From contig MU270025.1 in assembly GCA_021432635.1 (NCBI GenBank), positions 641,244-705,243 on the forward strand: a stretch of DNA of 64,000 nucleotides, written 5' to 3'. Positions 1 to 64,000 of the stretch are shown one piece after another. Both the position numbers and the translations under genes were made by a program. Each line of letters begins with the position of its first letter. Within the stretch, counting starts at the first letter, position 1. Source of the stretch: Thozetella sp. PMI_491. Its lineage: Eukaryota; Ascomycota; Sordariomycetes; Chaetosphaeriales; Chaetosphaeriaceae. Below the pieces are notes generated by a model. The model had not been told where the DNA came from, searched no databases, and was given only the letters and a program-made list of their open reading frames with translations.

Positions 1-3000
1 CAGAATCGCGGCTTCTCTGGGTTGAATGCGGGCGCAATCAATGCGTCGGTCGGGAAGCCGATCGGCTCGGTGCAGGAAGGTCCATGGTTCGCTCCTGGTG
101 TTTCGCAGACGGGGCAGACGCTGATCCTCACGACAGCACCGCTCTGGCTAAGCTCACCGTGGATGCGTCGGAGGAGCTTGGCGCGAGGCTCGACATCCTT
201 CTTGTTCTGCCACCCCACGAATGTGCCACGGTTGAGAAGGATGATCTCAGCTTGTATGCCGCGCGTGAGCGAAAGGCAATGGCGAGCACTATCCCCAGTG
301 AAACCTGGATCCTGTGTTCGGACAAGGTCGACAAAAACTAGGTCTGCTTCGTCGCCTTGCGATGAGTCGAGGGTCTTCATCCTGACCCGTTTGGCATTCT
401 CTAGGGTGATCAAACCGAACTCGATGGCCCGGTCAAATAAGCTGGAGATGACGGCAAGCTGGGCGCGGTAATAGGGAAGGACGAGAATTTTGGCCGGAGT
501 TCCGTCGATTGCGCGCAGCTGCTCGAGCTCGAGGATCTCCACGAGCTCGTTTAGGATCCATTTTGCATGTCCGAGGTTGACCTTGGATGTACCTGCTGAC
601 CGCATCACAGAACCAGGGAATTCTACCAAGATTCGGTTCTGTGTGTTGGGGAGGCCGGGGACAATGGTCTTGAGATAGTCGTTGAAAGCGAAGACACTGT
701 TTGGATATACAGTTAACCGGTTCCCCGATCGCATATGTCCACGGTAGATGAGCTTGGATGGCAGACGATCAAGTTGCGCGTACTGGCGGTGATTGATTGC
801 CAAGTACGAGTCGATTGCCCCCGCATCTAGAGCGCGACCGATAGTCGAGTATTCCACCTGGCAAACCCATGGATTGCTTGACTGTGCCTCATTCTCTATA
901 GTGTGGTCGACCGTACGGAATGGCTTGAGCTGGCACGGGTCTCCAACAACGATCCAACGGGAATCGTACCACGCCATAGTCAGGAGAAGCTCGGTCTCCC
1001 TCAAACGCCCTCCCTCGTCGACAAGTACCAACTCGGGTGTAACGCAGTCGATTACGATCATGTTTGCAATCGTGACTGGTGTCGTGCAAATAATACCCCA
1101 AAAGTTGGAGAGTGTGTCGCGGTAGAGCGTTTTGATCGACGACTTGAGTTCGCGCCGTTGCTCCTTGGTGAGCTCGTTGGGGTTGTTGAGGTAGCTGACA
1201 AGGGACTCGTAGTTTTCGCGATGTTCGTTGAGGTATCGGAGAGCATGACCCTGCAACGACAGGTTCTGGCAGCTGGGTCGCTTGTCTCGGTGACGACGCT
1301 GCTTCTCAGTCATCTCCTTGGCTAGCTTCGCGATTTGGTACTCAGCAAGAAACTTAGCTACGTCCGTGGCACCGGTCGTTGCTTCCTCGATGGCCGAGCG
1401 GCTTGGCATCTCATCGCTAGGCACTTCACTCTGACTGCGAGGGAAGAATCTGTCAATTTCACGGTCGGTTGCAAATAGACTCATGATTGACACCGTAGCG
1501 TCGAGCTTCAATGCATCAAGCTTTTTGGTCAGCCTGGACGCCATCGTATAAACTGCATCGTTGTTGTTGACGATGTAGAGAACCTGTTTTTTACTAAGGC
1601 GCAACTCGTCGTCCGTGGAGTTGCCGTAGAACGTCGAAAGCATAATCGACTCGAGGAAGTGCGTCTTGCCACATGCAGCGACGCCGGGGATAAATTTGAC
1701 TCCGGCAGGCAACTTGGAGAGATTCCTAAACGCCGTCTTTTTGGCTTCATCCATATCATTGACTCTCTCGAGCAGCCAAGCAGCAGATTCGTCGTACCGG
1801 ACGTTTCGGAACTCCGGTATGTCGAAGAGATTCACTGTTGGGAAGCGCGTGTGATCGAAGTCCATGAGATAATGATAGGCATCGAGGGAGCGCTGTGAAG
1901 GTTTCTTCGGCTGTGCGCTTGCGGGATGCTTCAGGGCATTGATGGCGTTGATCTCTGCCCGGATGCCTCGATCTGAGAAAACCCGCTTGAACGTTGCCTT
2001 GCGGGGGCCACAGCTGTGCAGTCGATCTCGATAGTCACGAAAATTTTCCCCTTCCTTGATCGCGAGGAGGTTGTACTCAGCCGTGAAACCCTTGCAGGGG
2101 TTCAAGATGTAGGTCTGGACTTGCGGCTGGTCGCAAAGCACGGGGTGGTCCCAACGAGTGGCCCAAAGGTTGAAGTCTGCCGCGCCATCGTCCGCCATTG
2201 GGTGAGATGCCAGCGGGTCATGCTCCTCCGTGAGAGCGCTAGCGGAAAGACGCTGTCGATTTTCGTCCTTCGAGAAGTACATTTCGACGCGACAGTTCCA
2301 ATCAGCGGGGTCCTCGTTTGGTTGACAATCCAGTTGCTTGACCTCCTCGCAGGTGAGTTCGTTGTCGGGCTTGAAGAACAGAGCGGCGTTTTTCAGGACA
2401 ACCTCAGTGCCGTATCGCACGTAGTTGTCGAAGGTGTCAATCAGATTCTTGACGACCAAATCAAACAAGTCATCGTCGAGGCCGTCGCTTTCGGTCGTGC
2501 TCATGATGACGTTGTCAATGCGAACCTTGCAACCTTCGCCTTCAGCAGGGAGCGCGCCGCCGTTCCCAGACCCGTCCACGATCATGATCGCCTGGTTGGG
2601 TCTATGATCTAGCGGCATAAGCCAAACGTCAAATTTCGTGCCGCGCATCGCATTCAGGCGAGCCTCTTGCACGCGGTGTTCATAGACGTTGCCGACCGCG
2701 TTGATGACAATGTGCTGATCCTGGTTGACATAACGGCAACGCTTCGGCTGAACCTCGAGATTTGGCATTTCTTCTCCGACGGAGTCGGGAACATGGCCAA
2801 TGGGCATGGTGCGTGTTGACTTGGTCTGCTCATTAAACCAAGCCCCCATGGGCTCACGGTGCTTCTCGCGTTCGGCATAGGTTTTGACCCGATGATTGAA
2901 GGCCATCACACTGTCATAATCGCTGCCGAGCAAGAGGAACTCAATTTGGTGCGGAGTTTCAGGACGCGTCGGGAGGTTGGCCAGGAGATTCAGCTGTGGC

Positions 3001-3566
3001 TTCACCTTTTGGTACGTCGATGGGCGAGAAAGAACGCTTTGCTTAGCCATCCACTCCATGTTAAAGTCCACCGAGGCGATGCGGAAGCTGATGACATGTA
3101 TTTCAGAAGGAGCCTCTGTGACTTCGGCGTTGTACTTTCGCACTTCAGCCAACACCTCTCCAGGCTCGGTCACAATTCGATGTCTGTATTCTGTGACGTC
3201 TTTTAGGTTGATTCGGGTCTTCGCTATGTCGCCCCGGTAAATCTTGAAACCGGTCGCGGCATGGTGCACTTCGATAAAGCTATAGTCGTGCACGGGGATA
3301 AGACCATCCACATAGTGGTCGAGTGACTCTCCGAATGGGCGGTGTAGCTTGTCTGCCTGAACCTTGCTTGGGGTGCTAAGCGGTGTGCCGTTGACACGCA
3401 GGTATACACGCAGTCTAGGTATGGCGGCATCCTCATCGGCCGGATCATCATCGAGATTCATTGCTGTGTCGGCCTGAGCTGGTGCTGTCTCGATGATTTG
3501 ACGGATATTCTCGCGTCGCTCGTCGCGCTCACGCTGCAGCTGCGCGACATCAACACTGGCTTCCAT
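1..3566 (-). CDS. Large superfamily 1 (Upf1-like) helicase, C-terminus beyond window edge
   Basis: One uninterrupted reading frame of 1,188 codons runs from the ATG at 3566 off the left edge. Residues 1-600 resemble no domain I can name. The C-terminal half is an SF1 helicase core. Walker A is GVAACGKTH near residues 628-636, Walker B is LVDEGGR near 850, motif III is GDPCQLKPF, motif V is DSSQGDEADLVFVD and motif VI is SLTRG near 1100. After the core comes a cysteine group (CPVCETPGANHGPSC), perhaps a small zinc site. The family unwinds DNA or RNA using ATP. Long intronless helicases of this type are often multicopy in filamentous fungi, and I cannot tell the substrate. The ATG follows a 0.18 kb tandem duplication upstream. 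The assignment to SF1 is firm; the cellular role is unknown. Confidence 0.85.
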   Translation of the reverse strand, partial: MEASVDVAQLQRERDERRENIRQIIETAPAQADTAMNLDDDPADEDAAIPRLRVYLRVNGTPLSTPSKVQADKLHRPFGESLDHYVDGLIPVHDYSFIEVHHAATGFKIYRGDIAKTRINLKDVTEYRHRIVTEPGEVLAEVRKYNAEVTEAPSEIHVISFRIASVDFNMEWMAKQSVLSRPSTYQKVKPQLNLLANLPTRPETPHQIEFLLLGSDYDSVMAFNHRVKTYAEREKHREPMGAWFNEQTKSTRTMPIGHVPDSVGEEMPNLEVQPKRCRYVNQDQHIVINAVGNVYEHRVQEARLNAMRGTKFDVWLMPLDHRPNQAIMIVDGSGNGGALPAEGEGCKVRIDNVIMSTTESDGLDDDLFDLVVKNLIDTFDNYVRYGTEVVLKNAALFFKPDNELTCEEVKQLDCQPNEDPADWNCRVEMYFSKDENRQRLSASALTEEHDPLASHPMADDGAADFNLWATRWDHPVLCDQPQVQTYILNPCKGFTAEYNLLAIKEGENFRDYRDRLHSCGPRKATFKRVFSDRGIRAEINAINALKHPASAQPKKPSQRSLDAYHYLMDFDHTRFPTVNLFDIPEFRNVRYDESAAWLLERVNDMDEAKKTAFRNLSKLPAGVKFIPGVAACGKTHFLESIMLSTFYGNSTDDELRLSKKQVLYIVNNNDAVYTMASRLTKKLDALKLDATVSIMSLFATDREIDRFFPRSQSEVPSDEMPSRSAIEEATTGATDVAKFLAEYQIAKLAKEMTEKQRRHRDKRPSCQNLSLQGHALRYLNEHRENYESLVSYLNNPNELTKEQRRELKSSIKTLYRDTLSNFWGIICTTPVTIANMIVIDCVTPELVLVDEGGRLRETELLLTMAWYDSRWIVVGDPCQLKPFRTVDHTIENEAQSSNPWVCQVEYSTIGRALDAGAIDSYLAINHRQYAQLDRLPSKLIYRGHMRSGNRLTVYPNSVFAFNDYLKTIVPGLPNTQNRILVEFPGSVMRSAGTSKVNLGHAKWILNELVEILELEQLRAIDGTPAKILVLPYYRAQLAVISSLFDRAIEFGLITLENAKRVRMKTLDSSQGDEADLVFVDLVRTQDPGFTGDSARHCLSLTRGIQAEIILLNRGTFVGWQNKKDVEPRAKLLRRIHGELSQSGAVVRISVCPVCETPGANHGPSCTEPIGFPTDALIAPAFNPEKPRF

Positions 3567-3668
3567 CTGCGAGAGGGTTAGCAATGATCATTTATCGCGG
3601 GAGAGCATATGACGAACCTTGGACCATATGTTTTGTGACGAAGATGCAGGCGACGAGAGTTGGGAAAC

Positions 3669-4035
3669 GGGAGAGGATACCGAGATGCGAAATGAGGTTG
3701 TTGTGAAAGATGGAGAGGCAAGAGGTGGGGGTGGTGAGAGAAAACGCGAAGTCTAGGGGGGAAAGAGGTGAGCCCACAGCAAAACGTAAGGTACAAAGTT
3801 GACATTACCTCAAAAAACTCACGTTGATTCCGCTACTCTTTCTAGGTTTGGTGGGAGAGGATACCGAGATGCGAAATGAGGTTGTTGTTGAAGACGGAGT
3901 GGCAAGAGGTGGGGTGGTGAGAGAAAACGCGAGGTCTAGGGGGGAACGAGGTGAGCTCACAGCAAAAACCTAAGGTACAAAGTTGACGGTACCTCAAAAA
4001 CTCACGGTGATTTCGGTACTCTTTCTGGGTTTGGT
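3669..4035. repeat. Tandem duplication of about 183 bp, two copies
   Basis: Copy 1 spans about 3669-3852 and copy 2 about 3853-4035. Both start with GGGAGAGGATACCGAGATGC and share the stretches GAGAAAACGCGA and TAAGGTACAAAGTTGAC, with scattered substitutions and small indels. The pair lies directly upstream of the helicase start, so it probably occupies its promoter or 5' leader. Confidence 0.85.
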
Positions 4036-4596
4036 GCTCCAAAGGTTCGACGCATTACTTACTTAGTTCTGGGAGAGAAGATTAATAGGCTCTTTTCGTT
4101 TATAGTCTTAGTGTGACTTTGATTCGGGTTTGGAATCTGTTGTCGGGGCAGGCGAGGTTGTCAAGATTCTGGCTGAGGGGGAGGGAAGGTGGAAAAAGTT
4201 GAACTGTTTGATTTTGCAGATAAGGCAGCCAAGCTACGGAACGGTACCAGGCCTCCACAACTTCTTCCTCTAAAAGTCGAGCTCAGACACAAGCGCAGGC
4301 CATCATAAACACAACACTATAATTTTAAAATTCTATCCGCGGCCGTCTCCCAGACCGTGCTCAGGACTCGACCGCCATCGTTCCCCGATATTGTTGGGCC
4401 CCTGGTGTTTGAGAAGCTACCAGCAATTGTCATAAACAACGTGGTTCCACCTTTGTAGGATGAGTACCTAAGGGAAGGGCGGGAATCGCAGAGCTCGTAC
4501 CACTCTAGGAGTAACTCGACATGGATAAGGCGTTTAAGGACAAGAGAACGGTGGTCGAGCCGGCCTTGGAGCAATATAAGGATGACAGATACCTGC

Positions 4597-4737
4597 ACGA
4601 GGGCAGTCCAACACGATTACCTTCCACAACAAGGCTAACCCTGCCGTCGGCATCATCCTCATCCTGTATGATCCACCCCCCTCTCGCGTGCGCTGATATA
4701 TGGCCTACTAAACTTATGTGAAGATGGGACGCTCCTG
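4597..4737 (+). pseudogene. Isolated fragment of a paralogue of the secreted-protein gene at 8685-9789
   Basis: About 130 bases match 9055-9190. The match covers the last part of exon 2, all of the 58-nt second intron and the first 15 bases of exon 3, then stops abruptly. The exon part differs at about 6 of 54 positions, whereas the intron differs at only about 3 of 58, all transitions. No upstream signal-peptide exon or downstream exon was found, so this is a gene remnant and not a functional copy. Confidence 0.8.
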
Positions 4738-4891
4738 CGATGACTCATTCTGACTAGAGTCACTAGACCGACAAGGAAGGTATATCGCGGGTTACGTTAT
4801 TCCCAGGCCGATTTTTCACCCCGATTTGTAATTCGTCAACGCCTACACCTGTAGAGCGAAACTGTAATGGTCGAGGTGCATAATCGCGGAC

Positions 4892-4938
4892 CATGATCTA
4901 TGATTGGCGGGCTGCTCAGTGAAGTTCAACAGGGTATC
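4892..4938 (+). repeat. Dispersed repeat, copy A (copy B at 10847-10892)
   Basis: The core GCGGGCTGCTCAGT is identical in both copies and the flanks are alignable. Most differences are G-to-A or C-to-T transitions (for example TTGGCGGG against TTAGCGGG, and AGTGAAG against AGTAAAG), which is what repeat-induced point mutation would leave. Confidence 0.55.
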
Positions 4939-5072
4939 GGCACACCGGTGGTGCGGCTATACGCGCCATCTCTCCTTAGCGTATACCATTATTCAAGCTC
5001 GACGAATGAATGCCAATCCGAGAAAAGGTGACATGATAATGCGCCTGTGTACGACTTACACCCGACCGAAAA

Positions 5073-5697
5073 CTACTTCTTCATCTCTCGGCCGTCGTCA
5101 TCCATCAATGAGCTTTCGCCATTCAACGCGCTCCATTTCTCGAGCCCGTCGCCATGGAAATCAACCACCCGGTGGCCGTAGAATAGGTGGCACTGCGCCC
5201 GGAAGGCCTTGCGTCCCTCGGGGCTTTCGATCCCCTCAACCAAGGATGGAAACACCAAGGCCATGTTTCTGCCTTCATCCATGATGGGAGCCCTGCAGTG
5301 CGTGCAGTACACTTTACAGGGCAGATGGTGGGCCTGCGTCCTCGACCCGCTGTCGTACCAACCGAGATTCTTGGTGCCGCGGACGAAGCGCACATCCGTC
5401 TTGTGGAAGATGGCCGCCCACTGGAAAGGAGCCTGTGGTAGGAAGCTGAGCGTTAGAGCACGCAGGTCTTTCGCGTAAACGAGTGCCTCAAAAGGGAGCG
5501 CTCACAGCATGAAGCAGCTGGCATGTCCTACAGTGGCAGTACTTGGAAGCCAGAGGGCGCGCGCGACCGAGCTGATACTGCACTTTGCCGCAATGGCAGC
5601 TCCCCTGCCACTTAGCTACGAAATCGTCGTCGTCTGTTGTGCTTCGGTAAGGAGGCTCCCTGCTCCACGGCTGATCTGGATTAGACGAAGCGGCCAT
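5073..5697 (-). CDS. GFA / CENP-V domain zinc protein (glutathione-dependent formaldehyde-activating family)
   Basis: Two exons are inferred: 5697-5506 and 5432-5073, with intron 5505-5433 (GTGAGC..CACAG). The product is 183 aa. Cysteines form the family pattern: C34-x-C36 in GSCHCGKVQY, C54-x-C56-x2-C59 in YCHCRTCQLLH, then C103 and C107-x2-C110 in YCTHCRAPIM. These bind structural and catalytic zinc in the Mss4-like GFA fold. Family members include S-(hydroxymethyl)glutathione synthase-like proteins, but most fungal ones have no proven substrate, so no reaction is assigned. Both exons are needed for the full cysteine set, which supports the splice model. Confidence 0.85.
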
Positions 5698-8684
5698 GCT
5701 GTCCGACAGGCCTCGACAGTGATCTCAATTCCCCTATTAAGGTGCTTTTTCTCGGATGAATGAAGAGGCCCTAGCGTTATGATTGATGTCAATTTTATCA
5801 GACGCATACTTGCCTGGTGATCAAGATGCGACAGCATAACTATGGGACTCGCTGAAGAAATGGCTGGCTGCATCGCGCAAGTGACATCATCGGTTGCCTG
5901 ATTTAGCAAGCAGATTATGTAATGTAAGACATCAGGACGAACGACGCCTCATTCCAATGACAGGCCTTCAAGAAATTATCTTGTATCAGAGGCCTGCGTT
6001 GTCGGCGCCGAGGAATTGAAGCGAGTAAGGAGTTGCCAGCATCTCCACGTGAGGAGACCGCCGGATGGGCACGCTCGACTGCTGGCCACGGCGCTAGTGG
6101 ATTCAGCTCCGGCTTTGAGCCAGGAGAAGAAATCATGAAGCAGTCCATGAATAACACAACATGGCTTCCGAAACAAAAGCGTAATTTTCGGGGAAGCATG
6201 GTTTAGCCGGCACCGCCTAGTATGGCTGCCTTATCCGCGTGGGTACGACAGGGTTCGAATGACAGAAATGTCAGCCAGTCTAATGCTCATCTAGCGGAGG
6301 CTGTGAAGATGAGGGAGAACAACACGTTCTTCAAACTTGACGTCAAGAAAGATGATATTTCTTAGCCGAGCTACATGGTAAGATTCAATGCGATCTCGCT
6401 TGCACATCCCGCCATGTGGCCAACTTTACTGCATCGTCTCGCGGCCGACCCCGGCTCTCGCAACTGAAAGATCGCCCTGCTCGTGTCCGAGACCAAAAAA
6501 TAAAAAAATAAAAAAAGAGGAATAGCTTCACATGTCCAGCGAGCTCGATAAAATATGTCAACTGAATGCTTGTTACCCCTCGCCCCGGCTCGAGTTTCTC
6601 GTGCATTTGGGCTTAGAGTCCGTCAAACTGCGGCGCGCACTGGTGACGTAAAAAGCACCTGGCCCATGGCGGATGGATTCGGCACGTGGGTAAGGTGCCC
6701 CCAGGACTGTGGCCAACCCCGCCAGGGCTTGGCATGGTTTCTTGGTGCGATGCAACCCCTGTTTGTTTGTTAGCGTGGGAATGAAAAGGCCACTGCCTTC
6801 ATAAGAAAAAATACTCGGCCTAGAAACAGGGGAGTTACAGGGCCAGAAACAGGGGAGCTACAGGGCCAGCAGGAAGCTAAAAGGGCCAGCAGGGAGTCAA
6901 ATGGGCCATGAACAAGCCTGCAGGGCTGGTTACTGGCCTTCAAACTCTCATACCTCGCCGTCCTCTGTATTGTACCAAGCTAACAATCATACAGGGGGGG
7001 GGGTGAATTGTATAATCCTGGTTGGGACTGTTCTACTATAAAGGCACCAGATCCTTCGGACGAGGACCGCCCTCCCCGACGTAGCAATAGCGCATTCGCT
7101 GCCGCAGGTCCTGTTCCTAACTTAATAGCAAGGACCCACACTTTGTATTAGTGGTGAAGAAGCGAGAGGATGCGTACGCAAGCAATAATCACTAGGTAGC
7201 TCCTACGGCAGGCCGCGCTTTGGGAAGGGAAAGAGGCCGGTCGCAATCTGATTGTCTATCTATTTGTGTGTAGCTTGTGTTGGAATGCGTCGCGGTAAGC
7301 TCACTAGAAATGAGCATGTAGTTGGAGGTGAGAGGTGAGAGGAATATAGGCTGCGCCGAGAGACTTGGCAATTAGCGATTGCCCAATCAGGCGGTTCGCT
7401 GGTGCACCAAGCCAACCGCACATTCTCCTCGCTTCCTGCTCGCAGAACGAGAGCGTCGGAACGAGCTCGGTGTGACCTTGTCCAGGGAACATTTTGGCCA
7501 TGCGGCGCGCGTACTATGGTGCAGCACGCCGACTTGGGCATCTCCGTCAGCACAAGTGGCGTTGCGCGCACGTCCTCGTTGGTGTTGCACATGCGCTAAT
7601 TTGTAGTTATTGGATAGTTGAGCGAGAGCTGTCGTGGCTCCGACCGAGTGGCGACCCCGGGTCATGCCAAAATTGGCCGAAGTCGCGGCGGAGTAGCCAA
7701 ATATTGACGGCCACGTTCTGGACCGCAGGACCATGGGAGCATCGTGGGATTCACTAATTAAATAACGTCAAGGAGCGCCCGGCACCGAAACAAAGCGACG
7801 TCCCCGCGTGCTTAAAAAAAAACCCCAAACCGGTTCCCAACCGACAGTTAAGGAGGATGCAGACTAAGGCGGGCAAGTTTCAGGCAGGCAGGATCAAGAA
7901 GCTTTGCTTCTTCTGCTCTATATCGATCCTAGCCCTGGCTTATCCATGCCTCTGCAGGGGATCTCGTTACCCCTGCGCACAGAATAACGCTCCTACACGG
8001 CCTGTAACTGGACGCCCTGGCAGTCCAGCTTACGCCGCCGCGCCTGATGTTCGGGACGATACTTTTGCAGCCTAGCAAGTAGTACACCTGCATCAGCACA
8101 TAGCACTTCTTATAGATCATGCGCTTGTACATATACCATGTACGGCCCGACTAGCGTGCTAGACTTTTGTGCACCCTAGGCAGGAAGAGTGCAAGCACGG
8201 GGTATAAGCCTGCTCTCTGAGCTCCTCTCGCAGCTGGCGTCATTGCCTCGCTAATGTGACGACATTGTCACATCCAAACAATAGTTCCAAACCCGCCTTG
8301 CGGGTTGGGTTGTATCGGTGGGAGATGTCAGGGCGCAGCCTAATCCTCCCGCCTGAGGAAGCCCAGCTACATCGCCTAGCTTAGGGACAGTGCGACCATA
8401 CCCCCCCGGCTGCGATGTGGGTGCGCGGGAGCTAGTCGGCACCGCGCGTCTGGAACTCCTTGGCTCTCTCTGGGGGATGTAAATGTCCCATTTGGACAGG
8501 AGCCAGGGAAACCTGGAGGAATACTACTCAGGGTCGGAGGGTCTAGGTCTATGAGTATTAAAGGAAGAGCACCTCCCAGTGTTGACGAACAACCACCTTG
8601 ATCCTCACTGCAAACACTCCTTAGTTGCACTTTCCTTAGAAGCTCGATTTATTCTTATTATCCTCTACCACATTCCTTAACACG
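5698..8684. other. Long intergenic stretch with repeat arms
   Basis: No convincing gene was found on either strand. It contains an inverted-repeat arm (6756-6926) with internal 23-bp tandem units, an A-rich tract near 6495-6518 and a G-run near 6995. The last kilobase is the promoter side of the secreted-protein gene. Confidence 0.55.
6756..6926 (+). repeat. Inverted-repeat arm, left copy (right copy 10925-11056)
   Basis: CCCCTGTTTGTTTGTTAGCG followed by a GGGAATGAAAAGGCCACTGC-type stretch matches the reverse complement of 10925-11056 over roughly 130-170 bases. Inside are two adjacent 23-nt units (6823-6845 and 6846-6868, GAAACAGGGGAG..ACAGGGCCA) and two shorter variants. The arm resembles the terminal inverted repeat of a non-autonomous DNA transposon. 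Confidence 0.65.
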
Positions 8685-9789
8685 ATGCTTACTGGTATTG
8701 CCAAGCTCGCGGCCGTCATGGGACTTGCGGCCTCGGTGAGCGCTGCTCCGTAAGCACACCGCCCGAAGCACTGGTATATTATCGCTAACAGAACGCAGCA
8801 TGGAGGCCAGGCAGGAGACTCCGGTTCAGGCCCCGTACCCGTGGAAGTGGGACATGATGATCCCTTCCAACGTCACTGATCTGGCAACGCTGGCGCCCAA
8901 GGCGGACCACGCCCCGATCTCTGCCCGCTCTTTCTCCTGCAGCTCTCTAGTGTCCGGCCTTTCGGCCTCAGACTGCGCGTATATGTCCCAGATCGGCATG
9001 GCTGGCCAGGGGGACAACGTGGTCAGCAACAACAACTACATCTGGATTGGTAGCTCCGGCCCCAACACGATTACCTTCTTTAATAAGGCCAACCCTGCGG
9101 TCGGCATCATCCTCATCCTGTATGATCCACTCCCCTCTCGCATGCGCCGATATATGGCCTACTAAACTTATGTGAAGATGGGACGCTCCTGCCGGTGATT
9201 ACCAGGCCAGCTTCATGAACGTTCGCCGTCCCAAGATTTCGTACTCAATCCCCTATGGTGGCTCATTGACCGTCTCCATCGCCAACGGCGTGTCTGGTGC
9301 CTGGACCGCCCTGTACGACCACAAGACCATCCTGTCGCAGTACGGACAAATCTGGAACACCTGGGCGGAATTCACGACCGGTGCGTACGCTACCGTCGAC
9401 ATTAGCCGCGAGATTCACATGGCCGGCAACAACATGAACGCTCAGGTTTCCACCGGATGCCTCGCTGATCTCACCCGTAAGACTTTTTGTATTATTCATC
9501 CCCCTTGTGAGAGCTCATGTGAGCAACTGCGTGGTTTAGATCTGCTCTCAAGATATAAATTGGTGTCCTCTTACTCCATTTTTGGGCCCTACCCTTGGCA
9601 AATAGCTGATGATCCCTAGACTGCGCCTACACCTGCAAGAACGGCGTCGACACCTGCGGAACTAGCGGCTCCTACGACCTCATCGGCTGCACTGGCGTCA
9701 ACACCGGTGTCGGTTCCTACAATGGGAACCCATCTGGAGGTTGCTATGGTTGGAGCAACGGCGGGCACATTGATGCCTCGTTCTTCTAA
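8685..9789 (+). CDS. Small secreted cysteine-rich protein (effector-like), 284 aa
   Basis: Four exons are inferred: 8685-8749, 8799-9119, 9178-9476 and 9620-9789. Phases join exactly, and introns 1 and 2 have clear branch sites (GCTAACA, CTACTAAAC). The protein starts with a typical secretion signal (MLTGIAKLAAVMGLAASVSA, 1-20) followed by APMEARQ. The mature part has eight cysteines (SFSC, SDC, TGC, HC, YTC, DTC, IGC, GGC), enough for four disulfides. It is rich in aromatic and small residues, with the block RRPKISYSIPYGGSLTVSIA in the middle. This places it outside the cell. I recognise it only as a fungal secreted-protein family with no known biochemical activity; an effector role is a guess. 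It sits alone among repeats, and a fragment of a second copy lies at 4597-4737. Confidence 0.8.
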
Positions 9790-10536
9790 GTGGCGGAAAC
9801 GCGGACAAGAAACCTTCGCTTCCACAGTAGTATGCCATCTCGTCACTTTCTAGCGTGCTGCACGCTTCTGGCGCTAACTATGTGATTAGAATATTATCAA
9901 CTTGGGTTCCGCCTGGAACAGCTTGGCCTTGCGCGGCATTCACCGCGAGGGCAAGACGGGGGACCGTGGATTCCGTGTATATCATTCCTTTCGTTGCACA
10001 TCGCCTTTTCCAACGGTACATAGCTACTTTATATCCCCAAAAATGGATATGAAAGAATCGAAGAATCTGCATTAAATACACATGTAAATGTTTGCCCATG
10101 GTGATATCCTTACCCTGATCGCTGCCACGACTATAGAAGCGGGCCGGCTTCTCAGATCCAGAAACAAAGATCTAGTCCATAAATTTTAGTCACAGCTATA
10201 CTCTGTCCGTCCATAAATCTTGGCGCATGCTAGCTCATACCCTTCGGCCGCCTAGCCATATATATGCTGTGGCCTTGGCCAGACGCCTGTCTAGTGTAGC
10301 AAAGCAGTGAAGCCTGAGATAGCGCAGGCGTTATTACAAACGCACCACGATGACCGACGGCAGTCTCCCTAAAATATTTCTAGAGAGAGCTAAGGGGAGA
10401 AATGTTCCGTCGACAGATACTTTCTGTTAGGATTAGTAGAGCAGTAAATATGGCTTCCTGGCAATTCTAACAATACAGGCCCTGTTTATTTGTTGGAGTG
10501 GGAATTAAACGGCCACTCGGGCCAAAAAGGCCAGCA

Positions 10537-10832
10537 GAGTTTGCGAGCATTGGGCGATTGACCCACCACTGTCGACAAGAGCATACATTTGGACAGCGAG
10601 TCCTACCAACCCAGCAGGCAAATCGACCCAGGGAGTATGCTACCGAGCAGCATATTCGCAGAGGACCTTCGCCTGTGAGATATGTGGCAATTCGTTCACG
10701 TCAACCGCCACTCTCAAGTTGCATCACCAGGCGATCGACGAATTGAATCGTTTCTTATGCGAAGTCGATGGATGTGGCAAGTCGTTCAGCCGACTTGGCG
10801 ATTCAAGAAACATCAGCACGTTATTCACGAAG
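10537..10832 (+). pseudogene. Degraded C2H2 zinc-finger gene fragment
   Basis: Three finger-like stretches are read in two frames. The first is FASIGRLTHHCRQEH (10540-10587), the tail of a finger. The second is CEICGNSFTSTATLKLHH from 10674. The third begins at 10758 as CEVDGCGKSFSRL and needs a one-base shift to reach the H-x3-H part (KHQHVIH) near 10820. Several frame breaks and missing cysteines show it is not functional. It lies inside the TIR-bounded unit. Confidence 0.65.
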
Positions 10833-10846
10833 CGGGTAGGCAGATC

Positions 10847-10892
10847 ATAACCCATAATTAGCGGGCTGCTCAGTAAAGGTTGATAAGATATC
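10847..10892 (+). repeat. Dispersed repeat, copy B (copy A at 4892-4938)
   Basis: It has the same GCGGGCTGCTCAGT core as copy A, with extra A and T substitutions relative to it. It lies just outside the zinc-finger remnant. Confidence 0.5.
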
Positions 10893-11464
10893 CTGGCCTT
10901 CAAGATCTCATGCCCGGCCGGTCGTGCAGGCTTGTTCTTAGCCCATTTGGCTCCCTGCTGGTCCTGTAAACTCCCCTGTATCTAGGTCAAATATTTGTCC
11001 CTATGAAGGCAGTGGCCTTTTGATTCCCACGCTAACAAACAAACAAATAGGGGCTGTATTGCTGTAGCTAGCTTAGTCGCTGATTGGCTGATCAAACGTG
11101 GTTTCAGTGGGCAGCCCTTGCGCGGTTATCGGTGCTTCGGCAGCTAGCCGAATCGGCCGACTCTCCCGTAGATCATGCCATGATCTGGTGCACCTGTCAG
11201 CAAGAACGCCATTCCGCAATAATCCTCGTTTCCAAAACCGCATGCCCAGCCGCACGGTGGCCCGCACCGTTCCGAGGCTGTCGCATTTGCCTGGATATAG
11301 GCAGCGAGATGCAGGGTGTCCCGGCTGAGGCCTTGGCGCTGTTTTGGCACGGCCTGGCACCAGCCGCAACCCAAATGTCCAAGGTGAGCCGCCTTCTAAG
11401 CCGCTCTCGCAGAAACCACTCGCAGCCCCGGCGCCACCATCGGCTTACCGATATGTAGTATGAT

Positions 11465-12595
11465 TTGTTGAATCCAAGCAGCCACGCTTGTAAAGAACTC
11501 AATGCTGAGGCTCCCTACGGATCTGGTGTCTCGGAAAAGCCACTAGCTGCTGGTGGAGATTCCGACAGCTACAGCTCCCCGGGGTTATCACATGACGTGC
11601 AGGATGCCGGTGAGCAGTCGCTAGTGCGATCATCCACACTCCCCACCTCGTTGGACTACCCTTTGTACAGGGGGCAAAACATAGAGGCCAGCGACAGGAT
11701 CCTTGAACAGCGCCTTTTCCATGCCTTCATCCGGCGCATTCGGAAAGATGATGTCACGGAAGGCATCATGGTACCCCGCGGTTTCTGGGACTGCGTGCCA
11801 ACCATGGGGTTCGAGTATCCCGGAATCATCCACGGAGCCATGGGGCTTGGGGCGGCCTCTGAGGCCTTGGAAAGGGACCACGGCCAAAGCATGGTAGCAA
11901 TATCACTTGGATGTCTGACCCGCTCAATCGACCTGCAAATGGCAGCAGTCCAACAAGGAGTCACGGAGCAGAATTTCGATGCGCTATACGCCAGCGCCAT
12001 CTTCATCAGCAGCCAAGCCGTTATGCACCGGGCACTGCCGCCCTTCGACCGCACGAGCCTGGCGGGCGTCGTAGACTGGTTTCGCTGCTGGTACGGCATC
12101 CGGACTTTGGCGGGCGCCTCCCCTGGCCTGTTTTCCAAGAGCATGCACAAGAACACGACCATGTTTCTGCGGCACGCCCCCCGCGAGGACCGCAAGGCGC
12201 CGGCGCGGAGGTCCGAGTTTGACTACATTCTACGCGCGCTTCCGCGCATGAGCACCCCCCGCAAGACCTACAGAGCGCACCAGGATGTCGTAGCGTACCT
12301 CGACGAGGTCTATGAGCAACGGACCCGTGCTTTGCACATTCGATTCCCCTTACACGCACCGACGACATTTGTCAAGTGCGTCGAGCGCTGCGAGCTCACA
12401 GCGCTCACATTGATGGGAACCTGGTTTGGCTTGGCGAGAATCATGGACATACCGTTTGCCTTTGATTTCAGCGCAGAGGTAGAGATTCGTCGCATCCTAG
12501 GCTGCTTGCCCAGCCTGCACAGGAGGCTTCTAGATCGAGCTTTGGCAATAATAGAGGCCAGGAGAGCTCAAAAAACTCCGGAACCCCCATCTTAA
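11465..12595 (+). CDS. Fungal transcription factor regulatory domain protein, N-terminus unresolved
   Basis: A continuous frame of about 376 codons ends at TAA 12593-12595. From about residue 70 it resembles the C-terminal regulatory domain of Zn2Cys6 transcription factors (fungal_trans_2 type): a helical stretch RLFHAFIRRIR, then GFWDCVPTMGFEYPGIIHGA and further helices. The frame opens after TAG 11456-11458, its first codons are not ATG, and the first in-frame ATG is internal (11768). A real start must therefore come from an upstream exon. No cysteine cluster fits in the preceding 400 bases. Either the DNA-binding exon is lost, or the protein naturally lacks it. I would treat it as a partial or decaying regulator gene. 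Confidence 0.6.
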   Translation: MLNPSSHACKELNAEAPYGSGVSEKPLAAGGDSDSYSSPGLSHDVQDAGEQSLVRSSTLPTSLDYPLYRGQNIEASDRILEQRLFHAFIRRIRKDDVTEGIMVPRGFWDCVPTMGFEYPGIIHGAMGLGAASEALERDHGQSMVAISLGCLTRSIDLQMAAVQQGVTEQNFDALYASAIFISSQAVMHRALPPFDRTSLAGVVDWFRCWYGIRTLAGASPGLFSKSMHKNTTMFLRHAPREDRKAPARRSEFDYILRALPRMSTPRKTYRAHQDVVAYLDEVYEQRTRALHIRFPLHAPTTFVKCVERCELTALTLMGTWFGLARIMDIPFAFDFSAEVEIRRILGCLPSLHRRLLDRALAIIEARRAQKTPEPPS

Positions 12596-13327
12596 TACTG
12601 TCCTGGGAGTCATGCCGTCGATGTATATTATTCCCCCATGTGGAGCAGCGGAGACGAGGCTAGTGTTGGATGTCTCAGACGCGGGTTTTTTGTCCCTTGA
12701 TTGCGAACGAACTCTTTGTCAGAGAGCCCGCTTTTGCTATTGTGGTCTTGCTTCACTTGGGTCATGGTGTGAGTGGAATGTGATCGGCAAATTGTGGGTG
12801 CAGATATCGAGACAAACCAAGACATTCTTCAATATACTCTCCCGGACAATCATTTCCAGGCCCAAACAAGCCGCATTCGTATTGGCTGAAGATGAGCATC
12901 TGAGACGACGTTGATTTGAAGCGGCCCGGGAGGGTCCTTTTTCTCCAGCTTCTCTCAATTTTTTTTCGATCTGCTTCGCACCTTCTCGTAACCGTGGTCG
13001 CTTTGTTAGATTGAACGATACTTTCCAACGCTGCCTGCCATGTACCTTATTTCCCTCACAAACCATCAACAGTGTGCATGAGTCGGTAAAAAACCTTCGT
13101 GGCTTGCTTAAACAAAATCGTTGCCAACGTTTTGGGCTGGTAAACGATATTCTGGAGACCACCCTGCCTCCCCAAACTTCTCCGAGCACCCGACCATCCC
13201 AACTACCTCCGTCGCCACCCGCAACCGGCGTGATTTCACTTGCTATAATCAAAAACTAATTCGACAAGTATTGCGCTGTAAGTCTGCGGGCCGCCAGGAG
13301 CTGCTGGTCGCGAGCACTACCAGATCC
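12596..13327. other. Intergenic, nothing recognised
   Basis: No gene, repeat or RNA was recognised. The short frames present have no family resemblance. Confidence 0.5.
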
Positions 13328-13825
13328 ATGGCTCCCGAGCCGGATCTCGAGAGAGAAGAGAAGGGCACAGCAGGTTCGCCAGCGCCTTAGAGGAAGCTTC
13401 GGCGAGTCACTAACGAAGTGGTAGCTTTACCAAAATGCTCTTGGGCGCTCCAGGAGATCCCCGCGGACGAAGTAGAAAGGCTCAAGACCGGACAATTCAC
13501 CCGTTCTCGGAGCCAGAGTCTATGTAGCTGCAGCTCTGGCTCCGGAACCTCTATCACCACTGAGGAGGATATCCCTGTCGTTTTTATGACTGACTGTGAC
13601 GGGAAGGACTGGTTTCTTGTGGACTACTCCGAGTACAAGGACCTGGAAGTGTTCTCATGGGGCTGGTGACGGCGCCTCGCCACTCACCCAGCTGTGTTTC
13701 AGGCACTCCTCAAAACCGGCCCATTTCGGTGGAAACGGGTACAATGGGTTGAAAAGGGAGATGCGGCCAAGAAATTCTGTATGTTTGGGTTTGTTGAGGT
13801 ACTATTCATCACGAGACGTGCCTAA
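13328..13825 (+). CDS. Hypothetical protein of about 96-130 aa
   Basis: The model begins at ATG 13328-13330. Intron 13374-13424 has donor GTTCGC, a perfect branch site CACTAAC and acceptor GGTAG, and restores the frame. The second exon encodes an acidic stretch with DCDGKDWFLVDYSEYKDLE. It either ends at TGA 13667-13669 (96 aa) or is spliced again (13649-13702) into a basic tail beginning ALLKTGPFRWKRVQW and ending at 13825 (130 aa). No signal peptide or known domain was seen. I do not recognise the family. The intron quality is the main support. Confidence 0.35.
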
Positions 13826-14346
13826 TGCTCGGGGGCTACATTGAGCTCAGCCCAAATTAGCAGACTAGAGTAGGAGGCGCCGGATCACCGAGCAAAGGAG
13901 CACACCGGGACAAAAAATTTGTAGAAAGACCATGCAAGGAGTTGTTCGCAACGCTTGACGCAGCCGATATCACGCGGGGCTTGCAGCTAGCTACCATGGT
14001 ACCCTAGCTCCTCGCCGCTATCTCGCTCTGCTGTAGCTCGAACTCACAGAACCAATCGTCCAAGCCTCCCTAGATTCTTCTACTCCCCTCCAAAACAAGG
14101 ATATCTGACTATGCTGCCTTTATCCACCGCGCAAATTCCCATGTGGTTAACTTTTGTAGATTTCCTTTGCTTCCCAGCGCCCCTTCCAATAAGCCCCCCG
14201 GCCATCTGTTAGACGGGAGGCGGCTGCGAGAAGATCGGCAAAAGACAAGATGGAGGCTGCAATGTAGAGAGAATCCTAAATGCCGGGGCATGCCAAGTGC
14301 TCCATTACTAAACAGGTCAGTTTTCCTAAGCCTTTCTGGCTCGCGC
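13826..14346. other. Intergenic, nothing recognised
   Basis: This is downstream DNA between two convergent genes. No feature was recognised. Confidence 0.5.
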
Positions 14347-15500
14347 TCAAAACCGACGAGCGTTCCTAGACCCCGCCAAGACGCCAACGAGGAAGATACA
14401 GAACGCCACCGAGATGATGAGGGCCACCACGAGCCGGCGCGAACTGGTGAGCTCTTTGGTCGAGACAATCAGGGCGCCCTGCTGGGCGTCGCACTTCTCC
14501 CAAGTGTCGCTCGTCACCCGCCTCACCCTCGGGAGCTGGTTCCGCAGGAAGGCGTCCGTCACCCCGCCGTCGTTGAGGGCTTCCTGCAGCGTGTCGAAAT
14601 GACCGACCACTGGATCTGGAGGCAGTTCGATCAGTGACCGTTGATGCCTGGCTGGCACGCCGTAGGCCGCCCAACCCGGTTTGATATCGCTCGTCACGAC
14701 GCTGCCTGCACCAATCACGGCACCGTCCCCAATGGTCACACCGCCCCTGCGCGCACATTGGTCAGAACACAGGTCTGCGACGACAAGGATGGCAACGCCC
14801 TGCATCCGCACCCCCCCGCGAGACTGAAGGAGGAGGGGTGGCCGGATCGCGGGGGAGCCGCCCGCGGCTGGGCCTGGTTGTTACTCACAGGATGGTGACA
14901 TTGGCCCCGATCCAGACGTCGTCGCCAATCGCGACGCCCTTGCCGAGACTGCTGCGCGTGGCAGCCCGCTCGCTAGGGCTGAGAGCGTGGCCGGCGGCGG
15001 CAATGCACAGGTGCGGCCCGATCTTGCAGCGCTCGCCAATCGTGATATCGGCCACAGGCGTATCGAGCACCGTGCAGAATCGGTTGATAAAAGTCGATCC
15101 GCCGACACGCAGCCGCAAGCCATAGTCGGCATAGAATGGTGGCTTGACGAATGGGATGTCTGCTTTGCGCGGCCCCTTAACCTTGGTAAAGGTCATGTCA
15201 TGGATGACCGGCGCAGCATCATCGTCGCGGTTGCGCACGGGGCGGACGATGCTGTTGGTAGGAAGGCACACGTGAGATTGCGACCCTAAGGCGTGGGGGT
15301 CCCTTTCCACAAAAGAGAGGGAGGGGAACGTACTCTAGCCAGCGGCTGGCGCGTTCCGAGGGAGCGGCATCCTCGTGCGTGTCGTTAAAAGCACGGCATG
15401 CTCGCGCGCAACGGTCTCGAGCCGCACGAAAGTCGTCGTTGCCGGCGGGGAACGAAAATGGCCCCATCAGCGGTGGAGTGGAGGGGCGTTCTGGATCCAT
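14347..15500 (-). CDS. Hexapeptide-repeat (maltose/galactoside type) O-acetyltransferase with C-terminal membrane segment
   Basis: Three exons are inferred: 15500-15334, 15251-14889 and 14746-14347, giving 309 aa. Donors are GTACGT and GTGAGT, and phases match. The N-terminal helical part FRAARDRCARACRAFN matches the maltose acetyltransferase N-domain. It is followed by the left-handed beta-helix: PPFYADYGLRLRVGGSTFIN, then TIGERCKIGPHLCIAAAGH (the His of the active site), DDVWIGANVTILGGVTIGDG and GAVIGAGSVV. Such enzymes transfer acetyl from acetyl-CoA to a sugar hydroxyl. Unlike the usual enzyme of about 190-230 aa, this one has about 100 extra residues ending in a hydrophobic segment (LVVALIISVAFCIFLVGVLA) and a short basic tail. 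It should be tail-anchored. The acceptor is unknown. Confidence 0.85.
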
Positions 15501-18040
15501 CGTGCTCGTGTGGATGTCGATGTGGGAACTGGGGCTCTGTTTGTGCGGACGACAAGGTACACATCCAATGCTGGGACAGACAGACGGATGGTGGTGTGGC
15601 GAACGAGGGTTTTAATTTTTTTAAGAGAGGAAAAAAAAAAGAGAGGACAGGAGAGGAAGATGGGAGAGATGGGGAGGGTGAGGGTGAGATAGGCAAGGGG
15701 AGAGAGAGAGAGAGAGAGAGAGAGGATGAGATGTCAAAGAGCCAGCTCGCTACGAAGGATCCGCTTGCAGTCCGCCCTACGCCGTGGACCTTTGGGCAGC
15801 GAGAGTGAGAGGGAGATCTCCTTAAGAAGAAGACAAGAACCCAAGATGAATTTGCTATTAAGGGGGCAGGCAGTGAACGAGATTCACCTGGCGGCCCTCA
15901 GCCACTGGGGCGCCAAAAAGCAAAGTTGCAGCAGCAGAGGCAGGCCTACAGACGCTAATTGACCTTCTGCCGTGTCTCGCCCGTAACCGTTGCAGTCGAT
16001 CTGCAGACAAAAAGTGGCCTCCGACAGCAGGAGCAGCAGCAAAAGCGGTAGCAGCAGCAGGTTGACGGTGAGAGGGAAGACGGTGAGAGAGCGGCTGGGT
16101 GCGCGAGCGTAGCATGTTCTGGGTTGGGGGCAGTGGGGGGAGGAGGAGACCACGGTCCAAGACAAGACACGTCCGAGAGTGAGCGAGCTTTATACTCTGG
16201 GCTTGCACGCACCGCCTACGACAAGAGACGAGCCCGAGGGCAAAAGAGATAAAAAAAGAGAGGGCGTCGAGTCGGAGCGACAGGGTGCGTGTCACTCTCT
16301 TCCCCTTTGGCAAGTGGGAAGATCAGGATGGAATTCGGAGCCGCCCACCAGCGAGAGCCAGAGCGAGGATGTGAGAATGCTGTGTGCCGTCGCCAAATTT
16401 TGCCGGGAGCACGACAGTTGATAACCTGGACCTTGTCCACTGGACCCCCAGTCTGGGGCACACGCACCCGCACGCCACGCACACCAAAGCTGGACATCTT
16501 ATTCCCAGGGCACACCCACGCGTGCAAGGCCCGGGGAGGAGGGGAGGGGGGGCCGCGGCGACGGAGGATGCCTGTCTGCCTACATATGTATGAGAGAGCC
16601 AGAAAAGAAATTGTGGATGCGCCCAGCACACGCAAGGGTGCTCCGTTAGGAACGAGAGCAACAAGTAGGAGGGCTGCCCTTCCCTCCCTCCCCACCCCCC
16701 CTGACAAACGAATGACGAGTGCTCTGGTACCGCCTGGCATGGTAGCGAATCCGGAAATGGCCAACATGTGTCGAGAGTTGACTGGGCCTATGGGGCCAAT
16801 TCTCCGCATGTCCTCATGCAAGATCAGGAAAGCGCGCTACTCGCCCGCCGGAAAGGCTCCCCGGAGGCGGAACAGGGGGGGCTGCGCCAGGTCGTGTGAC
16901 AGGGCCGAACCGGACGGTGGCCCCGTAGTAGCGCGAACCCATCTGCAGCTCCGTCCCCAAACGGCCGTGAGATAATCTTAGGGAACCCCTAATATAGGGC
17001 ACCCCTGGGGGAGGTGCCCTCCCTGAGCCCTCCCTCCATCCCCTCCCCGAGGTACAGTACATAGAGACTGGACAGTACTTGCGTCCACAAATCCGGGACC
17101 TCGTACCCCTGTCAGTCCCCCAATCGCCCCCCGGCTCCTCCGACCTGACCCCCAACTGGCCGGCAAACCGGACAATGTGGCATGATCCCCGTCACTCGAC
17201 CTGGGAGCGGCTGGCACAAAAAGGGCAGAAAAATGAAATAGACGGTAACTTTCGAACCAACGACCCTAGCTACGTACGCAAGTACGGTAGCAGCAGCCAA
17301 CAGCGCCGAGAGAGGGCCGCCCACTGGACACCCTCCCGCCCCCGGCCTCCGCGCCAACCGAGCCAGTCAACGATCCTCTCCCCGCCTGCTGAAAGGACGA
17401 CGCAACGTTGGGCCTTGGGCTGAACAGGTCCCGGATGTCAAGATTTGCTCCCCTGCATATCAGAGCCCTTTATAACTCCGGGAAGGCCTGCAAGCCGCGC
17501 GCGAGTCCCCGCTCTCCTTTCTTTTCCCATCTGCGCTCTATGTATCCCAGGACCCCTACCGCGTATCGCATGCCCCAGCAGGTTTTTGGTGCGACCCGGG
17601 GAAGCAGCCCGGCCTTCCACTCTGTCCCTGTCTGCAAGCTGACTCAGGGTGAGGCACTCGGGAATCGTCTGGGTATGGGAGCTATACCACACGCGCACAC
17701 ACACTGCCTTCCCGTCCTGGACGTATTCTTCCGAGACATAGGAGCTCTTTCGACAGCGGCGAGACCCGTCTTCATGCTGGGCCACAGCTTCACTTCTTGA
17801 CCAAGCTGCGCAGCACACATTACCCAGATTGGACGCCACCAGCCCGGGCGCGCGGAAGTAAGCATCCGCATTCCTGGTGTGCCAACATGGGTGTCGCGTT
17901 CGAGCTGGGGAGGAGGAGGGACGGGGAGAGCCAGGAGCCGGTGGAGCCGGGATATGCCGCTCTGTTTGGGCAACCCGGACGTAGCAGATCGGCTAAGCTA
18001 GGGTGGGTGCTCGGCTACCGGCCCTCGGGCATGGGGTCTC
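15501..18040. other. Long GC-rich intergenic stretch
   Basis: It carries a purine-rich tract around 15620-15725, including a GA microsatellite. Several GC-rich open frames exist on both strands, but they lack family resemblance and biased codon use, so none is called. Confidence 0.5.
15700..15724 (+). repeat. GA dinucleotide microsatellite
   Basis: About twelve consecutive AG units lie in a wider purine-rich tract, upstream of the acetyltransferase start. Confidence 0.9.
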
Positions 18041-18692
18041 CTATATCTGAGTCTTCAATCGCTGGGTTTCCGCCACCATCTCCTCCATTGCTTCTTCTAC
18101 GTAGCACGACAGAGCTTGTGTGGCTTCCATCCTCTCCGCCGCTCTCGCTCGGGCCCGCATCTCTATGCCGCTGGCCGCTCCTGCCCCGTGCCCGCGGCAA
18201 CACTCCGGCGGGCGCACGCGTCGGAGCGAGCCTTGTATGCGCGTCAGACAGCCCCTCACTGGCCGCGGGTGATCTGCGTGTTAGCCGTGTATGTGACGGA
18301 TTCGAGCTTGGCAGTCGGGGTGGTGCGCCACCGGATGTCGAGGAAGATGTCGTGGAACGGAAGCGAGTGCTTCCCGAATTGTATATGTTGATGAAAATGC
18401 ACGAGCTGATGTTGGTCTGGGGCCCCGGGCTGCTGTTGGTTGCCTCTGCAGCAGACACGGCTCGGCTTCTGCTCGAACGGCTCAGGGTGGCCGCCCGCCG
18501 AGGGTCTGCACGCGACGAGGCTCCGGGGCTGAGTCCCGCGCTTCGAGGCGAGCCAACGCCGTCGGCCGGGCTAGGCAGTCTCGCGGGGCAGTGCAGGTTG
18601 TGGCAGGTGTATTGAAAACGGTGCTCAGCGAGGCAGTCTACTGAGCACCCTGAGCCGCAGAGCACGCATAAAATGCGCTCAGTTCCCTCCAT
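18041..18692 (-). CDS. Hypothetical protein, tentative three-exon model
   Basis: The model is 18692-18642, 18570-18260 and 18170-18041 (163 aa). It begins with the cysteine-rich MEGTERILCVLCGSGCS. The middle exon has well-biased codons encoding FGKHSLPFHDIFLDIRWRTT and TAKLESVTYTANTQITRG. The last exon reads as a coiled-coil-like helix ending EEMVAETQRLKTQI. Codon choice in the middle exon is the main evidence. The donor and acceptor choices for the outer exons are uncertain, and an overlapping 272-codon plus-strand frame is a competing but weaker reading. No domain was recognised. Confidence 0.35.
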
Positions 18693-19545
18693 CTTCGATA
18701 TTGGCCGAGACGAGCTGTGGTGCCTAGCTGCAGTGAGCAGGCTTGGCGGTGCTAAAGTTCCCACCCAGCCTTGTGTTTTGTAGTGTGTCTGGGAATGAGG
18801 CAAGACAGCATTGCCTGATAGTATGGCCATGCTCCCGACGAGGTGCCTCGTCACATGGTGGGGCGACTGCCGCGGCGCTGAATCGACGTTGCTTTTGGGG
18901 AGACACGCAGCTACGGAACGTGTTCCCCGGCGGGGTGTGGCGCACATCTGCGTTGCACAGAGCTGCTCTGAGAGAAAGACATGAGAAGCTAGTTCTAAGA
19001 GCGGTCAGAATCTAGTCACGAGCCTATCGTCCATGAGATAGGTCGCCCATGACGAAAGCACTCCTATCTGAATCACCGCGTTCGGCTTGGGCAGGTAAGG
19101 CACCAACCACCATGTAGTAGTCTGAATTCCGCAAGGAGCAGCACTTCGGCAATCGGCGGTCTTCGGCGACTTAGTCACCTTGCCACTCCATGCCCTGTTC
19201 CTTCTTGAATAGGCAGAGAGGCTGGCACCAGTCAATTCAAACCCGCCAGTTGCCAAACGCGTGCGCTCTTTCTATACTTCTCGCTGTCTGCTTGCAAGGA
19301 AGCTACTATCGAGACGAAGCCAATGTGTAAATAGGTACCGAGATAGATCTAGCAAGCTCCATGCATCATGCCATCAATCCATGTCTCTCTTTTCAGTCTT
19401 GGTCCCAAGTTTCCCTCGTTTCTCCCAGTGAGCCTAAACGCCTCGGCGAAACTGTTTTGGAACATTTTGGACCGGCCCTTAGCGACAAGTACATCGTATC
19501 TGCCGTCGAAATACCCACCGTTCTCCGACCCCGATACTCATCAAC
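18693..19545. other. Intergenic between divergent genes
   Basis: No feature was recognised; presumed promoters of the flanking genes. Confidence 0.45.
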
Positions 19546-21066
19546 ATGCACTTCCATCGGTTCGCTTTCTTTCCGCTGGCCTGCCAGGCCTCCATCTGGG
19601 TCATGGACCTAAGTGATGTGATACCAACATCAGCCTTTGCCCCTGACAACGCGATCAGTCCGGTGTACACCATCCCAGGCGCTTCTCCCGAGCTCCCAAA
19701 TGGTATGTCAGGCATTGTCTCATCTACTGCAAACCACTGACATTGCGAGAGTGGTGTCTGCGAATGTTATCACGCAACCGCAGGCCTTCGATCATACAGT
19801 GTAGAGCACCGCTAAGGATCAGACCTGTGCGCTGCTGGCTTCGGGCACCAGTTTCAACGCCAGTTTCTGCGAAATCGTAAAATCCGGGGGCGCCAAAGAC
19901 GTCTGGTCGTCGGAGATGGTCGGCCACAACGCGGCTGTCTTGCTGGTTAGTAGCTCCCACGAGTTTGTGCTAGAACGCACTGTGATTTCATGCCCCGCCT
20001 TCAGTCGCTGAAGACCTCGTAGACGAACCAGTCAACCGGCCACTTTTCCTTCTGCAACATCACTTCACATAGCGGCGCAATTGGAGCTGTCGCCATAGAG
20101 CGCTCGACCCTCGACCTTGACCGATGCGCCATCTACAGCACAGGTCCCTGCGCCCACGGTATTTGGGCCTCGCTCGATGGTACGGTTCGCGGGCAAGTCA
20201 GTATGATCCAGACAAACGGACTACGGTCAGCAGCTGCGGGGGCCGGCATGAGTGGCTCGGTCCTGGCCTCTCGTTCGATTCTACACACAACCGGAGCGTA
20301 TTCTTCCCCTTTGTTCTTCGGTACTGGGCAAGGCTGGAGCCTCCGTTTCGAGACAGTCATTGGGAACGCGGATGCATCGCCTATGGGCATATTCGACGGA
20401 TCTGGAGACATGTGGCTCTCCGACTCACAGGTGACCGGGCGCGGAATTGCTGGGTTCGTTTCTACTAGCACAGGGCCACAATTAGGAGCTCAAGTTCTGC
20501 AGTTCAACAACAACTGGCTCACAAGCCTTGGTGGGAGCCCGATCTTCTGGTGCAGTAATGTCAACACGACCATCCAGCTGTTTCGTACTACGCTCACCAG
20601 CGATTCGAGCAGTCAGGATGCTTGGCTCGTGGTTGCGAACCGATCTCAGATCAGCACTGACTACGCCAATTACAACAACGGCATTCCGGCTTTTACCAAC
20701 ACCACAATCAGCCCGGCATGGGTGGCCGTTAGCGTGCAAGAGTCGCTGATCAGAGGAAACCTGTTGTCCATGCTGGGATCATACATTCGATGGGACCTTG
20801 TTGCCACCTCCGTTTGGTACGGCAGCACATACATGGCCAACGCACTCAATGCTCCTTCGTACATCGACGTTACTATTGCACCTGATTGCACGTGGGTCCT
20901 GACACAAAATTCTGTGGTCCGAGGCTTCTATGCCCCCGAGAAGAATCTCACCAATGTAATCGGCGATGGAAACAATATTTCGTATGCGGGCAACCACTCC
21001 CTCAACGGGTGGCTTGGCGGACAGACCTGGCCGCTTCAGGGTGGTGGCTTTGCTACACCATACTGA
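19546..21066 (+). CDS. Beta-rich (predicted beta-helix) secreted-type protein; model broken by an in-frame TAG
   Basis: The strong part is the last exon, 20023-21066. It codes for about 347 residues rich in Ser, Thr, Gly and Asn with many short beta-strand repeats (for example SGAIGAVAIERSTLDLDRC and FDGSGDMWLSDSQVTGRG), ending GGGFATPY. An upstream exon ends at 19945 (intron 19946-20022, GTTAGT..CGTAG). Reading that exon backwards in frame meets TAG at 19802-19804, yet the same frame continues before it as NVITQPQAFDHTV. The start ATG 19546 would need intron 19688-19736, or a one-base shift, to connect. So either splicing removes the stop or the gene is decaying. The composition suggests a right-handed beta-helix adhesin-like or carbohydrate-binding surface protein. 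No catalytic motif was recognised. Confidence 0.5.
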
Positions 21067-21345
21067 TCACCAGAAGCGGGAGTGCAGAGACAAAAGTACT
21101 TTGTGAGCCATGCTCCGTGGAGTTACCAGCCCGGTACAAATGAATACATGGGTGCTTATCATATCCTTAGTCAGGTTTTGGCAGAGACTAGTTCCATCAC
21201 CTTGATAGGCATAACGCGAGCCGTTTGTAGATAGGAAGATCCGAGGTCATTATTCATCGAAGAACACAGGACATAGCCATTCAAGCCTCGTATATCCCCG
21301 CAATAAATCTTGTAACGATGCCGAACGAGCGGGTCGGCGCCATCC

Positions 21346-22334
21346 TTAGATGCTAGGCTGGAAGCTGAAGTTATCCTTGTGCAAATTCTCTTGGACCTCC
21401 TCATCGCTCACAAAATTCGCCATAATCTCGATATCATCATGGATGAAGAAGTTGAGCATGCTCGCCGGTAGCTGTGACGTGTCAGTTGGCCGCGACACCT
21501 CTGGACTTGGCAAGCGGGATAGCTCGTGAGCGGAGCACCTACCTTCAGCCTCTGGGTGTAGTTGGGGTACCATCTGGCCTGGTATCCAAGCGCCATCATG
21601 ATCCTATTCTCGCCACTCGGATTAGGCATCCCGGCGTGCCACAGCCTCAAGTCTCTCAAAGTAATGCTGCCCTTCTTGGCCCTCGCTTGGATGGGCGGCC
21701 GGACCGTGCGTCGCTCTTCTAGCTTCTCCGGGAGCACGAAGCAGGTCCTGCCCGTGGCGGTCTCCTGATCCGCGGTCGTGGTGTTCTTGTGGCTTCCGAG
21801 CCAGAACTCGGTCGAGCCATTCTCGGGGCTGAAGTCAGCCAACGGGACGTTGGCAATGACGTAAAATGGCGCTGTCGGATGACCCTTCCACCGGATATCC
21901 TTGTGCACCGGTTGCCGCAACCCTCCAGTCCCGGCAAGGGCGTTATTACCAGTGATAAAGTTCCACCGCGGCCGAGCGCCGAGATAGGCGTTCACGATCT
22001 GGATAACGAACGGATTGAGGTACACGTCGCTGAAGATGAGCTCGGGCTTCAGGGGCGCGCACTGGAGGATGTTGGAGTTGACCCCGTGGTTGAAGGTCTT
22101 GATGTTTGCTAGAATTTGTGGCGTCTCGGCGTGCATGGCAGCGGCGAGCGCGTCGACGTGAGCCACGTCGACGAGATCCTCGAGGACGATGAAGCCATCC
22201 TCGTTGAAGCGCTCAAGGATGTATTGAAGCTTCTCGCGAGAGTATTGGCCCCGCAAAGCTTCCTCTTTGGTCAGAGGGATTGAGGCTGGCTCGTCGGGAC
22301 CTGGGGCGGTCACGGGGTTGCCGACAGAGCCCAT
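21346..22334 (-). CDS. Phytanoyl-CoA dioxygenase (PhyH) family Fe(II)/2-oxoglutarate oxygenase
   Basis: Exons 22334-21543 and 21471-21346 give 305 aa; the intron has GTAGGT..TCACAG borders. The facial triad is visible: H144-x-D146 in QPVHKDIRW and the distal H233 in RLWHAGMPNPSGENR, whose Arg (R244) would bind 2-oxoglutarate. The N-terminal FNEDGFIVLEDLVD is the usual PhyH opening. The family hydroxylates small molecules using O2 and 2-oxoglutarate. In fungi many members work in secondary metabolism or breakdown of amides and lipids, and no substrate can be chosen here. No signal peptide is present, so it is probably cytosolic. Its neighbours do not form an obvious pathway with it. Confidence 0.9.
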
Positions 22335-23070
22335 GTTTATCAACTCTAGGATATAGGGACTAGTGGATCTTTACGTTTGGATGTATGTTGCCTGCGTTAA
22401 TAGAAATTACTAACCAGCAGTGGAACTGGTTATATTGTGTAAAAAGTACGAGTTCGAGCGGGGTCGATACTAGTTGACAATGTTATCTAAGGTAGTCAGA
22501 CATCGGCGTCTAGATCGGAGCTTACAATCCTGGCCATAGAGATTCATGTATGGGACGTGACATCGTCCCACACTTCTCCTTAGCCGTTTATGTGGATATG
22601 CGACGACTGTAGATGTACGTGGACGAAAGTCTCGAGCGATTTATTAGGGACTCTCCACCTTAATCGCTCGACTTTTCTTTGTCTATAGACTATAGCTTAG
22701 CTCAACATTAGTGGTAGGCATAACATTTTGCTGACTTCTTTGAAAACAAAGCATTGATTACTGGTTTTCGAAATGATACGAGGAATTGTCTTCCGAGAAG
22801 TATGGAGGCAACGCCATTTTGTTTTAGTATTGTCCCATAAACGGGAGGCTAGACTGGTGCTCGAATACCCGAGGAGGTCCCCTTTTGTCGGGGCTGTCTC
22901 TGAAAGCGACCCTAGGATCCAATGCCGTTCTCTCAAGGACCTAACCTTGGAGCAGCAACTACAGACTGCCAAGTATGAATGGCATAAGCCTGGGACGTGT
23001 ATACAATCACCTTCGAGCGTCTATAGAGAGCGTGAACATATATTCTACTTTTGTCCTGGTCCATCTACGG
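22335..23070. other. Intergenic, nothing recognised
   Basis: This contains the promoter of the dioxygenase and the downstream region of ATM1. No feature was recognised. Confidence 0.5.
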
Positions 23071-25203
23071 TTACTTCTCAGCAGTCGTGCCATCGCTGCC
23101 TTCTTCGGGAGCCGTCGCCTCCTCGCCGCTCTCTATGTCTTGCGACGACTTGTTCCACAGCTCCTGGTACACGCCGTTGTTTTCGACGAGTTGTGCATGC
23201 GTGCCCTGCTCGACAACCCGCCCTCTGTCCATCACGATGATGAGGTCGGCGTCCGAGATAGTCCGCAGGCGATGCGCGACGAAGACGCTCGTGCGCTTCT
23301 TCTCTCGGATGATGCTGTTGATATTCTGCATGAGCGCGGCCTCCGTCTTGGTATCTAGCGAGCTAGTTGCCTCGTCAAAGAACAACACAGGAGGGTCCTT
23401 CAGGAGAAGCCGCGCCACCGCGAGACGCTGTTTCTCGCCGCCACTGACCATGCCGCCGCGCTCGCCAACTTTGGTCTGATACTTGTCCGGCCAGCTCGTG
23501 ATAATGTCGTGGAGTTGGGCACGACGCGCGGCCGGCTCGACGGCGCTTGCCGGGGCGTCCATGTTGCCGTAGCGGATGTTGAACTCGATGCTGTCGTTGA
23601 AAAGGGGTGTCTCCTGGGGTACCACACCGATCGCTCGACGCAGCGACTCGAGCGTCACGTCGCGGACATCTTGGTCGTCGATGAGGATCTGACCGGACTG
23701 AACGTCATACGAACGGTACAGGAGGCGGAGGAGGGTCGACTTCCCGCAGCCACTGGGCCCGACGACCGCGACCTTCTTACCAGCCGGAATCGTCACGCTG
23801 AGATTCTGCAGGACTGGTGTGTTCTCTCGGTAGGCAAAAGTGACATTCTCGAAGCGAATTTCACCTCCCTTCGCCAGTGCCAACTCCTTCGCATCCGGCC
23901 TGTCTTTGATGGCCAAGCTCTCCTTCTGGAGGTTAAAGAGCTTCTCCATGTCGAGCAGAGACTGCCGCATCTCGCGGTACACCGAGCCGAGGAAGTTCAG
24001 AGGCATGGAGAGCTGGAAGACGAGCCCGTTGATCATGACGAGGTCGCCCACCGTGAGAGCGCCCGCCTGGACGCCATACGCGCCGAGAAACATGGTGGCG
24101 GTAAGTGCCGTGGAAAAGATGACGTTCTGGCCACTGTTCAGAAACGCCAGAGATGTGAGTGTGTTTATAGTGTTCTTCTCATAGTCCTGCAGGGCCTTGT
24201 CGTATCGACCGACCTCGAACTTCTCGTTATTGAAGAAGCGCACCGCGTCGTGGTTTAGTAACGCATCCGTCGCCAACGCCTGCGCCCTTGTGTCGGCGGC
24301 GTTCGCCCGTCTCCGGAACTTTGTGCGCCAGGCAGTCGTCGTGATGGTGAACGCGGTATAAGCGGTAAGAGTCGCGGCAGTGATTGCCGCATACAGCCAC
24401 CCGTACTTGATGGTGAGGATGCCGCAAACCACGCTCACCTCGAAGATGGTGGGGAAGATATGGAATATCATGCTCTGGAGTACAAAGCTGATGCCACGCG
24501 TCCCGCGGTCGATATCCTTGGTTAAACCTCCGACGGATCTCGTCAGGTGGAATTTAGTGTCCAGCCTCAGGAGGTGGTGGAAGGTGTCGCGTGCCACCGA
24601 TCGGACGGCGCGCTGGGAGACCGAGGCAAACAATGCGTTGCGCATCTCGCCAAAAACGGTGGCGCCGATCCTGGCGAATCCGTAGCCGAAGATAAGGGTA
24701 GACACTGACACGGTGAGCGCAGTGGCTGGGTCGTTGACCGCCAGATTCAGGCCATCCACGATTTCCTTGAAGAAGAAGGGTACTTGAACGTTCAGATATT
24801 TCCCCCCCATCATCAGGCCTACTGCACCCACCACACGAGCCTTCGCCCATGGATTGTGTTTTGGCCAGAGGTACTTCGTCATGTCTTTGATAATGGCCCA
24901 GTCTGCCTTCCTCTGCTCCTGGGCCTGGTTCTTGGCTGTTGCCAGTTCCTGCGCCGGCTTCGACGCAGCGGGCGCTACCGTGCCGGAGACGGCAGCTTTG
25001 ACACTGCCCGCCGTAGTAGGGCCATTGTTCCTCAGCAACGGTGTAGTCGCGAATATACGGTAGCCAGGAAGAGCGCCATGGGTCTTTGGCGAAGGCAGAG
25101 GCCGTGAGCTGGAAGCTGCTCTCAGAATCCACTGTTTTCCATACCGGAGAGTCGTCCTAGAGACAGGATGCCCCCCCATGGGAACATGAATGCCTCGTAT
25201 CAT
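23071..25203 (-). CDS. ATM1: Mitochondrial ABC exporter Atm1 (iron-sulfur precursor export)
   Basis: A single exon codes for 710 aa from ATG 25203. The frame stays open further upstream, but without an ATG that fits the family length. The N-terminus is Arg/Ser-rich with few acidic residues, as expected for a mitochondrial presequence. A six-helix ABC transmembrane domain follows ([20 protein letters not shown] and [20 protein letters not shown] are typical Atm1 stretches). The nucleotide-binding domain has Walker [10 protein letters not shown], signature VSGGEKQR, Walker [13 protein letters not shown] and H-loop VAHRLRTI. Half-transporters of this type dimerise in the inner membrane and export a glutathione-linked sulfur compound for cytosolic Fe-S protein assembly. 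This is a conserved housekeeping gene. Confidence 0.97.
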
Positions 25204-26231
25204 GGCTATACTGTGTCTATAGTCCTGATGGCCGCGAGTTGGAAGCTCATAGCGACTTGCCGGAAGCGCAGGTGCTTTCGGAATCGAGTAGCGAAATGAC
25301 CCCGGATGTGCTGTGTGAGTTTGATAGGTGTCACGGCGTGCAATAATCGCGCGTGAACCACAACGAGAGGGTAGAGTGGAGTGGCCGGCCGGCCGGTCGG
25401 GAGGACGGAGGCGACGAGGACGGATTCTGCGCGAATAAGTGGTTAGCTTGCGCTGGCGGCGGACAGTGTAGTAGCTCGACAATCGAAAGATGATTACTTG
25501 GGTAGTCACCTTTAGGCGTTCAACCGACTATATATGCCGCAGCAGCGAGCCCGGGAGGTCTGGAGGGAAGCGTCGCGTGCCTCTCGGGCGAAGCGCAACC
25601 CCTCCTCTGCGACGGCGTGCCGGTGCAGCCCAGCTCGCGAGCGGGTGCCTAGAATGGGAGTGGATTGGCAATTGAATGGACTCGTCCCACCAGAGAACGG
25701 CGGCAAGAGGTCGTCGGGCGTATCTTACGAGAGTTGTTCGGGTGTTGCGTCCTGTTCTAAGCTCTTACCGAGCTCGCCAGGAGCTTTCTTGCGCAGTGGG
25801 GCCTTCTGCCAATGATGCAATTCGCCCCTCGAATTGGTGGATGCTGAGTCATCAGGGCCGCGTTACGGCCGCATTCGGTGCTAAGACAAGGAGCTACGTG
25901 AACTGTATCGGCAAGACGGGTAGGCATTGGCGGTGTCACAACGAGGAACTACGGATGGCAAGGTCAACACGCTTCAATGCACCTTGTATTGCAGTGGAAT
26001 GCCCACACTAGGACACGCCGCATCACACACGCCTAAATTCGGCGGCCAGCTATGCCAAACCAGACCCTGACCTGAACTCAAACCTTCCTGTTTATGCGCC
26101 GTAACCTCCAAACGCCTTGCAATGCGGGCCGTAGCTCGTAGCTTCATCACGGACATGATGGAAAGCACGGAAACAACACCCCCGTAACACCAATTCGCAC
26201 ACGCACATGCACACGCACGCCGTCCCCCGCT
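25204..26231. other. Intergenic: ATM1 promoter side and kinesin downstream side
   Basis: No gene was recognised. There is a CA/AC-rich stretch near 26195-26220. Confidence 0.55.
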
Positions 26232-28449
26232 TCAGGCAGTCAGACCGTCATATGCCCTCTCCAAGGCACGCCCGCCCATCCCGGGCAGCATGCGCAATTC
26301 TGTCAGAGACGCGATGGGGTTCTCGAGGCTGTCGACCAAGTCCTGCGCCTTCTTTGCCCCGAACCCGTGCAGGCCTCTGATGAGGACTAGGTCCCGCGAG
26401 TTCACAATGTCGAGAAGCTGCCTCGCTCGCGGCGTGGGTGGGCCGTCGGACTCGATGGAGCTCGGAGCTTTAGCCACCTTCTGCTTCCGCGAAGCCTTGC
26501 TACGTTGCCGATGAAGGAAGCTCTCTTCCTCTATGTCTGCGTCACCGCCCTGGTAGTCGCTGTCATTGTCGTCGTCATCCGCAGCCGCTCGCTTTCTGCG
26601 CTCAGGTTTCCGCTCCTGGTGGTCGTGCCTGTTCGGCTGGGAAGCACCCGACCCTCCGAGCTTGGCCCGAAGCCTCTCGATCTTGGCCATGAGCTTGGCC
26701 TGGCCTGGGAAGAATGGGAGGGCCTGTTCATAGAAGTGAAGCGCGGCCTCATCATCGCCTCGTTCCTTGGCCTGGCGCGCCTGCAAAAGCAGCCTTAGGC
26801 CAGGGGACCGGGGGTCATCCTGCTCGTTGCTTTCTATGCGCTTCTCGAGCGCCTTAAGGCGCCGCTCAACTTCTTGCGTGATCTGGCCGCGATCCTGACC
26901 GTCATGTTCCTCTTGGGAAGGCGCCTGTGCAGCGACGATGGTCTCGGCGACGGCGGCGGCCCGCGAGGCCAAGATCTCGGCTACCTTCTTCTCTACCATG
27001 GCCTCGATCTGGGCCTCGGAAATGGCCGGTGTCTGGTACGCGGCTGGCCGGACCAGAGTCTGCTGCGTCGGCCGTGCAAGCTTAGAAGGGCGACTCGCGG
27101 CGAGCTCGGGGTCGGACGGGCGCTTGACGGAGGTCGACCTCCGGGGCTGGGCGCTGTTGGCATTCGGAATCGGACGAGCTGCGAGCGGCTTCGCCCGGTC
27201 CGTGTAGACGCTGAAAGCCTTGACGGGCTTGTCCTTGTCCTTCTCTGCTGCCTTCGCAGCATTCGCCGCGGCCCCGGTAGCAACATTATGGGCATTGGCG
27301 AGCAGACGCAGCGGCTGGCGCATCATGCTGATGGCAGCCGTATTGCTCCTCGGGGGCTGCTTGTATACAACTTCGTTCTCGATCTCGCGGACCTCGATTC
27401 GCTTGGCGCGGGAGCTGACGTTCAGGCTGCTCAGCGTGTCTAGATGGTAGCTCCGCATAGGAGCGAGGTTCAGAATCATGATGGTGATGCCGTTGTTCTG
27501 CCCCAAGGACAAAATCCGCGTCATCTTAGACTCGCGGTAGGGGATCCGCTTGTCGCCTCGGGAGATTGCATCGATGCACTGGCTGAGCACAAACAGGCTC
27601 TTGTTGATGGCAGCCGATTCAATCAGCCTCTCCTTACCATTGTCCGTTCTTCGGTTGTCCTCAGAACCGGCAAGATCGATGGCCGAGGCCGTGCTCTCGC
27701 GGATCATATCGCCCGTAGTCTGGGTGACTTTGACACGGATAATCGCGTGACTCCTGCTACTGTGCGCATTGAGCTTAGTCGCGGCCGTGACGCGGTTGTT
27801 GTTAGCCTCGATGTACATCCGCTCAAAGTCCTTTAGGTCTCCGCAGGCACGTTCCGACAGCCCCACCACCACCGTCTTGCCGTGGTTGTCTCGCAGCGGG
27901 AGGCCGGATGGCGTGCGCTTCTCGGGCGGCTCGAGCAGATCAAAGACCTTGTCGTTGTAAATCTCGTAGTACGAGAGCGCCACCTCGACGGTGGTCTCGC
28001 CGTCCGAATCCTTCATGATCTTCTTGCCCCGACGGAAGACATTGCTGAGGAGTCTGGGAATCACCCCGCGCTCGGCTAGCTTCATTCCGCCGCGCATTGT
28101 GTGCGTCTTGCCGGTACCGGTAACGCCGTACGCAAAGATAGTAACGTCGAGGCCTTGGAAGAGAGCTTTCATGTGAGGAGCAACTGGGCGGGCGTCAGCG
28201 CATCGTCGCCGGCAGCCCTCGAGGTTCAGTGGACTTGCCTTCAGAGGTAAACAGATCTTCTTGCGAGGTGCCTTGATCGTAAACACTGTTGAAGGCAAAT
28301 GAAAACTCTTCAGCCTCATTCTTGGGGCTGGGGATCTTGACGAGCGTCAATGGCTTGTCCTCCGCAGCCCTGTCTGCCCTAACGATGATGTCCTTGTCCA
28401 GCTCCTTCTCGAGGAGAGGACGTATTCTTGCCACGACGCGGACCGACAT
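26232..28449 (-). CDS. Kinesin-10 family motor (KIF22/Kid type)
   Basis: Exons 28449-28239 and 28183-26232 give 720 aa. The motor domain starts at the very N-terminus (MSVRVVARIRPLL). The P-loop is GVTGTGKTHT (90-99), switch I is NAHSSRSH, and switch II is DLAGSE. The tail contains a charged helical part and a C-terminal helix-hairpin-helix pair (LIRGLHGFGAKKAQDLVDSL, ELRMLPGMGGRALERAYDGL). That arrangement is diagnostic for kinesin-10 chromokinesins, which bind DNA and push chromosome arms along spindle microtubules. The intron has a GC donor (G|GCAAGT..CCCAG): no GT site joins the frame, while this one restores SEVAPHMKALFQGLDV exactly. Confidence 0.93.
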
Positions 28450-28840
28450 TGTGTTGGATCAATGGCGCATTGAGGAGGGGACAAGAGGATGAGGGGGTCG
28501 GAAGGGGGAGGGAATGAGGCTTTTCGAACTGTGTCGCGGGGGGGTGCAACACGGTCTCGCTCGCGGGCAGAATATAGGCGTTGTAGTAACGTGGATGGTC
28601 CCTGGCGGTGGGACAATTTACGGCGGGTTTGGTGCTCGGGAAGGTTGTTTTGGCCATAGCTTCCTCGCCAAGGTCGCCCAGCAACGGCCCTGGAGCCGCA
28701 GCCCCACGTCGAAAAAATGCCGGTGGCCTGTGCTCCGGCGTCCCGATTGGCGCCGTTTGGTGACGTTCTGAGCAACCGGTTTGAGCTTCGACCTGGTCTC
28801 TCTGCTGCATCGGCAAGGCTACCGATACCTTGCGTGCGCA
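28450..28840. promoter_or_regulatory. Divergent promoter, kinesin-10 / AIM24
   Basis: A 391-base gap lies between two genes transcribed away from each other. No defined element was recognised. Confidence 0.5.
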
Positions 28841-30122
28841 ATGATGGGCAGCCGACTACCGCTGGTCAGGGCGGGACAGTCCCTCAAGCGCGCCGTCCGG
28901 CCGCCGCGAGGCTTCGTGTGCCGGCAGTGCCGCGCAATCCAAATCAGCGCATCGCCGACGACCGAGTCTCCGGCCGGCATTGATGCCTTTGGAGCTTCCA
29001 GAGACTCCGCAGGTGGGCATTGGCCCTCGTCGCCCCCTTCGTTACAGCCGCTGACCGCGTCGCAGATGCTCGGTTCGAGATCCTCGGGTCGCCGTACTCG
29101 CTGCTCTCCGTCACCCTCTCCGCGTCGCAGAACCTGTACACCCGCAGAGGCACCCTCGTCTCGGTCGCAGGAAAGGCCGAGAATGTGCGTTGCTCCTGAT
29201 GCGCCAGCTCCCTGCGAACACTGGCTAATTATACGGAATCTAGGCACAATCGACGCTCTCTCTCCTCTTCCCCTTCAGCCGCGCTTTCCTTGGCATCCCC
29301 TTCCTCTACCAGCGCGTCTCCTCAACGACACCCATCACGGCCCTGATCGCCACAAAGTCCCCGACGACGACGTTCACCATCTTGCACCTCGACGGCACCA
29401 CCGACTGGCAGATTGCTCAGCGCAATGCGCTGCTTGCCTGGACGGGGCACACGCTGGCGCTCTCGCCGCGGATTCAGCGGGGGCTCTCTCTGGCGCACTG
29501 GGGCAACACACACTTGACGGGGCGTGGCCTGGCGGCGCTGAGCTCGCCCGGCCAGATCTACCAGCTCACGCTGGCCGAAGGAGAGGAGATGGTCCTCCAC
29601 CCCTCCCACGTGGTGGCCTATTCGCTGTCTAAGAACCCGCCTCTGCCGTTTCGCCTACGGAGCACCAACCTGCGCCTTCAGGTCCCATCTGTTCCCGCAT
29701 TCATTTCGCGCGCCATCGGAAACGCGGTTCCGGACAGACTCACCAGGTTCTTGGCCGCTATGCGAGGCTCGGACACGTACAAATTCGTCTCTCGTCTCCT
29801 TTTTGGGCTCCGGACCGCAGCCCGGAGGACCATCTGGGGTGACCGACTATTCTTGCAATTCAAGGGGCCGACCACGATCCTCATGTCGAGCCGCGGCGTC
29901 CGAGTCAGCGAGGTCTTGACGAACGACCAAGTGAACGAGATTGCGGACACAGAAGCCGGCGCCGTGCCCGCGGCTGTGGAGCTGGCGACCAAGCCGCCGG
30001 CCGACCCTGCAGCGGGGCAGGCCGGCGAGAGCCACCCGGTGGCGATCCATATCGCAAAGGTGGGCAAGGGCGGAAAGGTTACCTTCGAGGACGCTAAGGA
30101 CCTGAAGGAATTTGTCCGGTGA
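28841..30122 (+). CDS. AIM24: Aim24 family mitochondrial inner-membrane protein
   Basis: Exons 28841-29012, 29066-29184 and 29244-30122 give 389 aa. Introns are short (53 and 59 nt) with GTGGGC..CGCAG and GTGCGT..TCTAG borders, and phases agree. The N-terminus is basic ([17 protein letters not shown]) and looks like a mitochondrial presequence. The Aim24/TRAP-like beta fold follows: [33 protein letters not shown], then [20 protein letters not shown] and [20 protein letters not shown]. In yeast the protein supports MICOS integrity and respiratory complexes. Its 3' end converges on the sugar-acid dehydratase gene 212 bases away. Confidence 0.93.
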
Positions 30123-30334
30123 TGACGATGTAATGATAGACAAAAGTCACCTTAGACGACTGGGACTCTCCTATGTGGGCGGACTGTACTACTCTGTACC
30201 TTTTTCTTTATCCTGATAGCCGAACCACTCTCTTGGTTGCTTGCGGACATGCTAGGCGGCCTTCAGCTCGATCTACTATCTTCGCCTCGACTCCGTGCCA
30301 TGACGTCGGAGGGCATGGGGCGGGAAGGGCAGAA

Positions 30335-31699
30335 TTACCACTCTCTGACCTCTCCCCCCGGCCCAATGAACCCCGGACTAACCCAGGCCGGCGCATCCTT
30401 AGACAACGCTCTCACCTGCTCCTCGTCCACTTCGATGCCTAGCCCAGGCCCTTTGGGGAGGTCTATATAGCCGCCTTTGATAGCCCACACATCGGGATTC
30501 TTGATATACGTGGTGATATCGTGCCCGGTGTTGTTGTAGTGAATACCTAGGCTCATTTCCTGGATCACAAAGTTGGGCGACGCCGCGTCAACCTGCACGT
30601 TGGCCGCCAGCGCGATCGGTCCTAGCGGGCAGTGCGGTGCCAGGGAGACGTCGTACGTCTCGGCCATGGCGGCGATGCGTTTCATCTCGGAGATGCCGCC
30701 GATGTGGCTGATGTCGGGCTGCAAGATGTCAACGCATCCGGCCTCGAGGAACGGCCGGACGTCCCACCGGCTGTGTAGCCTCTCCCCGAGCGCGATGGGG
30801 ATGCTGGTCTGCTGCGACAGGGCAGCGATGCCGCCGATGTGCTCTGAGAGCAGCGGCTCCTCGATAAACAAGGGCTCGTGCGGTTCCAGCGCTCGGGCGA
30901 GCTGCTTAGCCATTGGTTTATGCACGCGGCCATGGAAGTCGAGGCCGGCGTCCATCCCGAGTCCCTTGACGGCCTTGAGGCGTTCGACGCAGCCGTGCAG
31001 GGCGCTCGGGGAGTCAAGCCAGCCTAGGTCCTCGGTCGCATTCATCTTGACGGCCTGGAAGCCCTGCCCCTGCCGCGCCTTGCTGTTGCCTACGTCAACA
31101 CGGGACGATAACGCAAGGGAGCGGCATGCTTACGCCTGAAGTTCCACATCGCCAGGTCGGTCGCCGCCGATCCAGGCATACACCTTGAGGGTGTCCCGCA
31201 CTTTGCCCCCGAGCAGCTGATAGATGGGCACACCCAGCTTCCTCGCTGCTTCGGTCAGCTGACTGTCTTATAAGACTTCGGTGGTGGGGGGAACCCCCTA
31301 GGAAGACCCCTGGAGGAGGACACCACAACCTTTGAGGTCCCAGAGGGCAATATCGATCCCGGCTAAGGCGCTCATGAAGACGGGCCCGCCCCGGTAGAAG
31401 CTAGTCCGCCATGACAATTGCCAGATGTGCTCAATGTCACTGCCCGCTCGCGCAATCGGTTAGCGGCAACTTGGCCCGGGAGGAGGAGCCCGGCGCAGCG
31501 GAATATGGTGGGGGTCACATTACTCGGCGTCCAGTCCGTGGTATCTCTGGAACCAGGCGTCGAGGCACCCCTCGACGGCCTGGCTGTGACCCTCGAGCGA
31601 GGCCTCGCCCCAGCCAACGTGGCCGTCCTCGTCCGTGATCTTGACGAAGAGCCACCGGGGCGGCACCCGGAAATATTCCATAGACGTGATTTTGCCCAT
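30335..31699 (-). CDS. D-galactonate dehydratase-like enzyme (enolase superfamily, MR/MLE)
   Basis: Four exons are inferred: 31699-31524, 31439-31330, 31245-31134 and 31082-30335 (381 aa, the family's normal length). Start ATG 31699 ([16 protein letters not shown]) matches bacterial DgoD; an ATG at 31795 in frame would add an unlike 32 residues. Metal ligands and catalytic residues are in place: [13 protein letters not shown] (Asp, His), FIEEPLL (Glu), [11 protein letters not shown] (Glu) and [15 protein letters not shown] (His). The family removes water from an aldonate to give a 2-keto-3-deoxy acid, for DgoD from D-galactonate. It is divergent from the aldolase gene (387 bases between starts), which fits consecutive steps. 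The real aldonate in this fungus may differ. Confidence 0.9.
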
Positions 31700-32086
31700 C
31701 CTGAAGCGAAGATCCTGCTCGACAAACTCACACCGCGGGGTTCCGGCGCCAGCTTGCACCGGGGTGCCCCCTTTCGGCCTACGCGGGCCTAGCATCGGCT
31801 TTTGTGTACGAACGTAAGCGGGGGGGTGCCATAAAAAAGGGGAGAGCTTCCCCGGCCCGCCGCCCCTCCATCCACTAGAGGACTCGTTAATGACAGCTTC
31901 GGGCTGTCAATGACCCGAACCCCAACTTCAACCCCAACTTGCGACATCGGGATATCATGCTCGCATCAACGCCCCCTTATGATCTCCAGCGCAGCCTGAC
32001 TGTTGCCCAATCTCTCCCCATTTCTGTCCTCATTCCTCGCCTCAGCCACGCACCCTTCCTGTGCCGCCCTCTTGCACCGCATCGCC
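31700..32086. promoter_or_regulatory. Divergent promoter, dehydratase / aldolase
   Basis: A 387-base shared promoter. It holds the interrupted palindrome GGGGAGAGCTTCCCC (31839-31853) and a short repeat CCCCAACTTCAACCCCAACT near 31920. GCTTCCCC also occurs upstream of other cluster genes (38281, 42170 and, inverted, 51841). Confidence 0.45.
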
Positions 32087-33201
32087 ATGGCTGCTACCGT
32101 CCGAAGCCCACCTCACGGCATCTTTGTCCCCGTACCCACCTTCTTCCGGCCGGCCGCCGAGAAGACGGGAGTCGAGGCAAAGGTCGATGTCGAGACGCAG
32201 ATCAAGCACAGCGTCTATCTCGCGCAAAACGGCATCACCGGTCTCGTGCTCCTGGGCTCAACCGGCGAGGCGATCCACCTGACTCGGGCCGAGCGCTCCG
32301 AGCTCGTGTCGGGCGTCAAGAAGGGCCTCGAGGATGCTGGCTATCCTGACTACCCAATCCAGGCGGGCGTGCTCACAAACGGCATCGAAGAGACGCTGGA
32401 GTGGCTGCATGACTACGCTAAGGCGGGTGCTCAGTGGGGGCTTGTACTGGTACCTGGTTACTTCGGGCCGTCCGTGAACCAAGACAACATCCGGGAGTGG
32501 TTCACTACCATTGCTGATAATAGCCCTATCCCCATTCTCATGTGAGAGCTCATTCGTCCGTGGCAGCCCGTGAGGCCATGCTCCTGCGGAACCTAACCTT
32601 TCTGGACAGCTACAACTACCCTGGTGTTACCAACAACATCCTAGTGCAACCCGAGACCTATAGCGTCCTGGGCCAGCATCCCAATATCGTGGGGGTCAAG
32701 ATGTACGCAAGTAAACTATAGACTCTTCCGGCCTCATGCTGACCACCCCCCGTCAGGTCTCACGGCAACGTCTCGCTTCACCTGCAGGTCTCGCTGGACC
32801 CCGCGATCGACCACAACAAGTTCCGTGTATACAGCGGCTTTGGTCAGCAGCTGGCCCCCATCTACTTCTTTGGCGCCGCCGGAGTGATTGACGGTCTCGC
32901 GGCCTTCTACCCCAAGACGGTCGTCAAGCTCTTCTCGCTCGTCTCCAACATCGAGAACGGTGTCGACGCGGCCACGCTGGCCGAGATCCGGCGCCTCCAG
33001 TACGTCATCAGCCGGGCCGAGGAGTTTATCGGCCGGTCCGGTGGCATTGTGGGCATCAAGGAGGCCGTGTACCGCCGCACTGGCCTCGGCACCCTGGAGG
33101 GCGGCAGGTTGCCGCTGAAGGGCGCCCTGCCTGCCGGGCAGTGGGAGAAGCACCTGGCGCTGGAGCTGGCCGAGATCGAGAAGGTCGAGGCGTCTTTGTG
33201 A
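32087..33201 (+). CDS. DHDPS/NAL-fold aldolase, probably 2-keto-3-deoxy-L-fuconate (or L-galactonate) aldolase
   Basis: Exons 32087-32541, 32610-32702 and 32757-33201 give 330 aa. Splice phases restore IYNYPGVTNN and GVKMSHGNVS across the two junctions. Class I aldolase hallmarks: LGSTGEAIHLTRAER (G57-E61 substrate carboxylate loop), Tyr153 in YNYPG and Schiff-base Lys182 in VGVKMS. Fungal relatives include the L-threo-3-deoxy-hexulosonate aldolase of galacturonate breakdown (GaaC/LGA1), which releases pyruvate. Acting on 2-keto-3-deoxy-L-fuconate it would give pyruvate and L-lactaldehyde. It shares a promoter with one dehydratase and lies 9.6 kb from the other. The fold is certain; the substrate is inferred from context. 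Confidence 0.88.
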
Positions 33202-33660
33202 ACAATATCTGGCGAGACAGTCGCTACGCATGGCAAGAACATACCACCTCCTTACCAAATAGACTTGCTCGTGTTCCAGCCGCTTTGCCCTCGCGGCGCC
33301 ATTTTGCAACTTGTATCTAAAACGTACCGACCCCATCGGATGCGGGGGCGGGGATAAAATGGGGCCGCTCTCTTGGCGTCTTGTCCAAAGGCCCGGGATA
33401 TGCTCCTGAGTCCTAGTCTTTGCTGGGGATATGAGGCGGTTCCACTGACGGAAAGACTACCTCTTGCTACGCGACCAAGAAACTTAGTTATACCTAGATG
33501 CGTCATGGGCCTGTGACGTTGTTTCAACGTGGAATCCTGGAGCAGTAGACGGCGATTCCCCGGAAGAGTTCGACAAGGGTTGTGTACAGAATAATTTAGA
33601 GGCACGACGTATATACAGTAGACCGCTACGATTCCCATGCCCGTCCCTACCTCTGTACTC
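33202..33660. other. Convergent intergenic gap
   Basis: Terminal region between the aldolase and the deacetylase; nothing recognised. Confidence 0.5.
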
Positions 33661-34744
33661 CTAGCACGTGTTTGGCCCCGTGGTAGCGGTGAAGTTGCCC
33701 GGCTGGTACATGCCATCCGGATCGCCAAGGCATTCAGCTGCGCAGGGTGTGTTAGCGGCAGTTTTAAAGAGGCGCCGCGGGAAGAGTTGCTCCTACCAAC
33801 GGTGACGAGCTTCAGATTGTTCGTTTTTGCCCAATTAATGAGCCAGGGGGTCAAAGTATCTACGGTTCCTATTTTAAGAGCATCCAGAGTCAGTAATGTA
33901 TTTAAGTGTGGTTGAAATATGCCTGGAGACCTCGACTTGGGCGTTGACCAGTTTCAACCGTCTGTTCGTGGGCTAACCACGGAGCTTAAAGGGAGACTAT
34001 TGATTATGAATAACGTACCAGGATATACCTCGTGCATGAGAGGAATGTGGCCGTTGCCTTTGGCGCCAGCGGACTCGAACTTCTTCTCGCTGGCCTGCGG
34101 GGTCTCTTTGTTCCAGTCGCCCGCGTCGATGTCGTCGGTAACAACCTTGTAGTTGAGCTTCTTCATGGTTGCCAGGAACTGGCCGCCCGTGTCTAGGTAT
34201 GGCGGCCGCATGTATGCAGGCTTGAGGCCGATGAGGTTGACGAGCGCCTGCTCGACCTTGGTCATCTCAGTCGTGATCTGCGAGGCACTCATGCTCCCCA
34301 TTTTACTATGCGTCCTGCTCAATCCGAGAGTGATCAGAACCAATACTGGCGTTTGGCAGAAGATAAGGGCAGCGCATACCACGTGTGACTCGCAATCTGG
34401 TGGCCCGAGTCGAACGCCTTCTTGATGGCTGCGGCCTCCTTGTAGATGCACCCATACAGCGTTCCGGTCCAGAAGAAAGTGCCCTTGGCCCCTGCTTTGT
34501 CAAGTGTATCGACGAGCTTGGATGTATATTGGTAGGGACCGTCGTCGTACGCGAGCGCGAGCATCCCGGGATTGGTGCACTTGGAGATCACGACTCCAGG
34601 AGTAGCCGCACGCTTCATATACTCGATTGGGTTCTCTCCATTAGCGGCAGCACGCTTCACATGCTCCATTTCGTGGTCGTGCTCTGAAGGATGAGCTGCC
34701 GCAGTGGCGGCCAGAAGAGCCGCCAAGAATGTTTGAACAATCAT
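33661..34744 (-). CDS. Secreted polysaccharide deacetylase (CE4, chitin deacetylase-like)
   Basis: Exons 34744-34380, 34314-34019, 33868-33797 and 33737-33661 give 269 aa. A signal peptide is clear (MIVQTFLAALLAATAAA). All five NodB motifs are present after splicing: LAYDDGPYQYT (metal Asp 67-68), SHTWTHSKM (H120, H124), MRPPYLDTG, DAGDWN and IPLMHEV. The ending LVTVAECLGDP is typical of fungal chitin deacetylases. The enzyme removes N-acetyl groups from chitin or a related polymer outside the cell. Donors GTATGC and GTACGT and matching phases support the model. Between sugar-catabolic genes it may help expose polysaccharide, or it may be a bystander. Confidence 0.9.
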
Positions 34745-35666
34745 GGCTACCAGCTATCGGAATCGTCAAGTCTCACTCGTGATTCCAGGGTTCGCTGCAC
34801 AAGGTTGGCTATGGAAAAGGTGGAGAGCCGCTGTTTGAAGCTCGCACAGATACTGATAAAATATATAGCAAGTAATGAGCGAGCTCATGTGGGCATCTCC
34901 ACGCAGCTTTACCCGGCATGGCGGCATTCTAATATGGATAAACAACACAATTCGAGTCTGTGGGGTAGAATCCGGGGTTGATTGCCGGAATAGCATGACT
35001 ACCACTCCAGCCGGCTTGGCTCCCTACTAAACGTGCACATGCGGTGTTTGTGTAAAGTGCCTAGGCCGGTAGAGCCCAACGTTGCGAGCCGTACAACCTA
35101 GCGAGCCCATTGGGACGGGACACTCAACCTGAATGGGGTTCCCGGAAAGATAAGGGAATAAGGCCGAGGAGAACCGCGTGACGTTGGAGAAGGCACGTTA
35201 AGTTCTAGGCGAATACAGTCATGATAAGTACATGTGAATCAAATTAACTACCTAGTTTGCCGCTAGCCCGAAACCTCCCAGTAATTAGCGCTGGGTTGAG
35301 AACAACGACTTTGTGTGCGGCCACCAGAAGAAATCCTAGTTTAAGCTATTGCATTATTTTGCAGCAATAATATGTGCAGTTGGTAGCTTGGCAATAGTTA
35401 CATACATGGAATACTGAGGATTGATACATGATACCCCGAGTCATCTCTCTTAATCGTCAGCATTAGGCTTAGGCAGTAGGACGCATCATTCAGTATTCAT
35501 GGAATGACTTCAACCAACTAATCGATATGATGAAATCGCCTCATGCATGGATGCAATTTGGCAGCTGCAAGACTATCTAGTCGAAATTCTGCTGTATACA
35601 TAGTCTTTTCTGTTAAAACGCACCATCTACATTCAATTACGATATATTCATACATCACGAGGCTCA
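34745..35666. other. Intergenic, AT-richer than surroundings
   Basis: No gene was recognised. It is the promoter side of the deacetylase gene and the 3' side of the GH95 gene. Confidence 0.5.
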
Positions 35667-38000
35667 CTACCACTTGCCCGAGACCTTTATGGGCGTGCCG
35701 GGAGCGAGGTTGATGCTGACCTGGCCGGTACCGCCTTCCAACCGCTCCGGGGCAATCCGTAGGACCCGAGTCTGAGAGATGGTGGAGGACACAACAGCCT
35801 CCACAAGTTTGCCATTGCGCCAGCTCAAGTCAATCGTGACACCGCCTCGCGCCCGCAGACCACGAATGCTGCCCTCCTGCTCCCACGCGGGCAGCAGCGT
35901 CGGGAGCAGGTCGATCACATCTCCATCGTGGCTCTGCAGTAGCATCTCGGCCACGGCGGCGGTAAAACCGAAGTTTCCATCGATCTGGAACGGCGGGTGG
36001 CTTGTGAGCATGCTGTTGAGCAACAGCGACCCGAGCATCTTCTGGATGCCCTGGTGAGCGGACGCCGTGTCGCGCAGACGGGCGTACTGGCACAAAATCC
36101 ACGCTAGGCTCCAGCTGGTGTGGCCACCGCCGCCGACGAGGCGCCGCTGGATCGTCACCTTCGCTGCCGTCTGCAACTCGGGAGTATTGAGCGTGTTTCC
36201 CGGGTACACACCCCACAGGTGCGAGATATGCCTATGGCCCGGCTCGGCCTCCTCGACGTCGTCCTTCCACTCCATGACCTGGCCGTGCTTGCCTATCTGA
36301 GGCGTGGGAAGCTTGGCTAGGACGGCTTCGAACTCGGCCGTGGGCTCACCGAGCAGTTTTCCGGCTTCGACCACTGCGCGGAACAGCTCGGTCAGGATCT
36401 GGCCATCCCAAGCGGGACCCTCTGCGACCGACACGACCGTGTCGGTGCCGGGGATGTAGTACGAATTTTCGGCCGACGAGCTCGGGCTCGTGATGAGCTT
36501 GCCGTCGCGTTCGATTAGGAAGTCCACGAAGAAGAGGGCTGACCCGGCCATTAGTGGGTACGCTCGGCGGAGGAAGTTGAGGTCGCGCCCGAACAGGTAA
36601 TGCTCCCACATATGTGTCATGAACCAGGCGCCGGAAAGGTTCCAGAAGGTACACTGGGGTGCCGCATCCTGTGGTGCCGTGTCGGCCCAGAGGTCCGTGT
36701 TATGATGCATAGTCCAGCCCCTAAATCCATACATTTCCCTGGCAGTCCTGGCGCCGCTCTTCGCAACCAGCTCAAGGAAGTTGAACAGGGCTTCGTGGGT
36801 CTCAGGTAGGTTCGCAACCTCCGCTGGCCAATAATTCATTTGGATGTTAATATTGATCGTGTACTTAGAGCCCCACACGGGCATGTGATCTCGATTCCAG
36901 ATGCCCTGGAGGTTGGCTGGTAGGCCGGAGAGAGACGAGCTGATGAGGAGGTAACGCCCATAATGGAAGAGAAGCGATGAAAGGCCGCTGTCGACAGCGC
37001 CATTCTTGACGTTCTGGATACGCTGGTCAATCGAGACATTGGGCTGGGCCCCGGCTCCAGGTAGCTTGAGTTCAACGCGGTCGTATAGCGACGAGAATTT
37101 CTTGACGTGCGCAGACTTGAGTTGGTCCCAAGACTTGGCAGCCGCGATGATGAGCCGCTCCTGGACGGCAGCGCCGGCACTGGGGTTGCGGTAAGTTGTC
37201 TCCCCCGCGATTAGGACAATGGCACGACCCTTGGCTTTAACGGTGATGTTGAAACCGGCAGCATCAACCTCCCCCTCTCCTTCCAAGAGGACGCGGACTC
37301 CGAGAGCATAGTCGACGGCGCCCTTGCCGCCCATGCTGCCGGTGATCATGTGGCCTCCTTCGATCTGCTCCTGCTCGTCAAAGCGCTGATTGATGCGACG
37401 GTCCCACTCCGGGTGGTCCCCGCGGTTGAGGTCGACCTTGAAGGAGAACTCTTGGTCTGACTCGACACTCACGGCGATGACCTCGTCGGCAACGCTGGAG
37501 AAGACTTCGCGCCTGTACTTGGCGCCGCGGAAGTCGTACGAGACCGATGCGATACCAGTGTGGAGATCCAGCTCGCGGCGGTAGTTGGCCGGAGATTGAG
37601 TCAAGTCGTGGGAGAACAGATTCTCAAACATGGGAATACCAGACGTACGGACCTCGTCCCCAGAGGGGTCTTGGCCGTGCCCGAAGGTTAAGAAGACGTC
37701 TCCCAAAGGCTCGTAGTGGCGGCAGGACCGGGGCAGGGCGGTCATAGTCTTGAGGATGAGCTGCTCAGCCTCTCGAATCTGGTTCTGCGCGATGAGCTCT
37801 CGGATCTTGGGCAGAGCCGCCTTGGCCGCAGGATTGACGCGGTTCCGAGGACCGCCGTACCAGACCGAGTCTTCGTTGATCCAGAAGCGCTCGACATCCG
37901 TGGTGCCACGCACCATGGCGCCGAGGCGGCCGTTACCGATGGGAATCGCATCATCCCAGAGGTTGGCAGGCTTGTCGTAGAACAGAGTATGCTCAGCCAT
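35667..38000 (-). CDS. GH95 alpha-L-fucosidase (or alpha-L-galactosidase), predicted intracellular
   Basis: A single exon codes for 777 aa from ATG 38000 to TAG 35667. The start LFYDKPANLWDDAIPIGNGR is the N-terminal signature of GH95, followed by INEDSVWYGG and YEPLGDVFLTF. The (alpha/alpha)6 barrel region has MNYWPAEVANLPETHEALFN, TPQ-like cap stretches, SPSSSAENSYYIPG, EGPAWDGQILTELF and HRHISHLWGVYPG, close to the catalytic Glu and Asn/Asp elements of the family. These enzymes hydrolyse terminal alpha-1,2-L-fucosyl (some alpha-L-galactosyl) groups by inversion. There is no signal peptide, so the substrate must be imported or cytosolic. It gives the cluster its best clue to L-fucose as the sugar. 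Confidence 0.95.
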   Translation of the reverse strand: MAEHTLFYDKPANLWDDAIPIGNGRLGAMVRGTTDVERFWINEDSVWYGGPRNRVNPAAKAALPKIRELIAQNQIREAEQLILKTMTALPRSCRHYEPLGDVFLTFGHGQDPSGDEVRTSGIPMFENLFSHDLTQSPANYRRELDLHTGIASVSYDFRGAKYRREVFSSVADEVIAVSVESDQEFSFKVDLNRGDHPEWDRRINQRFDEQEQIEGGHMITGSMGGKGAVDYALGVRVLLEGEGEVDAAGFNITVKAKGRAIVLIAGETTYRNPSAGAAVQERLIIAAAKSWDQLKSAHVKKFSSLYDRVELKLPGAGAQPNVSIDQRIQNVKNGAVDSGLSSLLFHYGRYLLISSSLSGLPANLQGIWNRDHMPVWGSKYTININIQMNYWPAEVANLPETHEALFNFLELVAKSGARTAREMYGFRGWTMHHNTDLWADTAPQDAAPQCTFWNLSGAWFMTHMWEHYLFGRDLNFLRRAYPLMAGSALFFVDFLIERDGKLITSPSSSAENSYYIPGTDTVVSVAEGPAWDGQILTELFRAVVEAGKLLGEPTAEFEAVLAKLPTPQIGKHGQVMEWKDDVEEAEPGHRHISHLWGVYPGNTLNTPELQTAAKVTIQRRLVGGGGHTSWSLAWILCQYARLRDTASAHQGIQKMLGSLLLNSMLTSHPPFQIDGNFGFTAAVAEMLLQSHDGDVIDLLPTLLPAWEQEGSIRGLRARGGVTIDLSWRNGKLVEAVVSSTISQTRVLRIAPERLEGGTGQVSINLAPGTPIKVSGKW

Positions 38001-39032
38001 AGCTGCCCTTGTTCAAGACCAGGAGTGGGAAAGAAGTGGTGTGCAATAGAGACACGATGCCGAGTCTCGAGGCCCGCGATCCAAGAACTCTCTACCACAC
38101 GTGTGCCAGAATAATCTACAGGCGAACGTGCTTGGGATTCTTCTTTTTTTTTTTTGGTCTTTAGTTCCACGGTGCAAAATCAAGGTTCGACTCTTGGGCC
38201 TACAAATACAACTGGTCGTCTCCAAAAAGGGGAGCTTTCAGGAATGGTATTTACTCCATCAGGGGCCCCGCGGGGTCGGAGCTTCCCCGCAGCGAGAGTG
38301 GACACTAAGTGAACAAAGACCCGACGGCCGATTACAGGGACCTAAAGAATAGAGGCACAGGGCCTAAGCCAGGGCTCCAGGGTATGGTTTCGAGAGCCAG
38401 AGCTAACCCCGCGCAAATCCATCGCCATGGCAGTGCGCATGACACAAGGAACTGGGCTACGAGTCCAGGAACGTCTCATTGATGGGCCGGGCTTGTTTTA
38501 CGGAAATATAGGCCATCTGAAGGGCCAAAGTCGGTTCGTAGTTAGTGGGAGGCAGAGGCGACGGGCTGAATACGCCTTTTACCCGCTCCTAGTGCTGGGG
38601 ATGGAGCCAAGGATGCCGAGACCGCACTGGTACGAGTCATGCTCGAGAGGGGCTCGACGAACAAGTGACACACTTGCCAGCACGCCATGGTAAATCTCCA
38701 TGCTGTATCTCAGCAAAATAAGCATGGCGCTGGAACCAGCAATTTACTGGTGGAGGTTAGAAAGTATTGGGGTCTTCGGCGCTGCTTACTCCAACATTCA
38801 ACATCAATCACTCCCTATTAGTAACTGTAGGCAGCTAGAATATCAACGCGCAACACAGCGCGCAAAACGTGGCGAGAATACCATAAGAGTTTGTACAGTG
38901 CATTTGCGGTGCTTCTTGGTCCTCATTATTTGTAGTATTATTAATACTATTAGCTTTTTGGATGGAAACCGAGGATCGTAGCCGACACGCCTTGATCAAC
39001 ACGTAGATGGCACCGTGGGTTGACTCCAAATC
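38001..39032. other. Intergenic: GH95 promoter and 3' side of the regulator gene
   Basis: GCTTCCCCGC at 38281-38290 is flanked by GCGGGG nine bases upstream, giving an imperfect palindrome. A second related string (AAAAAGGGGAGCTTTC) lies at 38224-38239. A T-run lies near 38147. No gene was recognised. Confidence 0.45.
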
Positions 39033-41839
39033 CTACAATGCTAGGCCAGTCAGCCCGTTGCTCCATCGATACAACGATAGTGCCCTTCGTCGCGCCTTGC
39101 TCTCCTCTACGTTCGGGGCCCCTGCGCTTCGTACGCTATACAGCGTAGACCTTAAGACTTTACGGAATCGTTTCTGTGACCAGAATCAGCACAGGTGAAC
39201 ACGCGATGAGCGAGGCGATGTCAAGAGGAGCATTGAACTTACTTGAAACTCCGTGCTGAGCGTAACGACGCAGACTTCGTGCGCTCGAATGATGATTTCA
39301 CATGCACGCTCCACGGACTCGTTGAGTCCTACCTGCGGCATGCGGTCTGCAAACAGCAGCAAGATAAAGCTCCCATGGAGCAGGTAGATACCGAACAGAT
39401 ACGGCATGAAGGTCAGTTCCGGGTCGCATGCTAGAATGCGCGACACTGCGTCGGACGCTGCAATGGAGTGCGATGCGCACTTCATGAAGCCCACTGACGA
39501 TATCCATCCGTCCTTGTTATCCAGCATAGACACGGCATCCCACTTGCCGTGGAGGAGAACGTGCAAGACGTGCAGGATAAAGGTGCTATATGCAGTCACA
39601 AGCTGTGCCTGCGCATGCCGGCGGGTTGTACGGCGGCGGGAAGAATGCGTTGACCCTTGGTCAGGAGGGGCGCTCGATGGGTCGGCCGGATCGCCACCGG
39701 TTTCTGACGTCCCGGTGGCCATGGGACCGGGAGGGGGAGCCGGTCCACCCATCTCTTCAGGCGAGACGCCGGAATGGGGTGTCATGACCTGGCTGCCGGG
39801 AACAACAGCGCCTTCCAATGCATCAACCTCATAGCGGGCTGCCATGTCGGATATGCTCCGTGCGCAGTCGGCCATGTACCCTTCGACCAACGTCGTGGCG
39901 GCGTCATGCTCGTCTTCTAACCGGCTACCCCCGAAGCGCGGATGGTTCTTGCGACGGTGTAGCTGAATCACGTCTCCGAGGATCGTCATCAGCGGGAGGA
40001 ACCATTCGAAGAAGCCGGTACCCGAGACGGTGGACGGGGCCCCGTACGTCCGACTGGTCGCATCGGGAACGAGTTGAAGGGGGGAGGAAGATGACTGCCA
40101 TAAGTCCTCTGCGAGCGGACAATAGACCTCGCATTCGTCATCGAGGATGTTAAGCGACGAGTTAAACGACAGGGCCAAGTGGCGGTCCAAGCAGAAGAGC
40201 AGCCAAAATACTCTGCGGCGCTCCTCTTGCGCCTCGGGCACGCTGATACAGGCGCGTGTGGCATTGCAGGCGCGGCATTCGCACATTGAGCTCCTCGTGC
40301 ACCCGGTAACCAGGGCGCTGTCGACTGGGCCGTCTTCACGGTTGAGACCCATTGAGCGAGCAAGGCGGAGCGCTTTGTCCCACCAACGACCACAGTCTGT
40401 TTTGAAGTCGCCGCCGGAGGTAACAATGGTGAGGAGTATAAACGTGAGCACATCATCTACCACGGGGCCTGGCGGTGGCTCTGGGCCGGCTCGCGGATCT
40501 CCGCCCGGAAAACCGTTTAGACCGGGCGCAGATGAACCTTGGGCGCCTTCGGGCTCCTTGAGGAGCAGGCCAGCTTTTGACCTCGTTAGTGCCGGAACTG
40601 CCACACCGGGATAGAAGATGCTTACTTGTAGTTCTATGCCACGAGTCCCGGTCCCGATCATGGATGAGAGCGAGGACCAACTTCCGTAGCCCTTCGCAGA
40701 CCCGTGCCTTCTGCCCAGGGAACAAAAAGAGAGAACTCTCGGCCGTCTGGGCGCTGACCCAAAGCATCGTGGTTAGCAACGCCGGGGTGGTCCGCCGCGG
40801 ATTGTCCGGCCGTAACAAGGACTCCTTCCGTAGCACACGTGTCAAGACGTAGGGCGATGCGCAGCGGAAGAGCGAGCCACCAGGCTCTACAAAGTACATC
40901 TCCAGCAGCTCGCAGGCGAGCTCGGTATCGACAACGCCATGGAGAATGGGTAGAATAGGCTCCAAGCATTTAAAACGCCGAGATGAAGTGCCGTCGTTTT
41001 GGGAAAGGCTCAGCGACGGCGTGTGTGTCTGCGGCTCGACAGACGGCGAGTTCCGAGCATGGCTGCGAGAAAAAGAATATACTCGATCGTGGCGGAGGCC
41101 CGGCGATCCCACTACCTCTCCAGGGAGGACGAGATCATCACGAGCATCTGCGCTGCCGTGGGGCTCCTGGCCGGAGCTGTGGGATAGGGTATGCAGAGAT
41201 GCAGGATACGGGGGCCCCAGAGTAGTCGGCGTTGGAACCTGTGCACGAGGTGGATGGTGATGGGACGGAGGAGCACGGCTACCCGGCGTTTGGTCCGGCA
41301 GTGATGAGTAGTGGGGGTTCACTGGGTCCGAGACAGGGCGATAGAAGCGTGGATCCTGATCCGACGGGGGGTGGCCCCGCGACGGTGGGTGCCGGTCCTC
41401 CTGGTCGCGGTCCGCCTCGGAGGAGTCACTGTACTGGTTCTCGTCCCGAGCAGCAGCAGGTGCCTTCCTAGAACCTGGCTTGCGGCCTCTCTTCCCGATG
41501 CTGCGGGCGTAGCGGCAGCTCTGGTCGTACTCTTGCAGGCAGACGGCGGTCAACATCCAGCACAGCGTACGGGCCTACGAAGGGGGAATGATCTGTTGGC
41601 AGAGCTCACCTTCACATCGCCGGCTGTGCATCCCATTAGCAGCCGGTCACTCGAAGCAGGTGTACAGCAAACATGAGACGAGATGCGACTCACCAGGGCT
41701 GGCGCCCATCACAGCGCACTCTGAGGCTGCTACAGCGGTCGCATGCCCGTCTGGTCCTCTTGCGCAGGCCGGCCGTGGGCCGCTGAGACTGTTCCTCTGG
41801 GTCTTCACCTCTGACGCTTATCTCGTTCTCGTTCTCCAT
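39033..41839 (-). CDS. XlnR/AraR-like Zn(II)2Cys6 transcription activator, likely cluster regulator
   Basis: Five exons are inferred: 41839-41694, 41623-41610 (14 nt), 41531-40626, 40573-39243 and 39173-39033 (845 aa). The zinc cluster is C33-x2-C36-x6-C43-x5-C49-x2-C52-x6-C59 in RRACDRCSSLRVRCDGRQPC and RRCEEYDQSCRYA, followed by a basic linker KRGRKPGSR as in XlnR. The fungal_trans domain includes LTFILLTIVTSGGDFKTDCG, RWWDKALRLARSMGLNRE and RRRVFWLLFCLDRHLALSFN. The last exon (KRFRKVLRST to YRWSNGLTGLAL) matches the conserved C-terminus of XlnR-type activators of polysaccharide degradation. Intron 3 has a perfect CACTAAC branch. It shares a promoter with the L-fuconate dehydratase-like gene, so it probably senses a sugar of this pathway. 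Confidence 0.92.
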
Positions 41840-42776
41840 GGTCCCGGTCGTCCTGGATGCTGGTGGAAATATGCCCGTGGGGTAATTTTGGCAGGCCAGC
41901 GATCAAATGGGGGAGAGGATTTGGGGCGGCGCTGAGACGAAGTGGAGTGCGTCGACCCTTATACCCGTCGGGCAAATAGATGGTGCTCGCTCAAGCGGGT
42001 GGATACGCGGAAAGCATGACCCAATTTGCCCTCTTGGGTTGGATAAGAGGAGAGCACTTGGCCAGCCGGAGTGGAGAGCACAGAAAGGTCCCCGGCGTCT
42101 GTTGAGAGCAGTCTTCTGGATTGGAGGAAGGAACTGCTTAGCGTCGTTCGTGGGGAAGGCCGCTTTCCTGCTTCCCCGCACCCCCCAAATGAAATGCTTG
42201 GGGGCTTTGGGGAAAGAGCTGCGGGGTCCCCTGCCTAAGAGGGATAGATCCCGGTCGTTGGGTTCCTTCGGGTAATTGTCATGGGGAGCTCCCGTGCACA
42301 GTATGCATGGAGCTCCACGGTTTCTACACCAGCCACCAGCGTGCAAGGACCGCAAATTGCGCTGGTCAAACGATCAAGCGGAGCCCAGACAACCTAGGCA
42401 AGGAAACATGTCAGATGATCGCTTCTTTGCAAGTGCTTTCTCTGCGCCGTGAATTGGTCTGGCTGAAGGACTAAGCCTGCCGTCCGCGGGAAATTCTCCG
42501 GCACCGGCGGCGAATGGGCGACGCGCCGGGTTTTTGACGAGATCTCGCCTCGCTCAACACCGGCGCTGCCTCCGAGTCGTCTCTATGCCAAACGGCCGTG
42601 CCTTCTACCCCACGATGGGTCAACACGTCGCCGCTCTATAGTCTTGGAGCAGATATATGATGTCGCTCGAACAAGAGATATCTGTTGGCTAGCTTGGCCC
42701 TGTAGATAGTGTCGTCTTCTCAACAATACACCCTCGGTTTCCTTTCCCCCCAATCGCAGTTTTGGATATCGTGAGG
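41840..42776. promoter_or_regulatory. Divergent promoter, regulator / dehydratase
   Basis: A 937-base shared region. It contains TGGGGAAG (42151-42158) facing CTTCCCCG (42171-42178), an interrupted palindrome with the same GCTTCCCC word seen in the other cluster promoters. Confidence 0.45.
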
Positions 42777-44344
42777 ATGGTCGTCATCAAAGCAGTCTCT
42801 TCCCGCGACGTGCGGTTTCCGGTGAGTTAGTTTTGCGCCAAAGTCGCCCTCAAGCTCGAGGCGCCTTGTACTGACCAGGAGGACGCAGACGTCACTCGAC
42901 AAGACCGGATCGGACGGGATGAACCTGTACCCAGACTACTCTGCCTCCTTCTGCGTCATCACAACAGACTCTCAATACACGGGCCATGGGATGGTGAGTT
43001 GCTTACCCGCCCTCCACGGCCGCCAGCCCGTGGCAGTGACAATGGACTTACCCAGAGGAAACTCTCCAGACCTTCACCATCGGCCGCGGAAACGAGCTTG
43101 TATGCGGGGCCATCGACTTGCTCGCCCCTCTGATCATCGGCAAGAACCTGAGCGAGTTGACGGCCGACTGGGGCAAGACATGGCGGTACTTGACTTCGGA
43201 TTCCCAATTGCGTTGGGTTGGGCCGGAGAAGGGCGTGATCCACCTCGCCCTGGGCGCACTCGTGAACGCCCTCTGGGACCTGTGGGCTAAAATCCTCGGA
43301 AAGCCGGTCTGGCGCATTATAGCCGACATGACGCCCGAGGAAGTCGTCCGCTGCATCGACTTTCGGTACATATCAGACGCCCTCACCCCTGAGGATGCGC
43401 TCGAGATACTACGGTCGGCACAGGCAGGCAAGGAGGAGAGAATAGGGGAGGCCCTGCAGAACCGTGCCGTGCCCGCGTACACGACGAGCGCCGGGTGGCT
43501 GGGCTACGGGGAGGACAAGATGCGCATATTGCTGAAGCAGAGCGTCGATGAGGGGTTCAAATACTTCAAGCTGAAGGTCGGAACGGATCTAGAGGAAGAC
43601 CGCAAGCGCTTGTCCATTGCCCGGGAGGTTCTAGGTTACGACAAGGGAAATGTTCTGATGACAGATGCCAACCAGGTGAGATTGGACCACCCCAAGAGCT
43701 GATAACAGCACGGTTTCTAATTTTCCTCCGTCCAGGTGTGGTCTGTTCCTGAGGCCATAGCCCACATGCAGTCACTCGCTGAGTTCAAGCCCTGGTTCAT
43801 CGAAGAGCCCACCTCTCCCGACGATATCCTCGGGCACGCCGCGATCCGTAAGGGCCTCACCAGCACGCCGCACGGTGCTATCCGCGTCGCAACGGGCGAG
43901 ATGTGCCAGAACCGCGTTATGTTCAAGCAGCTGCTGCAGGCTGGAGCCGTAGACGTGATCCAGCCGGACGCGTGCCGGGTCGGCGGCGTGAACGAGGTCC
44001 TCGCCATCCTTCTACTGGCGCGCAAGTTCAAGGTCCCCATTGTTCCGCACTCGGGCGGCGTTGGCCTGCCAGAGTACACGCAGCACCTCAGCACCATCGA
44101 CTACGTCGCGATCAGCGGGGAAAAGAGCGTGCTCGAGTTCGTGGACCACCTCCACGAGCACTTCCTACATCCGGCGCGGATAGAACAGGGCCACTATGTC
44201 ACGCCACTAGAGCCCGGATATAGCGTTGAGATGAGATCAGAGAGTATTTACCGGTATACCTACCCCGGCGAGGATGGTAAGAGCTGGTGGAAGACGGAGG
44301 AGGCTAAAATTGTACTCAATGGACCTCGAGTGAAGGCACTATGA
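42777..44344 (+). CDS. L-galactonate / L-fuconate dehydratase (LGD1/GaaB-ENOSF1 group)
   Basis: Exons 42777-42821, 42889-42993, 43070-43675 and 43736-44344 give 454 aa; all three introns are phase 0. The start [15 protein letters not shown] joined to TSLDKTGSD is the group's N-terminus. Key residues: K217-x-K219 in YFKLKVG, metal ligands D249 (MTDANQ), E275 ([10 protein letters not shown]) and E307 (VATGEMCQN), and H357 ([11 protein letters not shown]). The closest known relatives are fungal L-galactonate dehydratase of galacturonate catabolism and animal L-fuconate dehydratase. L-fuconate is 6-deoxy-L-galactonate, so either substrate is chemically plausible. Product: the 2-keto-3-deoxy acid for the neighbouring aldolase. 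Placement next to GH95 and an Ara2-like dehydrogenase favours L-fuconate. Confidence 0.93.
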
Positions 44345-44726
44345 GAATGTATATCACGATAGAATGCTGGACCTGATGAGATAGACATATTATATGAAAT
44401 AGAGTTTAGAGCATCATAACGGATTAGGAGGCCCCAATGCTCACAGCTGGCTATGCGGATGCGACAGTGAGTGTATTCTCTCCAGCTGTAGAACGAAAGC
44501 TAGGGGCTTCAAGCTGACCGCAGCGTCTGAGACGCAAGAGAAAGTACAAGAAGGATACCATTCATCAAACTCTTCCTTATAAACTAGCAATGCCGTATCG
44601 CAAATACCGTAAGATTATCCACCACACCCCCTTCCTGGCGTGTGCGTAAGTCGGCCTATGTTTATAGTGGTGTATGTACATCTATCTTCCGGAAGACAGC
44701 TATGCCTGTCTATCGTACTAGTTGGT
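44345..44726. other. Convergent intergenic gap
   Basis: Terminal region between the dehydratase and the aldo-keto reductase; nothing recognised. Confidence 0.5.
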
Positions 44727-45878
44727 CTATAACGAGGCACGAAGTGCAGATTGTGTCACTTGCTCCTGCACCGGCTCCTTCACCTTGTCCAAGGGCTGCG
44801 TAGTGGGAGTGGACTCTGTGGTCTTCGCGCCTTGGCTCGAAAAGTCATAATCCACCCACTCTCCCAGGATAGCCCGAACCTTCTCGTACAGCGGCTGGTC
44901 CCGTGCAAAGGCAGATTCGTCCAGCTCCGTATAGTCCGCTAGTGTTGCCGAAGCGACATCTCCCGACGGGACCTTGAGGATCTGCTTCGCTGTCGCGACG
45001 TTCTGTTCGAGATCCGAGAAAGTGCTTATCCCCGTGATGGTTGACACAGAAAAGCCCGGGCTGCAGTGCTGCTGCGCCTTGGCGATGGAATACCGCAGGG
45101 CGACCGAGGCTAGTGACTCCCCTTGCTGCTGTACCCATTCAGCGGCTTCCTGAGCCGCGGCGCGCAGGCCCTTAGGTGCTGGGTGCCAGTCGCCGGTAAG
45201 ACCGGGCGGGATCCCGCCGTGTCGGAGCAGGCCGACGGCAAGGGGGCTCGAGCAGAAGACAGCGCTGACACCGGCTGCCCGGAAGAGGTCTAGAGCGCGC
45301 CGCTCGACCTGGGTGTTCTGCAACGTGAGCTGCGCCCAAGTCTGGATGACGTCTACAGGACGGCCGTATCGCTCTCGCACAAGCCCGGCGATGTTGGCGA
45401 GTGTGCCGATCTCATAGCCCGAGATGCCGACACGGCGGATGGCGCCTGTGCCCTGCAGCTCGAATAGGACGCCCACGGCGGTGATGGCTTCCTCAGCCGA
45501 CACGAACTCGACGTCGTGACAAAAAACCACGTCCAGGTAGGTCGTCCGAAAGCGCTCGAGAGACCGCGCGACTGACTTGCGCACCCACGCGGGGGAGTAG
45601 TCGAACTCGTTCTCCTTGATGCGGCCGACCTTGGTCATGAGCACGATGTCTTCCCGCGCATACTTGGACGTGACGTCTGGGTGAGACAGGGCAGCGCCCA
45701 TGAGCTGCTCCGAGGGCTCATAGTAGGGAGAAGTGTCGATGGTGCGCAGGCCCAGCTCGAAGGCCCGGAGCAATATCTGCGGGATCGGGAGAGACTCGGG
45801 CTTCGGATGGAGCTGATAGCTGAAGCCAGCTCCGCCCATCACCAGCGGCGAGACGGCGGTAGTCGCGGCACGCCCCAT
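44727..45878 (-). CDS. Aldo-keto reductase family aldose 1-dehydrogenase (Ara2-like: D-arabinose / L-fucose / L-galactose)
   Basis: A single exon codes for 383 aa. The catalytic tetrad of the AKR barrel is visible: D48 and Y53 in GLRTIDTSPYYEPSEQLMG, K83 in LMTKVGRI and H121 in VVFCHDVEF. The opening SPLVMGGAGFSYQ and the sequence around the tetrad resemble yeast Ara2 and plant L-galactose dehydrogenase. These oxidise C1 of D-arabinose, L-fucose and L-galactose, which share configuration at C2-C4. The product would be the aldonolactone that opens to the dehydratase substrate. The C-terminal 30 residues are low-complexity. It is the first committed oxidation in the proposed pathway and converges on the dehydratase gene 382 bases away. 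Confidence 0.88.
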   Translation of the reverse strand: MGRAATTAVSPLVMGGAGFSYQLHPKPESLPIPQILLRAFELGLRTIDTSPYYEPSEQLMGAALSHPDVTSKYAREDIVLMTKVGRIKENEFDYSPAWVRKSVARSLERFRTTYLDVVFCHDVEFVSAEEAITAVGVLFELQGTGAIRRVGISGYEIGTLANIAGLVRERYGRPVDVIQTWAQLTLQNTQVERRALDLFRAAGVSAVFCSSPLAVGLLRHGGIPPGLTGDWHPAPKGLRAAAQEAAEWVQQQGESLASVALRYSIAKAQQHCSPGFSVSTITGISTFSDLEQNVATAKQILKVPSGDVASATLADYTELDESAFARDQPLYEKVRAILGEWVDYDFSSQGAKTTESTPTTQPLDKVKEPVQEQVTQSALRASL

Positions 45879-47848
45879 CCTGTGCTGTCCGTTGAGAGAA
45901 GGGGAGGATAGCTAGACTCTGACGGAGGGACGAAGGGGTGGAGGGATGGATGTTGATCCTTAAGGGTGCTGTTGTCGTAGTCGTCGCAGTTGCTCTCGTG
46001 CCCCGCGCCGCCTCAGTGAGTAGCCGTGGAGGGGTTCCAATCGTATCGTGGCAGGATATTTGACGACATGCGCCCTCGGGGAAGACGATGCCGATCACTC
46101 TAGGTTGCAGCGGCTCTAGGCGCCGCACACCCGCCATCTGCGAGCGAACCCGCATGAGCCGGACTGTTTAATTGGAGCCCCGTCAATTCATGGTCTTGTC
46201 TCCGTAGGGAGCCTGGAGACTCCAATTCTCCTTGGGCAAGGGCGTGGCTGTCTCTCGGAGAAATTGGTGGGGCTATACCAAAGGATATTTTGCGTCGGGA
46301 AAATAAGTGGCGACGGGATTATTCCAGTCCCGCAGGGAGGGTCCGAGCCAGTTTTTTATTGCCGGGCCGCTCCCGGCAAGCTATCTCTAGTCTGCGGCGT
46401 CAGTTGACGAGAACCTCAAACAAGCCGGTTCTTGGGGCTGTCTATGTTCTCCGCCCCCCGGGGGGGAAAATGGAATAGCTGTCATGGGGGGGGGATGCGG
46501 GCATGGGTTTCACGCGCCATGGAGCGCTTGTAGCTGCCTAGCGGACGTGGCTATGAGATAGTTTGGCACGGAGCTAGATCATTAGATGCCTGATGCCGGC
46601 GCCAAACAAGCTGGGAGGTACGCGGCAGTTGTCTTGGCCTGGCCAATTCGATGCAACTGTCGACGCTATCCAGGTACCCGCCCTGCCCGTCCCTACAGCT
46701 GCAGCCCCGGGAGCGGCGGATGGCGCTAGCAACACCTACCCGCTCGCCTGGCCCAGTCGTCTTTGGGAGCTGTAATATCCCGGCGGGTGACTTAATTACG
46801 CGGTATATTGTTGGCTTGCGGAGCTACTGGGAGAAGATGTCTGCCGCAAGCTTGCTGTCCTAGTATCGGGCGTGTCGGCAGTGCATTCGCTTCACATGAT
46901 ACAATGGCACAAAGTTGCCGTCTCAAGACATTCCAGGAGGTTGAGCACGTGGCTCTAGCCGCCTGCAAGGTGACGAAAGCTGCCGCCGTACCCAAATCCT
47001 TGGGACTATGCCGCTCTCGCCTATTGAGACACATGTCGGCAGAACTGCAGAGAACACGGCAGAGCGCCCTCCTACCCGAAGCCGTTTAACGTTTCCAGGG
47101 GCCGACGACACCCGACCTCCGAGGGAAGGGCCTGATGTGCAGTCAATTTCGCACCCGAGCTTGGTATTCCGCCTATTCGATACGTACGCGACAGTCTAGG
47201 TTCTCCTAGTCAGCTGCCCCTTAATCTCTCGCCCATTTCGCATGCACGTCAACAAAGTGCCCTTTTGGGCCATTCCGCAAATCATCCGTCGCTTGATAGC
47301 AGCCAATGCGCCGGGAAGCCCAGAGCTAGTGGCCCCTTGGCTCTGCCCACAAGTGGAGCAGGAAGAGAGGTGATTCGCATCAACCCAGGAAATGGCGGGC
47401 TTCGAAAGGCCCCTCTGTATGCTGAGACCCAGTACCCAGCGTAGTATACACAGTGCCTCTCGGCCAAAGTGCCCTCAATCGACGTGTCTAACGAAGGACC
47501 TCGTGCGTTTCCCCAGGTTGGCCCCACGTTCTCCAGAATGGGGACCCCGTACACTGCCTGGGCTCTGGGCTAGCGCGAGTCATGAACGGGGAACAAACGG
47601 GCACCAGGACCGGCGCCTTGGATCCTCCACGCCTGGAAAACCTGGCCCTTGAGGATTGGGGATAGGGAGATGTCTATAAGGTCGATGCCACCCTACCTTC
47701 GTTGTCCCGGACATCTCACCAACCTCCACGGCTCACTCCACCGCATCGTGCTTCACGACCGCGATCTTCCACACCGCGAGCACCGGGGCATAAGCCTCGC
47801 AGACAAACTCTCTCCTTTGCCCCCTGCCCACCCTTCTCCAGCAGCAAC
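45879..47848. promoter_or_regulatory. Divergent intergenic region, dehydrogenase / sugar permease
   Basis: Nearly 2 kb with no gene recognised on either strand. G-runs and C-runs lie near 46455-46497. Short frames here lack family resemblance. It should contain both promoters. Confidence 0.45.
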
Positions 47849-49679
47849 ATGACCGACGGTCTTTCCAAGGAGCGAGTGGTCATGGTCGAGGCGGCCAGTG
47901 ATGACCGCGCCGGCGTCGACGACGCCAAGCTCGATGAGGTCAACGCGCAGATGGCCATGGAGGCCACGCTCTCCGAGCACGACCTGACCACTTGGCAGGC
48001 GCTAGTCAAGCACCGCAAGGCGGCGCTGTGGTCTATGCTTGTCTCCATGTCCATCATCATGCGTGCGTACGATATCGAGATTACCGGCAACTTCTTCGCC
48101 CTGCCGGCCTTCAAGGAGCACCTAGGCGAGTATATTGACGGCCACGGCTACGAGATCCCCACCGAGTGGCAGGTAGCCATGTCGATGGGTCCTATCGTTG
48201 GGCAGGTAGTAGGCGCCTGGGCGGCGGCCATCCCCATGGACCGCATCGGACGCAAGAAGACGCTCGCCATCTACCTCCTGCTCACCTCGGCCCTCGTCTT
48301 CATGCAGGTCTTCGCCCCGAACCGTACCGTCCTCACCGTGTCTATGTACCTCGCGGGTGTCATCTGGGGCGGCTACCACGTGCTCGCGCCGACCTATGCC
48401 TCCGAGGTCCTTCCCATGCGGCTCCGCGGCATCTTCACCGGCTACGTCATGCTGTGCTACACCATGGGCCAGTTCCTGCAGACAGGTATCACGCGAGGTT
48501 TTGTCGGCTGGACGACAGTGTGGGCCTATAAAATTCCCGTCCGTCTCCCCGTGCTCCTTTTTGCCATTTTTGTCGAATACCTGGAGCATCTGAGCTCCTG
48601 CTCTTGAGACATGCTACGGGTAGCTACAGAAACATCCATTCTAGGATATTACTAACACGGGGGTCATGGATAGTACGCGATCCAGTGGGTGTGGCCCGCC
48701 TTCATCCTGATCTTCCTCTACTGGGCACCCGAGTCGCCTTGGTGGCTGATCCGCCAGAACCGCCTCGACGACGCTAAAAAGGCCCTCGATCGTCTCTCCA
48801 GCCGCGACTCCCACGCCAACAATCACAACGTGCTGGCTATGATGGTCAAAACAGATGTCTATGAGCGCGAGCTCGAGGTCGGCGCCACCTATTGGGACTG
48901 CTTCAAGGGCCCTAACCTGCGCCGGCTGGAGATTTGCTCGGCCCTCTTCATTATCCAGAACTTCTCCGGGAACCCAGTGGGCTTCGCCGTCTACCTATTT
49001 GAGCAGGTCGGCCTGTCCTCTGAGAACGCGTTCAATATGGGTATCGGCCTCAACGGTGTCGGCTTCATTGGCACCGTCTTGTCCGTCTTCCCCATGACGT
49101 ACTTCGGCCGGCGACGAACCTGGATCTACGGACTTGCGTACACCATCGCCGCCCTCTGGGTCGTCGCTCTGCTCTGCTTTGCCGGCGACTACGCCACGAA
49201 TGAGGCCTATTCGTGGGCTCAGGCCACTATCCTCATCACCATGCAGCTCGTCTATTCGTTATCTCTCGGCCCGCTGACCTACATCATCTCGTCCGAGATC
49301 CCGTCCACCAAACTGCGCGCCAAGACGCTGTCGCTTACCGCCACCTTCAACGGCATGACTTATCTCGTCATCACCATTGCCGGCCCGTACCTCCTCAACC
49401 CTGGCTCGGCCAACGCTGGTGCCAAGATCGAGTTCCTTTGGGGCGGCCTCAGCATCTTTTCCTTCCTCTGGAGCTTCTTCCGCTTGCCAGGTATGTCCTT
49501 CTCCTCGGGAAGGTTGATTTAGATCTTGTACACAAAACTAACATCTTTCAGAAACCAGCAACCGCACATACGAGGAGTTGGATACCCTATTCGACCGTCG
49601 CGTCCCGGCAAGAGAATTTAAGAACTATGTTATTTCTCCCAACGACGGACATCATTCCGAGAGTGAGAAGGCGCAGTAG
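47849..49679 (+). CDS. MFS sugar/oligosaccharide:H+ symporter (maltose/alpha-glucoside permease type)
   Basis: Exons 47849-48538, 48674-49490 and 49552-49679 give 544 aa. The sugar-porter signatures are present: MDRIGRKKT between helices 2 and 3, APESPWWLIRQNRLDDAKKA after helix 6, and YFGRRRTW and SSEIPSTKLRAKT in the C-terminal half. The first helix, SMSIIMRAYDIEITGNFFAL, resembles the alpha-glucoside permease subgroup (LLGNFYA-type), which imports disaccharides and larger glycosides. About twelve membrane segments can be placed. It is divergent from the aldose dehydrogenase. Together with the signal-less GH95 enzyme it suggests uptake of an intact fucosylated oligosaccharide. The exact cargo is unproven. 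Confidence 0.9.
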
Positions 49680-50197
49680 ATGGTTACTTGGAGGGTCAAG
49701 GATCAATGTTGAAGAGTAAATAGGGATAATTGAATAAATACCTAGTCGAGAAACTGCTAGGAAGTATATTTGTCTCGAAGTCAATTGGGACGTAATGCTG
49801 CCAGTAGTGATCTAGCGCAAGATATCAGCGGTTATGGCTTGACCATAGTGAACCACGAAATTACCTATTTTGAGGTCTCTAAGTGGCCAGGGCCGTAGGT
49901 AGTAAGAAAAAAACCACCGATCAACCCTGTACTAACTAGGTAGTTTAGGTCGTAAGCAAAATCACGACCAGCCTGCCGTTTTAAATTTCATCTGATGTCA
50001 GGAGGAAGCAGGAGGCTCAGCCGATTGACACGAACCGTCCTATCAAAGAACGGTTGCGTAAGCTATATTATACGATTGCTATACATCAAGAAGTAAGACC
50101 TTGCCAGTATTTTTACATGCCTTGCCAACGCCAGCCGGTAATTCAATAATCTAGTCTATTTTTTTTTATCACTTCCGCATCGCAACGTCAGCCGCCC
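49680..50197. other. Convergent intergenic gap
   Basis: Terminal region between the two transporters. A short T-run lies near 50159-50167. Nothing else was recognised. Confidence 0.5.
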
Positions 50198-51728
50198 CTA
50201 TATCCTTTCTAGCCGGAAGCCTGCCTGCGTCCACCTCGCGGCGAGATAAAAAGCGGCGGCGGCTGCCATTGAGCAGCCGCAAAAGAGCTGCAGGCCAACG
50301 TAGTCACCGTTCTGTCGTGACAAGATGGCACCGGCAATCGGGCTGCCGGTAAGCGAGCCAAAGGACTGCACCGCAAACAGCGTGCCAGAGCGGAGGCCCA
50401 TCTCGCGAATTTCGCAGATTTGAGCGATCAACGACGGGCCCATGCCGATGAAACCGCCCGAGGTGAAACCAAAGAGGATCGCGTATACAATGATGGCGGC
50501 GCTGCTGTGGCTACCCGGAATCCAAAGGGCGAGCGTGATGAGGGACGACGCGGCACAAATAATGATCATGATGTTGTACCGCCCGAACTTGTCGGCAACG
50601 ATGCCGGGGGCGATACGACCAAAAATGCTACAAAAAATTAGTATTTGCATGTCAAGGACGGAGAGCGACACGGCAATGGGGAAGGCATACCTGACGGCGT
50701 TGATGATGGGAAGCAGGTACGGCAATAGGGTCGAGTCGACGCCAGCCTCGCGAGCCTGGAGGATAATGTAGTTGAATGGTAGGAACATGCCCCAGAAAAA
50801 GAGAAAAGCGGCAATCACGGTGAGGGTGAAGACGGGCTTCTTGAAGGCGACGGTGTAGTTGCTGAGCACGAACGGCTTCGGCTTATGCGGCATGCGGGAC
50901 TTGACCGTGAGGCAGGTGACCGTGAGAAGCGCCATAAAGATAAAGGCCACGGTCCGCAGCGCCCACGGGAAGCCGACGCTCTCCGTCATCTTGGTCATCA
51001 GGATGGGGAGCACGACACCGGCCAGCGACGAGCCGGCCGCCATGATGCCGAAGGCGGCGGCGCGCTTCTTGTTGAACCAGCCAACCAGCGACGACAAGCA
51101 CGCGTTGAAGACGGCCGAGGAGCCGACGCCGCTGACGATGGCCTGGGCGAGGAAGATCTGGTAGTATTCGGTGGCCAGCGAGGTCATCATCAGGCCGAAG
51201 ATGTACGTCAAGGAGCCGAGGATGAGGAGCCACCGAGGCCCGTACGAGTCGTACAGATGGCCGAACTGCAGACACAGGTCAGCGACGCGGCGGCGAGCGC
51301 GGGCGCGCGCACGAGGGCCGAGGAGGGGGGCAACTTACGAACAAGCCGAAGAAGCTCATGGCCCAGACCTGGGTGGAGGGGATCCAGCTGACAGTCGAGG
51401 CGCCATAGCTGCTCAATGGCCCGTTGACATAGTAATCCTCGAAAACACCGATGCAGTTGACTAGCCCAAAGGTACAGAAAAGGCCGCAGCAGGTGCCGAA
51501 TACGACCAGCCAAGCTTCGAAACCGCCGTCGGGGATGTCGGCCGGGTTGAAGGCGCCCGGAGGCGGGCCGGCAGGCGGCGCGGCCTCGCTGCCTAGTTTT
51601 TCCACATCGGCTCCGGACGGTCCTGCCAAAGCCGTCCCGGGCGCGTCCTCGGCCGAGGTCCTCTTCTCCGCGTCGGCGGCCACTTCCAGAGTCTTGGACG
51701 ACTCGGAGCCCGAGTCTGATCGAGGCAT
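50198..51728 (-). CDS. MFS monocarboxylate transporter-like (MCT) protein
   Basis: Exons 51728-51339, 51265-50691 and 50627-50198 give 464 aa. After a 65-residue hydrophilic N-terminus, the opening [20 protein letters not shown] is the [DE]G[GS][WF]-type signature of the monocarboxylate/MCH branch. [19 protein letters not shown] in the second half is the matching inter-helix loop. Roughly twelve membrane segments are visible. Fungal relatives include riboflavin and carboxylate carriers, and many have no assigned substrate. At the edge of a pathway that would yield pyruvate and lactaldehyde/lactate, carboxylate export or import is a reasonable guess only. Introns have GTAAGT and GTATGC donors. 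Confidence 0.87.
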
Positions 51729-53379
51729 GGCGCGCAGCTACTCACACGATGTGCTTCCGAATGCAGCGACAGGGGTGGTGCGGCAAAGGCTACAGGACCG
51801 GGTTGGAAGTTGAAGACGAGCGCGGGAGGTCGCGTTCTGGGGGGAAGCTAGGGGGGAGAAGACCTCTTTTTGATGTCGCAGGGTCGTTGCGACGTGGATT
51901 CGTCCGGGTTTGTTCGGCGATAATACCTAGCCTGGTTCTAACCCTGGACTATGGTAGTCGAGACCTGGCAGATACGCCCCCGGCAACAAAGGTACGGCAA
52001 GTGGAGGGTGGGCATCTCTCTGAAATAAAGAATCCGGCTAGGCAACCTGGCCGACCCGGGGCATGTAAACCAACCCAACTTTGCTGACCCCCCCTCCCTC
52101 CATCGCATTTTACGGAGTAAGGTGACCTGCCTGATGGATCTCCGAGGCCAGCGCTAAACGCCATAGGGACCGCCTTAAACCGGTCAATAATGTGGCTCAG
52201 AAGGCCTTGGAGAAATGACGTTTGACGGATGGAGGGGGACCCCTTAGCCGGACTTAACGAGAGTGCAAGATACAAGGTGGGTCACGCGGCGTCTAGTCCG
52301 GATCCAGAATCTCCAGTCCTGTGGTACCGGGACTCACAGACGAATGAATGTGAGCCCGAAGGATAGGGATAGCGGTTCTAGCGGCCTGCCGCGACGAAAA
52401 TTACTAACGCAGCCCTACCGCCGACCGACGCCCCCGATCCGATGTCCCCGAGCCCTGCAAGGCGTGCTTGCATCTGCTTGTCACCCATCTGAGACTGAGT
52501 GGTGTTTTGGGACGAACGAAGACTGCCTCCGCTGCGCGCCGCTTACTCTGTTGGTTTCGTTACTCTCCGCCTGTTTGTCATCTCTCGACGAGGCCGGCTC
52601 CGAACAGCGAGCCAACAAGTGGCGGGACCGCCCTAGGGCAAGGGCAAGGGCGTAAACTAGCTACAGTACGATAGGACTTGGATTCGTCCCGAGCGGCGTC
52701 GCCTCCACTGTGAGCCGCCAACTCCTACCGCGTGCCGCGCCGCCCGTCGTATGCCACGCGCCAACGCCCGCCAGCCCAGATTACAAAGCCCGACAGGGAA
52801 TCTGACTAGCGTCGGTGCTCGCCTCTTCATTGCCTCCGTCCAAAGCGCGAGGTGTGGGTCCTATCAGGGATCCCCTCGCCGTGCTCGGCGGTATCGGAGC
52901 TCGGAGCCAAGGCCGCGCCGAGGCAGTGATAGGTTACACAAATGCGAGCCTCCCGTACCTGTGTGTCTGCCGCCCTCCGGAGAACCGGCGGGAGCTCACG
53001 CGCCGGATCGTTCGGAACCATCGGCCGTCCGTACACGTACAGTGGATACCATACCGGCTTCCGTGCCAACCACTGGCCCGTCCCGGTGGCGGCGGCGGGC
53101 AAGTCCAGCTCGGGTTGCACGAAGCCGTATAGAGAGTATACAAATCCTTTTTCCAGATTGAAGCACAGACAAAGGCGGCTAAGCTTTCGATGCTGTCCGC
53201 TAGGTAATCTCGCTCTCCAAGAGCGGCAAACGATGAAAGGAATGTATAGGTTGGGTATCATCGCTCATGAAAATACATGCACTGGGGCGTGCCAGCGTAA
53301 TAAAAAGGACCATCCTATCGTAACCAGCTCGCAGGTATTTTGTGTTGTCGGGGCCATATGAGTTCTACGGCAAACCTAC
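51729..53379. other. Intergenic, promoter side of the MCT-like gene
   Basis: GGGGAAGC at 51841-51848 is the inverted form of the word shared with other cluster promoters. No gene was recognised; short GC-rich frames were set aside. Confidence 0.45.
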
Positions 53380-55062
53380 TCAGCTGGACGACCGCGGAGC
53401 CTCGATTTCTTGGGTCGTCCGCGTAACCACGACGATTCCCTGCCGCCCGAGGTCGCTGTCCCCGCCGTCTTGAGCGCTCAGCTGGCTGAGCCTGCCGCGC
53501 GCATCAGTGGTTACCGCCGCGTGGGACTGGTAGCCTTTTTTCTTGTCGTGCAGGTCCAGGGCTTCTTCCGATGCCTGGTCGGAAGGGCCAGCCTTCGGGG
53601 TCGTGCCCGACTCGATCGACTCGGCGCAGTCGCGAGGGTCCGCAGCGTACTCTTTCAGTCCCTCCTGGCTGCCGCTCGCCTCCATGGTGTGCAGCGCGTA
53701 TGCTGCATGGCTCCGTCCCCCGCCGCTGCTGGGCTCCTCCGACTGCTTCTGGTAAGCATTGCCGTAGGTATGGGTTTCCTTGCCAGTGACGTGGCGCAGA
53801 AACGGCCCCAGGGTTGGGAGGCTGGCGCAGATGATGCCGCAGTTCAGCTCGACCACGCTCCACCAAGATGTAGGCACGTTATCCCAACTGGGGTCGGTCG
53901 TGTTGACCGCGCTCGCGATGGTGAAGAGGCGGACGATAGAGATGATGCAGGTGCTAACCACATGGACGTCAGCGCATGAACAATACGGGCACGACTGGTA
54001 CGATAGCTTGGTCGGCGTCCAATCGTTGATAAGGTCCTCGGGCGGTGTGAAAGTGTGTTCTTACAAGAATCCAAGACCGAAAATGACGGCGACTATGGCC
54101 TTCTGCTGCCTCGGCAGCCGCAGCTTGATGATGGACGGTATGGGAATAGCGAATATGCAGAAGTCCGTAATAATGTTCGCGATCGAAGTTAAATACCACA
54201 CTGCCAGAGCCAGGATGCAAGTCTGAGCCATCTCAGGGAATATGAGTGACATCGGCTGGCAGGACAATCCCACGAACACCTCCTGGGCGACTCCCCATAT
54301 GCACAGAAAGATTATCATGACCAAGCTCATCGTTTGGGTGAGCTTGTCGATGAAGATGCGCCGGTACAGCATCAGGAAGGACAGCTTGGTTAATATTTGT
54401 GATGCATTGTAAATGAACATGCCTGATCCGAGGTCAGCCGTGAGTCAAGGAGCGCTGTCAACGTGGTAGGTGGGTTGGGGGTGTTGAACGGTCGGAGTAG
54501 AGAGAGTGGATTACTGACTTGCATATAAGCACTTTATTTCTATTAGCAGATGCCTTGACCCCAGAAGGGAAAGCCTTAGGAAAGTGAGACCTGGATCCCA
54601 GTTATCGGGGGTTGCACATACCTTCAGCTGAATCATGGTGTCCTCGTCACTGACTACCCAGGTATGGCGGCCTAAGCCATGCTGCGTTTCTGCCTGTCCG
54701 TCAGCACGCTCGTTCTGTTTCTTTTAGTGGCGCGCGATGGGCTTACGGAGAATGGTCAGGACTGATACCAGTATGGAGAAGGCCTGTGAATTTATATTCG
54801 TGGTTAGCCTTCTACCATAACGACCACTGACAGCCTGCCAGAACCAGCATTCTTCCTCAGGGACTGAAGAACAGACCGTGGTGATTGTGATCAGTATCTC
54901 CTCGAGGCCTGACGCAGCAACTATGAAGTGCCGAGTGTACAGGCGCAGGGCGACGACCGCCGAGGAGGCGAGGACGAAGGCGATGGAGACGCCGACAAGC
55001 ACTGGGACCTTCGTCTCAGCGTCAAGCACCGGGTCGTCGCCTAACGTCGGCGTGGTGGCCAT
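53380..55062 (-). CDS. Rhodopsin-domain / PTH11-like seven-helix membrane protein
   Basis: Six exons are inferred: 55062-54877, 54783-54747, 54689-54622, 54531-54519 (13 nt), 54422-54065 and 53953-53380 (411 aa). Splicing restores family stretches across every junction: VLTILQTQHGLGRHTW, QLKCLYASMFIYNASQILTK and FGLGFFTCIISIVRLF. SFLMLYRRIF, the SCQP-type loop and SWWSVVELNCGIICASLPTL are typical of fungal PTH11/rhodopsin-domain proteins. About seven membrane segments are followed by a 150-residue hydrophilic cytoplasmic tail rich in Ser, Glu and His. Some relatives act as surface sensors in plant pathogens, but no ligand is known for this one. Confidence 0.85.
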
Positions 55063-57768
55063 TGTTGTCTGATGCTCAGCACCTTTCGAGTTTGCTCGCT
55101 GTGTGCCGAAGATGGACCAAGGCTGGTAGAGCCATTGCAACGGTCCCCCTGCGGTCCCCTTCTGTTGCTATATACGTTTCGTCGTGACCCGTTGCCTAGC
55201 CTCCCCTTCTCCACACTAAACCCCTATTCGGGGAGAACTACATGGTGGAGCGGCCTAGGTGAGGAGTTGGCCACATAGTGTGCGAATGCGAAATGCCAGC
55301 GAGCATGGGAAGGGGGAAGGTTCGTGCCTCCCTCGCCACGCCTGGGGCATAGTCCCGTTACCGTCCAGCAAGCCGCTTCGAGCGCCTCTATGCTGAAAGG
55401 GGGGAGATTAGCAGGAAGGAGGGCTTCCCACTGCGTACTATGCCCTCTATTGTCAAAGCGCTGCCATGGGTTGAAGAGTGCTGGCTCCAGTTGCCTGTAC
55501 CACGGAAGTCTGCCCGATGCAGCAGCCAAACACGCTAAAAAGTAGGTTGTCCATGGTAGTCCTCCCGGGGCTCGTAAGAGGGTGGAGGACCCCGACCCTA
55601 GCTCGGTAGTCCCCCGTCTATAACGCTTCTGGTAACCCCGTCGTGGAGCACGCCTCCGGGTGCTGGTCATGACCGGCAGCGATCGGCAGCGCACGTCCCG
55701 CCAGTTCGGCGGGAATTGTCAGGTGCATATGCAGCCAGCACGAACGCCTTTGGTGATTCTTGTTCCGTGTCAAGATGTCTTGCGCGTGCTCTCCCTAGAG
55801 ACCCCCACCGGGAAGCGTACGTGCATAGATCGGTGTGCCATCGATGACTCGATGATGCATCGGGTGCCACAGAGATCTTCAACCATGCGTCCCTGGAAGC
55901 TGTCCCACGCCGGCAATGCCCTGCTGGGTCCGGGCGTATCTCAAGGCATTTCGGAAGAGATCCACCCAACTAACGTTGTCAGTTTGTGCGCTAGCTCCTT
56001 AGTCGCGAAAGCAGGCACAAAGCGCTCTCCACCGGTCAAATCCGTGGTTTGGTTCTCATTGGGCAGACACGCTGCTCTGGCTTCAGTGGCCAAGGTACTG
56101 GACCCTTTGCTCTCCACCGCACGTACAATGCCCGCGTTTAGCGGCCGCTGTCACCAACGCCCCCAAGCCCCCTCCAGCTTGGGCCCGACCGATTCTGATA
56201 AGAGCTTTTGCCTCCCGCCCGGGGTGCCAGGCATTATACCGAAAGTGGAACTGGTTTCGTTTCCAACCCTCACCGACCAAATCGGTCAGCAATAAGTCAA
56301 GTCTTGGTATCAAGCTCGGGTGCATGTCGTGCGTCAGCGTTCCCGGCTTGACCAGTCAACCAGTCAAGCTCGCCTTGGTCCCCTTTCACTTCCTACTAAG
56401 TGATAACATATCTTGCTTCTTTATGATCGGGAGGAAGCTGGCTGCTTCCAGCGTGGTGTCCTGTGTTGCGCTAGCCTGTCGCGGGCAGGAGACCGGCCAC
56501 CGAGGGCTAGTTGGCAGCATGTACTGTCCCTGGCAAGCTGGCACATTACGCATGATGTGACAAATTTGCTGGTAGCGAAGATCGCGTATCTACCTAGGTG
56601 CCTAAGGTAGCATGTGAGTGGGCACATATATTCCCCATCTTGTCGAGCGATCCCTACCAATGCCCCACGATCGTCCATAGACCCTTTGGCATTCCGCCTA
56701 GCAAATACCGAAATGGAGTAAATACGGGCAAAGGATTGGAGGTCGGATGAAGAAACTGAAGCTGATAACCCCAACCCATGCTCGGCGTTATGACGAGTCT
56801 GGAGAGCTGCGCAATAGCGGCCAATCGTCATCTCTACGCCCAGAACCACGTCTGCTTCTAACCTCTTTCATTCTGCCAATGAAAAGCCAACCGGATACCG
56901 GCTGGCATTCCGCTCTGCAGCCAAGACATGGTAGTGGATTTTTTTTTCTTAAATGCCCGCAGCTTAAGCAGGTCACATGGCGAGCCAGCTGTGGCCGTTT
57001 CTAACTACGGGGTTCTTGACCGTGCTTTCATCCCTGGTGCTTCTAACTTGCAAGGAGCCTTGGGGCAACTTGGCTTCGCCGTCCGTAATCCACTCAGCCC
57101 CTTACCGCACTTATGTATCTCTTTATTCTGGCCCAGCTAGTGCCCTAGCACTCTAAGAAGTATTGAAGCTCGAGCTGGGAAACGACGGGAAGGAGCCCAT
57201 GGTACGTAGAAGGCGCCTCTCTAGGGCCTTCCACGCCTGCTTTTCGGCGTTTTTCATGCTGTCGATCGGAAGTCCGCTGGATACCGACAGGCATTCCGTG
57301 AGTATGCCGATGATCGCCTTGCTTAAGCACCGAGTAAAAACTAGAGAGCGTTGATGGTATTAATCTCGGCCCAGATACCCTTGCTGGAGTGGATTCTCTT
57401 TAGCAGGGCAATGCGCGGCTCATCAACTTCAATTATACTCGAGCACTTATTCAGGTCTTACTACCGTCGATCTCCTGAAACTAGAGTCAGTTGCGAAGCC
57501 CTTACGTGGCTTCACGACACGGCTCTGCCGCTCGGCTCAATCGCAGGGGGAGCGGATATCTCCACGCGTGGCCCACACAATGCGAGTCTCCCCATCCCAG
57601 TCGAGGCACGGCTTGGGGTCTTCGACCTGGTTCAGGACTGGTGGAAAAGACGTTCGCTTCAAAGGCCGGCAGAAAATAAAGGACGAGCTAGAGTGAGGAT
57701 GTGGTTTCTTATTCAAAGTAGGTGAGTTCTCCGGGAAGGTCTAAGGTTTTAATCAAGTGAACCCTCGG
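55063..57768. other. Long intergenic stretch
   Basis: No gene was recognised. Minus-strand stretches near 56880-56935 and 57145-57310 share a short motif (ECxxVSxGLxIxxMK) and may be scraps of a lost gene. A T-run lies near 56939-56948. Confidence 0.45.
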
Positions 57769-60700
57769 CTATACTGAACTTTTCACGGTCGCCCGAGTTC
57801 CTTTGCGAACTCTAGGGTACAGCCAACTGCGACGCGTTGCTTCGTCGGCATCGACAAGGCCGTTCAAATATTCCGCAACCTCCACAGGCATTCCCGCTCT
57901 CTGTGCATCGGCGACCCAGCTCTGCAGCGGCTGGCTAGAGAATGAAGTTCGGTGCTGTCTCTCCAGATACTCCCCCAACTGGTCCATCCGTACCCAGTTC
58001 TCTTCATGGCCACAGTGATTGCGATACGATATACCTTGCTGCGGTTTAGAGAAACTTCCCCGGATATCAGCCAATATTTCACGAGCAACATCCTCGATAC
58101 CGACGAATTGCAGCCATCTATCAACGGCCGGGACCTCTGGGACGGACCGGAGGAGTTTAGCGAAGTGCAACAGGTTGTGCATAACGTCCAGGTGCGGAGC
58201 ATCTATGCCGACAATGAAACTGGGACGATGAATGAATGCCGGTAGTCCAAGCGAAGAGCTTGCGTTTTCGATGTACTTCTCGGACACCCATTTGGATACC
58301 ACGTAGCCGTTGCTATCGTCCCGAGGCTGTGCCATGGCTAGGCTTTCTTCAAACAACTCGCCTGTCCCAAGCTGCGTAATACCGGCGGTAGACACAAAGT
58401 GGAAGTGAGGCAGTGCCTGTCCCCTCGCATTTTCGATTGCCAGACGCACGAGAGTCTTGGTGGACAGGACGTTGGCCGCGCGCAGAGTCTTGTAACCCCG
58501 TAGAAAGGAGACATCAGCACCGTTGTGGATGATTATGGAAACGCTGGAGAATATACGGCTGGATTCCTCCATGGTGAGACCTAATTGTTGATCCTTCAGG
58601 TCCCCTTGGTACACGATTACTTTGCGTGGGGGGGCCGGCATCTTCGATGGGTCTCGAACTGCTATACAATGAATCGTTTTCACTGAAGGATCGGCCACGA
58701 GCTGCTTTAAAATATGCCGGCCGAGGAAGCCGCTGGCTCCAGTCAGAGCAACTTCAAGGGTGCGGCCGGCATGCTGCATAGGCCGTGTCCTGGTGCCAAC
58801 ATCCGTGATGGGATAGCTTTCCAGAGCAACTTCTTTCTCCCAGTCAATGAATGTCTCTTGCGTTGATTTTACCGCATTTTGCGGCACAGGAGCATCCAGC
58901 AACAGTGCCATGCGTCCCAAGGTACTTGTCCCGAACAGCTTGACCAGAGGTACGGATCGTCCGGTAGCTCGTCGTAGGGCAGCTTGAACGTTGACGAGAA
59001 GCAGCGAGTTTCCACCCGAGGCGAAGAAGTCGGAATCAGGCCCGAGATTTGGTGCGTCGGCAGGGCGATGGAGGACATCCTGCCAGATCCGCTTCATCAT
59101 CTCCTGGCTTGTGTGCGTAAGCTCTGGCTGAAATCCACCGGAGATGAGAGCCGCCATCTTGCCCAGTGTGTTGGCTTCAAATAGCTTGATTAAAGGTAGT
59201 TTCTTTCCAAGCCGCCTTGTAATTTCGCTTTGTACTTTGATCAGAAGCAGTGAGTTTCCTCCTGACAAGAAGAAGTCGGAGCTAGGGCCGAGCTTTTTAT
59301 CGCCAACGATGCCGGTGAGAGCCAAGCGCCAAATTTGTTCCAACTCCTTCTCCAGAGAGTTGTCGCTATTCTCTGTAGGAGGCGTTTGAGCAGTGACATT
59401 CGGAGCCTCAGACAAAGGAAGAGTGGATAGTGCTTTTCTGTCCACCTTTCCGTGGTGACTTAGCGGCATCTTCGTTAGAGAGATCATGGAGGAAGGAACC
59501 ATGTACGGGGGAAGGGGAAGCTTTTCCACCACATCCTGAAGCATGCTATCCACGACACGGCCTCGAATCCCGTGTCTTTCTTGGATTTCCGGCGAGAGGA
59601 CGACGTGGGCCACGAGGAATGTGGACGCCGCGCTCCCATTGGGCCGGCTGCGGATGTGGGCAATAGCCTCCGAGATGTCTCCTTCGCCGGCAGAGATTAT
59701 AGCTGCTTCAACCTCCCGTAGCTCGAATCTCTGGCCACGAAGCTTGACCTGCGTGTCGCCCGTCATACGCCCTAAGGCGACAAAGACGCCATCGTCCCGC
59801 ATGTAGCCTCGATCGCCACTGAGGTGCATGTGGGTCCATCCTTGGGCCAGGAAGTGGGAGGGTGCGAATCTGTCGACTGGGAACCGCGCAGCAGTAAGTT
59901 CTGGCTGGCCAACATATCCGGTAGCCACCCCTCCGCCTCCAATGACTACCTGGCCGGGGACACCTGCTGGGAGGGGATGTAGCTGGGCATCCATAATATA
60001 AACGCTGTAGTTCGGCATGGTCCGGCCGATCGGCGTAGCAGTGACGCCCAGGTTTGGATGTTGGTATCGGACCTTGTGGGCATGCGGAACAATCGTCTCG
60101 GCTGGGCCATAAGCGTTTACGATCCTTAAGTCTAGCTTCTGAAGACCCCGGAACTTGTCTAGCAGCTCATATCGGAGCTCCTCTCCGGCTGAAATATGCA
60201 GACTCCATTTAGACTGACATAATGCCTGGGTCTCTCCGTGTTGGAGCCAGGACGTCGCCTCTGACGGCACGGCCAACGTCATTGTGATATTTTGTGTAGA
60301 TATGATCTCTGTAAGGGCCACTGGATCTCGACGGACGTCCTGCCCTGCGACGAAAATGGTGCCCCGGGACTGCAGCCCAAGCAGTGATTGCCACCAAGAG
60401 ACATCGAAACTCAAAGCGATCTGTTGCAATACGGTTTGAGGTTCCATAGGAAAGGCTTGCATGTACCCTTTGATTGTGTTGGTAATCATCCTATGGGGGA
60501 GAGATATTCCCTGCGCGCTTGGGTTAGCTTCATGTACATAGTTAGGTAACATATTTTCTCTCTTACCTTGGGGATCCCGGTAGAACCACTGGTGTATAGT
60601 ACAATGGCTTCATCGGTAGAGGTAGGGCGGCGGTCTTCGAGGGTGGACTTCTCTGTGTTGTCGGATATGGTGGAAATATTGATTATCGCCGTCGTAGCCC

Positions 60701-63177
60701 CCGGTCCCATCTCCTCTAGAAGCGGCAAAGTAGCGTTGTGCATTATGATAGCGGCAGGCCGTGCATCGTTCAAGATGATCGACAGTCTCGCCGCTCCTTG
60801 GGTCACCTCCAGGGGCACGTACGTGCATCCCAGCCGCCAGATCGCAAGCATGGAGCATATCCAATCGACAGTTGGCTCTTGCAGCATGGCAACTCTCGAC
60901 TTTGGAGGAACCCCAAGCCTGGAGAGAGCCTGAGCTATGCGGTAAGACCTGTCTTTCATCTCGGAATACGAAAGCGCGGCGCCGTGGCTATCTTTCAGCG
61001 CAATTACGTTGGGGGAGTTGGCCGAAACCGCGTCGATCTCTTCAACCATAGTCCCAGGGCCAAGCTGGAAGCGCGGACCTGTGCATAATTAGAACCAGCT
61101 CGGAGTTACGGGCAGCTCTCGGCAAGAGCCAAATCCATTGAGGAGACTCGCCTTGGCCAAGCTGGATCGCTTTTTCGACATTTGCCTTGTTGAACATTTG
61201 AGGTTCCCCCGCAAGCAGCTCAGAATTGGAGGTGAACGCATCCATAAGGTTCAGGAAACAGTCCAGCAGTACTTCAGCGTCGTTCTCAGTATAGAGCTCT
61301 CTCTGCACCATGATAGAAACAAATGCATCGCCCACAGGAGGGTCGATAACGGCGAGCATGATGTCGTAGATGGTTTCACCGATTTGGTACTCCTTGTTCT
61401 CAATGAACCCATCTCCAAAGGGCGCCTTCTCCTGCACCGGGATGTAGTTGATGAAGGCCTGGAACAGAGGATTGTACCCGGCATCTCGACGGGCACCAAC
61501 CTCGTCTAGGATCACGTCAAAGGGGACGGCCGAGTGCGCCAAAGCAGAGAGCATTTCGGTGCTAGTCTCAAGCATAGTTTCTCGGAATGACTTGTTGACG
61601 GATGTGCGAAGTCGTAATGGGAAGAGGTTCAGCAAGATACCTACGGTGTCGAGAGCTCCAGCATCGTGGTGCCTGTTTGCACTAGCTACCCCAATGCACA
61701 TGTCATCTTGATTCGCCAGACGACTGAGGAGAATCTGGAAGACGGTCAAGTAGATGCTGAACGGAGAGCGGGACTTCCCAGAACGCTTGGCGAGTGCCTT
61801 GACCTTAGATGTTAGCGCCGATGGAATTCTGCACTTGGCTTTGACATGGCGATATGTTTTCCTCGCCGAAGGGCGCGGTCGAAGGGTACTCTGGGAGACG
61901 GCTAGAATGGGGAGAACATCCGGGAGTGTTTGGAACTTCTTCTTCCAGAAGGCTATACTCTCTGCGAATTGACCGGTTCGGACGCGCTCTTGCTGCGTTT
62001 CTGAGAACTCTGCGTACTGCAAGGGTGGCGGCAGCATCTCGCCCGCGTAGGCGCGCGGAAGCTCGGTTTTGATGGCGATGATGCTGGAACCATCGATGTT
62101 GATGTGCTGGTAGCCAATGATGAGGTGGTGCTTAGTCGCCGACTCGCTCAGGAGCGCCATCCGTAATGTCTGGCCGCCGGCGAGGTCATATATATGATCG
62201 TTGAACTCGGCGATCTGCTGGTGGGCTTCGAGTTCCGAAGAAATCGTCTTCGTCTCGAGGAACAAGGGTGACTCGGCCATGATTCCTTGTATTGGCTTCT
62301 GTGCCTCGTCGCAAAAGAAGCAGGTTCGCAGGCCCTCATGGCGCACGCCTAGATCGCGGACAATCTCAGCTAACCTACTCACGTCGAGGTTTCCTGTGAT
62401 TAGAAATGATACACAGCCGTTGAAGAGTGTTGGGTCGTCGACGAGTTGTCCCATGAACCAGAAGCCGGACTGGCCATACGACATTGGCAGCTGCTTCACC
62501 AAGCGTTTCCCAGCTGGCGATAAGTCATGTTTTGTCTGATTCCCCATAAGTGGATCTGCGTTCGAACGAAGGGGTTCGTCTGAATGCGACCACAGAGAAG
62601 CCGATGGAGCCATAGGTGAACTCTGTGGGGTGCCCGGTCCCGGACTGACCGTGTTTGTTTCTGCATACACGCGAGGCCATCCCTGGTGGACTGAAGCACA
62701 GCTGAAGTCATCCCAGGTACGGATCATGAAAGACCCCAGCCCGTGGGACTGAAGACCACCTTCGTGTTTTGTTTTGACATGGAACTCGAAGAAATGGGTT
62801 CTATCTCCACGCCTTGCGAGCGTTTCGACGCTATGACTCTCAAGAACGAGTTCGATCTTGGCCACGGGGCTGCTCAGTCTGATGTCTGCCTCGATAACAA
62901 GTTGCTCAAGCTCAAGTCTATGCACGACTTTGGGCTTGAAAAATTGAAAGGCCGCCTCCGACCCCAGCGCGACATATCCGGAAGCCGGTAGCACAGCAGG
63001 GAGAGCGTGTGAGGAGGTGACAAGATTGGCGAGTTGAGCGGCAGTCAAAACGTTGTGCCACGCCCATTGTGTCCCAAGAGGATTGGGACTCGCACTTCCG
63101 AGGATCGGGTGCTCCCACGTGGAGTTGGACGATACAGCCTTAGGGTGATTCGGCCTGGGTTCTGTGCGTGACAACAT
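57769..63177 (-). CDS. NRPS-like synthetase, partial DH-like domain then C-A-T-T-R
   Basis: Exons 63177-61152, 61078-60567 and 60510-57769 give 1,759 aa. Residues 23-155 look like the first hot-dog half of a polyketide dehydratase (HPILGS..; H57 upstream of LPASGYVALGSEAAF), with no second half. A condensation domain follows (about 228-650) with motif QHINIDG (357-363), where the first His of HHxxxDG is Gln. The adenylation domain has LYTSGSTGIPKG, NAYGPAE (978-984), HLSGDRGY and a catalytic Lys near 1205. Two carrier domains have phosphopantetheine serines near 1266 and 1348 (both GGNSLLL). A thioester reductase ends it: ALTGASGFLGRH near 1436, then STAG and Y-x3-K in YVVSKW. It would release an aldehyde or alcohol. 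TAG lies four codons upstream of the ATG, so the start is firm unless an upstream exon exists. Intron 1 has a GC donor. Confidence 0.9.
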
Positions 63178-64000
63178 CGTCTCTGGCTACGCGGTAGTGA
63201 AACAAAATAGATACCGGGTTTTCGTTCCTGTAATATATGCTGGTCAACAAGCAAGCTGGCATTCTCCCCCTCTTATCTCCTTTATTGCCCAACTTTATAT
63301 CTCGTCACATGATCCTGCCGTTGTACACAGCCGCTTTAGGTATGCACACCGAGGGGATCGACAATGGCTGGGTACGGATTCCGGCGGTGTCACACAACCA
63401 AAGTGCCTAGTGACGAGCCATACTAGTTCCAGCACTTCGAATTCAACAACCACTTAGACTTGGGGATTTGGCACTTTATTGGCTTGGGTTCTCAGATGTG
63501 TGCACGCGACATCTCCTTGGCACCTAGTCAGCAACACGAAAATGGAGTATTTTTGCCAAACTTGGCTGAACGAAACTGCCTAAGCTGACACGGCCTCGGG
63601 TTCGTCGGCCTAGTTTCTTGCCTCTTTGGTTGGAATAGGGCATTCGGCATTCATCAGCATTATAATTGGTAGGAGGAGGTTTACAACACGTCTATTTCTG
63701 TATGTGGTAGTGTCCCGATTCGCTGATGCATCACCATGTCGACCGTCACATAATCCTTCGGCTACTTCCAGGAGGAAGATATCACAGAAGGAGTTCCGAG
63801 GCGAGTTCTACCGCCAACAGGGGGGGATTTGGCTATATGCGATGGTGCAAAACAAAGGAATATACCTTGACTGGTAGGATCGCTGTGTGTGGCTTCAATA
63901 AGAGTATGTGTGCCCTCGTTTTCCAGAAGCAGAGAGGTGTTCCGACCCGAAAGCTCGCTAACAGAGCCTTTTCAGGCCCCAAATCCCACGGATCCCGAGA
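63178..64000. other. Upstream region of the synthetase gene
   Basis: No coding sequence was recognised, in particular no ketosynthase or acyltransferase of a polyketide synthase. It is taken as promoter; a TATA-like AATATATGC lies about 60 bases before the ATG. Confidence 0.5.

Follow-up and report, generated by a model that had tools for sequence, protein, structure and literature searches.

The window, i.e. the whole stretch of 64,000 nt analysed in this work (Thozetella sp. PMI_491, assembly GCA_021432635.1, contig MU270025.1, positions 641,244-705,243 of the forward strand), contains nine adjacent genes between positions 30,335 and 51,728, all of them present where the initial annotation had placed them:

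30335..31699, minus strand: DHT1, D-galactonate dehydratase-type enzyme of the enolase superfamily (381 aa, 4 exons)
32087..33201, plus strand: ALD, class I aldolase of the DHDPS family (Pfam DHDPS; 330 aa, 3 exons)
33700..34745 (approximate limits), minus strand: CE4 polysaccharide deacetylase-like gene (PF01522; exons partly modelled)
35667..38000, minus strand: member of family GH95 (alpha-L-fucosidases/L-galactosidases; 777 aa, one exon, no signal peptide detected)
39033..41839, minus strand: Zn2Cys6 regulator of the FUR1/XYR1/XlnR family (Pfam Zn_clus and Fungal_trans, trees; 853 aa, 5 exons)
42777..44344, plus strand: LGD, L-fuconate/L-galactonate dehydratase of the FucD/ENOSF1/LGD1 type (454 aa, 4 exons)
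44727..45878, minus strand: AKR, aldose 1-dehydrogenase of the Ara2/L-galactose dehydrogenase type (383 aa, single exon)
47849..49679, plus strand: sugar-porter-family MFS transporter (Pfam Sugar_tr, TIGR00879; 544 aa, 3 exons)
50198..51728, minus strand: MCT/SLC16-like MFS carrier (MFS_1, NCBIfam; 464 aa, 3 exons)

Gene models with GT-AG introns were obtained for eight of the nine genes, none of them interrupted by an internal stop, which speaks against any of these eight being a pseudogene. The gene families proposed previously were borne out by Pfam (MR_MLE twice, DHDPS, GH95, Zn_clus with Fungal_trans, Aldo_ket_red, Sugar_tr and MFS_1), and a Polysacc_deac_1 domain was recognised in addition, with PF01522 matches at 33954-34499 and 34334-34753 in two reading frames. 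The best reading of the nine genes is that of two modules: module 1 (30,335-33,201) comprises DHT1 and the divergent ALD, and module 2 (35,667-51,728) comprises the GH95 enzyme, the regulator, the dehydratase LGD, the AKR, the sugar porter and the MCT-like carrier. The CE4 gene sits between them and probably has no tie to fucose.

The DHT1-ALD pair

The start codons of DHT1 and ALD are separated by 387 bp. DHT1 matches the curated equivalog model of galactonate dehydratase (NF010624, score: 515 bits, cut-off: 311 bits) and its best PDB match is a putative D-galactonate dehydratase (3rr1, 416 bits); therefore, this first of the two enolase-superfamily genes does not fit the L-fuconate step, and DHT1 and LGD are predicted from their sequences to be dehydratases of opposite stereochemistry. 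ALD exhibits the class I aldolase motifs GSTGEA (57), IYNYPG (152) and VGVKM (179) and has no close paralogue in the genome (the best-scoring other match reaches 38%), while the names given to its homologues conflict (L-threo-3-deoxy-hexylosonate aldolase versus 4-hydroxy-2-oxoglutarate aldolase). Among the matches listed, none of the nine strains found in both listings carries an ALD homologue and a FUR1-family regulator on the same contig, so the place of ALD in a fucose route is unproven; the earlier proposal of a DHDPS-fold aldolase thus stands with respect to family, while the membership of ALD in that route is doubtful, its partner gene being of the D-galactonate dehydratase type. Most likely, the two genes constitute a separate D-galactonate module. 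The search for a galacturonate reductase beside the DHDPS paralogues (by eye, in 1.5-kb flanks) gave no answer as to whether ALD is an LGA1; the N. crassa genes gar-1 and lga-1, which we take to be neighbours, have consecutive locus numbers. Together with a second cluster on contig C38, the DHT1-ALD pair supplies candidates for the 2-keto-3-deoxy-D-galactonate aldolase of fungi, which was described as elusive as of 2022.

The regulator and the enzymes of module 2

The GH95 protein possesses the residues E511, N383, N385 and D674, so that the proposed family is confirmed together with the catalytic Glu and two Asn; T381 occupies a polymorphic site. No signal peptide was found: in the first 40 residues the maximal 11-residue hydropathy is 0.52, versus 2.3 in two paralogues with a leader. 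Inspection by eye of three frames in the ~700 bp upstream revealed no hidden signal-peptide exon, a result that is not strictly conclusive because an AG closely precedes the ATG. The enzyme probably releases L-fucose inside the cell.

The regulator, whose gene includes a 14-nt micro-exon (41610-41623), was initially described as an XlnR-like activator, and its domains, phylogeny and sequence identity agree in identifying it as an XYR1-paralogous Zn2Cys6 protein. The XYR1-like paralogue of this genome is a separate gene (contig C53). Residues 240-853 of the regulator display 49.8% identity to a Trichoderma FUR1-type protein versus 34.7% to that paralogue, and at the positions of FUR1 I757/S760 the regulator has I..S, the paralogue V..A. 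In the signal-discriminating region, identity amounts to only 37-39% with two FUR1-type proteins of Trichoderma and to 32% with the XYR1-like paralogue, because of which the inducer is not transferable from FUR1. A first tree comprised 36 of 120 listed homologues, the regulator and one paralogue from this genome, the latter put together from tblastn pieces and therefore with an inflated branch; a second one comprised 28 of 120, the regulator and the same paralogue, with P0350 and P0336 cut down to their regulator part. In the second tree the regulator belongs to a clade (support 99/98) with proteins from Fusarium, Microdochium and Chaetothyriales and does not fall inside the Trichoderma FUR1 clade, so that in this tree it is no strict orthologue of FUR1; the Trichoderma side as a whole is weakly supported (83/79), and a single long outgroup branch determines the root. 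Within the clade of the regulator, one annotated protein (P0350) is a fusion of a regulator with an AKR.

The published FUR1 motif CCGACGG shows no evident enrichment in the 8.1 kb of non-coding DNA, with two sites:

38321..38327, plus strand: CCGACGG, 327 bp 5' of the GH95 gene, not above chance
41965..41971, minus strand: CCGACGG, regulator/dehydratase intergenic region, not above chance

Two or more sites were reached by 56 of 140 permuted heptamers (CCGACGG itself counted), which is the chance level. The XYR1 motif GGCTAA occurs in the 1.2-kb upstream stretch of one of the six genes of module 2 (516 bp from the MCT-like gene).

LGD aligns over its full length to FucD-type and ENOSF1 structures (487-539 bits) and retains the KxK, D, E, E and H residues, whose roles we assume after the FucD literature; it thereby fits the proposed LGD1/ENOSF1-type dehydratase. 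It matches the LGD1-type gene of the same genome at 70% and an A. niger homologue, presumably GaaB, at 76%. In a tree of 47 of 120 listed homologues, LGD and three paralogues from this genome (stitched from tblastn pieces, C35 with intron residues inside, because of which their branches are inflated), LGD is placed in a clade of its own, the nearest kin of which are Eurotiomycete GaaB-like enzymes and not the ordinary LGD1 encoded elsewhere in this genome. The suggestion that the enzymes are paralogues of the galacturonate pathway thus holds for the dehydratase alone, as kin of the Eurotiomycete enzymes, and not for the remaining ones. An ancient duplication before the split of Eurotiomycetes and Sordariomycetes was rejected (AU test, p 0.007), as was a Sordariomycete-only origin (p 9e-9), in both tests with groups named after inspection of the tree and two long-branched outgroup sequences.

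The AKR is nearest to 8k1i and to L-galactose dehydrogenases, has a presumed tetrad D48, Y53, K83 and H121, the roles of which we assume, and is presumably akin to Ara2; its description as an Ara2-like aldose dehydrogenase is therefore retained. It matches at 62.5% the AKR fused with a same-clade regulator in Cladophialophora immunda. No FDH1-type SDR adjoins the regulator, the AKR taking its place. An SDR on contig C68 with 68-69% identity to an SDR fused with a FUR1-type regulator in Verticillium (the comparison being with this fusion and not with FDH1 itself) could, as judged from sequence, act as L-fucose dehydrogenase in place of the AKR. The sugar permease was confirmed by Sugar_tr and by TIGR00879 (279 bits, cut-off: 238), while for the MCT-like carrier the best NCBIfam models are L-lactate, oxalate and monocarboxylate carriers, all below cut-off. 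None of the 34 PF04909 and 18 PF08450 matches in the genome falls in the window; for these two families the earlier statement that the locus lacks a lactonase holds.

The genome (72.3 Mb) contains at least four LGD-type genes, two XYR1-family regulators, three AKRs of this type and five GH95 genes, and one of each lies within 10.2 kb (35,667-45,878); a rough, post hoc estimate puts the chance that members of all three other families lie within 10 kb of any such dehydratase gene at the order of 1e-9. Among the matches listed, the dehydratase clade shares a contig with the regulator in all three strains found in both listings, versus one of 10 strains for other LGD types:

Fusarium austroafricanum: shared contig of 14,205 bp
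Sporothrix curviconia: shared contig of 818,307 bp
Talaromyces proteolyticus: shared contig of 1,568,710 bp

Contig sharing was read from contig sizes in protein listings; the comparison covered NCBI-named entries (120 listed per search), some of which stand for several members. Two of the three cases rest on large contigs (0.8 and 1.6 Mb). In T. proteolyticus a GaaB-like copy lies on the same contig too, and its regulator groups outside the clade of the regulator studied here.

Proposed function and alternatives

With a probability of roughly 0.57, we consider the genes at 35,667-51,728 to be a cluster for the use of L-fucose that belongs to the FUR1 kind known from fungi; its substrate and inducer, the localisation, the sequence of the steps and the role of the carrier are inferred as follows. 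The FUR1-family activator would sense the sugar, and the porter would import L-fucose or short fucosylated oligosaccharides, from which the GH95 enzyme, apparently devoid of a secretion signal, would free L-fucose, probably intracellularly. The AKR would convert L-fucose to L-fucono-lactone, which could open spontaneously or with the help of an enzyme whose gene lies elsewhere. L-fuconate would then be dehydrated to 2-keto-3-deoxy-L-fuconate by the dedicated dehydratase of the LGD clade, and this product would be cleaved to pyruvate plus L-lactaldehyde by a class I aldolase, be it the adjacent ALD or one of the LGA1 type with its gene elsewhere. Acid products may be transported by the MCT-like carrier.

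L-galactose, alone or with L-fucose, is a doubtful alternative substrate; the GH95 enzyme would then free terminal L-galactose, the AKR would be an L-galactose dehydrogenase and LGD would act on L-galactonate. Several of the best named relatives of the AKR are indeed L-galactose dehydrogenases, LGD-type enzymes use L-galactonate (PMC12370193), and the GH95 Thr is common to the L-galactosidase BACOVA_03438. However, in the available descriptions XacAfc95 and Blon_2335 have the same Thr and yet are fucosidases, and the T395H substitution left the substrate preference unchanged, so by these descriptions the Thr/His at the -1 site is not diagnostic for L-fucose versus L-galactose; moreover, T. reesei lacking FUR1 is reported in PMC12370193 to show normal growth on L-galactose. 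The same paper describes growth of the mutant as normal on D-arabinose too, which makes this pentose a poor candidate, with the GH95 gene, superfluous for its use, reduced to a bystander. Nonetheless, D-arabinose, L-fucose and L-galactose have a common C2-C4 configuration, and the discussion of PMC12370193 suggests D-arabinose for An11g06290/An11g06280 of A. niger, in which the FUR1 orthologue adjoins a D-arabinose dehydrogenase-type (AKR) gene and, according to the same paper, L-fucose is not used.

The nine genes probably do not form one pathway. A single L-fucose cluster in which ALD is the 2-keto-3-deoxy-L-fuconate aldolase would agree with their contiguity in 21.4 kb, with the ALD motifs and with the dependence of T. 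reesei lga1 on FUR1 (PMC12370193), but the partner of ALD is a D-galactonate dehydratase, ALD homologues and FUR1-family regulators share no contig in the nine strains mentioned, and the CE4 gene parts the modules; hence we regard it as unlikely, and of the initial single-pathway proposal the L-fucose reading is kept for the GH95-regulator-dehydratase-AKR-permease block and given up for the DHT1-ALD end. Accidental clustering of unrelated neighbours is highly improbable: it would be in line with the lack of evident CCGACGG enrichment and with the intervening CE4 gene, but it is at odds with the rough estimate of ~1e-9 for the co-occurrence of members of four matching families in 10 kb and with the occurrence of the regulator and the dehydratase clade on the same contig in other genera. 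We also entertain, as one joint and unlikely speculation, that all nine genes together serve to process the disaccharide unit Fuc-alpha-1,2-Gal: fucosylated oligosaccharides ending in galactose would be imported by the porter and split intracellularly by GH95, the mirror-image sugars would be burned in parallel (LGD acting on L-fuconate, DHT1 on D-galactonate), one shared aldolase would yield pyruvate and L-lactaldehyde or D-glyceraldehyde, and the regulator-dehydratase-AKR core would have moved as a unit between Eurotiomycetes and Sordariomycetes.

Comparison with known systems

The dehydratase of module 2 is homologous to LGD1/GaaB of the fungal D-galacturonate pathway (GaaA-D or GAR1-LGD1-LGA1-GLD1), but it forms its own clade, and no galacturonate reductase was recognised in the cluster. 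The bacterial non-phosphorylating L-fucose pathway, with FucD of Xanthomonas, has a lactonase of cog3618 (cited in PMC12370193), whereas the window contains no match to PF04909 or PF08450. Its dehydratase belongs to the same family as LGD, with the same conserved motifs (structures 1yey and 2hne). Module 1 resembles the fungal non-phosphorylating D-galactonate (De Ley-Doudoroff) pathway, DHT1 being, by the curated model, a D-galactonate dehydratase and having an aldolase gene as its partner.

Among fungal systems, the FUR1-family loci of Fusarium oxysporum and Metarhizium robertsii likewise have fucosidase and permease genes by the regulator (PMC12370193, Fig 1A), often adjoined by AKR- or SDR-type oxidoreductases; a D-galactonate dehydratase/aldolase pair, present here, is not mentioned for them in the accessible text. 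The best reading of module 2 is that it is a relative of the T. reesei FUR1 L-fucose system, in which, according to the same paper, both growth on L-fucose and the induction of fdh1, lgd1, lga1 and four GH95 genes depend on FUR1. The main idea is therefore largely anticipated: it had appeared in print by August 2025 (PLoS Genet 2025), in a paper whose abstract claims to give the first insight at the molecular level into how fungi sense and metabolise L-fucose. As described there, both systems comprise an XYR1-family activator, GH95, a sugar dehydrogenase, an LGD-type dehydratase, an aldolase and a permease, with the same proposed chemistry. They differ in the dehydrogenase (AKR here, the SDR FDH1 in T. 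reesei), in the dehydratase (a dedicated clade here, while for T. reesei LGD1 and LGA1 a shared role in galacturonate, i.e. pectin, catabolism is proposed), in GH95 (no signal peptide detected here, while the two characterised T. reesei enzymes are predicted to be secreted) and in the regulator, which lies outside the Trichoderma FUR1 clade. Thus, a different lineage of the FUR1 family may follow a second design, with a dehydratase dedicated to this route, an AKR instead of an SDR and intracellular defucosylation, and the choice of dehydrogenase and dehydratase in each FUR1 lineage therefore becomes a directly testable question.

Gene content of the locus

Nine adjacent genes at 30335-51728, as claimed in the initial annotation, were recovered in the window (C11:641244-705243 of a 72.3 Mb genome): eight are spliced with GT-AG introns to give full-length proteins with zero stops, whereas the CE4 gene is known from a Pfam match alone. 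The families matched are MR_MLE (twice), DHDPS, Polysacc_deac_1, GH95, Zn_clus/Fungal_trans, Aldo_ket_red, Sugar_tr and MFS_1. The aldolase (ALD) and one dehydratase (LGD) are 100% identical to Thozetella sp. PMI_491 proteins P0001 and P0121, respectively; Thozetella is a genus of the Chaetosphaeriaceae (Sordariomycetes).

Features of the window
21411-22370 (-): PhyH-family dioxygenase, adjoining the next gene
23074-25527 (-): ABC transporter
30335-31699 (-): DHT1, enolase-superfamily dehydratase (module 1)
32087-33201 (+): ALD, DHDPS-family aldolase (module 1)
33954-34753 (-): CE4 polysaccharide deacetylase-like gene, separating modules 1 and 2
35667-51728: module 2, with GH95, regulator (39033-41839), LGD (42777-44344), aldo-keto reductase AKR (44727-45878), sugar porter and MCT-like carrier
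57772-63186 (-): NRPS-like gene, 6 kb past the cluster; its domains are condensation, adenylation, carrier and reductase (NAD_binding_4)

The genome encodes at least four LGD-type genes, at least two XYR1-family regulators, at least three AKRs of the window type and at least five GH95 genes. One member of each of these four families lies within 10.2 kb, a grouping far above the chance expectation (~1e-9, a rough, post hoc estimate).

The dehydratase, regulator and dehydrogenase of module 2

LGD aligns end-to-end with FucD-type structures (4ip4, 539 bits), and scores 511 bits against human ENOSF1 (4a35) and 490 bits against Xanthomonas FucD (1yey/2hne). It exhibits the expected motifs of its enzyme type, with residues of presumed function. 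In a tree of 51 rows, for which 47 of the 120 listed homologues were taken, LGD groups with six enzymes, five from Fusarium and one from Sporothrix (support 100/98). Nearest to this seven-member group are copies from Exophiala, Cyphellophora, Talaromyces and Penicillium, and the 12-row LGD clade has as its sister group 16 Eurotiomycete enzymes, including an A. niger homologue presumed to be GaaB, the galacturonate-pathway dehydratase. The ordinary LGD1-type gene of the same genome (C8:61108, 70% identical to LGD) falls in the Sordariomycete/Dothideomycete LGD1 clade. The simplest reading of these sequences is that LGD would be a GaaB-derived paralogue passed between Eurotiomycetes and Sordariomycetes. 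Two other topologies were rejected in AU tests with groups defined once the tree was known and with two long-branch rows included, namely the LGD clade placed outside LGD1 plus the GaaB-like enzymes (p 0.007) and, strongly, its Sordariomycetes forced together with Sordariomycete LGD1 (p 9e-9). A further LGD-type paralogue (55-67% by stretch) adjoins a DHDPS aldolase at C35:666000-675900, where MFS-like, regulator-like and GMC-oxidoreductase-like ORFs were recognized by eye.

The regulator was modeled with 5 exons and 853 aa (the public model P0241 is partial, 582 aa); a 14-nt micro-exon at 41610-41623 completes its zinc-cluster motif. The protein is a member of the XYR1/XlnR family, and its close homologues in the genome are on C11 and C53 only. 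Residues 240-853 are 49.8% identical to P0303 from Trichoderma lentiforme, which is of the type of FUR1, the T. reesei L-fucose regulator, and 34.7% to the XYR1-like paralogue from the same genome. Where FUR1 has I757/S760 the regulator has I..S and the paralogue V..A; the motif was located in nine homologues, as I..S in seven, V..S in one and I..A in one. In a 30-row tree the regulator falls into a clade of ten Sordariomycetes and five Chaetothyriales (99/98) that lacks the Trichoderma and Metarhizium proteins, and therefore we regard it as FUR1-like, but not as a strict orthologue of Trichoderma FUR1; the other side of the tree is weakly supported as a single group (83/79), and its rooting depends on one long row. 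PMC12370193 assigns the choice of inducer to FUR1 residues 537-713. Since identity in this region of the regulator is 37-39% with two FUR1-type proteins of Trichoderma and 32% with the XYR1-like paralogue, the inducer is not readable from sequence. The FUR1 site given in the same source, CCGACGG, occurs upstream of GH95 (-327) and in the regulator-dehydratase interval, two sites per 8.1 kb being the chance level.

The AKR keeps the presumed AKR tetrad, and its nearest matches are 8k1i and L-galactose dehydrogenases. One of 120 listed regulator homologues (P0350, Cladophialophora, from the same regulator clade as the window) is fused to an AKR 62.5% identical to that of the window, and another one (P0336, Verticillium, from the Trichoderma side of the tree) to an SDR; together with the published loci, the two fusions hint that two regulator lineages are paired with different dehydrogenases. 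An SDR 68-69% identical to the one fused in P0336 lies outside the cluster, at C68:171246-171999.

DHT1, ALD and linkage in other strains

DHT1 matches the curated galactonate dehydratase model NF010624 (515 bits, cut-off 311), and its top structure match is 3rr1, a putative D-galactonate dehydratase. Because the configuration of D-galactonate is the mirror image of that of L-fuconate across C2-C5, DHT1 is unsuited to the L-fuconate step. Its two relatives elsewhere in the genome are on C25 (76-87% by stretch) and C38 (61-69%). DHT1 and ALD are divergent, with start codons 387 bp apart. ALD has the class I aldolase motifs; the genome holds no close paralogue of it, the next match by score being 38% identical, and the annotated names of its homologues disagree with each other; its substrate may be 2-keto-3-deoxy-D-galactonate, 2-keto-3-deoxy-L-fuconate or both. 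The D-galactonate-route aldolase of fungi was termed elusive in 2022 (PMC9781776), and a narrow literature search found no paper under the name of a fungal 2-keto-3-deoxy-D-galactonate aldolase. A second sugar-acid cluster (C38:357932-366245, 8.3 kb) contains a D-galactonate dehydratase-like gene and a DHDPS aldolase, together with alcohol-dehydrogenase-like, SDR-like and dihydroxyacetone-kinase-like genes (these three judged by eye); it offers candidate genes for a fungal De Ley-Doudoroff route, the elusive aldolase included.

Contig sharing was judged by matching the contig sizes given for protein clusters, among the matches listed. An LGD-clade dehydratase and the regulator share a contig in all three other strains present in both lists.

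LGD clade and regulator on one contig
Fusarium austroafricanum: 14,205 bp
Sporothrix curviconia: 818,307 bp
Talaromyces proteolyticus: 1,568,710 bp

With other LGD types, one strain of ten shows this, again T. proteolyticus. Since this species has a GaaB-like copy on the same contig and a regulator grouping outside the window's clade, F. austroafricanum is the strong case. No contig with both the aldolase and the regulator was found among the matches listed in nine strains (Diplogelasinospora grovesii, Cytospora schulzeri, Cytospora mali, Coniella lustricola, Coniochaeta ligniaria, Coniochaeta sp. 2T2.1, Cephalotrichum gorgonifer, Diaporthe ampelina and Trichoderma sp. CBMAI-0711), which is a caution rather than proof, because some entries cover several members and the regulators are not established as window-clade.

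Substrate and comparison with the T. reesei system

The GH95 protein has the catalytic Glu E511, two Asn residues (N383/N385) and the conserved Asp D674. Its polymorphic -1 site is occupied by Thr, a residue shared with the L-galactosidase BACOVA_03438. However, the fucosidases XacAfc95 and Blon_2335 carry Thr there too, and its exchange in XacAfc95 left the preference unaltered; this residue is therefore not diagnostic. On the sequence evidence L-fucose is the best reading for the six genes spanning 35.7-51.7 kb, with L-galactose and D-arabinose as possible alternatives. The unity of all nine genes proposed in the initial annotation is unsupported, given the D-galactonate type of DHT1 and the ALD-regulator result. 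The GH95 protein starts where the fold starts; inspection found no hydrophobic leader, which is present in two of four paralogues, and the enzyme likely acts intracellularly.

In PMC12370193, FUR1, FDH1 and GH95 enzymes of T. reesei are described, LGD1 and the aldolase LGA1 are proposed to be common with galacturonate catabolism, and A. niger GaaB is reported to be active on L-fuconate (further papers cited: PMC4491172, PMC8245568, PMC11219438, PMC13158570). By title and abstract start, no other report of fungal L-fucose gene clusters was found. This type of system is already known since 2025, and the window is a variant of it: the T. reesei dehydrogenase FDH1 is an SDR, whereas here it is of the AKR family; LGD1 is proposed there to be shared with the galacturonate pathway, whereas here the dehydratase forms a lineage of its own; and defucosylation probably takes place inside the cell.
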